Shown here one piece after another: positions 1-64,000 of a DNA stretch of 64,000 nt (position 1 is the first letter of the stretch; every line of letters begins with the position of its first letter). The notes beneath the pieces were generated by a model. It was not told where the DNA came from and ran no database searches. It was given only the letters and a program-made list of their open reading frames with translations. The position numbers and the translations under genes were made by a program. This stretch comes from Synaphobranchus kaupii (taxonomy: Eukaryota > Chordata > Actinopteri > Anguilliformes > Synaphobranchidae). The stretch lies in the NCBI GenBank assembly GCA_029718625.1, contig CM056378.1:61961027-62025026 (forward strand), in the 5' to 3' direction.

Positions 1-116
1 CATGGCATGCATAGCTATTACTAACATAATGTGGCTTAAGAATGTAAATAGTCCCTCTAAACATTAAAAACACCTAATTAAGAAAAATTAACAGCTTGTT
101 AAAATTCAAGTATTGT

Positions 117-175
117 GGTTGGAACGAAAACCAGCATACACAGGGGGTCCCCAGGACCAGGGTTGAGAACCACTG
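117..175. repeat. hAT-type MITE end (fragment)
   Basis: The stretch ends in GGTTGAGAACCACTG after an 'aaaacc...ccaggaccagg' block. This is the same layout as one end of the complete MITE at 63407-63599. The other end is not visible, so it is a truncated copy. The family call (hAT-type, 8-bp target sites) comes from the better copy. Confidence 0.5.
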
Positions 176-180
176 ATCTA

Positions 181-244
181 GACGACTTTTTAGTGACCTA
201 AAACAGCCGGTTCTACGGCTGGTTAGGGTCATTAAAAAGTCGTC
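181..244. other. 64-nt near-perfect hairpin
   Basis: The two arms pair over 19 consecutive positions (GACGACTTTTTA... with ...TAAAAAGTCGTC), including two G-T wobbles. A 4x4 internal loop follows, then a 6-bp CAGCCG/CGGCTG stem and a 6-nt loop. It lies between a MITE end and a palindromic element and belongs visibly to neither. It could be a very small MITE or a pre-miRNA-like foldback; expression is unknown. Confidence 0.6.
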
Positions 245-249
245 GAGAT

Positions 250-814
250 GACGTTTTTGGAACCAATGATTCTATAAGAGAAATCTTATAACATTACATT
301 TTACTCATTTAGCAGACACTTTCATCCATAGCAACTTACATGTCATCCATTTATACAGCTGGATATTTTTACATTCTGACCTGAGAATTGAACTTGCAAC
401 CCTTTGGTTATTAGACCAGTGCCTTAACCACTACGCCACTGCCACTTATAAGAATTTTGTAAGTTTTTGGAACTTATGATCCTATAAGAAAAATCCTATA
501 AGAATCATATGTTTTTAGACCCGGTGATCCTATAAGATTACTATAAAATCCTATAGGGCCTAAGAATGTTATACGTTTTTGGATCCAATAATCCCATAGG
601 ATTCCTATGGTAATCCTATAGGATTGGTTCCAAAAATCCTATAATATTATTATGGGATTTTTCCTATAGCAATCCTATGGGATTATTGGTTCCAAAAACG
701 TATAACATTCTTATAGGATTTCTCTTATAGTAATCTTATAGGATCACCGGGTCAAAAAACGTATACGATTCTTATAGGATCAACAGTTCCAAAAACTTAC
801 AAGATTCTTATAAC
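250..814. mobile_element. Palindromic MITE split by a SINE
   Basis: Positions 446-814 form a long imperfect inverted repeat centred near 630. The left arm has 'cctaagaatgttatacgttttt' units and the right arm has their reverse complement. Both arms are built from short blocks around 'atcctatagga'. The left end continues at 250-291 and is separated from the rest by a SINE. No coding capacity. The superfamily is not recognised. Confidence 0.6.
292..444 (-). mobile_element. tRNA-derived SINE with LINE-like tail
   Basis: On the minus strand it begins with a tRNA-like head (about 443-379): an A-box-like GGCGTAGTGGTTAAGG and a B-box-like GGTTGCAAGTTCAATTCT. It ends in 'gtctgctaaatgagtaaaatg', the tail style of fish L2 LINEs, which suggests L2 machinery mobilised it. 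Copies of CTTATAA at 285-291 and 445-451 flank it and look like its target duplication. The head is not a functional tRNA, because no proper acceptor stem is seen. Confidence 0.7.
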
Positions 815-837
815 ACTAGTAGCGCCACTAATTTTTA

Positions 838-1279
838 ACACCAATAAGCGCCAGAGCCACGCCAATTGGCGTCTGTATCCTTTTGTTCTGCTCCTATTGT
901 TCCACTTGATGGGCCATTAGTTCTCCATCCCTATAGCGCACAGAGGTCAATACACAGCTTCCAGACAAAAAAAAAAATTCTTTGGCAGGTAGGTTATTTT
1001 ATTCTGTTAGCAGTTTTAGTAGTTCGTTTTAGCAGTTTGAAATAGTCTACTTTCATATCTAGTTTCACTATACGAAATGTCGCACTGCCCGTAGGGGCAG
1101 TCTGCGTCGGCCCGTGAAGAAAGCGTGCACTACGATGTTCACATATCTCTAAAGACACACTGAAGCACATGACAATGCAAGATTAAAGTTTGGTATCTAC
1201 ATCTGAATTCAGCCAGACAACACTTCATTTTAGCAACAAATAGAATAGTTTCAACAATGTAACAGAAACAGAAGCGGCG
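838..1279. other. Unannotated flank
   Basis: No gene or repeat was recognised. It contains a short A tract near 967 and a small GCGCC/GGCGT inverted motif near 848-872. It is the 5' flank of the gypsy insertion and ends in one copy of its target duplication (CTCCC, 1280-1284). Confidence 0.5.
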
Positions 1280-1284
1280 CTCCC

Positions 1285-2734
1285 TGTAATGTTCCGCTCC
1301 CTTCCTGTTCGTTTTCTGTATTTTCCTGTTTTCCCTCCGTGTCATGTTGGATCCTTTTGTCCGTGTTTTCCCCGCTGCTGCGGTCTGGGCGTTTCCTTCT
1401 CTGTCTTGTTCGTCTGGTTGTCTTACTTCCGCCTTTTCACTCCGTCCCCCCTCGTTGCATGCATTTCCTCACCTGGTGTTTCTTAATCACTCCCGTTTAT
1501 TTTCCACACCTGTTCCTTGTTTAGTTCTGTCATTAACCTCACTATTTATTCCTTCGGCTGGCTGCCAGTCGGCGCCAGTTCGTTAACTATCGTCACGCGG
1601 TGTTAATGCTCGTTGTTTGCCTGGTCGCGTTTCAAAGAACTACTCGCTTGGTTGTGGGATATTATCCCCTTGCAGCTAGAGTTCCGCTCCTAACTACAGT
1701 CTGGTAGTTATCCTCCAAGTCATTTCTTGTTGTGCATGCAGCTAACCTGTTTCCCCTCTCCTTCATCTAACCCAGCTCCCATTCTCCCGTGGCAGTGTTC
1801 GTTTCCCCCCGTTTTCGTTGTGTGTGTTGCGGTACCTCCACCTCCAGCGCGTGTAGGCTCCGGGTTGGCGTGTTACCTGGCTACCCTCCAGTTGTTCCTG
1901 TCCGGCCGAAGAAGCCATCTAGTTCTTCGGTTACGGTTCCGGGAGCTCTGGAGACCAGTCAGCTCCTTCCGGACCTACCGCAGCTACGCCACACTACCCA
2001 GCCCTGCCGTGCTTCACCAACCACCTACCTCTCAAGCCCTGCACCTCCGTGAGAACCTCCCGGTCATTTCCGTGCCTTCCCTTGCACTAACCCCACCTGC
2101 TTTGTTTTGTTCTGTACCGGTGCAGTCATTCCGGTCCAGTTCCTGTCCTGCCGTAGTGAGCCGCTCCCCAGCTAGTCCAGTCCAGTCCAGGTGTGAGCCG
2201 TGCACCTACCTGTCCAGTCCAGTTCCGGTTTGGAACAATCCGTTCCAGACCCGGCTTCCAGTGTGGACCTCCCGGTCCAGTTCCAGTCCAGTCCAGTTCC
2301 GGTTTGGAACAGATCCGTTCCAGACCCTGATTCCAGTGTGGACCTCCCGGTCCAGTTCCAGTCCAGTCCAGTTCCGGTTTGGAACACACCCGTTCCAGAC
2401 CCTGATTCCAGTGTGGACCTCCCGGTCCAGTTCCAGTCCAGTCCAGTTCCGGTTTGGAACATTCCGTTCCAGATCCTGATTCCAAAGTGGACCTCCCGGT
2501 CCAGTTCCAGTCCAGTCCAGTTCCGGCTTGGAACGAACGTTCCAGACCTGCCAGCCCAGCTCCGGCTTGGAGCAGCCCGTCCCGGGCTTCCTTGCTGTTC
2601 CAGCGTAATATTGTGTATTGCCTTTTCTGTACAGTGTTGGGACTACCCCAACACTTAATTTAATAAACCCCCCTTTTTGTGAATCTGTCTCCTGGTCGTT
2701 GCACTTGGGTTCGTCTCGTTCCTGGTTCGTAACA
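1285..2734 (+). repeat. 5' LTR of Gypsy-A
   Basis: 1450 bp, unusually long because of an internal minisatellite (about 2212-2560). It starts TGTAATG and ends GTAACA. A polyadenylation hexamer AATAAA lies at 2662-2667. The sequence directly after it (2735 on) should hold the primer binding site but is not a standard TGG-start site, so the primer tRNA was not identified. Long open frames within the LTR, for example about 1727-2479, come from the repeat's lack of stops and are not genes. Confidence 0.93.
2212..2560 (+). repeat. 75-bp minisatellite in 5' LTR
   Basis: Five occurrences of 'ttccggNttggaac' at 75-bp spacing, each followed by 'ccgttccagacc' and a TCCAG-rich block. The last unit has diverged. 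The same array in the 3' LTR has one more unit. Confidence 0.85.
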
Positions 2735-2754
2735 GAACGAACTGGCCAAAAATC

Positions 2755-3714
2755 ATGGACCCAGCCGACCTGGAGCAAATTCGTCACGCCTTCTCCTGCC
2801 AAACTGCGGTCAGCGACCAACAGGGCCGACGTTTGGATGACGTGTTGGAGGTGCTGAGGGGCATCACGGAGCAAGTGGCGCAGCTAGCTCTTCACCAGCC
2901 GCTTCCGCGTATTCCTATGGGCCCTACACCGCCCGCGCCGGATCCGCCGGTGGATCCTTCTGTTCCCACTTCTCTCCGAACGCGGGTTCAACATCCAGAG
3001 TTATACCGCGGGGGATTGGGAAAGTGTCGCGAATTCCTGATGAAATGCGACATAGTATTCCGGATGCAGCCCTCCTCCTTCGCCTCCGACCCATGTAAGA
3101 TCGCCTTCATAATGAGCAGTTTGGGAGGAGGTGCCCTGGAGTGGGCTACATCCATTTGGGACAGCCAAGTCGCGCTCTGCAACAACTTCGCCGCCTTCAC
3201 CGCTGAGATGCGGCGTGTTTTCGATCACCCCACCTGTGGGCGAGACGCAACTCAACGCCTACTTCAGGTCCGTCAGGGAAGCCGTAGCGTTGCTGAAATG
3301 GCAATCCAATTCCGTACCCTCGCAGCGGAGTCCGGATGGAATGACACCGCCCTTCAGGGGGCTTTCCGCCAGGCGCTGAGCGAAGAGTTAAAGGACCAAC
3401 TTGCCACCCGTGAAGAATCCACTTCACTCAATTGCCTTATTAGCCTGGCCATCGCTATTGACAACCGTCTCCGTATCCGGGCCCGTGAGCGAGGGGGGAA
3501 CTCCGGTCATCAGCATCAGCAACACATACGCTCACACCCTTCTGCCTCTGGACCCAGAGCGGCGTCTGGGGTCTCTGAGGAAGAGCCCATGCAACTGGGC
3601 AGAGTTGCGGTCAACGCCGAGGAGCGCCAACGTCGCCTGCGATCAAGATCCTGTTTTTACTGTGGCAAACCAGGCCACCAGATCGCCTCATGCCCCATTC
3701 GCCCAAAAGAGTAG
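2755..3714 (+). CDS. gag: Gag polyprotein of Gypsy-A
   Basis: 319 residues encoding the structural capsid/nucleocapsid protein that would package the element's RNA in cytoplasmic particles. The ATG is 20 bp after the 5' LTR and is the first in the internal region. The central part (about residues 80-230, around [16 protein letters not shown]) resembles the retrotransposon Gag domain. The C-terminus has one CCHC zinc knuckle (C300, C303, H308, C313) for RNA binding. The stop TAG at 3712-3714 overlaps the pol frame, with a slippery heptamer just upstream. No internal breaks. Neighbours are the 5' LTR and pol; expression would come from the LTR promoter. Confidence 0.93.
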
Positions 3715-6700
3715 GCTCGCCAGTTAAACTGGGCGTACTGACGAGCCCAATCATACCTTGCCATGCAGCTCAGAATCGCCTTGTCTTCAAGGCCACTCTC
3801 CTTTGGAGGGACAAGTCCGAAGTCTCGTCGGCTCTTATCGACTCTGGTGCCGACGCTAACTTCATGGACATCACCTTCGCCAGGAGGGCCGGCATCCCCA
3901 CGGAACTGCTACCCTCTCCCATTACTGCTTTTGCCTTAGACGGTAGGAGTCTGGGGTTAGTCACCCACTCCACCGTTCCCGTACAGCTCGTTTTATCCGG
4001 CAATCATCGGGAGAGTATTCAACTTCTGCTCATCAACTCTAAACAATCCTCCATAGTTTTGGGTCAGACCTGGCTCCGCCTTCACAACCCTCACATCGAC
4101 TGGCAAGCCGGTCGTATCCTGGCGTGGAGTGGTCACTGTCTGGCTAGCTGTCTTCGTTCCGCTCTCCCCCCTCCGGGATCCAAGAATTCCAGCACCAACC
4201 TACCCGAACCCGATCTGTCCAACGTTCCCAAGCAATATCACGACCTCTGCCTTACCTTTTCAAAATCACGCGCTCTGTCCCTACCTCCTCACCGACCCTA
4301 CGATTGTTGCATTGACCTGCTGGCGGGAGCCAAGCTTCCGTCTGGTCGTCTCTACAGTCTGTCGGGTCCGGAGAAACTCTCCATGGAGGAGTATATTCAT
4401 GAGTCCCTCGCCTCGGGCATCATCCGCCCTTCCTCCTCTCCTGTTGGTGCTGGGTTCTTTTTTGTGGGGAAAAAGGACGGCTCACTACGGCCCTGCATCG
4501 ACTACCGGGGGCTCAATCAAATTACCATCCGCAACAAATATCCTCTTCCCCTTATTAACACTGCCTTTGAACCCCTCTCGCAGGCCGTCATTTTCACCAA
4601 GCTCGACCTCCGTAATGCGTACCACTTGGTGCGTATACGGGAGGGGGATGAATGGAAGACTGCCTTCAATACCCCGTTGGGCCACTACGAGTACCTGGTG
4701 GTCCCCTTCGGCCTTACTAACGCCCCGGCAGTCTTTCAGGGCATGGTGAATGACGTCCTGCGAGACCTGTTGGGGAAGACTGTTTTCGTGTATATCGATG
4801 ATATTTTGATTTTTTCTAAGTCCCCCCAGGAGCACATTCTCCATGGGTTCTCCAGCGCCTGCTCGAAAACCAGCTCTTCGTTAAGGCAGAGAAGTGCTCC
4901 TTCCACATCTCCTCAGTCCCGTTCCTCGGCTTCATCATCGAGGAGGGCAGCATCCGGGCGGATCCCGCCAAGATCAAGGCGGTGACAGAATGGCCCCAAC
5001 CCACCTCTCGTAAGCACCTGCAACAGTTTCTTGGTTTTGCCAATTTTTATCGTAGGTTCATCCGTAATTACAGTGTCATTGCTGCTCCCCTAACCAAACT
5101 CACCTCCACTGCTTTTTCTTTTTGTTGGAACTCCGAGGCCCAGCTCGCGTTTGAACGCCTTAAGGCTCGGTTTTCCTCGGCCCCTATTCTTTGTCACCCT
5201 GACCCCACTCGCCAATTTACGATTGAGGTGGATGCCTCCGACACCGGCGTGGGGGCCATTCTGTCCCAACGAGCCGCCTTGGACAACAAGCTCCATCCCT
5301 GTGCTTTCTTCTCCCGGAGGCTGTCCTCCGCCGAGCGGAACTATGATGTCGGGGATCGGGAGCTTCTGGCCATCAAGCTGGCTCTTGAGGAGTGGCGCCA
5401 CTGGCTGGAGGGGGCAGGTAACCCCTTTATTGTTTTAACTGACCACCAAAACCTTATTTATCTAAAGTCTGCTAAGAGGCTTAATGCCAGACAGGCTAGG
5501 TGGTCATTATTCTTTGCCCGATTTAATTTTTCTGTGTCCTTCCGCCCCGGTTCCCGCAATATCAAAGCGGATGCATTATCCCGTGTTTTTTCCCTTCCCT
5601 CCAGTCCTGCTGACCCCGAGCCTATTCTACCGGCTTCCTGTATGGTGGCTGCGGTCTCCTGGACGATTGAGGAGATTGTGAGGTCCGCCCAGACTTCCCA
5701 CCCTGACCCCCGTAGTAACCCTAACTCCTCCCTGTTTGTTCCCAACTCCGTCCGCTCCCAGGTCCTTGAGTGGGTTCACGCCTCCTGTCTGGCGTGTCAC
5801 CCAGGTGTTGCCAGAACGACCACCCTCGTCAGGAGGAGTTTTTGGTGGCCCACGCTCAAGGAGGATACCCGTGCTTTTGTCCTGGCCTGCGCGGTGTGCG
5901 CCAGGAGCAAGGCTTCCCACCAGCCTCCCTCTGGTCTTCTCCTTCCCCTCCCTGTCCCGGGCCGTCCTTGGAGCCACATTGGCGTTGACTTCGTCACCGG
6001 TCTGCCATTGTCAGAAGGCAACTCCGTCATTCTGACAATTGTGGATCGGTTCTCCAAGGCGGTTCACTTTGTTCCCCTCCCTAAGCTCCCGTCCGCCCTC
6101 GAAACTGCGGAGCTCCTGGTGTCACATGTGGTCAGGCTGCACGGGATCCCATCCGACATTGTGTCGGACCGTGGGCCCCAATTCTCCTCCCAGGTGTGGA
6201 AGGCGTTCTGTGTAGCCCTGGGGGCCTCGGCCAGTCTGTCGTCTGGTTTTCATCCCCAGTCTAACGGCCAGGCAGAGAGGGCGAACCAGGACCTGGGGGC
6301 CGCCCTGCGGTGCGTCACTGCACGCAATCCCGCCTCCTGGAGCCGTTTTCTTCCCTGGGTAGAGTACGCCCATAACTCCCTTAAGAGTGCGTCTACAGGG
6401 TTGTCCCCGTTCGAGTGCTCATTAGGTTACCAACCCCCTCTCCTGTCGGCCCAGGAGGCCGAGGTAGCAGTCCCCTCCGTTAAGTCCCACATCCTCAAGT
6501 GCAAACGCATGTGGAGACTTGCACGCACCGCACTCCTGCGTTCTAATTCCCGTTCTCAACGTCTGGCGGACCTGCACAGGACCGCAGCCCCTAAATACAG
6601 AGCCGGGCAGCAGGTCTGGCTTTCCACATCCAACATTTCCCTTCCCTCCTCCTCTAAGAAACTTCGGCCCCGGTTTATTGGTCCCTTCCCTGTTGTTTGT

Positions 6701-7054
6701 CTCATTAACCCGGTTTCCGTTAAACTCTCCCTCCCTTCCTCCCTCAAGGTCTACCCCGTTTTTCATGTGTCACAGATCAAGCCTGTCGCCTCCAGCCCCC
6801 TCAGTGCCCCTACCCTCCCTCCTCCACCTGTCCGGGTCATCGACAACGCCCCGGCCTACACGGTGGACCGCATTATCGACATCCGCCGTAAGGGTCGGGG
6901 TTTTCAATACCTCGTGGACTGGGAGGGGTATGGTCCTGAGGAGCGGTCGTGGCTCCACAGGAGCCTCATCCTGGATCAATCATTGATCCAGGATTTCCAC
7001 AGTCGCTTCCCTCTCAAGACCAGGCCGCCAGGTACGCCAGGGGGCGTACGTTGA
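3690..7054 (+). pseudogene. pol: Pol of Gypsy-A: PR-RT / RNase H-IN-chromodomain, one frame break
   Basis: Encodes the enzymes for copying and inserting the element. First frame from 3690: aspartic protease with DSGA (D51), then RT ending in the catalytic YIDD at 4791-4802. Near 4842-4846 the coding frame changes. The first frame then runs to an irrelevant stop at 4985, and the second frame (open to 7054) carries the RT thumb, RNase H (first Asp in VDASD, D84 counting from the ATG at 4982), an HHCC zinc finger, an integrase core with D336, D396 and E432 (D,D-35-E), and a C-terminal chromodomain from about residue 626. All catalytic motifs are present, so the small indel is the only visible lesion. 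Chromodomains of this type can direct integration to marked chromatin (family knowledge). Confidence 0.92.
3702..3708 (+). promoter_or_regulatory. Probable -1 frameshift heptamer (CCCAAAA)
   Basis: In the gag frame it reads C CCA AAA, which fits the X XXY YYZ pattern for -1 slippage. It sits one codon (GAG) before the gag stop. Slipping back one base enters the pol frame, which is open here and overlaps gag by 25 bp from 3690. The site and the frames are seen; that slippage occurs is inferred. Confidence 0.6.
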
Positions 7055-7062
7055 GGGGGGGG
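7053..7062 (+). other. Polypurine tract of Gypsy-A
   Basis: A GAGGGGGGGG run directly after the pol stop and 3 bp before the 3' LTR. This is the expected site and composition for the plus-strand primer in reverse transcription. Confidence 0.75.
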
Positions 7063-7065
7063 TAC

Positions 7066-8589
7066 TGTAATGTTCCGCTCCCTTCCTGTTCGTTTTCTGT
7101 ATTTTCCTGTTTTCCCTCCGTGTCATGTTGGATCCTTTTGTCCGTGTTTTCCCCGCTGCTGCGGTCTGGGCGTTTCCTTCTCTGTCTTGTTCGTCTGGTT
7201 GTCTTACTTCCGCCTTTTCACTCCGTCCCCCCTCGTTGCATGCATTTCCTCACCTGGTGTTTCTTAATCACTCCCGTTTATTTTCCACACCTGTTCCTTG
7301 TTTAGTTCTGTCATTAACCTCACTATTTATTCCTTCGGCTGGCTGCCAGTCGGCGCCAGTTCGTTAACTATCGTCACGCGGTGTTAATGCTCGTTGTTTG
7401 CCTGGTCGCGTTTCAAAGAACTACTCGCTTGGTTGTGGGATATTATCCCCTTGCAGCTAGAGTTCCGCTCCTAACTACAGTCTGGTAGTTATCCTCCAAG
7501 TCATTTCTTGTTGTGCATGCAGCTAACCTGTTTCCCCTCTCCTTCATCTAACCCAGCTCCCATTCTCCCGTGGCAGTGTTCGTTTCCCCCCGTTTTCGTT
7601 GTGTGTGTTGCGGTACCTCCACCTCCAGCGCGTGTAGGCTCCGGGTTGGCGTGTTACCTGGCTACCCTCCAGTTGTTCCTGTCCGGCCGAAGAAGCCATC
7701 TAGTTCTTCGGTTACGGTTCCGGGAGCTCTGGAGACCAGTCAGCTCCTTCCGGACCTACCGCAGCTACGCCACACTACCCAGCCCTGCCGTGCTTCACCA
7801 ACCACCTACCTCTCAAGCCCTGCACCTCCGTGAGAACCTCCCGGTCATTTCCGTGCCTTCCCTTGCACTAACCCCACCTGCTTTGTTTTGTTCTGTACCG
7901 GTGCAGTCATTCCGGTCCAGTTCCTGTCCTGCCGTAGTGAGCCGCTCCCCAGCTAGTCCAGTCCAGTCCAGGTGTGAGCCGTGCACCTACCTGTCCAGTC
8001 CAGTTCCGGTTTGGAACAATCCGTTCCAGACCCGGCTTCCAGTGTGGACCTCCCGGTCCAGTTCCAGTCCAGTCCAGTTCCGGTTTGGAACAAATCCGTT
8101 CCAGACCCTGATTCCAGTGTGACCTCCCGGTCCAGTTCCAGTCCAGTCCAGTTCCGGTTTGGAACAGATCCGTTCCAGACCCTGATTCCAGTGTGGACCT
8201 CCCGGTCCAGTTCCAGTCCAGTCCAGTTCCGGTTTGGAACACACCCGTTCCAGACCCTGATTCCAGTGTGGACCTCCCGGTCCAGTTCCAGTCCAGTCCA
8301 GTTCCGGTTTGGAACATTCCGTTCCAGATCCTGATTCCAAAGTGGACCTCCCGGTCCAGTTCCAGTCCAGTCCAGTTCCGGCTTGGAACGAACGTTCCAG
8401 ACCTGCCAGCCCAGCTCCGGCTTGGAGCAGCCCGTCCCGGGCTTCCTTGCTGTTCCAGCGTAATATTGTGTATTGCCTTTTCTGTACAGTGTTGGGACTA
8501 CCCCAACACTTAATTTAATAAACCCCCCTTTTTGTGAATCTGTCTCCTGGTCGTTGCACTTGGGTTCGTCTCGTTCCTGGTTCGTAACA
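7066..8589 (+). repeat. 3' LTR of Gypsy-A
   Basis: 1524 bp, 74 bp longer than the 5' LTR. The excess is one extra minisatellite unit with a single-base deletion (GTGTGACC instead of GTGTGGACC, near 8118). AATAAA at 8517-8522. The remaining sequence reads essentially the same as the 5' LTR. Confidence 0.93.
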
Positions 8590-8594
8590 CTCCC

Positions 8595-10015
8595 ACTTCT
8601 AAAAATAGGATTTTGGTTTTGGACACGCATAAAAATTAATTCAGTTGCTTATTTGAAAGATTAAAATGAAATTATCTCTGCAGTTGTCAGCGTTGTTATG
8701 AAGAGGTGCTGTCATTATAAAGAGGTGCTGTCAGTTATGCACTGTTGTGTGTATTATTTTTTTAGATAATGCAAACAAACGCATGTGCACTATGGGAAGC
8801 GCCCGTTTCGCACGAACTGCTTCTCGTATACCTTCCTCTTCTCACGTGCGCATCAAATTTATTCTGTAGCCTACTACTTTTCGTTTGGTAATGTGTATTC
8901 TGATCTATCTAAACACAGCAGATGAAGTAGCAACAACTGTAACAGATTACTAACCGAAAGCGAGTGGAGGAAACACACGCTGCCGACATCTCCCTAAAGT
9001 TTTTATTATTATTATTATTAGTTTTTATTCGTTTGTTATTTATTATTGAAATAAAACAAAACAATTTAATAATTTCAAGCACCTTTATTTAGATCAAAAT
9101 AATCACAAATGAAGAAACACATTTAATCAATGAAAAATGAAAATAAATGAGGCTACAAATGCATAACGTTAGGTGACCGCAAGAGATACACACAAGCACG
9201 ACAATGAAAGTTTGTAATGAAAATATGACCGCCAATTATTCATCCAGATTGTAAATGAAAGTAATTATAGAGTGTTAAATAAGTGTGATAATATCATGTG
9301 TGAAAACAGTTTACATGTGCGAATGCGGCCGTTCCACCCCTAGCCTAAACATACACAAAATATTAATGATTTATTGAATTATCTCATTCTTGTTATAATG
9401 CAATGTGGTGACTAAAAACATGTGTAGTGTTAAGAAAGTATCTTTATGATATAGTGATGGCCACATAAAGTGTAGGCTATATGGAAGTTGAATTAAATGA
9501 AATTCAAAAATGTGAACATTCTTTCTTAATTTATGAAATCATTCTTGTTTTGTAATTGTTATTTGTACATCCTGAAACGAAATCTAACGATATTCGTTGA
9601 ATACACTTGATTACATCAGAGTATACCTCAGTGTTCTTTATTTATTTGACATCGTTGATATGATCTATCTCCGATTGATGTAATTCCCGTGAATACAGTG
9701 TTTCTCTCCTGTAAGTGGGTTTGAATTTGTTATAATATGTTCCATAGAGATATGTTTAATCTAATCATGTTCATTCGGTAAGTGTTGTCTCGTGCACCCT
9801 TTCAAACCGGGAGGCGGGTGGCAGGGCGTGACTGCGAAACGATTTTGCAAGAGTTGGTTCAATTTCGCAGTAACTTATCGCCGCACTCATATCGCAACTC
9901 GATTGAATCCGGGCCTAGGGCTTCAGGATTTTCAATGTCACAGGGCACCTGAAGGTGTGGCCTAGGGTGTTATCTCTGTAGCTGTACTTGTATGTAATAA
10001 CGCCTACAACTTCCC
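8595..10015. other. Unannotated intergenic sequence
   Basis: AT-rich, without a convincing open frame, RNA gene or terminal repeat. A short (ATT)n run lies near 9003-9020. Confidence 0.5.
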
Positions 10016-10019
10016 TTAA

Positions 10020-10659
10020 AGGAACAGTTCACTTACAAAACTCACTTTATGGCATTGTTCACTCACCCCCCCCCCGTCAGTCAAACTCCAATTGAAGTTT
10101 TTAAATCCATATAATATTCACAGAGTTAGAAACATGTTTGTCTTCACCGATTCAATGTTGGACCCCAGTAGACCTAATGTAGCCTATATAGCCTATTGGG
10201 GTCTGTTACGGTCGCTTGTTAAGTTGTTACCCCTGTTTTCTCCTTTCCCTTTTTATGACCGCCTCCCGGGGCTTAATTGGCTCCCACGGCAATCGCCGGG
10301 TTTTCTTTAAAAGGAGGTTGAGACCGGATACCAGGGTTGCTTCACTGGCGTCTCTCCTTTTCATTGTGTTGTCGGTCAAAATCTTATATCCTCTTTACAC
10401 GCATCCATACACCCATCATACACATCCCATGCAGGCACGCATCCATTCCTACGTTTGGGTATTGTTATTTATTTAATAACATTTGTTTACTTTTTGCAAC
10501 CACTTTTGTGTCTGTCCATTTATGTTGCGGTTGGGTCAGGGCCCTGACCGTAACAGGGTCCAACATTGAATCGGTGAAGACAAACTTCAATTGGGGTTCG
10601 ACTGACATGGGGAGAGAGTAAACAATGCCTAAAGTGAATTTTATAAGTGAACTGTTCCT
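10020..10659. mobile_element. Palindromic TTAA-target element
   Basis: Flanked by TTAA at 10016-10019 and 10660-10663. The termini are inverted (AGGAACAGTTCACTTA / its complement). The inverted similarity runs about 150 bp inward, with 'cttcaccgattcaatgttgg' on both sides of the centre. The TTAA target fits Kolobok or piggyBac elements; I favour Kolobok-like. Non-coding. A solo LTR was inserted in its loop later. Confidence 0.7.
10204..10555 (+). mobile_element. Solo LTR of a gypsy-type element
   Basis: A 352-bp sequence starting TGTTACGGTC and ending GACCGTAACA, flanked by perfect GGGTC duplications (10199-10203 and 10556-10560). No internal region or second LTR is present, so it is most likely a recombination product. 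The sequence differs from both full gypsy elements here. Confidence 0.8.
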
Positions 10660-10663
10660 TTAA

Positions 10664-11450
10664 TCCCTTTCCCGGTAGTAGTAGGAATAACTCGGAATAA
10701 TAAGGAATAAATGTTCTGTTGAAACTAAAACCAGATTAGGCAAAGTCTAATTCTCACCGGTGAGACAAGTCATCTGTCAAAATCTATCAATCTATCAAAA
10801 TATCACACAACAGTGTTGAATGAGTACCTTAGAATACCTTAAACATGGGGACTGTAAACCCTAAATAAAAAAAAATTCAACAAAAAAACCCTCAGCAAAG
10901 AGCACATCAATCAGTGCCGAGCACTGCAATTGACAATGACAATAACTACTTATTAACAACTTAACAGGCAGTCAGATAAGGTGTCTACGCATGGGGTCAC
11001 AAGTGTAGTAAACGGTCCACAATGTTATTGTTGTCCGTTCTTCTCTCTTGCCCAGTGTTCACAATAGAGTCTCAAGTGGCAGGGAAACAAGTGTCTACTC
11101 ACAGTCTGCGCTGAAGTTAGCGCGGATGCAGGGGGGAGAAAGGAAGAGAGAGAGAGAAACCACGCACTGCACTGTGCGCTGTCAGATGCAGGGGGAGAGG
11201 GCGAACCGTGCACATCAAAGGCGCGTGCGCGCTGTCACTGTCCTGGTCCCAGCCGTGTAGGCTACTTGTTGAATAAAATAAAATAAACCTGCAACCGAAA
11301 ACGCGAGCACAAACTGACTAAATTAAACTGCTCACTTCTCTCTAGCTAGGAGGTACTTGCCTCATCTAAGCGAGTACAACTCAAAATATATAACTCAAAG
11401 TATAACTCAAAATGTGACACTCTCTCTCTCTGCTCCCCACTGAACTGTTT
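10664..11450. other. Unannotated; 3' flank of integrase-like gene
   Basis: No gene recognised. It lies downstream of the minus-strand integrase-like gene and should hold its 3' UTR, but no clear minus-strand AATAAA was seen close to the stop. Confidence 0.4.
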
Positions 11451-11541
11451 TCAGCCAAACAGTGTTGTCAGTACATTAAGTGCTTGAATGTATGCAGCGA
11501 CACCATAATCAAGGCCACCATTGTCTGCTGGAGGAAGCTGG
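11451..11541 (-). pseudogene. Last exon, distal half (integrase-like gene)
   Basis: Codes for the C-terminus up to a TGA at 11453-11451. The frame continues directly from the proximal half at 20206-20091 if the 8.5-kb element and one TCTATCT copy are ignored. This shows the two pieces were one exon. Confidence 0.78.
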
Positions 11542-12303
11542 TCTATCTCAACCTGGTCTCACAGCCCATTCGTATCTATTCTACGAAATTCCAGTCCCGA
11601 AAATTCGTACTTATTTTACGAATCAGAGATTACACACCAAGTGACTTTACGCTTTTCTCCGATGAATTACGAGACAAAACGGAGATCCACCATTTTTATT
11701 TCACGGTCAAATAAAGCGAATGGGTAAGCTGCCGGTATTGTACTTATAGTTTATACTTATAGTTATAGTACATTCATAGAATACCTTTCTTATTTCGTAA
11801 TTGTATTTTAATGCAATATGATGTATAATTCTCGAGCTTCTTCGTCTCTGCTTTATCTGTGTGGGTTGCTATTTATAGGCTAGTCTTGTAGGCTATTACT
11901 TGCATTATTCAAGCTGAAGTTAGCTAGGTCTGTTCAGATCAGTGCATACTGCATAGGCTGCAATATGATTATTAATCGATTTAGCTTGTGAGCTAGCCAT
12001 CAGAGCGTGTCGTTTTCGGTTCTTTTGAGACGTATAATATGAGAAAACCGAGCATATCTGTAATGGAAACAACCGCGTCTCCCCGTTAACTTCTGTAATA
12101 AACTGCGATTCCCGTGATTCTGTGCGCTGTCTGTGTGTATTGCCCATAGACTGCAGAGACGTGACGGGTTGGCCACTGAATCGGCTTCGTGCCCCAATGA
12201 GCAGCTCCCATAGGAATCCATGGAACCGGTAAGCGGAAGCTGCCTCCAGTTCTTTTTTTAAAATCTCGAATGGTTGAACTTCATTCATAAAACCAACAAA
12301 AGA

Positions 12304-12666
12304 AAGTCTGCCAGTCTGCAAATAACAGGATTCCTAAATGCTATATGCAAAAGGTCTGTAAAAATCTTATAAAAACACATATGCCATATACAAAACTTAA
12401 ATAAAATAAATATGTGGTAGAGAGCTAGCATATACATTTCATGCTAAAATTAAATAGTTCCCTAATACATGGTATTCCTTATAAAAAAAACATTGAGAGA
12501 TTGTATAAGAATTGTATAGAAATATATAATATAATAGGCTACTAATCAACATGCTTTTTTATAAAAACTTTGCAAGTATGATCATATATGATTTTTACAG
12601 ACCTTTTGCATATGGGATTACCTTTGTAAGCATTTAGGAATCCTGATATTTGCAGACTGGCAGACT
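12304..12666. mobile_element. Nested palindromic MITE (left arm, copy 1)
   Basis: Inverted ends AGTCTGCCAGTCTGCAAATA with a palindromic body holding 'aaggtctgtaaaaatc' and its complement. Equivalents: 18978-19336, about 40148-40526 and about 46798-47153, one per arm. It was therefore in the sequence before the arms were duplicated. Confidence 0.65.
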
Positions 12667-13569
12667 TTTTTTTGTTGTTGTTAGTTTAAGCCAACACAAT
12701 CTCTCAAGCATGGTACACAGCAGATATAGAATGTACAAAATACGCACTGTTGTTATTTATAATAATAATAATGCAATTTTATTTAAAGCTTTTTTTACAG
12801 CAAAATCCTATTACACAGTTAAAGTAAAATATATAAAAACAATGGATAAATAAAACAAAAGACTTATTAAAATGAACATGAAAAAAATTCTCAAATCCAG
12901 AAGCTTGAGAAGCAATGCAATAATAATGTTATATAATATAAGGAAGACTTAAAATTCAGTAATTAGACTATCAGTTTCCTTTTCAATTTAGAATTAAACT
13001 AATTTTGTAGGCTGATAACAACAACGATAATTTTCCATGCCAAATAAGCGTTCACGCGCGGCTCTCAAGCCTACAATACTTCGGCATAACCACCAGGTAA
13101 TGTGCGTATGTCAAGTGAAGACCTGACGTGGAGCTACGACCATTTCTACGACCATTACGACCATGACTCAAATGGAGTCATGTTGAAATTTTATAAATCA
13201 CTACTTTGTCGTGATTTTTTACGTAAGCCACACGTAAGATCAAATTTGATCGAAAGTCCTTTTTTTAAATGAGGCCCCTGGTCTTGGCCCTTCTGCCCTT
13301 CTGACCATCTTCTGGCGTAGACTCAAGACTCGCCTGTTTAGATTGCATCTTTGCTCCCTGAATTAATTGTTAGCATGCAAGTCTTGCTTTTTGAAATAGC
13401 ATTTTAGGGGTATGTTAACAGTGATTTATACATCAACACTTGCCATGTTACTGACATTTTGGTTAATGTATTATTTAGACTTGTACTGTTTTTTTTCAGT
13501 ATACCATTGTTTTTTTATTGGACATTTCTCTTATATAGCACTATTTCTCATTCCCCCTCTACCTAACAG

Positions 13570-14428
13570 GTTAAGGAGAGGATATCAGCCTGCCTGGCTG
13601 ACATTTCTATGTGGATGGCTACTCATCACCTGAAGCTCAACCTTCACAATACGGAACTGCGCTTCATACCTCACAGGACCTCCCCACTGCAAGCCCTCTC
13701 CATCACCGTCGACGGTACTATGGTGGCTGCCTCCCGCTCTGCAAGGAACCTGGGGGTGGTCCTGGATGACCAGCTGGACTTCATGGAGCACATCAGGGCA
13801 ACAGCACGGTCTTGCAGGTTCCTCCTGTACAACATCAGGAGGATTCGACCATACCTGACCACCTACTCGACCCAGCTTCTCGTCCAGACCATGGTTATCT
13901 CACGCCTGGATTACTCCTCTCAAAGTTTTCACACATCACCCCCCTGCTGAGGTCAATCCACTGGCTGCCGGTCGCCGCCAGGATCAGCTTCAAAGTTCTG
14001 ACCCTGGCCTACGCTGCAGCTAAAAGGACAAGCCCTTCCTACCTGCAAGACATAATACAACACTAAACTCCAGCTCGACCACTTCGCTCGGACTGCGGAG
14101 CTTCTCCACCCTAGCTCCCCAGTGGTGGAATGAACTGTTCACTCCTCTACGTTCTGATCAAACACTGCCTGCACACCTCTTCAGACTCCACCTTGACTGT
14201 TTTTTGCTTGTTTCCTGTTCCTTAATTCTTTGTTGATTTTATAGTTTATAATGTCTTGTTGTCTTAGCCATAGCTTACTGTGTACTATACTCAATGTTTA
14301 TGACTATGGATAGCTGCTATGTTATGATAAGAAATTAGCTCTATCTGAACTGATGTCATTGACCTTCGGTATGCACTTATTGTGCGTCGGTTTGGATAAA
14401 AGCATCTGCCAAATGAATGTAATGTAAA
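13570..14428 (+). mobile_element. L2-type LINE 3' fragment (left arm, copy 1)
   Basis: Encodes the RT C-terminal region (VKERISACLADISMWM..., ARNLGVVLDDQLDF, LLYNIRRIRPYLTTYSTQLL, VISRLDYS). An internal deletion joins it to FSHITPLLRSIHWLPVAARI. The 3' tail ends 'ggataaaagcatctgcc' and 'aaatgaatgtaatgtaaat'. It is 5'-truncated and dead. Confidence 0.85.
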
Positions 14429-15480
14429 TAAAGTTTATTATTATTATTATTTTATGCAAACTTATGCACTTTTTGCCTTGTAAGTCGCTCTGTATAAGCG
14501 CGTCTGCCAAATGAATAAATGTCTGTATTGATACACTTCTGTAATGTGATGGACCCTTTCTAGATTAAATAAGCTAAATGTCCAGCTAATAAAAGCTTGA
14601 AGACGCTGAAGTTCAATACGTCTCTGAGTGAATTAATACAAAATTTATTTTACAGTGCATTGTGTACGCTATATATTGATGTATTGCAAATTATCTCTTC
14701 TCTTTCAAAACCTGATGGCCAATATACAGCATATAGTAATAATGTTTATCATTTTAGTCATATAAAGGTTAGAAATTGTTTATACCACAACATCTCATAT
14801 TGATTACAATGAAAACACACCAATTTAAAATGGGTAGAAAATTATTTTTATATAATTACCAATAAAATCTCAGATCATGGGATAGACTACATTAACATTT
14901 TTTTTTTAAATATATATTTTTTTTTTACATACAGCTGACACCCTTGTCATTATGTATTTAAAGGGAATGCTTTCATTCCGACAAAGCTTTCACACTAGGC
15001 TACTGCATGCTGTTCACTACTGTCTGCTTATTAATTATCAACCTGCTGGATTTGGAAGGCATTATAAATATCTAGAAGTATCTAAGATAAGTATCTAAGT
15101 ATTAAAAGTTGGGTTCATGTGAGTAGCGTGATCCCATTTGCAATAAACGGAGGGCAACTTCATGTGTGTTTACGGTTGTATCAAGCGGAACTACATTTCG
15201 GCGCCATTTTATTGCTTCGCGCTATGGAAAGTATTGCAGGGAATTGTAGTTTTTTTGTGCAAATTTATTTCCTATATATGTAATTATCTAGGAATTGCTA
15301 ATGTATTATCTAGCTGGCAAGCCAGTTATGCTAGCTACGTTCAACCAGATCTAGGTACCTAGGTAGCTACGCGTGCTTTAGCTGTTGGTAGACAGTCTAT
15401 TAATTATATATATTTCAATATTAATAGCTATTGATAGTCCAAAGTAGATGGCAGTTCTCTATCCGTAATGTCATTAAACT

Positions 15481-16329
15481 GCAATTTTCTGGCATGTTGA
15501 CCACCCTGACATGGATTAATTAGAATATAAATATACTCAAATTGGAAACTATGAAATTAAATACAAGAGCTATGGAAGGGTCAAAGGTCACAACAGTAGG
15601 ATTAGGGTTATGGGTTCCTTAAAATCTAGAGGCTTGAAATTCGGAAGTATGAATATATCCATGGCCTACATTGCATAAGCAAAAGAACAGACCCCTAGCA
15701 CACATAGAAGCTCTATAGCACCACCTACAAATCTCAATTTTTTTAAAACTTTGACTCCTCCTACCTGAGGCACAAAGGCAGCCAAGGCTCCCAAATTTAG
15801 TATACAAGGACATCTCAGCACCCCCTATGACATATACATTTGCATGTTAGCATAAATTAAACTTGTCCTAATTAATTTGACTATTGATGAAAAATAGGTC
15901 TATGAAGGCTGTAAGAATGTTCAAAGGTCATTTTGGATTACTGCTGAACACTGCACTCAGCTTCCCAAAATCGTAGAAGCATGAAATTTTGCTAACTGAG
16001 TCTCATCAGGGCCTCTAGCATGCACACCAAAAACCAGACCCCTAGCATGCACACAGACCCTGTAGCGCCCCCTTGAAAATGTGATTTTTTAACATTTTGG
16101 GCACTCGCCATTTGTACACCGAATGATGTATCATGCTGAAATGTCGGAATCTAGACCACCTCTAGACATACTACAAATAATATCAGAACCAGATCTCTAG
16201 CTAAAAAAAAAACGAGCAGTATATGCTTTCGACAGGGGGCGCCACTTAAATATCTGAATTAATGTACAACACTTTCCGAGGTGATTCTTAGGATCAAGCA
16301 GAGTCAGAAAACATCAGTCATAAGAACAT
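15481..16329. other. Spacer of palindromic element copy 1
   Basis: Non-coding single-copy loop with repeated short phrases such as 'tctagcatgcaca' and 'cagggggcgcc'. The corresponding loop in copy 2 (about 43330-44170) is nearly the same and in the same orientation. Confidence 0.6.
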
Positions 16330-19300
16330 TTCAGTAAAAATGACAATATAGGACTGCCATCTACTTTTGACTATTAATATTAATATTAAGCTATTAATAT
16401 TGAAAATGTATATCCTAACTGTCTACCAGCAGCTAAAACACACGTAGCTAGCTAGGTACCTAGATCTGGTTGAACGTAGCTAGCATAACTGGCTTGCTAG
16501 GTAGATAATACATTAGCAATTCCTAGATAATTACGTATACAGGGAATATATTTGCAAAAAAAACTACAATTCCCAGTAATACATTCCTTAGCGTAAAGCA
16601 ATAAAATGGCGCCGAAATGTAGTTCCGCTTGATACAACCGTAAACACACACGAAGATGCCCTCCGTTTATTGCGAATGGGATCACGCTACTCACATGAAC
16701 CCAACTTTTATTACTTAGATAATTATCTTAGATACTTCTAGACATTTATAATGCTTTCCAAATCCAGCAGGTTGATAATTAATAAGCAGACAGTAGTGAA
16801 CAGCATGCAGTAGCCTAGTGTGAAAGCTTTGTAGGAATTAAAGCATTCCCTTTAAATACATAAAAATGACAAGGGTGTCAGTTGTATGTAAAAAAAATAT
16901 ATATTTAAAAAAGAAAATTGTTAATGTAGTCTATCCAATGATCTGAGATTTTATTGGTAATTATATTTTAAAAAATTTCTACCCATTTTAAATTGGTGTT
17001 TTCATTGTAATAAATATCAGATGTTGTGGTATATACAATTTCAAACTTTTATATGACTAAAATGATAAACATTATTATTACTATATGCTGTATATTGGCC
17101 ATCAGGTTTTTAAAGAGAAGAGATAATTTACAATACATCAATATATAGTGTACACAATGCACTGTAAAATAAATTTTGTATTAATTCACTCAGAGACGTA
17201 TTGAACTTCAGCGTCTTCAAGCTTTTATTAGCTGGACATTTAGCTTATTTAATCTAGAAAGGGTCCATCACATTACAGAAGTGTATCAATACAGACATTT
17301 ATTCATTTGGCAGATGCGCTTATACAGAGCGACTTACAAGGCAAAAAGTGCATAAGTTTGCATAAAATAATAATAATAAACTTTATTTACATTACATTCA
17401 TTTGGCAGATGCTTTTATCCAAAGCGACGCACAATAAGTGCATACCGAAGGTCAATGTCATCAGTTCAGATAGAGCTAATTTCTTATCATAACATAGCAG
17501 CTATCCATAGTCATGGACATTGAGTATAGTACACAGCAAGCTATGGCTAAGACAACAAGACATTATAAACTATAAAATCAACAAAGAATTAAGGAACAGG
17601 AAACAAGCGAAAAACAGTCAAGGTGGAGTCTGAAGAGGTGTGCAGGCAGTGTTTGATCAGAACGTAGAGGAGTGAACAGTTCATTCCACCACTGGGGAGC
17701 TAGGGTGGAGAAGCTCCGCAGTCCGGACAAGCAGACCGAAGTGGTCGAGCTGGAGTTTAGTGTTGTATTATGTCTTGCAGGTAGGAAGGGCTTGTCCTTT
17801 TGGCTGCAGCGTAGGCAGGGTCAGACCTTTGAACCTGAACCTGATCCTGACGGCGACCAGCAGCCAGTGGACTGACAGGGGGGTGATGTGTGAAAACTTT
17901 GGGAGGAGTAATCCAGGCGTGAGATAACCATGGTCTGGACGAGAAGCTGGGTCGAGTAGGTGGTCAGGTATGGTCAAATCCTCCTGATGTTGTACAGGAG
18001 GAACCTGCAGGACCGTGCTGTTGCCCTGATCTGCTCCATGAAGTCCAGCTGGTCATCCAGGACCATCCCCAAGTTCCTTGCAGAGCGGGAGGCAGCCACC
18101 GTAGTACCATTGACGGTGATGGAGAGTGCTTGCAGTGGGGAGGTCCTGTGAGGTATGAAGCGCAGTTCCGTATTGTGAAGCTTCAGGTGATGAGTAGCCA
18201 TCCACATAGAAATGTCAGCCAGGCAGGCTGATATCCTCTCCTTAACCTGTTAGGTAGAGGGGGAATGAGAAATAGTGCTATATAAGAGAAATGTCCAATA
18301 AAAAAACAATGGTATACTGAAAAAAAAACAGTACAAGTCTAAATAATACATTAACCAAAATGTCAGTAACATGGCAAGTGTTGATGTATAAATCAGTGTT
18401 AACATACCCCTGAAATGCTATTTCAAAAAGCAAGACTTGCATGCTAACAATTAATTCAGGGAGCAAAGATGCAATCTAAACAGGCGAGTCTTGAGTCTAC
18501 GCCAGAAGATGGTCAGAAGGGCAGAAGGGCCAAGACCAGGGGCCTCATTTATAAAAAGTACTTTCGATCAAATTTGATCTTACGTGTGGCGTACATAAAA
18601 AAACACGACAAAGTAGTGATTTATAAAATTTCAACGTGACTCCATTTGACCGTGGAAATGGTCGTAGCTCCACGTCAGGTCTTCACTTGACATACGCACA
18701 TTACCTGGTGGTTATGCCGAAGTATTGTAGGCTTGAGAGCCGCGCGTGAACGCTTATTTGGCATGGAAAATTACCGTTGTTGTTATCAGCCTACAAAATT
18801 AGTTTAATTCTAAATTGAAAAGGAAACTGATAGTCTAATTACTGAATTTTAAGTCTTCCTTACATAATATACCATTATTATTGCATTGCTTCTCAAGCTT
18901 CTGGATTTGAGAATTTTTTTCCTGTTCATTTCAAGTCTTTTGTTTTATTTATCCATTGTTTTTATATATTTAACTTTAACAGTCTGCAAATATCAGGATT
19001 GCTAAATGCTTACGAAGGTAATCCCATACGCAAAAGGTCTGTAAAAATCATATATGATCATACTTGCAAACTTTTTATAAAAAAGCATGTTGATTAGTAG
19101 CCTATTATATTATATATTTCTATACAATTCTTATACAATCTCTCAATGTTTTTTTTATAAGGAGTACCATGTATTAGGGAACTATTTAATTTTAGCATGA
19201 AATGTATATGCTAGCTCTCTACCACATATTTATTTTATTTAAGTTTTGTATATGGCATATGTGTTTTTATAAGATTTTTACAGACCTTTTGCATATAGCA

Positions 19301-20090
19301 TTTAGGAATCCTGTTATTTGCAGACTGGCAGACTTTCTTTTGTTGGTTTTATGAATGAAGTTCAACCATTCGAGATTTTAAAAAAAGAACTGGAGGCAGC
19401 TTCCGCTTACCGGTTCCATGGATTCCTATGGGAGCTGCTCATTGGGGCACGAAGCCGATTCAGTGGCCAACCCGTCACGTCTCTGCAGTCTATGGGCAAT
19501 ACACACAGACAGCGCACAGAATCACGGGAATCGCAGTTTATTACAGAAGTTAACGGGGAGACGCGGTTGTTTCCATTACAGATATGCTCGGTTTTCTCAT
19601 ATTATACGTCTCAAAAGAACCGAAAACGACACGCTCTGATGGCTAGCTCACAAGCTAAATCGATTAATAATCATATTGCAGCCTATGCAGTATCCACTGA
19701 TCTGAACAGACCTAGCTAACTTCAGCTTGAATAATGCAAGTAATAGCCTACAAGACTAGCCTATAAATAGCAACCCACACAGATAAAGCAGAGACGAAGA
19801 AGCTCGAGAATTATACATCATATTGCATTAAAATACAATTACGAAATAAGAAAGGTATTCTATGAATGTACTATAACGATAAGTACAAACTATAAGTACA
19901 ATACCGGCAGCTTACCCATTCGCTTTATTTGACCGTGAAATAAAAATGGTGGATCTCCGTTTTGTCTCGTAATTCATCTGAGAAAAGCGTAAAGTCACGT
20001 GGTGTGTAATCTCTGATTCGTAAAATAAGTACGAATTTTCGGGACTGGAATTTCGTAGAATAGATACGAATGGGCTGTGAGACCAGGTTG
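16330..20090 (-). repeat. Right arm, palindromic element copy 1
   Basis: Reverse complement of the left arm, about 3.76 kb. It includes an L2 fragment (17387-18246, minus), a MITE (18978-19336) and the 133-codon open frame on the plus strand (19318-19719). Differences from the left arm include missing or added short stretches in the AT-rich parts, so it is not a perfect mirror. Confidence 0.88.
17387..18246 (-). mobile_element. L2-type LINE 3' fragment (right arm, copy 1)
   Basis: Mirror of 13570-14428 with the same internal deletion and small independent changes, for example a loss in the HNTEL region. Confidence 0.85.
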
Positions 20091-20206
20091 TCTATCTCAT
20101 CCTGAGACACCTCTCTGGGAAGTAGAGTGTCTGGAACAACAATGCCAGCATCCCGTGCATCCCGTGCATGTGGTCCCCTCCACTCCACACCATAGAGGTC
20201 ATCAAC
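20091..20206 (-). pseudogene. Last exon, proximal half (integrase-like gene)
   Basis: Acceptor AG at 20208-20207. It encodes a segment starting VDDLYGVEWRGPHARD and ending within the codons for DEID, where the giant palindromic element begins. It includes a short GCACGGGAT tandem duplication. Confidence 0.78.
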
Positions 20207-20294
20207 CTAGGCACACAGTAGATAATGCAAGATAAAAAGCAAGTATGAACACATAAAACGTAAATCTAGGAAGAGGAAAATGTGCAGAACATAC

Positions 20295-20555
20295 CTCGGG
20301 TGGATTTGGACTGGCTTCACTGTCGATGTTTGCATGCCACAGCTGCAGAGGGGATCGGTTCCTCTCAGTCCTGAGTGGATGGCTATTCCACCCATCCACA
20401 AAGCAGTCTAGGTGATGCTGTAGTCTGGGTAGGAAGACCCAGTGCAGGGCAAAGATGTGCACATCGTTGTCCGGCGAAAGGAGCCCCTCGTCTTCAAGGC
20501 TGCTGAAGATGGAGTGGAAAAGGTCCGTGATACATCCCTCCAGAGACGCTCAATT
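20295..20555 (-). pseudogene. Exon 5 (integrase-like gene)
   Basis: Acceptor CAG before 20555, donor GTATGT after 20295. It starts with the Glu-containing IERLWRDV. Just after this the frame shifts by one base (near 20528). The rest, through HIFALHWVFLPR and NSHPLRTERNRSP, is open in the second frame. Confidence 0.75.
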
Positions 20556-20655
20556 CTGTGAATAAGAGACATTTCTTTTAGAGGGGTAATGTTGGCAAGG
20601 ATTGTAATGACAATTATCATGGTAGATGCATCATGTTTGGTATGTCACACGATAC

Positions 20656-20902
20656 CTTTGGTTGTGCACACTTCTGCCTGCAATATGAGAGTTTCGATCC
20701 ATGCCTTTCACAGAGACCATGAAGGCTGCCACATCTGTTTTCTCCTCCCTTGTCACTTCGGACACGCGACGGCACACCATGGGTCTCCAATGCTTGCCTA
20801 AAGTGTGTCAACACTGTGTCGGCCCGGTTGTTTGCAGCGGCCTGCAGGTACACCACCAGCCTACTGTAGCCATCAATGCCGCCATGTATGACGATCCGCC
20901 AC
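20656..20902 (-). pseudogene. Exon 4, integrase core (integrase-like gene)
   Basis: Starts after ATAG at 20904-20903 with [20 protein letters not shown], which holds the first catalytic-type Asp, and continues to VRSDKGGEN with the second. The frame shifts near 20735-20740, directly after GGEN. The second frame runs to the donor GTATCG after 20656 and codes for SVHNQR at its end. Confidence 0.78.
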
Positions 20903-20979
20903 CTATGCATTCAGAAAAGACAGTGTAAGACAGTGTTATTATTCCCTCTGTTTATTAAAATATTAAAAACTGAAGATTA

Positions 20980-22926
20980 CAGGGCTCTATTTTCAAACCG
21001 GCGCAAACCAGCGCAAGGGGACGGTATAGTCAAACGCAAGCTTGTTGACAGTATCAACGTCTTAAAACTGGCGCTATGGCGTTTCTCAGCAATACCGCTA
21101 GGATCAACAAATTCTCAACATAACATCTTTTCGCTTGCGCTGCAGTGGGATGGGTGGCGCTGTCTGGGGCGTGTTCTAAAATACTTTCGGCTCAGTGACA
21201 ATTTGAACCAACGAAAACCCATTGCGTTATGATCAGCTGGAACCACCTCTTAGCGGCAACGCAATAGACTCTGGCAATTTGGAAACTTATTAGTCATGTA
21301 GTTCTATTTAAGTGTCTATAGGTGATGCCAACATTACACTTCCATTTAATGAACAAATAGCCTATAATTATTATTAATTAATTAATTTTAATTTAAACTA
21401 CTAGAATAAAACAGGACAGCTTACAAGAAACTTGCGATCATGTAGGCCAATAGCCTATAAATACAGTGCATCCGGAAAGTATTCACAGCGCTTCACTTTT
21501 TCCACATTTTGTTCTGTTACAGCCTTATTCCAAAATTGATTAAATTCATTTTTTCCCTCAAAATTCTACACACAACACCCCATAATGACAATGTGAAAAA
21601 CGTTTTTTTGAGATTTTTGCAAATTTATTAAAAATAAAAAAATAAAATTTCTCATTTACATAAGTATTCATACCCTTTGCTTTAACGTATTTTTAAAGTA
21701 TCATATTTCATATTTGGTCGCATATCCTTTACATGCTGTTACTTCCTGAAGTCTGTGACCATCAACATCAAAAAACTGTCGATATCTTATTTTCAGGTAC
21801 TGTTACAAGCGATACTATAACCTCTATAACTATAACTTTAAGGGTTGTTTCTCCTGACTTTTTTCCCCATAGAGTTCTATAGGAAAATGAGTCCGGAGAA
21901 ATAACCCTTGCAGTGATCCATCCACATCTACTCCATATCTGGCAACAAAGTGATGGTTTGGGGCTCGTTTGATAGCTCAGACCCTTGATAACTTACAGCC
22001 ATTTAGCCAGCCATGTGTTCCATACTGTACCAGTGTAATTTACAGCTGAATCTAGTCTCACCCCCCAATTTCCATAGAGATCCATTCAAATGCAGAGAGG
22101 TTATAGTATTGCTTGTAACAGTACCTGAAAATAAGATATCGACAAGTAGGAAGTAACAGCATGTAAAGGATATGCGACCAAATATGAAATATGATACTTT
22201 AAAAATACGTTAAAGCAAAGGGTATGAATACTTATGTAAATGAGAAATTTTAGTTTTTTATTTTTAATAAATTTGCAAAAATCTCAAAAAAACTTTTTTC
22301 ACATTGTCATTATGGGGTGTTGTGTGTAGAATTTTGAGGGAAAAAATGAATTTAATCAATTTTGGAATAAGGCTGTAACAGAACAAAATGTGGAAAAAGT
22401 GAAGCGCTGTGAATACTTTCCGGATGCACTGTAAATTACACATTGACACAGTTGAATCATAAGCCTACCATTTGAATCATAATTATGCCTACATCACCTA
22501 ATGTAGGCTAATTAATGCATTCGCCACCTCCTCCCGTGCCTTCCGAACTTCGAGGTGGTGTGAATTGTGATCCATAAATTACTACAGTCCTAGCCTGTAC
22601 TTCTGTTGCAAGTATGTCTGATTCCTGTGCGGAAAATCGCTCTTGTCGTTGACGGTCCAGTGCGTTTGGGTTGCTCATTATGAAATTGCATGGAGCGATT
22701 GCGTTCCAACTGGCTTTTTTTAAAGCATGAGAACAACAATTTGATTGGCTACCATAGAGACACACCTTGGACATTTAAACCCAGCCTTTTAGCAATACCG
22801 CCATCAGATGCGCCAAGATTGCCGTCATGAAATTACCAAATTTCTCAACGACACGCCCTCAGAGCGATACCGCCAAGCGCTTACTCTTGTGTTCACCATT
22901 GCGTTTGGTTTATTAAAATAGAGCCC
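20980..22926. mobile_element. hAT-like element filling an intron
   Basis: Short inverted termini CAGGGCTCTATTTT / AAAATAGAGCCCA. The interior is rich in GGCGCTATGGCG/ATACCGC motifs near both ends. It occupies almost all of the intron between exons 4 and 3 (20903-22951), leaving about 100 bp of original intron. No clear 8-bp duplication, so the superfamily is tentative. A Tc1 derivative lies inside. Confidence 0.5.
21464..22431. mobile_element. Non-autonomous Tc1-like element with long inverted repeats
   Basis: TA duplications at 21462-21463 and 22432-22433; ends CAGTGCATCCGGAAAGTATT and complement. The inverted repeats are about 300 bp each, continuing through 'aagtattcatacccttt' and 'gcatatcctttacatgctg'. 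The 968-bp element has no transposase. Nested in the hAT-like element. Confidence 0.82.
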
Positions 22927-22951
22927 ACAATGTTCCACTTCAATGGTTTAC

Positions 22952-23097
22952 CTTATAAGCTTATGGTTCCCGTCAATATGCCAGAGGCAATTTGGTGCAG
23001 GAACATTGTACACTCGCCTTCTTACAGTGTACAAAGACAGTGTGCATTCAAGCAACCCTTGAGGGTCTGTGCGTCTCATCGACTGTTTCATTCTGTT
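22952..23097 (-). pseudogene. Exon 3 (integrase-like gene)
   Basis: Contains SMRRTDPQG and ends CLWHIDGNHKLIR before donor GTAAAC. The acceptor CAG at 23100-23098 is plausible, but its phase does not match exon 2, so there is another small indel or a different acceptor. Confidence 0.65.
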
Positions 23098-23319
23098 CTG
23101 GGAAATGACACCAATACTGAAAAGGTTAGTGAATAGGTTCTTGGTTCACCATAGGTTGACAACAACTGCATGTAATTAAGTTAATTTGACCAAATTGTGA
23201 TGCTGTAGTCTTCACTTTGTCTCTACACCATATGGTACAGGTAAAACCTGACAAATGTAAGACTTAACAGTTTGTTGACACATTCATTCATACATTAATT
23301 TTATTTTGAGTAGGCCTAC

Positions 23320-23453
23320 CTTGAACCCTGATGCCTCTTCCTTGGAGATAACCCTGCATCATGCGGTACCCAGAATTCGGGAAGATGCGTTGCAACTCCC
23401 TGACAGCATTGTCAAGTTCCTCGTCTGTGAGTTTACTGTAGAAATCGGCAACC
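23320..23453 (-). pseudogene. Exon 2 (integrase-like gene)
   Basis: Acceptor TTTTAAG before 23453, donor GTAGGC after 23320. It encodes VADFYSKLTDEELDNAVREL and a segment ending GRGIRVQ. The phase matches exon 1. Confidence 0.72.
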
Positions 23454-23639
23454 CTTAAAATACAATAGTGTTCGTGAGAAACAGTCATACAGCATATATA
23501 CTTATCAGTGTTATCCTCATCTGTAGCTAGCATACGTTCATCGACGGTTTTAAAAAGAATTTGAAAACATACCTTTTTAAAATCGCTTTTAATTAGCATA
23601 CCTTTTTATTACCTTACTATTTTTATTACCTTACTACTT

Positions 23640-23786
23640 TTATTTCTGTACTGTGTGTTTTATCTTTAATGTTTTTATTATTCATTGTCTTATTATTTTA
23701 ACTTTTTGTGTAAAAGCACTTTGAGCTACACATCTGTATGAAAAGCGCTATATAAAGAAAATTATTATTATTATTATTATTATTAT
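23640..23786 (+). mobile_element. LINE 3' end (CR1/L2-group tail) in intron
   Basis: Ends 'aaaagcactttgagc...gaaaagcgctatataaag' followed by (ATT)n, the usual fish CR1/L2-group 3' tail. No ORF is left. It lies in intron 1 of the integrase-like gene. Confidence 0.6.
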
Positions 23787-23805
23787 CAATGTAGTTTAAG
23801 CTTAC

Positions 23806-24161
23806 CGCACATCAGCCTCTTCCATCCGTCTTTTTACGGTTCGCACAGACACAACAAAGATGTTCGCAATCGTAGGAACTTTCAGCCCGAGTTGGAGGTA
23901 TCGAATGATGCCGCCAATAGGGATAGGGATCTTGCTTGCTCCTTGTCCAGGAACACGAATACGTGTTTGAAACAGCTCCAGAATGGACGTTAGAGCTACT
24001 GTGGTGTCATGGAAATCTTGGCCAGTTACAGCCTCCACCTGTTGTATTTGCTCTAGGAGCCACTCTACTTTGTAAAGAAGGAAATCTTCACTTACAGCAT
24101 CACTTTCTACCTGCTGGAGCAAAGAGGCTAATTCTCCTGAAAATATTTCCCGAAAAGACAT
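23806..24161 (-). pseudogene. Exon 1 (integrase-like gene)
   Basis: I chose the ATG at 24161 (MSFREIFSGELASLLQQ). The frame stays open further upstream, so an earlier start is possible. About 118 residues, ending VRTVKRRMEEADV, a helix-turn-helix-like stretch (LKVPTIANIFVVSVRTVKRR), before donor GTAAGC. No lesion within this exon. Confidence 0.7.
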
Positions 24162-24689
24162 TTTTAAATGAGCCTTTGGCAATAACCGTGGAGAACTGTA
24201 CGGGTGTGGAAATACATGGCATCGATCAGATTGTGAGCGACTATCCGTGTCTGTTTTGCTCAACCACGCCCCCATTTGCTAGAGAGCTCGTGATTGGATA
24301 GTGATTACATTTACAAGTGGCACGATATCTGCATTGACTTAAAGAAAATGAAATAGAGGCACTTTGCATTTCGGTGTGGTATGGCACGATTTCATCATTC
24401 AATTATGTGTAATGTAATCCCTTCTAATTGTTTTTCTGGATGGCAGTTGAACAAGATGCAAATCAATGAAATGATAATTTTGATTTTCATTGTGGCACGT
24501 TCTCTTCACGTCCACAGTGAAAAGCAATGCATTGCATTTCAACTTGGCACTATTTCTTCGTGCTGCTCACTGTAAAACAATACGTTGTGGCGATTGTTTT
24601 CCCCCCTCGTCCCGTTTGTGATTGAATTTCATTGTGGCACGGTTTCCTCTCCATAGTTAATAGCTTGTCTGATATTTACCTAGCTAAAC
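24162..24689. other. Upstream of integrase-like gene; loose GGCACG repeats
   Basis: Should hold the gene's promoter. Several degenerate 'cattgtggcacgNtt' motifs recur about every 70-130 bp (24345-24660). No TATA box or CpG island is evident. Confidence 0.4.
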
Positions 24690-24693
24690 GTAT

Positions 24694-25137
24694 TGTGGCG
24701 GCCTGGGGGTTGTCGACTGGCCAGCTAGGACCGGGTAGTGAGCCGCTACCCGGTTGAAGTGTAAATACTTGTAAATAGCGTGCTGTGTGTGTTTTAATTG
24801 TGTTAGCTTGTTAGCCGCGTATTGTGTAAACTAACTGTCACTTTGTTTAAACGTAACTGTAAGTAACTGTAATTTATGTGTGGCTGTGATTGGCTAGGAA
24901 TTTGTAAGTGTGTTCGCCAATCACAGCCAACTAGTTGAAATATAAGGCAGTACCTGAAGTGATTCCTAGTCAGTCTACGAAGGTGCTTGAACTGTGAACA
25001 ACGCTGAGCTGGATCCTGGAAAAGCTAACGGCTCTTTTAAGAGCTGGTAAGGTAGCGTAAATAAAACGAAGCTCGGCTAGCGCGATTCGGGTACTGCAAA
25101 CAGTTGTCTCTCTCCCTCATTCTCCGCGCTCGCTACA
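24694..25137 (+). repeat. 5' LTR of Gypsy-B
   Basis: 444 bp, TG...CA ends. Contains an inner hairpin-forming pair, 'tggctgtgattggct' and 'gccaatcacagcca', and an AATAAA near 25059. The next bases (25139 on) start TGGTGTCCGGAAGTGGG, the expected form of a primer binding site. Confidence 0.93.
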
Positions 25138-25138
25138 T

Positions 25139-25155
25139 TGGTGTCCGGAAGTGGG
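25139..25155 (+). other. Primer binding site of Gypsy-B
   Basis: TGGTGTCCGGAAGTGGG begins one base after the 5' LTR. The leading TGG pairs with a tRNA CCA end. I do not assign the tRNA. Confidence 0.65.
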
Positions 25156-28100
25156 ATGGAACGAGCCCTACTGAGGGAGATGGAGGAACTGGAGCGGACG
25201 ATCGGCGAGCTGACCCGCAGGAAGGCGAGGAAGGCCGGGGCTATAACCAGCCCCGAGTGGCAGATTCCCGCAGTGCGAGTGTCCAGGCGACCGGACGGCT
25301 TCAGCGGCAGACAGGAGGATCCGGCATCGGTAAGCCGCGACGGCACGCTCGCGAAGCCGACAATGCAGCTGAAGCTACCTCGGTTCAACGGAACAGCGTC
25401 GCTGGAGTCGTACCTAGCGCAGCTAGAGCTAGCAGCTCAGCTGGCTAGCTGGACGACGGAGCAGACAGCGGGACACCTGGCACTCGCCCTGGAGGGCCCA
25501 GCGCTGGAGGCGATCCTGGACCTGCCGCCGGCGGAGCGACAAAACCTACAGGCTCTGACCGCAGCACTCCAACGGCGGTTCACCCAGCACCGCTCCGCCG
25601 AAGCAAGCCGGGAAAAGCTGCTAAGCCGCTACCGCTGTGAGGAGGAGAGCTGGGGAAAAGTGGCGGCCGACGTACAGCGCTACGCCCGCGAGGCCTACCC
25701 AGAGTTCGATGCAGCAGCGCAGGAGAAGCTAGCGCTGCATGCATTCCTGCGAGCCCTCACGCCAGAGCGCCTACGTGACCACGTTAGCCTAGCCCAACCG
25801 GGTTCCATAAGCGAGGCTTTGAGCAAGACAACTCGGGCGGAAGACACCCTAGCTATCCGGCCCACTCCACAACCAACCCGCCAGCACGTCAGGGTGGCCG
25901 ACGGCGAGGAGGTCTGCTGGACACGCACGCCACTACAACGGCCAGCGAGGCGACAAGGCCGGTGCTACCGGTGCGACGAGCCGGGCCATATCGCTCGCGA
26001 CTGCCCAGCTCCAGCACCAAAGCCACGGAAGCCCCCTCCGTCGGGGAAACGAGGCAGGGACGGCGCAGTGAGGAGAACGCCGCCCCGGGAACCAACCCTC
26101 CTCAACCAGGTACACACCCCTGTGCCCAAACCCAGTACGGCCTTACCCGCCCAAGTGGCAAAAATTCCAGCTACCTCTCGGGAGGCTAGCACAACCGCCT
26201 TTACAAAGGCGACTGAGCAAGCTACCTCTGCGGAGGCTAGCACAAGCGCCTTTACAAAGGCGGCTGAGCATAAGTCCCATCCACGGGTAGGTCGGCTGGG
26301 CAAAGCCAGTGGGTTGTACCTCCACTGTTGGCTGGACGGGCAGGCCTGCCGAGCCCTGGTGGACACGGGGGCTACCATCTCCCTTGTCCGGCCAGGAGTA
26401 CTCCACAACACCGGCGGGCCCCAACTTCCCGGGGCGTGGACGCCCACCGCCACACCGCTGACATCAGTGACGGGGGCAAAGATGGCGATGAGGGGGAGGA
26501 AAAAGGTGAAGGTGACGGTGACTGGGCAGGAGGTGTCGCACGAGTTCTGGCTAGCTGACATCGCGGACTCGTGCATCATCGGCCTGGACCTGCTGAAATG
26601 CTGGGGAGCCTGCGTTGATGTGTCAAGGGGCAGCATCACTCTTGGCACGGAGACAGTAGCCTTACAGTCCGGCCCGACACGAAAACCGGCCCGACGAGCA
26701 CGCCACCTAGCTACCACAGCCCGGCCAGCAAGCAAGCTACTCCAGCTAGCCACTGCACCCAAGCCACCGTCACTGACCACAGTGCCCCAGCCCGACCACT
26801 CGCTCGCCCACCACCACCAGCCTGCCACACAGCAACCGCCTGCCCAGCCCAAACCAGCTCTGCCTGCCGAGACGACAGCAGCTGTCCACGCCCTGTGGCA
26901 ACAAAGCAACACCGGAGTGGGGGCCGTCCTGTCACAGGAGGATGAAGACGGCGAGCGAGTGGTTGCCTACTACAGCCGGGCCCTGGGGAAGGCGGAACGC
27001 AATTACTGCGTCACCAGGCGGGAGCTGCTCGCTGTGGTCAGGGCGTTGCACCACTTCCGGCCGTACCTGCAAGGCAGCCACTTCCTCCTGCGCACCGACC
27101 ACGCCTCGCTCACCTGGCTCCTAACTTTTAAAGACCCTGAGGGTCAAGTTGCTCGCTGGCTGGAACAACTGCAAGGCTATGACTTCGAAATCCGGCACCG
27201 GGCAGGCCGACTTCATGGGAACGCAGACGCATTATCGCGCCGGCCGTGCGCAGCCCAGGAGTGTCGCTACTGCAGCCGCCAAGAGGAACGGGACCAGGTG
27301 AGCCCAGATGTGGCGGTGGTCCAGGCCAGCGGCGACGCGGAGGGGTGGCTGCCGCTGACGCCCATGGAGCTCCGAGAGGCCCAGGAAGCAGACAGCACGC
27401 TGGGCAAGGTGAGGAGCTGGCTGGAGGCAGGGCAGCGCCCCGAGCGGTCGGTGGTGTCGGCAGAGAGCCCAGAGGTCAAAAGCTACCACAGCCTGTACAG
27501 CAGCCTGGTGCAGCGCGACGGTCTCCTCTACAGACGGTGGCAGGCCCCAGGCCGGGGCAGCGACATCCTGCAGCTGTTGGTGCCACGGGCGCTCCGTCCT
27601 GATGTCCTCAGGTTGGTCCACGGCTCGGTGGGGGCGGGCCACTTCGGCAACAACAAAACCCTGCACCGGCTGAGGGGGAAGTTTCACTGGCCGGGGTGTC
27701 GTCACGACGTCGAGCTCCACGTCCATTGCTGCGACTCCTGCACGGCACAGAAAGGGCCTAGTCAACGCTCCCGAGCACCCCTGCAACAACACCTGGTGGG
27801 GGCCCCCATGGAACGGGTGGGGGTGGACGTCCTCGGGCCCTTCCCCGTCACCGACTCCGGCAATCGCTACATTCTGGTCGCGATGGATTACTTCACCAAG
27901 TGGCCGGAGGCATTCGCTATCCCAGACCAGAGTGCGGTGACGACGGCGGAGAGGCTCGTGGAGGAGATGTTCACCCGTTTCGGGGTCCCTGCCGAGCTCC
28001 ACAGTGACCAGGGGCGCAACTTCGAATCCCAGCTGATGGCGGAGGTCTGCAAACGGCTGGGCGTGACAAAGACCCGAACGACGCCACTCCATCCTCAAAG

Positions 28101-28920
28101 CGACGGCCTCGTCGAGCGATTTAACCGCACGCTAGCTACCCAGCTAGCCATCTTAGCCAGCCAGCACCAGCGGGACTGGGATCGCCACCTGCCATTGGTC
28201 CTGTGGGCTTACAGGTCAGCCGTGCAGGAGTCCAGCCAACTCACCCCTGCTGCCCTGATGTTCGGACGGGAGCTCAGGACACCAGTGGACTTGGTGTTCG
28301 GGGCTCCGCCTGAGCCTGAAGAACCCAGTCGTACTCGGGAGGAGTACTACCACCGGCTGCGGAACCGCCTCCTCGTCGCTCACGACTTCGCCCGCAAGGC
28401 CCAGGCCTCCGCCGGCGTTAAGCAGAAGCGGTGGTACGACACGCGCTGCAGAGGACGGGCCTTTGCAGCGGGAGAGCAGGTCTGGGTTTATTGCCCTGAG
28501 CGGAAGAAGGGCCTGTCGCCCAAGCTGCGAGCGAGCTGGCGGGGGCCTGGAGAAATTGTGGAACGGCTCTCGGAGGTGGTTTATCGCATCAGGATGCCAG
28601 GCCGGGGGCGCCTGGTGGTGCTACATCAAGACCGGCTAGCACCCTACAGGCCCCTGGCAACTCCTGATGCAGCTGAGCCGGAGGTGAGCAGCGACACTGT
28701 GCTACCCAGTGAGCCTGAGCCCAGCGACACTCCGCCGAGCGCTACCAGGAGACCTAAACGACACCGGCGGCCCCCAGGCCACTTACGGGACTTTGATGTG
28801 AGTTGTGGTTGGACTGCGGGGTCGTCAGAGACTTGTGACCCCTTGGGTGGGGGCAATGTGGCGGCCTGGGGGTTGTCGACTGGCCAGCTAGGACCGGGTA
28901 GTGAGCCGCTACCCGGTTGA
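25156..28920 (+). CDS. Gag-Pol polyprotein without RT (Gypsy-B)
   Basis: 1254 residues with no internal stop. I start at ATG 25156 (MERALLREMEELERTIGEL, a coiled-coil-like N-terminus); the frame is open a little further upstream without an ATG. Domains: Gag about 75-230; CCHC knuckle C270-C273-H278-C283; protease with DTGA at D403; a Pro/Ala-rich linker about 505-575. At S584 the sequence passes straight into RNase H (NTGVGAVLSQ), so the whole RT, the thumb and the first RNase H Asp are absent; later RNase H motifs (RRELLAVVRAL, LRTDHASL, NADALSR) remain. Integrase has its zinc finger, D891, D951 and E987 (D,D-35-E) and a GPY/F-like C-terminus. The last 21 codons and the stop lie inside the 3' LTR. 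Gag, PR and IN could be functional; RT activity cannot be. Confidence 0.93.
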   Translation: MERALLREMEELERTIGELTRRKARKAGAITSPEWQIPAVRVSRRPDGFSGRQEDPASVSRDGTLAKPTMQLKLPRFNGTASLESYLAQLELAAQLASWTTEQTAGHLALALEGPALEAILDLPPAERQNLQALTAALQRRFTQHRSAEASREKLLSRYRCEEESWGKVAADVQRYAREAYPEFDAAAQEKLALHAFLRALTPERLRDHVSLAQPGSISEALSKTTRAEDTLAIRPTPQPTRQHVRVADGEEVCWTRTPLQRPARRQGRCYRCDEPGHIARDCPAPAPKPRKPPPSGKRGRDGAVRRTPPREPTLLNQVHTPVPKPSTALPAQVAKIPATSREASTTAFTKATEQATSAEASTSAFTKAAEHKSHPRVGRLGKASGLYLHCWLDGQACRALVDTGATISLVRPGVLHNTGGPQLPGAWTPTATPLTSVTGAKMAMRGRKKVKVTVTGQEVSHEFWLADIADSCIIGLDLLKCWGACVDVSRGSITLGTETVALQSGPTRKPARRARHLATTARPASKLLQLATAPKPPSLTTVPQPDHSLAHHHQPATQQPPAQPKPALPAETTAAVHALWQQSNTGVGAVLSQEDEDGERVVAYYSRALGKAERNYCVTRRELLAVVRALHHFRPYLQGSHFLLRTDHASLTWLLTFKDPEGQVARWLEQLQGYDFEIRHRAGRLHGNADALSRRPCAAQECRYCSRQEERDQVSPDVAVVQASGDAEGWLPLTPMELREAQEADSTLGKVRSWLEAGQRPERSVVSAESPEVKSYHSLYSSLVQRDGLLYRRWQAPGRGSDILQLLVPRALRPDVLRLVHGSVGAGHFGNNKTLHRLRGKFHWPGCRHDVELHVHCCDSCTAQKGPSQRSRAPLQQHLVGAPMERVGVDVLGPFPVTDSGNRYILVAMDYFTKWPEAFAIPDQSAVTTAERLVEEMFTRFGVPAELHSDQGRNFESQLMAEVCKRLGVTKTRTTPLHPQSDGLVERFNRTLATQLAILASQHQRDWDRHLPLVLWAYRSAVQESSQLTPAALMFGRELRTPVDLVFGAPPEPEEPSRTREEYYHRLRNRLLVAHDFARKAQASAGVKQKRWYDTRCRGRAFAAGEQVWVYCPERKKGLSPKLRASWRGPGEIVERLSEVVYRIRMPGRGRLVVLHQDRLAPYRPLATPDAAEPEVSSDTVLPSEPEPSDTPPSATRRPKRHRRPPGHLRDFDVSCGWTAGSSETCDPLGGGNVAAWGLSTGQLGPGSEPLPG
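28845..28856 (+). other. Polypurine tract of Gypsy-B
   Basis: GGGTGGGGGCAA directly before the 3' LTR, here within the coding frame. It is interrupted by a T and a C, which is acceptable for such tracts. Confidence 0.55.
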
Positions 28921-29300
28921 AGTGTAAATACTTGTAAATAGCGTGCTGTGTGTGTTTTAATTGTGTTAGCTTGTTAGCCGCGTATTGTGTAAACTAACTG
29001 TCACTTTGTTTAAACGTAACTGTAAGTAACTGTAATTTATGTGTGGCTGTGATTGGCTAGGAATTTGTAAGTGTGTTCGCCAATCACAGCCAACTAGTTG
29101 AAATATAAGGCAGTACCTGAAGTGATTCCTAGTCAGTCTACGAAGGTGCTTGAACTGTGAACAACGCTGAGCTGGATCCTGGAAAAGCTAACGGCTCTTT
29201 TAAGAGCTGGTAAGGTAGCGTAAATAAAACGAAGCTCGGCTAGCGCGATTCGGGTACTGCAAACAGTTGTCTCTCTCCCTCATTCTCCGCGCTCGCTACA
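28857..29300 (+). repeat. 3' LTR of Gypsy-B
   Basis: Same 444 bp as the 5' LTR by reading. It also codes for the C-terminal end and stop of the Gag-Pol ORF (stop 28918-28920). Confidence 0.93.
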
Positions 29301-29904
29301 GTATTATGTCCAATTTGAATTGTATGCTTAACGTTACTTTAAGATGTTTTACCCAATTTTAGTCAAATGGATTTTCATAATGTTACCGTTGACGTTGTCA
29401 TAAAATTTCTTCTTACCGTGAAAAACGACGACATCAGACAGATGTTAAGGTAAATCTATCACCACGGCGGCACTTTCGCCACAAGTCAGCAATTATACCG
29501 GGAAATGCCCTCTTTGAAAACAAAAAACGAATGAATATAAAAAGGTTAGTCTGTTACTGCATAACATACCCGTTTTTGCTAAAGCTGCATCATAGCTATG
29601 ATAACGCGGAGCTGTCAAAACTATAACAGCACGGAAACCCTTTAAAAAAAACAAAATAAAAACCGTAGCTAGGCTACACGTAGCCTATGGCTATGACAAA
29701 TAAGGACTAAACAAGCCACATTTTAGTTAATAAAATAAGCTAATTTAGATATCCAGTGAGCACAAGTGGCATACAGAACTAGTTTACTTTTTTTTAGCAG
29801 CATTTTTTTGTAAGTATAAACTGAACTATTTTTTTTTTTAAATACAATTTTTTTGATTTATTTATTTAAGTATGAGCCGAAGTATGCCTTACTGGCGTGT
29901 CTCC

Positions 29905-29985
29905 CCATGGCGCAGTCGGTAGCGTGGCCTAACTAGGATTCCCGTGCTCTTTGCGACATTGTCGGTTCCTTTCCTCTTGTCTCTA
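29905..29985 (+). other. tRNA-like sequence, left arm
   Basis: A-box-like TGGCGCAGTCGGTAGCG, then 'gtcggtt' with the rest of the B box deleted. Mirror of 31345-31430. Followed by 'ccaataaagctcaaagg'. A SINE head or tRNA pseudogene; not a working tRNA. Confidence 0.5.
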
Positions 29986-30124
29986 CACTGTGCTGTCCAA
30001 TAAAGCTCAAAGGCTATTACACCTATTTTAAGAAAGTATAGTCCATTTTAGTACTTATAAACTTTTGTAGCCACAATTTCCTCTATATTCTCAGCTACCT
30101 TGAATTGAGAGAAAATGCTGTCAG

Positions 30125-30588
30125 CTATAAGTTAGAGTGAAGGAAATGTAGAGTCTCTGGGACCTCAGATGGATATCTGGCTTCTCTGTCGAACATGAGG
30201 TTGAATGGGGAGTGCTTGGTGGTGATCTGTACTTTGGTGCGCAAGCCAAACATGGCTGCACTGAGGTCCCAGTTCCAAGGATTCTCATCCACCAATTTGG
30301 TGAGAGTTTTTAAACATATTGACATTGTTATGAAATACTATTTTGATTGTAAAGCATAGCTTATGATTGCGATGTGTGACCCAAATCACACTGCTTAATA
30401 CAATACCAAAATAGAATACTTAACAAAGTGACTATAGTACCATTTAGTGGTGTAAATGGGTCAAGGTCGTTTAGTGTCAAGTCCACATTACTTTGTCACT
30501 GTCCCATTCATTCTTTCAACCAATCCACTGGTCTGTGGATGGTAAGGTGCGCAGAAGCTCCTCTCGATGTCCAGCTTCTGGCAGAGAG
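30125..30588 (-). pseudogene. Integrase exons, left arm
   Basis: Two coding blocks: 30588-30491 (CQKLDIERSFCAPYHPQ then SGLVERMNGTVTK, the integrase Glu region) and 30325-30125 (LVDENPWNWDLSAAMFGLRT, then MFDREARYPSEVPE). They are separated by non-coding DNA like an intron. It represents the C-terminal part of a GIN/Ginger- or gypsy-type integrase; the N-terminal part is absent. Confidence 0.68.
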
Positions 30589-30720
30589 CCATATTCAGCT
30601 GAATTTAATGGACAACCCAAAAACATTAATCATTACCCAAAAACATGGCTGAGGCTCCCTTCACTCAGTTTTCTTTTGTACTAACTGACTGTTGTCCATT
30701 AAATTCAGCTGAATATGGCT

Positions 30721-31157
30721 CTCTGCCAGAAGCTGGACATCGAGAGGAGCTTCTGCGCACCTTACCATCCACAGACCAGTGGATTGGTTGAAAGAATGAA
30801 TGGGACAGTGACAAAGTAATGTGGACTTGACACTAAACTGACCTTGACCAATTTACACCACTAAATGGTACTATAGTCACTGTGTTAAGTATTCTATTTT
30901 GGTATTGTATTAAGCAGTGTGGGTCACACATCGCAAACATAAGCTATGCTTTACAATCGAAATAGTATTTAATAACAATGTCAATATGTTTCAAAACTCT
31001 CACCAAATTGGTGGATGAGAATCCTTGGAACTGGGACCTCAGTGCAGCCATGTTTGGCTTGCGCACCAAAGTACAGATCACCACCAAGCACTCCCCATTC
31101 AACCTCATGTTCGACAGAGAAGCCAGATATCCATCTGAGGTCCCAGAGACTTTTGGA
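30721..31157 (+). pseudogene. Integrase exons, right arm
   Basis: Mirror of the left-arm blocks. Block 1 at 30721-30815 ends before GTAATG. Block 2 starts after ATAG at 30964-30965 and ends at 31157 before GTGAGT, a strong donor. These splice-like borders favour a DNA-transposon (Ginger-like) or host integrase gene over a retroelement. Only part of the core is present. Confidence 0.68.
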
Positions 31158-31344
31158 GTGAGTAGCTAGGTCTCTACATTTCCTTCACTCTAACTTATAG
31201 CTGACAGCATTTTCTCTCAATTCAAGGTAGCTGAGAATACAGAGGAAATTGTGGCTACAAAAGTTTATAAGTACTAAAATGGACTATACTTTCTTAAAAT
31301 AGGTGTAATAGCCTTTGAGCTTTATTGGACAGCACAGTGTAGAG

Positions 31345-31430
31345 ACAAAAGGAAAGGTCGGATTCGAACCGACAATGTCGCAAAGAGCACGGGAATCCTA
31401 GTTAGGCCACGCTACAGACTGCGCCACGGG
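31345..31430 (-). other. tRNA-like sequence, right arm
   Basis: On the minus strand: TGGCGCAGTCTGTAGCG (A box) and GGTTCGAATCC (perfect B box) inside a 5-bp T stem GTCGG/CCGAC. Acceptor ends do not pair (TCTCCCC versus CTTTCC). Could be a SINE head or a tRNA pseudogene with intact internal promoter boxes. Confidence 0.55.
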
Positions 31431-31938
31431 GAGACACGCCAGGAAGGCATACTTCGGCTCATACTTAAATAAATAAATCAAATAAATTGTATTAAAAAAA
31501 AAAAGTTTGGTTACTTACAAAAAAATGCTGCTAAAAAAAAGTAAACTAGTTCTGTATGCCACTTGTGCTCACTGGATATCTAAATTAGCTTACTTGAGTT
31601 TTATTAACTAAAATGTGGCTTGTTTAGTCCTTCATTTGTCATAGCCATAGGCTACGTGTAGCCTAGCTACGGTTTTTATTTTGTTTTTTTTAAAGGGTTT
31701 CCGTGCTGTTATAGTTTTGACAGCTCCGCGTTATCATAGCTATGATGCAGCATTAGCAAAAACGGGTATGCAGTAACAGACTAACCTTTTTATATTCATT
31801 CGTTTTTTGTTTTCAAAGAGGGCATTTCCCGGTATAATTGCTGACTTGTGGCGAAAGTGCCGCCGTGGTGATAGATTTACCTTAACATCTGTCCGATGTC
31901 GTCGTTTTTCACGGTAAGAAGAAATTTTATGACAACGT

Positions 31939-32308
31939 TAGTTCAACACATCGAGGTTACCAAAGAACAGTGGGAAAAAAGCTTGCAAACAGTGACAGCT
32001 AACGTTAGCTAGAGAGGTTGCTAGCTAGATATACTAGCTGTGTTGGATGTTCTAACGTTAACTTTACGTTATCTAAAGCTTGATGTTAACGTTAGCCAAG
32101 TTACGTGCCATAAAGCATATTCTGGCCATCAGTTTCGTTGACATGTGGCCCAAGTGCCCAGTGTAATTTTTTACATGTCTACCCCACATTCTGGTCAACT
32201 TTTTTCCTTAATTGAAACAGGTTCAAGTCAGTATTATGACTGCACTCTTTCTGCTGCTCATCAAATTTGAGGTAAATAAGTTATGTCTTGCATGTACAGG
32301 GTTCAGCA
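31939..32308. other. Unannotated
   Basis: AT-rich, with repeated AACGTTA/GTTAACGTTAGC phrases around 32000-32100. Nothing coding. Confidence 0.4.
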
Positions 32309-32316
32309 ATGCATAT

Positions 32317-33617
32317 TAGTGATGTGCGAGTTTGAACGAATCGTTCGAAATGAACGACTCTTTTTACTGACTCAGGATTGACAAGTCCTCTCCTCCACTA
32401 ACTCGTTCACTGACTCGCCCCTCCTACCTGCTACTTGCTAATGCGAACTGCGAAGACGAGGCGAGACAACGTGTTACTCACACTATTGTGCAACTGTTAT
32501 ATTAACGGTATTTGTGGAAATGTGTCAAGTAAATCACTGTATTAACCTAGCCCTGTGAGAAAGCAACCACTTTGGCGCTCACTCACTTGCTCTCCCAGCC
32601 TGCCCGGATCTGTCTGACTCGGGTTGCACGAAACACTCACTCACTCGGTCACCCAGTACTCGCTCTCCCAGCCCCGGAACCCGCCCCCTGCCCTGAGCTG
32701 AAGTTCTGGCTGCACGTACGAATCACCCACTCACTCACAAGTTCCATGCCACAGTCACTAACCGTCCATGAATTTCAATTTGTCCCTTTTTAGTAGTTTA
32801 CTACTACTCAATTCAATAGTCTGTCATTTCTGATTAGCAGGCTGTGTGATGCCGTTCTGATCTATGGGACTGACTGCAGTTCACGTCTTTTAAGCAGAAT
32901 GATGGACTTTTTTAAACGGAAACAATAAAACCATTTCAAATCAAAACAGTTATTTCAGTAATTTTTTATTACCAATATTTTGTATAAGAGCTATTTTCTT
33001 CACCTCAGAGTTGAATGTTGCAGTGTGTGTTGGTCAGTCGGTCTCGTTTGTGACTGCTGGAGTTCGCTGCTCCGCTCCGCTAATGTTAGTCTCTGTGTGA
33101 CGGCGTAGAAAGTATTCGCAATATACTTGCCTTCATATTTGCACTCGTTGGTTCAGCGGGTGTGGGTGAGTGAATGTGGCTGTCAACTCGAGTTGACTCG
33201 CACTCACTGATTTGCTAACTCATGAGTGAGAGTACTGAGCAAGCCCCCAGAACAGCGCCGGGCTTTGAAGCCAATTTAGTGGTAAAACCGTGTAATTACA
33301 ACTTCCAGGTCCGAAAAGCAGTTTTCTCGCACACAATCATGGGAAAAGGAGCGGCTGTAAAACGGTGGATACATTTTTTTGAGCGTCACAATCCCCGCGA
33401 AATAACTCGTTTCACTATCAGAATTTGATCCATTCATTCCGATAACATTTGGAAAGTCTCGAAGAGCCGCAATATTAAATTATTTTATCCCATTCAGGAG
33501 GGCAAAACCGGAAGTTAGACTGACTTGATGACTCGAGTGACTCCAAAACCCGCCTCTCTTTGGTGAGTGACTCATACAAACTCGAGTTAGTAAAAAGAGT
33601 CGAACCTCCCATCTCTA
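32317..33617. mobile_element. Non-autonomous hAT-type element
   Basis: 1301 bp. Perfect 8-bp duplications ATGCATAT (32309-32316 and 33618-33625). Ends TAGTGATG and CATCTCTA (complement TAGAGATG), matching hAT termini. Subterminal 'gactctttttactNactc' is inverted at both ends. The interior is rich in 'actcactc' but has no transposase. Confidence 0.82.
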
Positions 33618-33859
33618 ATGCATATTGGTGAGGGCCTGGGTAAAAGCTGGAATGGAACTGCGGAAGGAAGCTCGGAATGGCCAATAGTGCTTTGTGCCAA
33701 AAAGGACCTCAGTTCAAATGCCTGCAGCACTTGCTGTGGAATGCACATCAATATAATTTTAACAATTTCTGAATGGGCATCATATGTACTTTTGAGCATA
33801 GAATTTTCATGAATTATAAATTTGAATTTGAAAGATTGATCAAAACTAATAGCATTATC

Positions 33860-34150
33860 AAACATATTTCAGGGCCCCTCATCACCCTTTCGGAATAAGA
33901 CATCAAGATAAGGTTTTCAACCTTTTGAAAGTGCAGAGTCTTTTGTTTAAAATTAGTATATTCAATCCTTGATGACTCGATAAGTGGATCAAAATTATAT
34001 TTTGATGGAAAGGGCCTTTTGGAGAGGATAAGGATATATTTCAATATCAAGCCCCAAAAATCTCATTCTGCATTAACACATCAAGGCATGATGTATACCA
34101 AACGAAAGCTTTGGATCTGCCCTTCGAGTAAGTGTATATGATGATATGGG
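33860..34150 (+). repeat. Unknown repeat family, diverged copy 1
   Basis: Shares ordered blocks with 34222-34558: 'aataagacatcaagat', 'gaaagtgcagag', 'cttgatgactc', 'tgccctt' and 'catcaaggc'. Not recognised. Confidence 0.5.
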
Positions 34151-34221
34151 TTCATGCAGAAATTGTGCATTATTTGGACTGCAATCAAGTCTGACCATTA
34201 CATCTACCATAAGTCAGTTAT

Positions 34222-34558
34222 CATTCAGAGCCTCTTATAACCCTAACAGAATAAGACATCAAGATGAGATTTTCACCTTTAGAAAGTGCAGAGCTCTCCA
34301 TTTAACATGGGTATCTCCAGTTCTTGATGACTCAATGATACATTGATCAATGATAAGTCAATCAAAATCATGTTTCAATGCCATCAGTCTGTTAAGATGA
34401 AATGGTGTCTATTTCCGATCCAAGCCCCACAAATCATATTCCGCATTCACACATCAAGGCCTGGTGTATACCAAATGAAAGCTCTTGATCTGCCCTTCGT
34501 ATATGTATATGATGTTATGGGTTTGTATAGAAAATATCTATTATTTAATGACTGAAGA
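34222..34558 (+). repeat. Unknown repeat family, copy 2 (inverted partner)
   Basis: Pairs with 34771-35095 in inverse orientation over about 330 bp, including 'ccattcagagcctctt' and 'tgcccttcg'. Non-coding. Confidence 0.65.
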
Positions 34559-34770
34559 CTTATATGTCCACTTGGTGATGTATGTGTCCTAATTCCACTC
34601 CAAGTCCCAAAAGACTGTGTTCCTATTTACCCACAAAGTATTACACATCAAATTAAACAGCACGAATTTCTCTTTAAAAAGAGTCTAATCAAACTCTGGG
34701 GTCTAACTGGCTCTAATAGTGAATCCAGTTTCAATCTACAGATATTTAGAGAAAATAATGGTCCAGTTAT

Positions 34771-35095
34771 GTCTCCAGTCATGAAATAATATATTTTATT
34801 TGTGAAAACCGTAACATCATATGCATGTATTCGAAGGGCAGATCCAGAGCTATCATTTGGTATACACCATGCCTTGATGTCTGAATGCGGAATGTGTTTT
34901 TTTGGGCTTGGAAAGGAAATTGACACCATTTCATTCCAACAGACTGATGTCATTAAAACATGATTTTGATCGACTTATCATTGAGTCATCAAGAACTGGA
35001 GATACCCATCTTAAATGGAGAGCTCTGCAGTTTCTAAAGGTGAAAATCTCATCTTGATGTCTTATTCCATTTTGGTTAAGAGGCTCTGAATGGTA
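34771..35095 (-). repeat. Unknown repeat family, copy 3
   Basis: Reverse complement of copy 2 at roughly 85-90% by eye. It borders the Tc1 remnant directly. Confidence 0.65.
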
Positions 35096-35099
35096 ACTG

Positions 35100-35884
35100 G
35101 CCATTTTTACACTTTATTCATTTTACACTGTCAGGGACCTCAGTAGCGTGTGGAAGATCCATACGCAGTCACAACAGCTTGGCACCTCCTCCTCATGCTG
35201 GTCACCAGCCTGGTCACACACTGCTGTGGGATGGCATCCCATTCCTAAACCAGGATTTGCCGCAAGTCAGCCAACATGGTTGCGTTGGTCACTCTGGCAC
35301 GTACGGCACGCCCAAGCTGATCCCACCGATGTTCAATTGGGTTGAGATCTGGACTCATGGCAGGCCATTCCATCTTCTCCACTCCCAAATTCTGGAGGTA
35401 CTCTGTGATGATCCTGGCTCTGTGGGGGCGAGCGTTGTCATCCTGGAGGATGGAGTTAGGTCCCAGATTCTGGAGATATGGGATCGCCACTGGCTCCAGA
35501 ATCTCATTCCGATATCTCACTGCATTGAGATTGCCTTCAATGATGACAGTGTAAAATGAATAAAGTGTAAAAATGGCAAATATGTGTTGTTTTTTCCTTA
35601 TTACTGTGGGAGAGTGCAATCATCCAATCCACCAAGCAACTCAAAACGAGAGTGAATACCAACAGAAGAATATTGCAGGGGATTTTGGCACATTTTTTTG
35701 GGCCGCTACCCACACGGTTAGCTGTGTTGCTCCTTCCACGAATGCATGATCCTTACAAGTTGTACCTCGTTGTAAAGGTGACTAATCAGGCTTTCAAACA
35801 ATATAAAATACAATACCAATTGGTATTATTAAAGGGGAGGAATAATCGACCGAAATAACCTTTCCAAACTTTCTTTGAGGAGTT
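35100..35884. mobile_element. Truncated Tc1-like element with long inverted repeats
   Basis: Right end 'aaactttctttgaggagtt' plus TA matches the end of the element at 60026-60790. A 30-bp block 'tttttacactttattcattt...' is present at 35104-35133 and inverted at 35545-35574, so the inverted repeats were several hundred bp long. The left end is lost at the junction with the neighbouring palindrome. Confidence 0.65.
35140..35545 (-). pseudogene. Tc1-like transposase, C-terminal part
   Basis: Encodes ILQDDNARPHRARIITEYL (second Asp) and [15 protein letters not shown] (Glu of DDE), then a tail ending with TGA at 35142-35140. An in-frame TAG lies at 35247-35245. The N-terminal DNA-binding part and the first Asp are missing. 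Inactive. Confidence 0.82.
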
Positions 35885-35918
35885 TAGTTCTATTTTGTCC
35901 GTAGTTATGCAAAATCCT

Positions 35919-37101
35919 CTCGTTGGTAGTTCTGAAAACAATTGATTCTATAAGGAAACAAATAGTTCCTTCTCAAATTTATACCATAAAATTAGCACCA
36001 ATTTTGGTTATTTTTGCATGAAACCGCAACTCAATTTACCTCCCTCTCTCCGTCTTGCTTTTTAAAAATGCTTTGGTCTATTTTAAACAGCCCATGGGAA
36101 CATCTGCCTGCCTGGCCAGCTAGTACTACACAACCTGGGAATGGCAAACATGACCGGTCAATTCAGAGTCCAAGACGTTCTAGAAAATAAGTGGAATAAA
36201 TAAAGTGAATTAATAAAGTAAACGAATGTAGCCTACCTACTTTATTTTCCTCAGTGACTAACGTTACTTTAGCCTATGGGAGACGGCTATTTCGCCTCGT
36301 AGGAAATAGTAGGCTAACTTAGGCTATGATAAACTTTTGTCATTGTTTTTAAGATAATGCAAATGCAATACGTGGCGAGGTAACTATATAGCTAGCCATA
36401 GTTACATTATCACAGAGTTAGCAAAGCACCTGGTGTCAATGTGTAGCCTAATCCTTTTTTTACTGCGAGCCATAGATCCGTCTCCATAGATAACTTCTAA
36501 GGTAGAAGTTAACGTTGCCGTAGCAACAGCATACATCTGATTTATAAAAATCGGTAAACAACATTAATCTACAGATAAAAAAAGTTTGTATTTGGCAAAT
36601 ATCTTGGTTACAACTACTTTAATCTAGCAAAACATTTTTGTGGTTAGAAGTGCAGTATTTATTCAGTTTGGAAATACGAATTTATCATAGTAGGAATTTG
36701 CATGTAAATTAACGTCGGCAACACGCTGACTGCTTGTGAATGCAAACTACTTCACAAAGAATGCTAATCTGTAGCCTATAGGCTATATGTAGAAAACTTT
36801 TTATCCAGCGAAAACTCTTTGATAAGTTACATCTAACAAACTCCGTAGTGTTTTTTAGATGGTCCCATGCATGGGACATCATGATGCGAATCTGCTACAC
36901 ACTGCGTGACCAAACCATTTTTAAAAAGCAAGACAGAGAGAGGGAGGTAATGTTGAATCAGATTGAGTTATGGTTTCATACAATTTTCTTAAATAATATA
37001 ATGACAAAAATAACCAAAATTGGTGCCAATTGTATGTTATAACCGAGAAGGAACTATTTTTTTTCCTTATAGAATCAATTGTTTTCAGAACTAATGACGA
37101 G
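35919..37101. mobile_element. Palindromic element with about 170-190-bp inverted ends
   Basis: Left end from CTCGTTGGTAGTTCTGAAAA (35919-36080) and right end from about 36908 to 37101 are inverted copies, sharing 'tgattctataagga', 'agttccttctc' and 'caattttggttatttttg'. The middle is unrecognised. Superfamily and target duplication were not determined. Confidence 0.6.
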
Positions 37102-37197
37102 TGGGTTTGAATAGCAACGCACTTAAATAGAACTAGTAACGAGAAATAGAATTAGCGACGAGGGAGTTGCAGTTCAAAAAGAACTACCAACGAGCAG
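37086..37197 (+). repeat. Spaced GAACTA-N-ACGAG motifs
   Basis: Four variants of (G)AACTANNNACGAG at the outer edge of the palindromic element (aatgacgag, agtaacgag, agcgacgag, accaacgag). These could be repeated subterminal transposase-binding motifs or a decayed tandem repeat. Confidence 0.45.
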
Positions 37198-37301
37198 TTT
37201 TGCTTGACAACGGGGAGAAAGGACAGTGGAAGGATATATAAATATCAGCTGATTAAATCCACAAAAATATATAAATATGAAAGTAACTATATATAATCAT
37301 T

Positions 37302-37655
37302 AGAAAGAATACCAAACCCGGACTACTTCGCTAGGACTAACCCGAGATAAGGAGGACTGGAGCACACAGAGCTCAGAGCAAAACAAAATATTTTAATGCG
37401 ACTGACGTTTCGATGTCAACGACGTCTTCTTCAGAGTCAAATGAAGAAGACGTCGTTGACGTCGAAACGTCAGTCGCATTAAAATATTTTGTTTTGCTCT
37501 GAGCTCTGTGTGCTCCAGTCCTCCTTATCTCGGGTTAGTCCTAGCGAAGTAGTCCGGGTTTGGTATTCTTTCTATTCACTGGTCCTTCTGTTGAGCACCT
37601 ATAGTTCCTTGTTTATATAGCCGGCTTGTAGCGCGTTTGGGATCACCCCCTTTTT
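37302..37655. mobile_element. Penelope-like retroelement remnant with inverted head
   Basis: A perfect 16-bp duplication ACTATATATAATCATT (37286-37301 and 37656-37671) marks the insertion. It holds an almost perfect palindrome (arms 37301-37431 and 37443-37574) and a unique tail. Each arm carries a GAAGA...GACGTC-GTT-GACGTC-GAAAC block, hammerhead-like; in the left arm (minus strand) it is preceded by CT, giving CTGAAGA. Penelope-like elements are known to carry hammerhead motifs and to insert in inverted partial form; no ORF remains, so the family call is inference. Confidence 0.5.
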
Positions 37656-37719
37656 ACTATATATAATCATTGTTGGTAACCATGGTATAAGCACAATAAT
37701 CCACTCCGAGGTGTGGATT

Positions 37720-37774
37720 ACACGGTTTTAACCGCACTCCGCTGAGGCACAACGTTGTGCGGTTAAAACCGTGT
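37720..37774. repeat. Short hairpin (ACACGGTTTTAACCGCAC)
   Basis: Perfect 18-bp inverted repeat, ACACGGTTTTAACCGCAC and complement, with a 19-nt loop. Confidence 0.7.
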
Positions 37775-37776
37775 AA

Positions 37777-38481
37777 AGCTTACCGCATTAGAACTGCACC
37801 TCCCGGTTCCCTTGTTTCCAGACGCGCTGATCTACATAAGTGGTGGTTAATTCCAGCTGCAGGTCTATACTGTATATTGGAAGGTTCGAAATTGATCAGA
37901 TTCGCTGAGAGATAAAAGTCTGATATGAATAAAGGGATGCCATCCTCATTATCTTCAGGTTCTTCCGAGTTCGGCGATGTATAATTTAGCTATGAAAATC
38001 GAAAACATTGCATATAATATTGCAGTCAAAAGTTTCTTAAATTGTACCTTCAGCCACACCGTAGCCACGCACAGTAGTATTCGCGGATAGCATCGTCCCC
38101 CCGTCAACAATCGCGGATAGCTCCCCCCCCCCCCCCCCCCAACCCTCAACAATCGCGGATACCCCCCCGTCAACAATGGATGGATACCACCATCTCACCA
38201 CCCCGCCTACAAATACAACCTGGGGGAAACACTTGTATACAATGTTTTTGATTGTCATAGCTAAATTATACATTGCCGAACTCGGAAGAACCTGAACATA
38301 ATGAGGATGGCATCCCTTTAGTCATATCAGACTATTATCTATCAGCGAATCTGATCAATTTCAAACCTTCCAGTACACAGTATAGACCTGCAGCTGGAAT
38401 TAACCACCACTTACATAGATCAGTGCGACGCAGCGCGTCTGGAAAAAGGGAACCGGCAGGCGCAGTTGTAGTGTGGTAAAC
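37777..38481. repeat. 0.7-kb palindrome with C-rich loop
   Basis: Arms 37777 to about 38010 and about 38245-38481 are inverted ('ggtggttaattccagctgcagg', 'ccatcctcattat', 'cttccgagttcgg'). The loop has three copies of 'caacaatcgcggata' next to C runs, including 18 consecutive C at 38123-38140. Non-coding; family unknown. Confidence 0.65.
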
Positions 38482-39190
38482 TTCAAGACTCACATTAAAC
38501 ATATAAAATTGCTATAGAAGTTTCCCATCCATAGGTTGTGTAGTTATTAGCCAGTAGCAAACAAGCTGCAGGCCATGTTTGAAAGATTAAACTTTTGCCG
38601 TAACCTGTCGGCAGACAAAATACGTCTTGCTTGTCCAGTAAATATTTCAAACAAAGGCGTTACATTGTTTTGAAACTTTCAATAGAATGTATCCTACTAA
38701 TTTGTGAAATAATCCTGTTCAAAAGTTTGTCTGTAATCTCCATTGCATTCTCGTTCGAAGAGTTGCCTAGCGGACTAGAAACACAACAGAACTTTCGGAA
38801 GGAGATTCCTTCCGAGCCCTGAGATTCACTCCACGCTCACAGAGGCTAAATTTAGCTGATGGGTTCCAAGATTGGATAAAGGGTGACCCATGCTAATTTA
38901 AATAAACATAACAGGGTTGAGTTCAGTTGACTTTCAACTAATTGAGGAAGTGGATTTCCTTCAAAATTTCAATGTTAGGGGGCTTTAATCATTTAAAGAT
39001 GGTTAGATCCAATCTGCAATAAAGGAAATTATAATGTATTGTAATTGTACAGTTCTATACTGCACATTGAATTGAAGGTACTACATATTGAGCACAACCC
39101 AGTTTAACAACCATTAAGACCATGACATCTGAATGAGTTGGTAAAAAAAAATTTCCACACCACCTGTAAACATACACTATGGTTTTTCAG
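38482..39190. other. Unannotated; possible intron
   Basis: AT-rich; ends in a pyrimidine stretch and TTTTTCAG, a good splice acceptor for the next exon. No upstream exon was recognised. Confidence 0.4.
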
Positions 39191-39359
39191 GCGCTTCGTA
39201 GGAATAAACCCAGAGAGGGGCACCAAGGCTGGATGGGGCAAAGTGCTGTCCAAGAGAACTGCTAAAGTCACCCATAAGAAGACAACAAAGGTCAATCCTC
39301 ATGTCTCCACTCCATTGAAGAAACTGATGGACTTCAGAACTGAGTGGGACTTCATATAA
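39191..39359 (+). CDS. Putative terminal exon, unknown gene
   Basis: Begins after TTTTTCAG. One frame codes for about 56 residues: RFVGINPERGTKAGWGK, a basic stretch LSKRTAKVTHKKTTKV, and LMDFRTEWDFI before TAA (39357-39359). The composition is protein-like and it resembles no transposon protein I know. The gene is not recognised. The second 8.5-kb palindromic element starts 35 bp after the stop, in what would be its 3' UTR. It could also be a chance open frame. Confidence 0.4.
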
Positions 39360-41417
39360 GGCAGTGAGCTGAGCTCACTCAGTTACTCTCCCACCAACCT
39401 GGTCTCACAGCCCATTCGTATCTATTCTACGAAATTCCAGTCCCGAAAATTCGTACTTATTTTACGAATCAGAGATTACACACCACGTGACTTTACGATT
39501 TTCTCCGATGAATTACGAGACAAAACGGAGATCCACCATTTTTATTTCACGGTCAAATAAAGCGAATAGGTAAGCTGCCGGTATTGTACTTATAGTTTAT
39601 ACTTATCGTTATAGTACATTCATAGAATACCTTTCTTATTTCGTAATTGTATTTTAATGCAATATGATGTATAATTCTCGAGCTTCTTCGTCTCTGCTTT
39701 ATCTGAGTGGGTTGCTATTTATAGGCTAGTCTTGTAGGCTATTACTTGCATTATTCTAGCTGAAGTTAGCTAGGTCTGTTCAGATCAGTGCATACTGCAT
39801 AGGCTGCAATATGATTATTAATCGATTTAGCTTGTGAGCTAGCCATCAGAGCGTGTCATTTTCGGTTCTTTTGAGACGTATAATATGAGAAAACCGAGCA
39901 TATCTGTAATGGAAACAACCGCGTCTCCCCGTTAACTTCTGTAATAAACTGCGATTCCCGTGATTCTGTGCGCTGTCTGTGTGTATTGCCCATAGACTGC
40001 AGAGACGTGACGGGTTGACCACTGAATCGGCTTCGTGCCCCAATGAGCAGCTCCCATAGGAATCCATGGGACCGGTAAGCGGAAGCTGCCTCCAGTTCTT
40101 TTTTTTTTATCTCGATGGTTGAACTTCATTCATAAAACCAACAAAAAGAAGTCTGCCAGTCTGCAAATGACAGGATTCCTAAATGCTATATACAAATCCC
40201 ATATGCAAAAGGTCTGTAAAAATCTTATAAAAATCACATATGCCATATACAAAACTTAAATAAAATAAATATGTGGTAGAGAGCTAGCATATACATTTCA
40301 TGCTAAAATTAAATAGTTCCCTAATACATGGTACTCCTTATAAAAAAAACATTGAGAGATTGTATAAGAATTGAATAGAAATATATAATATAATAGGCTA
40401 CTAATCAACATGCTTTTTTATAAAAACTTTGCAAGTATGATCATATATGATTTTTACAGACCTTTTGCATATGGGATTACCTTCGTAAGCATTTAGGAAT
40501 CCTGATATTTGCAGACTGGCAGACTTTTTTTTGTTGTTGTTAGTTTAAGCCAACACAATCTCTCAAGCATGGTACACAGCAGATATAGAATGTACAAAAT
40601 ACGCACTGTTGTTATTTATAATAATAATAATGCAATTTTATTTAAAGTTTTTTTTACAGAAAAATCCTATTATACAGTTAAAGTAAAATATATAAAAACA
40701 ATTGATAAATAAAACAAAGACTTATTAAAATGAACATGAAAAAAATTCTCAAATCCAGAAGCTTGAGAAGCAATGCAATAATAATGGTATATAATGTAAG
40801 GAAGACTTAAAATTCAGTAATTAGACTATCAGTTTCAATTAGTTTTCAATTTAGAATGAAACTAATTTTGTAGGCTGATAACAACAACGATAATTTTCCA
40901 TGCCAAATAAGCGTTCACGCGCGGCTCTCAAGCCTACAATACTTCGGCATAACCACCAGGTAATGTGCGTATGTCAAGTGAAGACCTGTCGTAGAGCTAC
41001 GACCATTTCCACGGTCAAATGGAGTCACGTTGAAATTTTATAAATCACTACTTTGTCGTGATTTTTTACGTACGCCACACGTAAGATCAAATTTGATCGA
41101 AAGTACTTTTTTTAAATGAGGCCCCTGGTCTTGGCCCTTCTGCCCTTCTGACCATCTTCTGGCGTAGACTCAAGACTCGCCTGTTTAGATTGAATCTTTG
41201 CTCCCTGAATTAATTGTTAGCATGCAAGTCTTGCTTTTTGAAATAGCATTTTAGGGGTATGTTAACAGTGATTTATACATCAACACTTGCCATGTTACTG
41301 ACATTTTAGTTAATGTATTATTTAGACTTGTACTGTTTTTTTTCAGTATACCATTGTTTTTTTATTGGACATTTCTCTTATATAGCACTATTTCTCATTC
41401 CCCCCTCTACCTAACAG

Positions 41418-42276
41418 GTTAAGGAGAGGATATCAGCCTGCCTGGCTGACATTTCTATGTGGATGGCTACTCATCACCTGAAGCTCAACCTTCACAATAC
41501 GGAACTGCGCTTCATACCTCACAGGACCTCCCCACTGCAAGCCCTCTCCATCACCGTCGACGGTACTATGGTGGCTGCCTCCCGCTCTGCAAGGAACCTG
41601 GGGATGGTCCTGGATGACCAGCTGGACTTCATGGAGCACATCAGGGCAACAGCACGGTCCTGCAGACTCCTCCTGTACAACATCAGGAGGATTCGACCAT
41701 ACCTGACCACCTACTCGACCCAGCTTCTCGTCCAGACCATGGTTATCTCACGCCTGGATTACTCCTCTCAAAGTTTTCACACATCACCCCCCTGCTGAGG
41801 TCAGTCCACTGGCTGCCGATCGCCGCCAGGATCAGGTTCAAAGTTCTGACCCTGGCCTACGCTGCAGCCAAAAGGACAAGCCCTTCCTACCTGCAACACA
41901 TAATACAACACTAAACTCCAGCTCGACCACTTCGCTCGGACTGCGGAGCTTCTCCACCCTAGCTCACCAGTGGTGGAATGAACTGTTCACTCCTCTACGT
42001 TCTGATCAAACACTGCCTGCACACCTCTTCAGACTCCACCTTGACTGTTTTTCGCTTGTTTCCTGTTCCTTAATTCTTTGTTGATTTTATAGTTTATAAT
42101 GTCTTGTTGTCTTAGCCATAGCATACTGTGTACTATACTCAATGTTCATGACTATGGATAGCTGCTATGTTATGATAAGAAATTAGCTCTATCTGAACTG
42201 AGGTCATTGACCTTCGGTATGCACTTATTGTGCGTCGCTTTGGATAAAAGCATTTGCAAAATGAATGTAATGTAAA
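41418..42276 (+). mobile_element. L2-type LINE 3' fragment (left arm, copy 2)
   Basis: Same fragment and same internal deletion as 13570-14428, with a few substitutions (for example NLGMVLDD instead of NLGVVLDD). Confidence 0.85.
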
Positions 42277-45204
42277 TTAAGTTTATTATTATTATTATTA
42301 TTTTATGCAAACTTATGCACTTTTTGCCTTATAAGTCGCTCTGTATAAGCGCATCTGCCAAATGAATAAATGTCTGTATTGATACACTTCTGTAATGTGA
42401 TGGATCCTTTCTAGATTAAATAAGCTAAATGTCCAGCTAATAAAACCTTGAAGACGCTGAAGTTCAATACGTCTCTGAGTGAATTAATACAAAATTTATT
42501 TTACAGTGCATTGTGTACGCTATATATTGATGTATTGTAAATTATCTCTTCTCTTTCAAAACCTGATGGCCAATATACAGCATATAGTAATAATGTTTAT
42601 CATTTTAGTCATATAAAGGTTAGAAATTGTTTATACCACAACATCTCATATTGATTACAATGAAAACACACCAATTTAAAATGGGTAGAAAATTATTTTT
42701 ATATAATTACCAATAAAATCTCAGATCATGGGATAGACTACATTAACATTTTTTTTTAAAATATATATTTTTTTTTACATACAGCTGACACCCTTGTCAT
42801 TATGTATTTAAAGGGAATGCTTTCATTCCGACAAAGCTTTCACACTAGGCTACTGCATGCTGTTCACTACTGTCTGCTTATTAATTATCAACCTGCTGGA
42901 TTTGGAAGGCATTATAAATATCTAGAAGTATCTAAGATAAGTATCTAAGTATTAAAAGTTGGGTTCATGTGAGTAGCGTGATCCCATTCGCAATAAACGG
43001 AGGGCAACTTCATGTGTTTACGGTTGTATCAAGCGGAACTACATTTTGGCGCCATTTTATTGCTTCGCGCTATGGAAAGTATTGCAGGGAATTGTAGTTT
43101 TTTTGGTGCAAATTGATTTCCTATATATGTAATTATCTAGGAATTGCTAATGTATTATCTAGCTGGCAAGCCAGTTATGCTAGCTACGTTCAACCCGATC
43201 TACGTACCTAGGTAGCTACGCGTGCTTTAGCTGTTGGTAGACAGTCTATTAATTATATATATTTAAATATTAATAGCTATTGATAGTCCAAAGTAGATGG
43301 CAGTTCTCTATCCGTAATGTCATTATACTGCAATTTTCTGGCATGTTGACCACCCTGACATGGATTAATTAGAATATAAATATTCCCAAATTGGAAACTA
43401 TGAAATTAAATACAAGAGCTATGGAAGGGTCAAAGGTCACAACAGTAGGATTAGGGTTATGGGTTCCTTAAAATCTAGAGGCTTGAAATTCGGAAGTATG
43501 AATATATCCATGGCCTACATTGCATAAGCAAAAGAACAGACCCCTATCACACATAGAAGCTCTATAGCACCACCTACAAATCTCAATCTTTTTAAAACTT
43601 TGACTCCTCCTACCTGGAGCACAAAGGCAGCCAAGCCTCCCAAATTTAGTATACAAGGACATCTCAGCACCCCCTATGACATATATATTTGCATGTAAGC
43701 ATAAATTAAACTTGTCCTAATTAATTTGACTAATGATGAAAAATAGGTCTATGAAGGCTGTTAGAATGTTCATAGGTCATTTTGGGTTACTGCTGAAGAC
43801 TGTACTCAGCTTCCCAAAATCGTAGAAGCATGAAATTTTGCTAACTGAGTCTCATCAGGGCCTCTAGCATGCACACCAAAAACCAGACCCCTAGCATGCA
43901 TACAGACTCTGTAGCGCCCCCTTGAAAATGTGATTTTTGAACATTTTGGGCACTCGCCATTTGTACACCGAATGATGTATCATGCTGAAATGTCGGAATC
44001 TAGACCACCTCTAGACATACTACAAATAATATCAGAACCAGATCTCTAGCTAAAAAAAAAAGTGCAGTATATGCTTTCGACAGGGGGCGCCACTTACATT
44101 TCTGAATTAATGTACAACACTTTCCGAGGTGATTCTTAGGATCAAGCAGAGTCAGAAAACATCAGTCATAAGAACATTTCAGTAAAAATGACAATATAGG
44201 ACTGCCATCTACTTTTGACTATTAATATTAATATTAAGCTATTAATATTGAAAATGTATATCCTAACTGTCTACCAGCAGCTAAAACACGCGTAGCTAGC
44301 TAGGTACCTAGATCTGGTTGAACGTAGCTAGCATAACTGGCTTGCTAGGTAAATAATACATTAGCAATTCCTAGATAATTATGTATACAGGGAATATATT
44401 TGCAAAAAAAAACTACAATTCCCAGTAATACATTCCTTAGCGTAAAGCAATAAAATGGCGCCGAAATGTAGTTCCGCACACAAAGATGCCCTCCGTTTAT
44501 TGCGAATGGGATCACGCTACTCACATGAACCCAACTTTTAATACTTAGATAATTATCTTAGATACTTCTAGACATTTATAATGCTTTCCAAATCCAGCAG
44601 GTTGATAATTAATAAGCAGACAGTAGTGAACAGCATGCAGTAGCCTAGTGTGAAAGCTTTGTAGGAATTAAAGCATTCCCTTTAAATACATAAAAATGAC
44701 AAGGGTGTCAGCTGTATGTAAAAAAAAAAAATATTTAAAAAAGAAAATTGTTAATGTAGTCTATCCCATAATGAGATTTTATTGGTAATTATATTTTTTT
44801 TAAATTCTACCCATTTTAAATTGGTGTTTTCATTGTAATAAATATCAGATGTTGTGGTATATACAATTTCTAACTTTTATATGACTAAAATGATAAACAT
44901 TATTATTACTATATGCTGTATATTGGCCATCAGGTTTTTAAAGAGAAGAGATCATTTACAATACATCAATATATAGTGTACACAATGCACTGTAAAATAA
45001 ATTTTGTATTAATTCACTCAGACGTATTGAACTTCAAGGTTTTATTAGCTGGACATTTAGCTTATTTAATCTAGAAAGGGTCCATCACATTACAGAAGTG
45101 TATCAATACAGACATTTATTCATTTGGCAGATGCGCTTATACAGAGCGACTTACAAGGCAAAAAGTGCATAAGTTTGCATAAAATAATAATAATAATAAA
45201 CTTT

Positions 45205-46062
45205 ATTTACATTACATTCATTTGGCAGATGCTTTTATCCAAAGCGACGCACAATAAGTGCATACCGAAGGTCAATGACATCAGTTCAGATAGAGCTAAT
45301 TTCTTATCATAACATAGCAGCTATCCATAGTCATGAACATTGAGTATAGTACACAGTAAGCTATGGCTAAGACAACAAGACATTATAAACTATAAAATCA
45401 ACAAAGAATTAAGGAACAGGAAACAAGCAAAAAACAGTCAAGGTGGAGTCTGAAGAGGTATGCAGGCAGTGTTTGACCAGAACGTAGAGGAGTGAACAGT
45501 TCATTCCACCACTGAGGAGCTAGGGTGGAGAAGCTCCGCAGTCCGGACAAGCAGAGCGAAGTGGTAGAGCTGGAGTTTAGTGTTGTATTATGTATTGCAG
45601 GTAGGAAGGGCTTGTCCTTTTGGCTGCAGCGTAGGCCAGGGTCAGAACTTTGAACCTGATCCTGGCGGCGACCAGCAGCCAGTGGACTGACCTCAGCAGG
45701 GGGGTGATGTGTGAAAACTTTGGGAGGAGTAATCCAGGCGTGAGATAACCATGGTCTGGACGAGAAGCTGGGTCGAGTAGGTGGTCAGGTATGGTCAAAT
45801 CCTCCTGATGTTGTACAGGAGGAACCTGCTGTTGCCCTGATGTGCTCCATGAAGTCCAGCTGGTCATCCAGGACCATCCCCAAGTTCCTTGCAGAGCGGA
45901 AGGCAGCCACCATAGTACCGTTGACGGTGATGGAGAGTGCTTGCAGTGGGGAGGTCCTGTGAGGTATGAAGCGCAGTTCCGTATTGTGAAGGTTGAGCTT
46001 CAGGTGATGAGTAGCCATCCACATAGAAATGTCAGCCAGGCAGGCTGATATCCTCTCCTTAA
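45205..46062 (-). mobile_element. L2-type LINE 3' fragment (right arm, copy 2)
   Basis: Mirror of 41418-42276 with a small deletion after the HIRAT codons. Confidence 0.85.
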
Positions 46063-48071
46063 CCTGTTAGGTAGAGGGGGAATGAGAAATAGTGCTATAT
46101 AAGAGAAATGTCCAATAAAAAAACAATGGTATACTGAAAAAAAAACAGTACAAGTCTAAATAATACATTAACCAAAATGTCAGTAACATGGCAAGTGTTG
46201 ATGTATAAATCACTGTTAACATACCCTTGAAATGCTATTTCAAAAAGCAAGACTTGTATGCTAACAATTAATTCATGGAGCAAAGATGCAATCTAAACAG
46301 GCGAGTCTTGAGTCTACGCCAGAAGATGGTCAGAAGGGCAGAAGGGCCAAGACCAGGGGCCTCATTTATAAAAAGTACTTTCGATCAAATTTGATCTTAC
46401 GTGTGGCGTACGTAAAAAATCACGACAAAGTAGTGATTTATAAAATTTCAACGTGACTCCATTTGACCGTGGAAATGGTCGTAGCTCCACGTCAGGTCTT
46501 CACTTGACATACGCACATTACCTGGTGGTTATGCCGAAGTATTGTAGGCTTGAGAGCCGCGCATGAACGCTTATTTGGCATGGAAAATTATCGTTGTAGT
46601 TATCAGCATACAAAATTAGTTTAATTCTAAATTGAAAAGGAAACTGATAGTCTAATTGCTGAATTTTAAGTCTTCCTTACATTATATACCATTATTATTG
46701 CATTGCTTCTCAAGCTTCTGGATTTGAGAATTTTTTTCCTGTTCATTTCAAGTCTTTTGTTTTATTTATCCATTGTTTTTATATATTTAACTTTAACAGT
46801 CTGCAAATATCAGGATTCCTAAATGCTTACGAAGGTAATCCCATATGCAAAAGGTCTGTAAAAATCATATATGATCATACTTGCAACGTTTTTATAAAAA
46901 AGCATGTTGATTAGTAGCCTATTATATCATATATTTCTATACAATTCTTATACAATCTCTCAATGTTTTTTTTTATAAGGAGTACCATGTATTAGGGAAC
47001 TATTTAATTTTAGCATGAAATGTATACGCTAGCTCTCTACCACATATTTATTTTATTTAAGTTTTGTATATGGCATATGTGTTTTTATAAGATTTTTACA
47101 GACCTTTTGCATATAGCATTTAGGAATCCTGTTATTTGCAGACTGGCAGACTTTCTTTTGTTGGTTTTATGAATGAAGTTCAACCATTGAGATAAAAAAA
47201 AAGAACTGGAGGCAGCTTTAACAGCTTACGGGTTCAATGGATTCCTATGGGAGCTGCTCATTGGGGCCTCTATGATTGGGGCACGAAGCCGATTCAGTGG
47301 TCAATCCGTCACCTCTCTGCAGTCTATGGGCAATACACACAGACAGCGCACAGAATCATGGGAATCACAGTTCATTACAGAAGTTAACGGGGAGACGCGG
47401 TTGTTTCCCTTACAGATATACTCGGTTTTCTCATGTTATACGTCTCAAAAGAACCGAAAACGACACGCTGTGATGGCTAGCTCACAAGCTAAATCGATTA
47501 ATAATCATATTGCAGCCTATGCAGTATGCACTGACCTGAACAGACCTAGCTAACTTCAACTAGTAATGCAAGTAATAGCCTACATGACCAGCCTATAAAT
47601 AGCAACCCACACAGAGAAAGCAGAGACGAAGAAGCTCGAGAATTATACATCATATTGCATTAAAATACAATTACGAAATAAGAAAGGTATTCTATGAATG
47701 TACTATAACGATAAGTATAAACTATAAGTACAATACCGGCAGCTTACTCATTCGCTTTATTTAACCGTGAAATAAAAATGGTGGATCTCCGTTTTGTCTC
47801 GTAATTCATCGGAGAAAATCGTAAAGTCACGTGGTGTGTAATCTCTGATTCGTAAAATAAGTACGAATTTTCGGGACTGGAATTTCGTAGAATAGATACG
47901 AATGGGCTGTGAGACCAGGTTGCTCCCACACAGTCAGTCAGTCAATCACTCTCAATCACTCACTCATTCACCTGTACCCCACCCCCCCACCCCATTGTCT
48001 GTATTTGAAAAACATTATTTTATTTTGATAATGTGCCATGTCTGTTGGTGTTCAATATCTGTTTGTGTTAA

Positions 48072-48877
48072 AAGGGCAGATCAGCAAAAAATTACATTTG
48101 GTATGCCCGGAGTGCTACCTATCCATTCCAGGTAGTTTCACTGAGAATTCACTCATTTTGTAGATATCCGCTGTAGGGATGCTCCGATCAGGTTTTTTGG
48201 GGGCCGATAAAATCTTTTTTTTTAAAGATCAGCCGATACCGATTTCTATTATTAGTATTATTATTATTATTCATAAAATGCAAGGAGAAGATTTAAGGAT
48301 TATAATGATTTATTGAGAAACCCACTCTAAATTAAAAAAGTGCAAGAACAATCCAACAAGATTTTTGTATCTGAGCTAATAGTAACAAGCTCTAGAACAT
48401 TAAATTTAGTTTATTAGTTTAGTTGAAACAGGGACAATGCACATTAATGAACATTACTGTAAATGCGCCAGTTTTAGCCAGCTGGCTATTTTCCGACTGT
48501 AGTCCCTGGGCAGGGTGTTAAATGCCAGAACAAAACACATAAAAAACAGATGTAAAAAATAAAATAAGTAAAAAAGAAAATGCATACAGCACAGTAAAAA
48601 CACAATGAAAGAAACTGAAAATGTCTAAATAGAATACTGGTGTGCTTTAGTTAAGACTTTGCGTATACAGTAAGCATTCTTTGGTAGAAAGTAGTTTTTG
48701 GCACTTTGACTGCCACAAACTTTGGACTTGTTGAGGTCCGTTATATCAGGGTTATTTCAAGGTGAGTTGCAGCAGATATCTACAAAACAGTTCTCAGTGA
48801 AACTACCTGGATGGATAGATAGCAATCCGGGTATGTCGAAATATATCAAAATAAAATTTTTGGGTGAACTGCCCCTT
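48072..48877. mobile_element. TTAA-type element with about 100-bp inverted ends
   Basis: Ends 'aagggcag' and 'ctgcccctt' are preceded by TTAA on the left (48068-48071); the right TTAA is degraded. Blocks 'ccaggtagtttcactgagaa' (48130) and complement (48787) pair. A hAT-like end (TAGGGATGCTCCGATCAGG) begins inside at about 48175. Kolobok-like by target. Confidence 0.5.
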
Positions 48878-49397
48878 TATGAACTTGGGTGGTTTTGGAC
48901 AGACAGCCTCATATTAGAACACATTAATTCAGCACTAAAACTAACAGGTGTTAACTTGAAATATCAACTAAATTTTTTTTTGGTAATGACTAAGTTCTTT
49001 TTAAGTTATTCTGCCTAAATGGGCTGCTTTGTCTTTTATTTTCCATGTACATGCAAATGTTTTGCAAGTGCAATCAAGTCTTTCTTTACAATAAATAAAG
49101 TAAGAAATGTTTTGTAACATGGACTTAGAAGCTGTGTTTGTCTCAAATGTCACAAAATTGATGTTTTGTTTATTCACGGAGGTAGGACACTGGGTTATTT
49201 TGGCAAGATTAACAACCATTAGTTTATCATGCACGCCACAAGGTTTCCAACACTGTTAACATTAAACATTAATTCTCTTAATTGGTTGTATTCCTAATTG
49301 CCACTATTCTACTAGGTAATAATTGTAAAATAGTGTAAAATGTAGCTTTGCCTACCAGTGGAGGTAGTGCAAAATGGCAATGAACTGCTAACCCTGT

Positions 49398-49398
<1 letters not shown>
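48878..49398. other. Unannotated
   Basis: AT-rich, no gene or repeat recognised. Confidence 0.4.

Positions 49399-49453
<55 letters not shown>
49399..49453. repeat. (ATA)n microsatellite
   Basis: About 18 uninterrupted ATA/TAA triplets next to a LINE tail. Confidence 0.95.
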
Positions 49454-49512
49454 GGTTTATTTGTATAGCACCTTTCATACATAGAATGCAGCCCAAAGTG
49501 CTTCACAACAAT
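49454..49512 (-). mobile_element. LINE 3' tail (CR1/L2 group), minus strand
   Basis: 'tttatttgtatagcacctttcatac...cagcccaaagtgcttcacaa' is the complement of the tail type seen at 23640-23786, with the microsatellite as its 3' end. Confidence 0.6.
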
Positions 49513-51814
49513 AAAATTAAAATAGATTAAAATAAAATAATAATAAATACAGAACAGAGCAATAAAAGAAAAATCAGTTATCAGTATTATACAGTAAAAG
49601 TAATAATTTATATGCTATATTTCATGGAAAATGATATCAAACTGTATATTTTACAGTAACTGGCTGGGAACCCTGCTGCCAGCTTTTTATGTTTTGTTTT
49701 TTTACACGAAAATGTTTAACAGTGTAGGCTGTAGGCTCAAAACAACGTAAAAATTGGTCACTGACAAATTGTATTCTACATTCCGGTTTATCGCCGGGGG
49801 GCTGGTACTCTGCAAGAGAAACTGAGAAAGATAAAGTAATAAAGGATTTAACTTCGAAGCAAGGGGCATGTGCGGTGCTGTAAAATAACAAAAATCTATT
49901 CAAAATTCAAAAACTATTTCAAGCCAGTCGATAGTCGAGTTCACAACGTATAACAACTTACAAATGTAAATGTAGCCTATACAAATTATTTGAACACTTG
50001 AACATGTTGAAACGGTTTCAGTGTTTTAGGAGAGTAAGCAGTAGGCTACCAAACACGTTTATAGTGGACTGAAATGAAGCTTCTTTATTCTTACCATATA
50101 TATTTAAAAAATTGCGTTATCTAGGATCTTTGCAGCCTGTTCTTTTTTTCCAGTAAAGCATGCCTTTCACAATTCCACAAACAATGAATATACAGAATCT
50201 TGGCCACCAAGAACATATTTTGGACACCAGTTTCATTGGCTTGGTGGTCCAGGTGATCAGTGCAAATTACGTCTATCCCTGGACATATTAATACCAGCCA
50301 GTGAACTAGTCTGCTTCAAAATATTTGTTAATCGTACTTATAAATAGCCTACACGCATGATCTGCAGTTCAGTATAGGTAGGCAACTAGTCTAGACCTAG
50401 CTAGATAGTTTAACGTCAGGGAGTTAGGCTACAAGCATAAATGTTTAATTAATCAGCAGTAGGCTAGCCGAGCTATTTTATCCAATTAATAAATAACAAT
50501 AGGCAGTCTTATTTATAGTGGAGAAAACAAATAGACTTCATCAATGTAAAGCATAACGTTTATTGGTTGGGTAGCAACGTTGGAACAGCTGTGCAGATAA
50601 ATGGTTGGGCCACCGTTGTAACTAGCAATGCAGTTAGACGTTGGGCCATCGTGGTTGGCACAATGTAATGCCGATGAGCAAAAACTACCGTTGGCTAACA
50701 TTCTAAAACAACAGTTTGCCAACGTTGGGCCAAAGCAAATTGTTTACTGGGATGCCAGAAAAGCCGTGAAAATAGCCCTGCTCACTCAAATGCAAAATAA
50801 ACTGTGAAAGTACTGCCAGCTAGCCTACGGACCTGTGCCGATTCCGGCTGAGTGTCGGCACTGTTGGCCATCGTTGCCTTCCACTGACATTTCTGGAATA
50901 AGAACGCGAGCAAAAAGGATAATTCAACTGTTGCGGATATTGCTGGTTATATCAGAATATTTCATTAACAGCCGATACAGTAGCCTACAATGCCAGCAAA
51001 CGTCATGCCTCTCAGGTTTAGCCTACTTACTCGTCGGCATTTCCCCGATAGTTACGGGAAAGGTTAAAGGTTATAGGTCAGATGTCGCCACAAAGTGCGT
51101 CCCACGACTGAGCAAAACTTTCCGTGCTACCGTACTTCCATGCTCCAGAGTGCGAGCTCCCAAGCTTTGAGTGCGTACTCAGGAGCACGGTAGTGCGGAG
51201 CATGGAAGTATGCGGTTTGGGATAGAGCCAGTGTTTTCGAGTTAGCGTAGTTACTTCCTGGTTGCGATATTAATCTCAAATATATGAAAGTAGCGATTGT
51301 GAACAGCTGGTGTCATCGTTGATTCGGAGACAAAATACGAATTACAGAGACAGCATCACTTCTGGGGAAAGACTGCACGCTGATTTGCTAGAAAAACATA
51401 AATAAATAACCGAGCACTGACGTACGTTGTGTTCTAAAACTCGCCACCTGCGATTAGACGGGGTGAATCGCCTGCGCTGACATGGGATGTTCTGAGACGG
51501 GGTAGGTCACTGCAATTCCTCTCTGCAACATTCTAAAACGGTTTAGTTGCGTCACAAATCTTTGGTCTGAACTGGCCTTTACGTAACGTTACATTGCGTG
51601 GATTATCTGTGAAATTGAAGTTACCGATCAAATGATAACGTTGGTATTGTGAGTTAGCTAACTGACTACTTTATAGTTAACGTTATCTGTTAAATTTAGC
51701 ACGCGTTTCCATGTTAATTTTAACTAGCTAGCCTTAACATTAGATATGGCCGGTGTTTTGGAGTTGCCTGATAGTTATAGCTAAACTAACATTCCCTAAC
51801 ATTAGCTAACCTTC
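49513..51814. other. Unannotated; a few short foldbacks
   Basis: No gene recognised. CAACGTTGG/GGGCCA motifs recur at 50560-50740. A foldback ('cttccatgctcc' and complement) lies at 51130-51212. Confidence 0.4.
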
Positions 51815-52052
51815 AGGGCCTAAACATACCTCATGGAAATAGGCTACGCAAACAGTATTTTTTTTTGCCATTACATTTGTGAAAGACAAACCAGAGCGTT
51901 GCAGCGACGCTATAGCAGGTAACAACAGTAAACAACTTTCTTGTTCAATCTGTGCTTTCTGGTTTGTCTTTCACAATCATTGGAAAAGAAAAACTGTTTG
52001 CGTAGCTCGAAGTGTCCACGTTCGCGTATTTGGTGAGGTATGTTTCCGCCCT
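51815..52052. mobile_element. 238-bp palindromic MITE
   Basis: Ends AGGGCCTAAACATACCTCA and TGAGGTATGTTTCCGCCCT are inverted. Inner stem 'gctacgcaaacag' (51843) pairs with 'ctgtttgcgtagc' (51995), and 'tgtgaaagacaaacca' with 'tggtttgtctttcaca'. No target duplication was resolved. Confidence 0.65.
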
Positions 52053-52327
52053 AAGTGTTAGCAAGCATTTCCATTCGCCCATGCTATCGTTACTGGCTGA
52101 TGGGGCAAACGTTAAGGTTGTTCATTGTTAAACCTGTTATGTTTATGTTTACTTTTGGTACTTTTGTACTTTTTCTCAACTGGTGTTCAAATGTTGGACT
52201 TTCTACTTTTACTGGAGTAATTTTTAGCTGTGACCAGCAGCTAGTAGAAGTCACTCTGGTAATTAGGTTGGTCTGTCTGATATTTCCGCATTAGACTATA
52301 CCCGCACATACAGATACATATGGCATA

Positions 52328-53946
52328 CAGTCAAGCCGGAAAGTCTCCCCACCCCTTTCACCTTCTCCACATTTTATTACGTTACAGATATATTCTACAA
52401 TAGATTGAGTTAATTTTTTGTCTCAAAATTCTACACAAAATAGCCCATAATGACAAAGTGAAAACAGGTTTTTAGACATTTGTGCTAATTTATTAAAAAT
52501 CTAAATGTAAAATATGTACACAAGTGTGCACACTCTTTGATATGACACCCAAAAGTGAGCTGAGGTGCATTTTGTTTCCACTGATACTGCTTGAGATGTT
52601 GCTACAACTTAATTGGAGTCCACCTGTGATAAATTCAATTGATTGGAAATGATTGGGGATTGCCAACACCTGCCTATATAAGGTCCCACAGTTGACAGTG
52701 CATGTCAGAGCAAACTCCAAGCCATGGGGTCAAAGGAATTATCTGCAGACCTCAGAAACAGGATTGTGTCAGGGCATAGATCTGGAGAAGGGTACGGAAA
52801 AATCTCTGCAGCTTTACAGGTCCCAAAGAGCACAGTGGCCACCATCATTCGTAAATGGAAGAAGTTTGGAACCACCAAGAATCTTCCTAGACCTGGCCGC
52901 CCGGCCAAACTGAGCAATCGGGGAAGATGGGCCTTGGCCAGGGAGGTGAGCAGGAACCCGAGGGTCACTCTGACAGAGCTCCAGCGTATCCTTGTGGAGA
53001 TGGGAGAACCTTTCAGAAGATCAACCATCCAGGCAGCACTCCACCAATCAGGCCTTTATGGTAGTGGCCAGACGGAAGCCTCTCCTTAGTAAAAGGCACA
53101 TCACAGCCCGCTTGGAGTTTGCCAAAAGGCACCTAGAGGACTCTCAAACCATGAGAATCAAGATTCTCTGGTCTGATGAAACCAAAATGGAACTTTTTGG
53201 CCTGAATACCAAGCGTCACGTCTGGAGGAAACCAGGCACCGCTCATCACCTAGCTAATACCATCCCTACAGTGAAGCATGGGGATGTGGGGATGTTTTTC
53301 AGCAGCGGGAACGGGGCGACTAGTCCTGATAGAGGGAAAGATGAATGCAGCTAAGTACACCGAGATCCTTGAAGAAAACCTGCTCCAGAGCACTCTGGAC
53401 CTCAGACTGGGGCGAAGGTTTACCTTCCAACATGACAACGACCAGAAGCACACAGCCAAGAGAACAAAGGAGTGGCTTCGGAGAAAGTCTGTGCATGTCC
53501 TTGAGTGGCCCAGCCAGAGCCCAGACCTGAATCCAGTTGAACATCTGTGGAAAGAGTTGAAAATGGCTGTGTACCGACGCTCCCCATCCAACCTGACGGA
53601 GCTTGCAAGGATATGCCAAGAGGAATGGGCAAAAATGTCCAGAAACAAGTGTGCCAAGCTCGTAGCTTCTTTCCCAAGATGCCTTGAAGCTGTAATCGCT
53701 GCCAAAGGTGCAGCAACCAAGTATTAGGCTAAGGGTGTGTACAGATATGTAACCCCTAAATAACCTATTTTTGTCAGTAAAATAAAATTGCATATTTTCT
53801 AAAAACCTGTTCTCACTTCGTCATTATTGGCTATTGTGTGTAGATGTTTGAGGCAAAAAATGAACTCAATCTATTGTAGTATAAGTCTGTAACGTAATAA
53901 AACGTGGAGAAGGTGAAAGGGGTGGGGAGACTTTCCGGCTTGACTG
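52328..53946 (+). mobile_element. Tc1-like transposon, full length
   Basis: 1619 bp with TA duplications (52326-52327 and 53947-53948). Inverted repeats of about 200 bp start CAGTCAAGCCGGAAAGTCTC. It carries one transposase gene, broken by two frame changes. The termini are well conserved, so it may still be a substrate for a related enzyme. Confidence 0.93.
52724..53727 (+). pseudogene. Tc1-like transposase, two frame breaks
   Basis: Cut-and-paste DDE transposase. ATG at 52724 (MGSKELSADLRNRIVSGHRS). Two helix-turn-helix regions are joined by a GRP-type linker (LPRPGRPAKL). The frame breaks near 53060, and again near 53280-53284, where a few residues also appear missing. Catalytic residues are all visible: Asp in ILWSDETKMELFG, Asp in TFQHDNDQKHTAK, Glu in SPDLNPVEHLWKEL. 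The third frame ends at TAG 53725-53727. Total length is near the family norm of about 340 residues. Confidence 0.9.
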
Positions 53947-53948
53947 TA

Positions 53949-54703
53949 TGTGTATTTTTACAATACTGGTACACAATAGTGTGACAAAGGGGGTCAAATT
54001 TCAAATTCCTTCAAAAGAGCTGACAAGCACTTTATTGGGTTCATGAATATAAATAGTATCAATAAAAATATAAGAAAAGATAGCATATTGATGGCAAGTT
54101 TCTGAAAATGGCATTAGAATACACAAATGCATTTTGTGTAATGGTTGTTGCGTGGTGACCTGGTTGGCACAGTAAGTGCACATATTTCTTATTCCTTCCT
54201 ATGTTGATGAATACCACATGGAACAATAACATTGCAAACCCTGTTTCCACTTCATTCACCTGATCATGTGGTAGAATACTGCATCCATCTGAGTGGACAC
54301 CGCGACGCGCGTTACGTAAGAAAATATACATTACAATAAATTGTATCCATAAATAGACAAAACTGTACATTACCTTATGGATTTGAGCTATATCGACGGC
54401 CGATGGTTCGTCAAAAGGTTTGATTTGGGATGATTTTTTAGGAAGTAAAACGTCTTGGTAAAGATCGTTGTAGGGCTTCCTGAGTTGACACGAAGTATAT
54501 GGATTCGCGTACGCGAGGTAAACAAGCGACCACGTGTTGCCAACTTGAAGATTGGATTCTTAGTTTTGATGACCAATTTATGCCAGATAAAATGTTTTAT
54601 TGACTTTGAAAAGTCGAAAAATATATCAAAAACGGTCGTTGCGTTTTTGACACCACAATGTTTTTGGTATATTAAATTTGATTATCAGAAAAAATTAACT
54701 CAC
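53949..54703. other. Unannotated; possible intron
   Basis: No convincing coding sequence. A plus-strand open frame (54455-54976) is not supported. Downstream (minus-strand sense) of the putative exon at 54877-54704. Confidence 0.35.
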
Positions 54704-54877
54704 CCCAAAATTACTGCTACCATAGGATACCCAGTTAAGGGTTTGTGTAAAGCAGTAGGGGTTTGGAGCCTCCGTGGTAAGCTCCCGGAGGTGCTGATCC
54801 CGATAACGGTCATTGTGGCAATTGACACCAAGCACAACGACGGTTACCGGATCTTTGCTAGGCAGAATATCAGACAT
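54704..54877 (-). CDS. Putative first coding exon, unknown gene
   Basis: ATG at 54877; 58 codons: MSDILPSKDPVTVVVLGVNC, then HNDRYRDQHLRELTTEAPNP and more, to a phase-0 border with a GTGAGT donor at 54703-54698. The good donor and soluble-protein-like composition suggest a real exon. The next exon was not found. Not recognised; it could belong to an unfamiliar transposon gene. Confidence 0.35.
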
Positions 54878-55580
54878 GTTACTGTATTTTCTTCTGGTAT
54901 TCATGAATATTGTTCCCCAAAACATTATCAAAACATATACAGTATGTATGAGGGGCCATATGAAGTTTATTTATGAATTAAATATTCATGACTAAATGTG
55001 GCACAGTTTTCTATGTCACATTTTTGGTGTCCAAAATGGTGGTAAAACAATGTCTGTCGTGAAAAAAAGTTTTTGACTTTCGGTCTTGAAGTTATCTTAT
55101 TTACGTATATCTGTTATTTATAAGGTTTCACATGATGGGTAGGTTTTTGTTAAGAACAGTGTATAAATTGAATAATCTGAATAATAATCTTGTCCCTCGA
55201 AATCTCTCCAGTATTGAAAAAATACACATATGGTCGCAGCTTATCACGTGCTTACGTGCTTGTTACCTTGATATTTTAAATTATCCAAATTTGTAACAAG
55301 TGCCCAAACTTTATTTGAAGCTAGTCCAGAGTAGCATTGAGCTTTCTTTGTTACATTTATATTTATGAACAGCTTTATATTCAACAACTTTTCAATTAAG
55401 TCCAGGAGACAAATAATCATATCTTGTGAAGAAATGATTCACCAAAAACAGGAATGATTTTGGGGGTGGTTACAGGGCTGTAATATGTCAGTAATGAAAG
55501 ATTAATTCCACCTCAGTACAAAGACCTATAAAAATTATGTTTTATTCAATACTCAAGAAACACTTTCAAGTTTCTTTAAT
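54878..55580. other. Unannotated
   Basis: AT-rich sequence without recognised features. Confidence 0.4.
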
Positions 55581-55727
55581 GGCACAATACTTTTGGGTCA
55601 TACACAGTAGAATTCACACTCAATATTTTTGGGTCATACACAGTAGAATTCACACTCAATACTTTTGGGCCATACTCAGTAGAATTCACACTCAATACAT
55701 TTGGGTTATACTCAGTAGAATTCACTC
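55581..55727 (+). repeat. 36-bp minisatellite, about four units
   Basis: Unit 'aatacttttgggtcatacac' followed by 'agtagaattcacactc'. Units differ by a few bases. The open frame through it is a by-product of the 36-bp period. Confidence 0.85.
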
Positions 55728-56382
55728 ATATGACAAATGGCTCCTGCTCCCTCCCTACACACTTCCCAAAGATATTTTCCAGACTCACAACAGATTTATT
55801 TTCTTGAGGTTTCTTTAATTTATTAAATGACAATGTTATATGTTCAAGTATATTAAATTTAGGATTAATTTTTGTACAAGAATCAATTTGTTTAATGAAA
55901 AACTTACAACCAAAACGTATGAAATATAAACAGGGAATATGTACAGCATCAATTTCAGTAAAGTGACAGGACAATTTAGAAAAATAGCCGTTAATGTATC
56001 ACTAATGCCCCATCATAATCATAAATATTATAATTGCTAAATGCCTAAATTTAACCACATTATGTAAATGTATGTCTGAAATAGGGATGGGACCGTTTAC
56101 TTGAGTAAACGAGCACTCGCTAGCAGATTCTTAAACATTTAGAAATAATTATTATTATTCTTATTATTTTTGCATCTTTCAAAAATAACTGCCACAGTAA
56201 CATATTTTGATATGTGATTTGTGTTACAGGGGACATGGTGCATGTAAAATTGAGGTGAGTTAACTAATCAACTGCTTTAATTGATCAAGTACCACCTTGT
56301 GGCTTTCCAGGACTTGGGTTGGCCACCTCTGATCTATAATATAACGCTGGATAAAACTCACAAGAACCCATTCAGATTGCAG
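55728..56382. other. Unannotated; two hAT-like ends
   Basis: A hAT-like terminus (TAGGGATGGGACCG) begins near 56083. 'ccaggacttgggttggcca' near 56307 resembles a MITE end seen at 117-175. Confidence 0.35.
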
Positions 56383-56505
56383 GACACCTATATCACAAAC
56401 TGTAAATTCACTTTCCAGACTCTAGAGAAGGTTGAGGCAAGGCTATCCCTGGCATATAACCTGGGCTGGGCCTGTGAGCTCCGGAATCTCTTTGACTCAA
56501 TATAA
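56383..56505 (+). CDS. Possible terminal exon, unknown gene
   Basis: Follows TTGCAG. 40 codons (DTYITNCKFTFQTLEKVEAR, then LSLAYNLGWACELRNLFDSI) to TAA at 56503-56505. Codon and residue use look protein-like, but nothing else supports it. Confidence 0.25.
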   Translation, partial: DTYITNCKFTFQTLEKVEARLSLAYNLGWACELRNLFDSI

Positions 56506-57144
56506 TCAGAATAAATTAATCAGTTGTCTTTCAAATGAAATGTTGAGTTTTGAGAATAGAATATTACATTTTTGGGAGAGTGGCCCGAGTGAGCTCAGTC
56601 TTGCTCTCCACATCACCCCTATTTTACATTCAAAACATTTACTTTTTTAAAATAATATATTTTTTTTAATGAATAAAAATTGCGGTGCACAATGCTGAGT
56701 CCCCTCAGTTCTATTGTGAACACTCAAAGGAATACACAACAAAATATTTGCTTCATCTTAAAGAATTTACACTTTTTCTCACATTAGTACAATGACCAAG
56801 AAACGGACACTGACGAAACAAGACAGGACAAATACAAGGGCATATATTTACAGTTTACAGGGTCACTTATTTACCAACAAGAACATGCCTTCTGTACAAA
56901 AGGATATTTAAGCTATTTTTCAATATATAGGTAAACAGGTAAAGGGGCCAGGCTACAGAAAGAAAGGTGGGAGGAAAGGATTGTAAAGATTATTCACCTG
57001 GCGAAGCAGTCTTTTCAAATAAACAGTGAAGTGTGAAGGTAGGAATGAGTGTTTTAAAGTAAAAAAAGAAATATATAAAATGATAAATGTAACAAATATC
57101 CCCAATCTTTAAAAATACACAAATAAACAAGATGTCATATTTAC
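56506..57144. other. Unannotated
   Basis: No recognised feature. Confidence 0.4.
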
Positions 57145-57148
57145 TTAA

Positions 57149-57601
57149 AGTGATACTGCAGTCAAAAACCGACTTTTCCCGTTGAAAACCGATGTTTTGG
57201 GTTAGATTATGATCATACACAACTGTTTATGTCCGAAAATCTCATGTTTAGTCAAAATAGTTTTATCTGAGTTTTTGTGTAGGCTTACCAATACGCTAGT
57301 TTCCGGGGATTTGTGACGTCACGAGATAACGTATAAAAGCAGAGACCAACGGGTTTTTTTTCCTCTTTGAGACTGAGACCCTTACTGCTAACTAGTTAGT
57401 TCAAGTGCAATGTGAATTGCTTTGTATTACTGCTAACGTTAATATTACGACTTATATCGACACACCCTTTCACTCTTTGACCGTATGAATATTCATAATA
57501 TGACTACGTGGCACCATCGTCATATGACCACACCCACTCACGAGTTCCAGTTCAAATTGAAGCCGTAAAAAAGGCCTTAGAAAAGCCTCTGCAGTATCTC
57601 T
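57149..57601. mobile_element. TTAA-target MITE
   Basis: TTAA at 57145-57148 and 57602-57605. Ends AGTGATACTGCAG and complement of AGAGATACTGCAG. 453 bp, non-coding, Kolobok-like by target and size. Confidence 0.7.
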
Positions 57602-57605
57602 TTAA

Positions 57606-58064
57606 AATATACTTCTGTACCATCCAAGAGAAGGTAGAGAGGGCAAAAAGACAGAAACACATTTAATTTTGACACTTTCCTCTAAGGGAAAAGTTAGTGT
57701 AAATCCACTTTGGATTAAAATATAGGTGTTGAAATCGTTTTAGTTTTAGTCGGTTCAACTTTAATTCTAAAATTGCATTTCATTACATAAATGTGTATTG
57801 TACAAGCCTTGTTCTTCAGAAGTTCACAGAACTATAAAAGTAACACCCTTCAAAACCATACCTGCTTTGCGTCTGACCCAGTAGGTAGGGCAGAATTTCT
57901 TAACCCCAAAAAAATGTTTGGGAATATTTGTTACCAGTATAAGATGCTACAGATGGGAACAGGGAAAGACCAGAATCAGGTCCCATGATCCAGTGCAAAA
58001 GATAAAAACATTATATATCTGGACGTTTCTGACATCAACCCAAAATTAGACTACCATGAAAATA
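57606..58064. other. Unannotated
   Basis: AT-rich; no recognised feature. Confidence 0.4.
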
Positions 58065-58066
58065 TA

Positions 58067-58595
58067 CACTGCCTGGCCAAAAAAAAAGTCGCCGTTGCAC
58101 CCGTCATGCATAGTGGCCATTGTACAAGCCACTGGAGGTAGTGTTATGATCTGGGGTTGCTTCAATTGGTCAGGTCTAGGCTCAGCAACGTTATGCAGCA
58201 GTAAAATGAGTACCTGAATGTACTGAATGACCAGGTTATCCCATCAATGGGCATATTCCAGGACGACAATGCCAAGATTCATTGGGCTCAAATTGTGAAA
58301 GAGTGGTTCAGGGATCATGAGGAATCATTTTCACACATGAATTGGCCACCAGAGTCCTGACCTTAACCCCATTGAACGTCTTTGGGGTGTGCTGGAGAAG
58401 ACTTGATGGAGTGGTTCGACTCGCCCGTTGTCAATACAAGATCTCGACCAAAAATGAATGCAACTCGGGATGGAAATGAATGTTGTGACGTTGCATAAGG
58501 TTGTCGAAACAATGCCACAACGAATGTGCACTGTAATCAAAGCTAAAGGCGGTCCAACAAAATATTAGAGTGTGTGACTTTTTGGCCAGGCAGTG
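58067..58595 (+). mobile_element. Internally deleted Tc1-like element
   Basis: Ends CACTGCCTGGCCAAAAA and complement, TA on both sides (58065-58066, 58596-58597). 529 bp, a different family from the other Tc1 elements here. Only the 3' half of a transposase gene remains. Confidence 0.85.
58135..58565 (+). pseudogene. Tc1-like transposase fragment
   Basis: Pieces in several frames: SVMIWGCF, then [18 protein letters not shown] (second Asp), NWPPES and a frame change, then DLNPIERLWGVLEK (Glu). The DNA-binding half and first Asp are missing. Inactive. Confidence 0.75.
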
Positions 58596-58597
58596 TA

Positions 58598-59880
58598 TGT
58601 CCTTAAAATCACAGTGAAGTGACATGGAATGTTTTTCTATTCAAAATGGATGACATTTGGCATTTTTTATTTTTTTATTTTTGAATTCCAGGAGCATAAG
58701 AGAAGCACACCATAAGAACATTTCCCATATATTGTATTTACACACGTACTGCAAATATAAACACATCAATTTGCTTTAATCGTGTGCAAATTTTAAGACA
58801 AACATTTCTATTATCTTCAGCTAGCCAAGGCAAGAAATGGTTACGATAGGGAGTCTATTCACCAACTTTTTCAACTTCTAAATTTTCTTATGTTATTCAT
58901 GAGGATTCACATTTGTCATCGAAGAACATTCCACACTCTTGCTTCAGTGTGAAAGTTGCCACTTTTGAAAGCACTGACTAAATTGCGATCATTGACTTTG
59001 GCCAAAATGAGTTAGAGCTTTAATCAACCCTGCAACAGTTTAAAGGTGTTCAATTAGATTTTTGAATGAATGATTGAATTTGATTTTGAATTTGCATTAA
59101 TGAACAAACAGAGAACTCAACCCCACCATGTGAATCCTGCTACTCTATCAACACGGATGGATCATTCATTCTTTTGAAATATGCAGTACAGAATCAAAAA
59201 TGTACAACAATAAAAAAGTCACAGTTAGAGAAATAGAACACTGAGCACACTGCTAACTGCACCCAGCAACATTGGCACATGGCACTCTGCAAAGGCTGTT
59301 GGATAATGTTTTGCGCATGCCCAACCAGTATTGTCAGATTCTGAAGGACAAACATCTCATCATCATAGTGACAACAATGTAAGAGAGAAACAAACTAAAC
59401 ACCACAATTATGTGAACAGGAGGTATGTAGACATGAGGGGGACCCTTTGTGTTAAAAATAAACAAATCCTTTACAGTTAGATATTGATTATTACCAGTCT
59501 ATACAATACAATGTGATTAGAGACAGTATGGCACATACAGTTACGATAGTTAACAGGTCACATACAAGTAAAATACAAAGGCACAACACAGCAGAAAACA
59601 GCAGATCCAATGTGTTCTCAGCAATTGTTCACCTTCCGTAACAAATTTCAATTAATTTCCATTTCAACAGCTCTTTTTTTCAAAACATGGCAAAAACTAG
59701 TCAAAAGCACTTTAAATTATTTTGTAAATGTATGACCCTATTGCAAGCCCTGCAACGCTACCTTTGGCTGTGGCCTAACTGGTCATGACTAAGTTAATAG
59801 CAGCTGTAGGTATTTGTAAAACAACCCTTTCACCCCACATGAGCAAAAATGTTCTGAAGTATTTTAAATTAGCGTCAACT
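58598..59880. other. Unannotated
   Basis: 1.3 kb of AT-rich non-coding sequence with no repeat termini seen; could be UTR or intergenic. Confidence 0.4.
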
Positions 59881-60015
59881 CATTTATATGACCCATAATG
59901 AGGTTTTACTATGTAGCAATAAAGTAAATTGAACCATACTGAGGTTGTAATGTGTAGTGGTAAAGTTAAATGACCCATACTGAGGTTCTAATGTGTTGCG
60001 GCAAAGTAAATTGAC
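59881..60015 (+). repeat. Minisatellite, about 46 bp x 3
   Basis: Three diverged units of 'gacccatactgaggttNtaatgtg' with 'caataaagtaaatt'-like spacers. Confidence 0.6.
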
Positions 60016-60025
60016 TTTTTTAATA

Positions 60026-60790
60026 AACTCCTCAAAAAACGTTTGTAAATTTGTGTTTGGTCAATCATATCTCTGTTGTCACTGTATTATTAGCATTGTA
60101 TCTTATATAATTGGAAAGCCTGTTCATTTCCCTTTACAGTGATGTCCCATTTGTAAGGATCATTTGTGGGATGAGCAGCACAGCTGATTATGTGGGTGGG
60201 GTCCCAAGTGAAATGTGCCAAATTTCCCTGCCAATGTCAAACAGTGTATTCTCCTGTTGGTATTGACTCTATTGTTTTGAGTTGTTTGGGGGATTGGATG
60301 ATTGAACTCTATCAGTAAAAAGGAACAAACAAGACATATTGGTAATTTTACGCTATTCATTGAACAGTCAGGAGCCTCAGTAGCGGGTGGAAGAACCATA
60401 CGCAGCCACAACAGCCTGGCACCTCCTCCTCATGCTGGTCACGCATTGCTGTGGGATGGCATTCCATTCCTCAACCAGGATTCATCGCAGGTCAGCCAAC
60501 GTGGTTGCGTTGGTCACTCTAGCACGTACAGCACGCCCGAGCTTATCCCACAAGTGTTCAATTGGGTTGAGGTCTGGGCTGTTGGCATTCTCTCTACTCC
60601 CACATTCTGGAGGTAACCCTGGTCTGTGATAACCCTGGCTCTGTGGCTGCGTATGTGGCTAACAAATGGGACATCATTGTAATGGGAAATGAAGAGGCTT
60701 TCCAATGATCTAAGATATAATGCTAATAATACAGTGACAACAGAGATATGATCGACCAAACACAAATTTCCAAACTTTTTTTGAGGAGTT
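60026..60790. mobile_element. Tc1-like element remnant, same family as 35100-35884
   Basis: TA at 60024-60025 and 60791-60792. Inverted ends AACTCCTCAAAAAACGTTTG and complement extend about 130 bp ('gatcatatctctgttgtcac', 'tggaaagcct'). The middle (about 60370-60660) is a decayed minus-strand transposase end (RARVITDQGYLQN and flanking). Confidence 0.75.
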
Positions 60791-60792
60791 TA

Positions 60793-61590
60793 TAAGATTG
60801 GACTCCCTGGCTCAAGACAGACTACGATGCAAGTTCATTTGAGCCAAGCCAGTACTACATTTTTTTAGTTATTTACAGCTACTTTCTCCTGGTTTGGCAC
60901 AAAAATGTGACTACATGGTAGTCAGTCTTCACTGTCTTCATAACCTCAAAACCATGTGCTTCTATTCAGCCATTTCTTCACAACAATTTATCCCCAAAGA
61001 GCGTTAGAAAATATCCTTACAATCAAAATGACTGTATTTATGTAAAATCCTAAAAACGTACAATAATGATGAAAACTGGCACTGTAAAAATTGTGTCGTG
61101 GATAGCTGACTAATATACACAAATAACAGCAAGAGCTTATTGTTTTATATATTAGAAACCCATAACAATATATTGTGTTAAAAAAGCTATTTCACACAAC
61201 AGACTCTGCTAGGCAGATGTTATTCCTTGGGATAATTTTTTTCAGAAAGATGTATACTCCATTCTAGCCCACAATTTATTGAAAACCAATTTAAAGGACT
61301 ACTGTGGGAAAAGAGTGAATACGGTTAGCTCAGTGCCATCTCTGTTCACAGCCGAGACTTGATTATTACTTTTTGGATTTAATGCTTAGCCCTCAAATTC
61401 CAAACAGAAAAATGACACACATTCATTCTAACAATAGCTGACCAATATGCAGATTTGGCACTTGCACGAAATACACCTGGCTAAGTATCCTTCATCCCTT
61501 GAGAGGTACTGAAATATGACCAAGAACAATGATTGGTCATAATGAGGTCTCCAAAATAGGCGTCAATATTCCCGTCATAGGTACTGACAA
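60793..61590. other. Unannotated
   Basis: No feature recognised. Confidence 0.4.
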
Positions 61591-61712
61591 AATCTCACTA
61601 CTGATTAGCACTGATTTTGAATAAGATATCCAAATGCTACATAAGCACTGATTTGGGTAAGATATCTAAAGGCAACATAAGCACTGATTTGAGTAAGATA
61701 TGCAAAGGCTGC
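61591..61712 (+). repeat. Short tandem repeat, about 39 bp x 3
   Basis: 'agcactgatttgNgtaagatat' repeated three times with 'ccaaaNgctacata'-like linkers. Confidence 0.6.
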
Positions 61713-61839
61713 ATATTAACATATTTACTTAAAGAAATTAAGAAGCTGTTTTTGTGAGTGTAGATCCATTCTAACAGGACAGTAACACCTCCAGCTCTTT
61801 ACCTGCTCTGGTGTCCGATACCGCCTCAAGTAATCTCTC

Positions 61840-62857
61840 CACACACAGTGCTACAGGAGAGCCAGCAACTATTTTACACCCTACAGGCCACATACAGTAC
61901 TACAGGAGAGCTAGCAAGTATTTTTACACCCTACAGGCCACATAGAGTACTACAGCAGAGCCAGTGACTACTTTACACCCTACAGGCCACACTCAGTACT
62001 AGAGGAGGGCCAGTGAATATTTTACATCCTACAGGCCATACACAGTACTATAGGAGAGCCAGAGACTATTTTAAACTGTACAGGCCGCGCACAGTCCCAC
62101 AGGAGAGCCAGTGAATATTTTCCATCCTACAGGCCACACCAAGTACTACAGAAGAGGCAGTGAATATTTTACACCCTACAGGCCACACACGGTACGAAAG
62201 GAGAGCCCATTACTACTTTTACACCCTACAGGCCACACACGGTACTACTGGAGAGCCAGTAACTATTTTACACCCTCCAGGCCACACAGTGGCTGCATTC
62301 GAATCCAATTTAACATGCTCCCTTTCCTTGCTCACTTCCCTCGAGGGAGCCATCTTGTGACGCAATTTGCTACATGCAGCAAGCAAACTTAAAATGTGCT
62401 CCGCAAGGGAGGATTGACGAGAAACAAACGAAAAACGGAACTGAACCACCCTCGCAACATTTCGGAAGTGCAACACCATAGAGTTTAAATGTGACCGCCA
62501 CATAGTTCTGTGGTGACCGCCTACTTTTTCCATGTGGATCATTGCATTGTGGGATTCCCTTCTTGTTGGAAGCTTGCATTGTGAAGCTTGCATTGCTTGC
62601 ATTATGAAAGGGGAGGGAATAATTATATTCCGTCGCTCCCTCGTTTATCCTCCCTTCCGACGGAATATAATTATTCCCTCCCCTTTCATAAATTGGATTC
62701 GAATCACACTTAGTGTGGCTGACATATTTCATCCTGGCATTTTGGGGATTCCACCCTTGAAGCAAGGGAAGGGAATGGCAGGAAGAAAGGATAAATTTTG
62801 AATGCAGCCAGTAATACAGGAGAGCCAGGGACTATTTTACATCCTATGAGCCCTAGA
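61840..62857 (+). repeat. About 50-bp minisatellite, about 10 units, interrupted
   Basis: Unit 'ctacaggagagccagtgact' + 'attttacaccctacaggcca' + 'cacacagta'. Nine units run from 61840 to 62287 and a tenth resumes at 62813. The array is split by a 519-bp MITE. Confidence 0.85.
62291..62809. mobile_element. Harbinger-like MITE in minisatellite
   Basis: Inverted ends GGCTGCATTCGAAT / TTTTGAATGCAGCC; 3-bp duplication AGT at 62288-62290 and 62810-62812. The host repeat reads on across it. A perfect-looking inner palindrome (62602-62691, 'ttatgaaaggggagggaata' and complement) lies within. The 3-bp target suggests PIF/Harbinger. Confidence 0.7.
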
Positions 62858-62859
62858 AG

Positions 62860-63398
62860 AGGGCTCATGCAGCAGCAATCAAAGGAACCCTGTCCAAATT
62901 AAACAAACCCTACTCTGGCACGATAAGGGAATTCTGTCCCACTGCTACAGTCCTACAGACTCCCTGTCACAGCTGGCTAATGCTCTCAGGCAGGCAAACT
63001 TAGAAATACCTACAGGTACAATGGAAAAAAACCTTTACAAACTGCCTATACTTACAGAAAATAACCATTTAATGGACTCGCTATGGAAGTAACTGAAAAC
63101 AAAGAGTCGTCAGTATGGCAATCATGGTGGGGGGCCTGCATCCACACCTGCTAAGAGGACCTCCTGCACCAAAAGCACTGGGACAATAAAACAGGGAATG
63201 ATACATTGACACTTTTCACATGGAAGCCAGAGGAGATCCACCAATCAGAGTACACTGGCAATAAGAGCCAGAACAATGTTGATGGTGGTTGGTCAATACT
63301 TTCTCCCTATACTTAGAATAGAATAGAAGAGACTAACTTTATTTTTCCCAGGGGTAATTTCAGGTGAAGTAGCCGGCATAAAAGCAATTAAATACACC
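62860..63398. other. Unannotated
   Basis: No gene. A short 'gaatagaatagaa...ctttatttttcccagggg' phrase near 63315-63362 resembles a common fish repeat tail. Confidence 0.4.
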
Positions 63399-63406
63399 AT
63401 TTAAAT

Positions 63407-63599
63407 CATAGGTCCCCAACCCTGCTCCTGGAGATCTACCATCCTGCTGGTTTTCACTCCAACCCTAATTTGGCACACCTGATTCTACTAATTAGCAGCT
63501 CCAGGAGATCTCTAGCTGTTGAATGAGGTGTGCTTTGTTCGGGTTGGAGTAAAAACCTACGGGGTGGTAGATCTCCAGGAACAGGGTTGGAGACCACTG
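63407..63599. mobile_element. Palindromic hAT-type MITE
   Basis: Ends CATAGGTCCCCAACCCTG and CAGGGTTGGAGACCACTG are inverted. The stem continues through 'gatctacc', 'ggttttcactccaacc' and mirror. Imperfect 8-bp duplication ATTTAAAT/ATTTAATG (63399-63406, 63600-63607). 193 bp. Confidence 0.75.
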
Positions 63600-63607
63600 A
63601 TTTAATG

Positions 63608-64000
63608 AAATTACCTGAAAATACTGATATTTAAATTACATGGCTATTATTACAAATTAGAAATTAAGAATTTTATTCAGGAAACAAATTATTCCATAAA
63701 CAAATTATATAGAACTAAAACAGTAAACACTTAAATACATTTGGACTATGCTAAATCAGAAAATTTAATTAAACATTTAAAATGAAGGTGTGCTGTGTTA
63801 CTGATGAGGCGAACACATGTTGGCATAAAGCTGTTAGTGCTTCTCTTGTTTTAAAAGATAAGGACCTCAGCCTTCTTCCAGATGGCAAGATCTCAGATGA
63901 TTCAGGGGATGTGAGAGAAGGACCATTATACTTTTATACCATTATAGGACTATGTCCTTTCTTGACTGTCCTCTCCTCATAAAGTTGTTTCATGGTTCTT
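63608..64000. other. Unannotated window end
   Basis: A 66-codon plus-strand open frame starts at 63782 but has no supporting signal. Confidence 0.4.

Follow-up and report, generated by a model that had tools for sequence, protein, structure and literature searches.

Two nearly palindromic DNA segments of 8.5 kb lie close together on contig CM056378.1 of Synaphobranchus kaupii (assembly GCA_029718625.1), and they raise the question of what kind of element such palindromes represent and which class of enzyme moves them. The stretch analysed, referred to here as the window, spans 64,000 nucleotides (positions 61,961,027 to 62,025,026 of the contig). An earlier note had described the two segments as independent insertions of a very large foldback-type DNA element, a description that holds, with a different 7-mer bordering each copy.

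Over 8.6 kb, copy A (11549-20090) shares 96.5% identity with copy B (39395-47922), and both begin and end as the earlier note had placed them, with an identical 60 bp forming perfect inverted repeats. BLAST comparison of each element with itself pairs positions 1-3881 with 4841-8542 in copy A, corresponding to a left arm at 11549..15429 (plus strand), a centre at 15430..16388 and a right arm at 16389..20090 (minus strand). In copy B, element positions 1-3884 pair with 4843-8528, giving a left arm at 39395..43278 (plus strand), a centre at 43279..44236 and a right arm at 44237..47922 (minus strand). The near-complete palindromes claimed earlier, with arms of about 3.8-3.9 kb, are thus present with arms of about 3.7-3.9 kb, but the centre between the arm matches, at about 0.96 kb, is slightly longer than the 0.85 kb first given. 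By BLAST, the arms of copy A are 99.1% identical in the outer 1.1 kb and 94.4% further in; the corresponding values for copy B are 94.1% and 93.6%. Comparison of the flanks shows that each copy has its own perfect 7-bp duplication, as had been reported: TCTATCT for copy A (11542..11548 and 20091..20097) and CTCCCAC for copy B (39388..39394 and 47923..47929).

None of the 10 reading frames of copy A that were scanned has a Pfam family above the cut-off, in agreement with the earlier statement that no transposase is evident. On the plus strand, the left arm of copy A includes an open frame of 127 aa (13567..13947), with a 91-aa counterpart in the right arm (17977-18249, minus strand). The 127-aa frame matches no Pfam family at E 0.1, and we take it to be a fragment of a LINE-like reverse transcriptase. 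The transposon reading frames of the window resemble bony-fish ones.

The insertion of copy A is precise and produced a 7-bp duplication. Its target is a gene whose integrase-core pieces (rva_4, Pfam PF24764) are found at 20205..20910 on the minus strand. When the flanks of the copy are joined, the reading frame is restored and continues the integrase-core gene. Another contig (C10) has an uninterrupted paralogous site that aligns to the joined flanks without gaps, with 234 of 240 bases identical and one of the six differences located in the 7-mer; this empty site supports the position of both the target gene and the left duplication.

Target duplications were collected, as the earlier note had advised, from 20 loci chosen by their best-scoring ends, a choice biased to young copies, and from the two copies in the window, two shortened copies and a copy of 16 kb. 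An exact 7-bp duplication borders 21 of the 23 copies with both flanks readable. These comprise 18 of 20 full-length copies (A and B included), both shortened copies and the single copy of 16 kb. Two copies have no exact duplication: six of the seven letters agree in L025 and two in L021. L022, with a masked right flank, and L026, whose right end was not reached, were left out of the scoring. Among the 18 full-length positives, the match between the flanks never extends beyond 7 bp.

The search for further copies covered 1.50 Gb in 94 contigs. With up to two mismatches allowed, the 30-base end gives 286 forward and 266 reverse matches, 552 altogether, against none for the reversed control, which excludes chance. 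The first 152 bp, used as a query, led to 651 candidate places, and many of the 40 scored are inverted pairs about 8.4 kb apart. Pairing was assessed on 100 listed matches, all exact, from contigs C1 through part of C3. Of these, 38 are single and the other 62 make up 31 facing pairs, 23 of which span 8.3-8.75 kb. Extrapolation suggests full-length copies of the order of 130 in the genome. Among the other forms, two shortened copies (L029 and L030) are palindromes with internal deletions. A longer copy (L040-L042), read over 9 kb of its approximately 16 kb, has arm sequence at both ends and in part of the middle, and may carry an insertion. Five matches to the 16-base end on viral contigs were not accepted as family members, since the three of the five that were compared with copy A by BLAST gave no match, and they are taken as chance. 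The same 16-base end is absent from the papers searched, and among the titles and opening lines of abstracts listed for palindromic, foldback and P-superfamily elements in fish and other vertebrates, none describes a giant palindromic transposon of a vertebrate.

The history of the family can be read from its arms. Pairwise differences among 21 full-length copies range from 0.05 to 2.1% (median 0.59%), copy B being the most diverged. A midpoint-rooted tree was made of the inner arms of 20 copies, leaving out L017 because of its 0.7-kb insert; all 20 left arms form one group and all 20 right arms another. The printed supports are 1.0 for one side group and 0.06 for the other, values taken as one split seen after rooting. 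Between the two inner arms of a copy, the mean difference is 3.4% (range 1.5-3.8%, with the chimera L021, discussed below, at the bottom), whereas same-side inner arms of different copies have a median difference of 0.53% (left) or 0.63% (right). Inner arms that group by side, in copies that are nearly identical, indicate that the palindrome arose once, and the intact palindrome has spread as a unit, recently. It is scarcely credible, against this pattern, that each palindrome was formed separately by local inverted duplication, or that the second arms are artefacts of sequencing or assembly. The slightly closer likeness of the outer arms of one copy, given below, is what such an origin would have in its favour, but the inner arms cluster by side and not by copy, and different 7-mers border each copy on both its sides. 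The arm differences common to many copies, together with the empty paralogous site, rule out an artefact, and the earlier argument that arm differences speak against a sequencing hairpin is sustained on the same grounds.

The outer 1.1 kb of the arms shows no separation by side. Here, arms of the same copy differ by 0.66% and arms of different copies by 0.81%, with none of 5000 permutations as low; in the inner part, the same comparison gives 11 of 5000. This slightly greater likeness within copies points to occasional arm-to-arm exchange. Two short conversion tracts are seen: one covers six diagnostic sites within 10 bases of the right arm of copy A, the other four diagnostic sites of the left arm of L010.

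Recombination between copies is indicated by L021, the sole arm chimera among 20 copies. At 67 diagnostic sites of its right arm, the outer 32 are left-type and the next 26 right-type, with the last nine of neither type in this alignment. A chimera that has no target duplication is the outcome predicted for crossing-over between two copies. One of the two expected junctions of a reciprocal partner, searched with one flank, had no match in the genome.

The family also has a weak palindromic target preference. Across 21 target sites, approximately A-W-S-T is preferred to the left of the 7 bp and mirrored on the right, so that the symmetry extends four bases to either side; inside the 7 bp, T and A are favoured at the third and fifth positions. 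The summed information is 2.40, compared with a control mean of 1.06, and none of 5000 random control sets, drawn from this window, is as high; the best single column has P = 0.0026. The 21 sites are different targets, with no gene in common and no GTANTAC consensus.

These features invite comparison with Galileo, a P-superfamily element of Drosophila. In the parts of PMC2775673 that describe it, Galileo has 7-bp duplications and foldback arms, and has caused inversions by ectopic recombination. A giant transposase-less copy, copy 112 of D. willistoni, measures 9,021 bp with terminal inverted repeats of 4,246 and 4,680 bp, according to excerpts of PMC2775673 and PMC4168063, and chimeras with non-matching 7-mers are mentioned in an excerpt of PMC3573991. 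Going by these descriptions, the eel family shares with Galileo the 7-bp duplications, the very long foldback arms (3.7-3.9 kb here), the giant copy devoid of transposase and a chimera without matching flanks, here one of 20 copies. A palindromic target motif around the duplication is a further likeness. Excerpts of PMC4168063 give a motif of 15 bp around the 7-bp duplication for Galileo and one of 14 bp for P; the letters here differ from the motifs of P, 1360 and Galileo. As the same source, in the part available, states that target motifs are always palindromes reaching beyond the duplication, a property general for transposons, this motif is supporting and not diagnostic of P or Galileo.

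The differences from Galileo are also clear. Most copies here are of the giant form (23 of the 31 pairs listed), the host is a vertebrate and not Drosophila, the duplication consensus GTANTAC does not fit the 21 sites, and no transposase-bearing relative was found. Galileo arms have long tandem repeats, in contrast to those studied here: the tandem repeats in copy A have units of 6-13 bp, with at most five copies each. With the consensus and the tandem repeats, two Galileo-specific features, both unmatched, the palindromes are classified as a probable P-superfamily element that most resembles Galileo, and not as Galileo itself. A P-superfamily element of fish, zebrafish Pdre2, has similar ends of the form CA...TG (CATACCTGTCAAC in Pdre2, CAACCTGGTCTCA here), but it differs in having 13-bp inverted repeats, an 8-bp duplication and a length of about 1.1 kb in a reporter, as given in excerpts of PMC10983969.

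The genome does contain P-type transposases, with 44 matches to PF21787 that belong to at least two families. Loci of P-I (L043-L046 and L055-L058) are about 96-98% identical. P-II (L047-L054) has 13 matches of equal score; the four loci fetched are 99.95-100% identical, its copies have 4 kb in common at 99.98%, and one of them (L048) has an open frame of 956 aa. For P-II, 11.4 kb of one locus and parts of a second were read, and P-I loci were read over 9.4 kb and, on contig C11, over 6 kb with 500 bases masked. The palindrome ends were not found in any of these stretches, and what the P-I and P-II loci share with copy A is limited to short or low-complexity words. The 12-base end occurs in none of the eight loci L043-L050, the 9.4-kb P-I stretch contains neither CAACCTGG nor CCAGGTTG, and the 6-kb stretch, with its 500 masked bases, has one 7-base match. 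Nor were the P-I and P-II elements' own ends found.

In the fully listed stretch, all 11 P-type matches are more than 15 kb from the listed exact ends, the smallest distance being 19.5 kb. A search for the exact 16-base end with a base other than C after it gave one match, which was rejected as an autonomous partner, being a mutated end that has a listed forward end at palindrome spacing, 8.4 kb away. The autonomous element with these ends that the earlier note had asked for was thus not found by the end search or at the P-type loci, which were read in part. Since no P-type transposase was seen between these ends, membership of the P superfamily is unproven, and the assignment rests on the anatomy and the duplication length.

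The earlier view that a 7-bp duplication narrows the source superfamily proved sound, and this length, taken with the anatomy, favours the P superfamily (Galileo type) over Dada. Dada elements have duplications of 6-7 bp and are widespread in ray-finned fish (excerpts of PMC3706591 and PMC8869645), but the families described in the parts of PMC3706591 available lack terminal inverted repeats and use multicopy small-RNA genes as targets, whereas the ends here are perfectly inverted over 60 bp and the targets have no gene in common. No tRNA was found in the 22 target loci, nor any Rfam family in the eight of the 22 searched, with flanks that are short, mostly 100-200 bases. The inverted ends and targets other than small-RNA genes rule out Dada, and an origin from such an element is very improbable. 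Tetris, a Drosophila foldback element assigned to Mutator, resembles the present family as a non-autonomous foldback whose autonomous partner is likewise not known, but it has 8-10-bp duplications and 220-bp tandem repeats in its arms (excerpts of PMC4079207). The 7-bp length in the 18 full-length positives agrees neither with the 8-10-bp duplications expected of a Mutator foldback nor with hAT, for which the Dada literature, in the parts available, gives about 8 bp.

A broader alternative is that the same mobile palindrome is moved by a transposase from outside the P superfamily, belonging to a 7-bp-cutting branch of another superfamily or to one as yet undescribed. We regard this as a substantial possibility, although the less probable one. 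It accords with the P-type loci read, none of which has these ends, and with the unseen Galileo consensus, and the part of PMC4079207 consulted assigns the majority of foldback elements to Mutator. Against it, among the superfamilies compared, the available portions of the sources give 7 bp for Galileo and 6-7 bp for Dada, and Tetris, placed in Mutator, has longer duplications; the palindromic symmetry of the target sites also reaches outside the duplication, a trait of P and Galileo, though this is said to be general for transposons.

A Galileo-like element served by a P-superfamily transposase would agree with the 7-bp duplications, the palindromic target preference, the chimera and the giant arms. 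We therefore favour, with some reserve, a non-autonomous cut-and-paste transposon that is palindromic over nearly its entire length, a counterpart of Galileo most likely moved by a transposase of the P superfamily. In such a pathway, a transposase acting in trans would recognise the identical ends of the palindrome, cut out the 8.5-kb unit and insert it where the target is cut with a 7-bp stagger. The palindrome arose once, presumably by inverted duplication of a sequence already holding the LINE-like fragment, and the whole palindromic unit was then amplified, with occasional arm-to-arm conversion and, as the single chimera without a duplication suggests, recombination between copies.

It is more speculative, and in our judgement rather doubtful, that the family rearranges chromosomes by recombination, L021 being one breakpoint, and that it represents a currently active, high-copy vertebrate counterpart of Galileo, its standard form being a transposing 8.5-kb palindrome kept partly symmetric by arm-to-arm conversion. 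Whether such palindromes give rise to inversions in vertebrates, like Galileo in flies, can be tested, as can the question of which enzyme in this genome makes the 7-bp duplications. As a rule, long palindromes are fragile. A transposing palindrome of 8.5 kb puts to the test both the tolerance of the cell and the handling of such a substrate by a transposase, and the near-identical copies at many sites offer a natural set for population tests. Finally, the left arm of copy A includes a small foldback (12288..12683) with 55-bp arms that are 93% complementary, which looks like a short nested element.

Thirteen matches of equal score in the host genome make up the P-type transposase family that includes the loci L048, L051 and L052 (G000:C8:22065870-22077268, on a host contig) and L054 (G000:C20:4383196-4387195, on another). 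Beyond the transposase, two of the P-type loci have 4 kb in common at 99.98% identity, and masked stretches lie close to other copies of the family. The family may belong to a much larger, possibly virus-like unit.

Two copies of the 8.5-kb palindrome family outside the window carry insertions. In the L026 copy, an insertion of about 5.4 kb (L026 846-6222), with no open frame of at least 110 aa, lies at element position 640; the L017 copy is interrupted near its centre by about 0.7 kb (L017 3790-4526). At 29392-31938 the window holds a further palindrome, near-perfect and 2.55 kb long, with a self-complementarity of 93%. Its own ends, ACGTTGTCATAAAATTTC, differ from those of the 8.5-kb family, and no exact flanking duplication of at least 6 bp was found directly at these ends.

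The window also contains a very young LTR retrotransposon (24694-29300). Its 444-bp direct repeats match each other at 100% identity, and its open frame of 1279 aa was labelled by eye as gag-pol-like. In a second LTR-type element (1284-8589), which has minisatellites inside it, long gag-pol-like frames lie between repeats of about 1.3 kb that are 98.7% identical. A Tc1-like element, also labelled by eye (52324-53950), comprises 153-bp inverted repeats and transposase-like frames. Finally, a tandem repeat occupies 61839-62290, with shifts of about 49 bp and copies about 80% alike.
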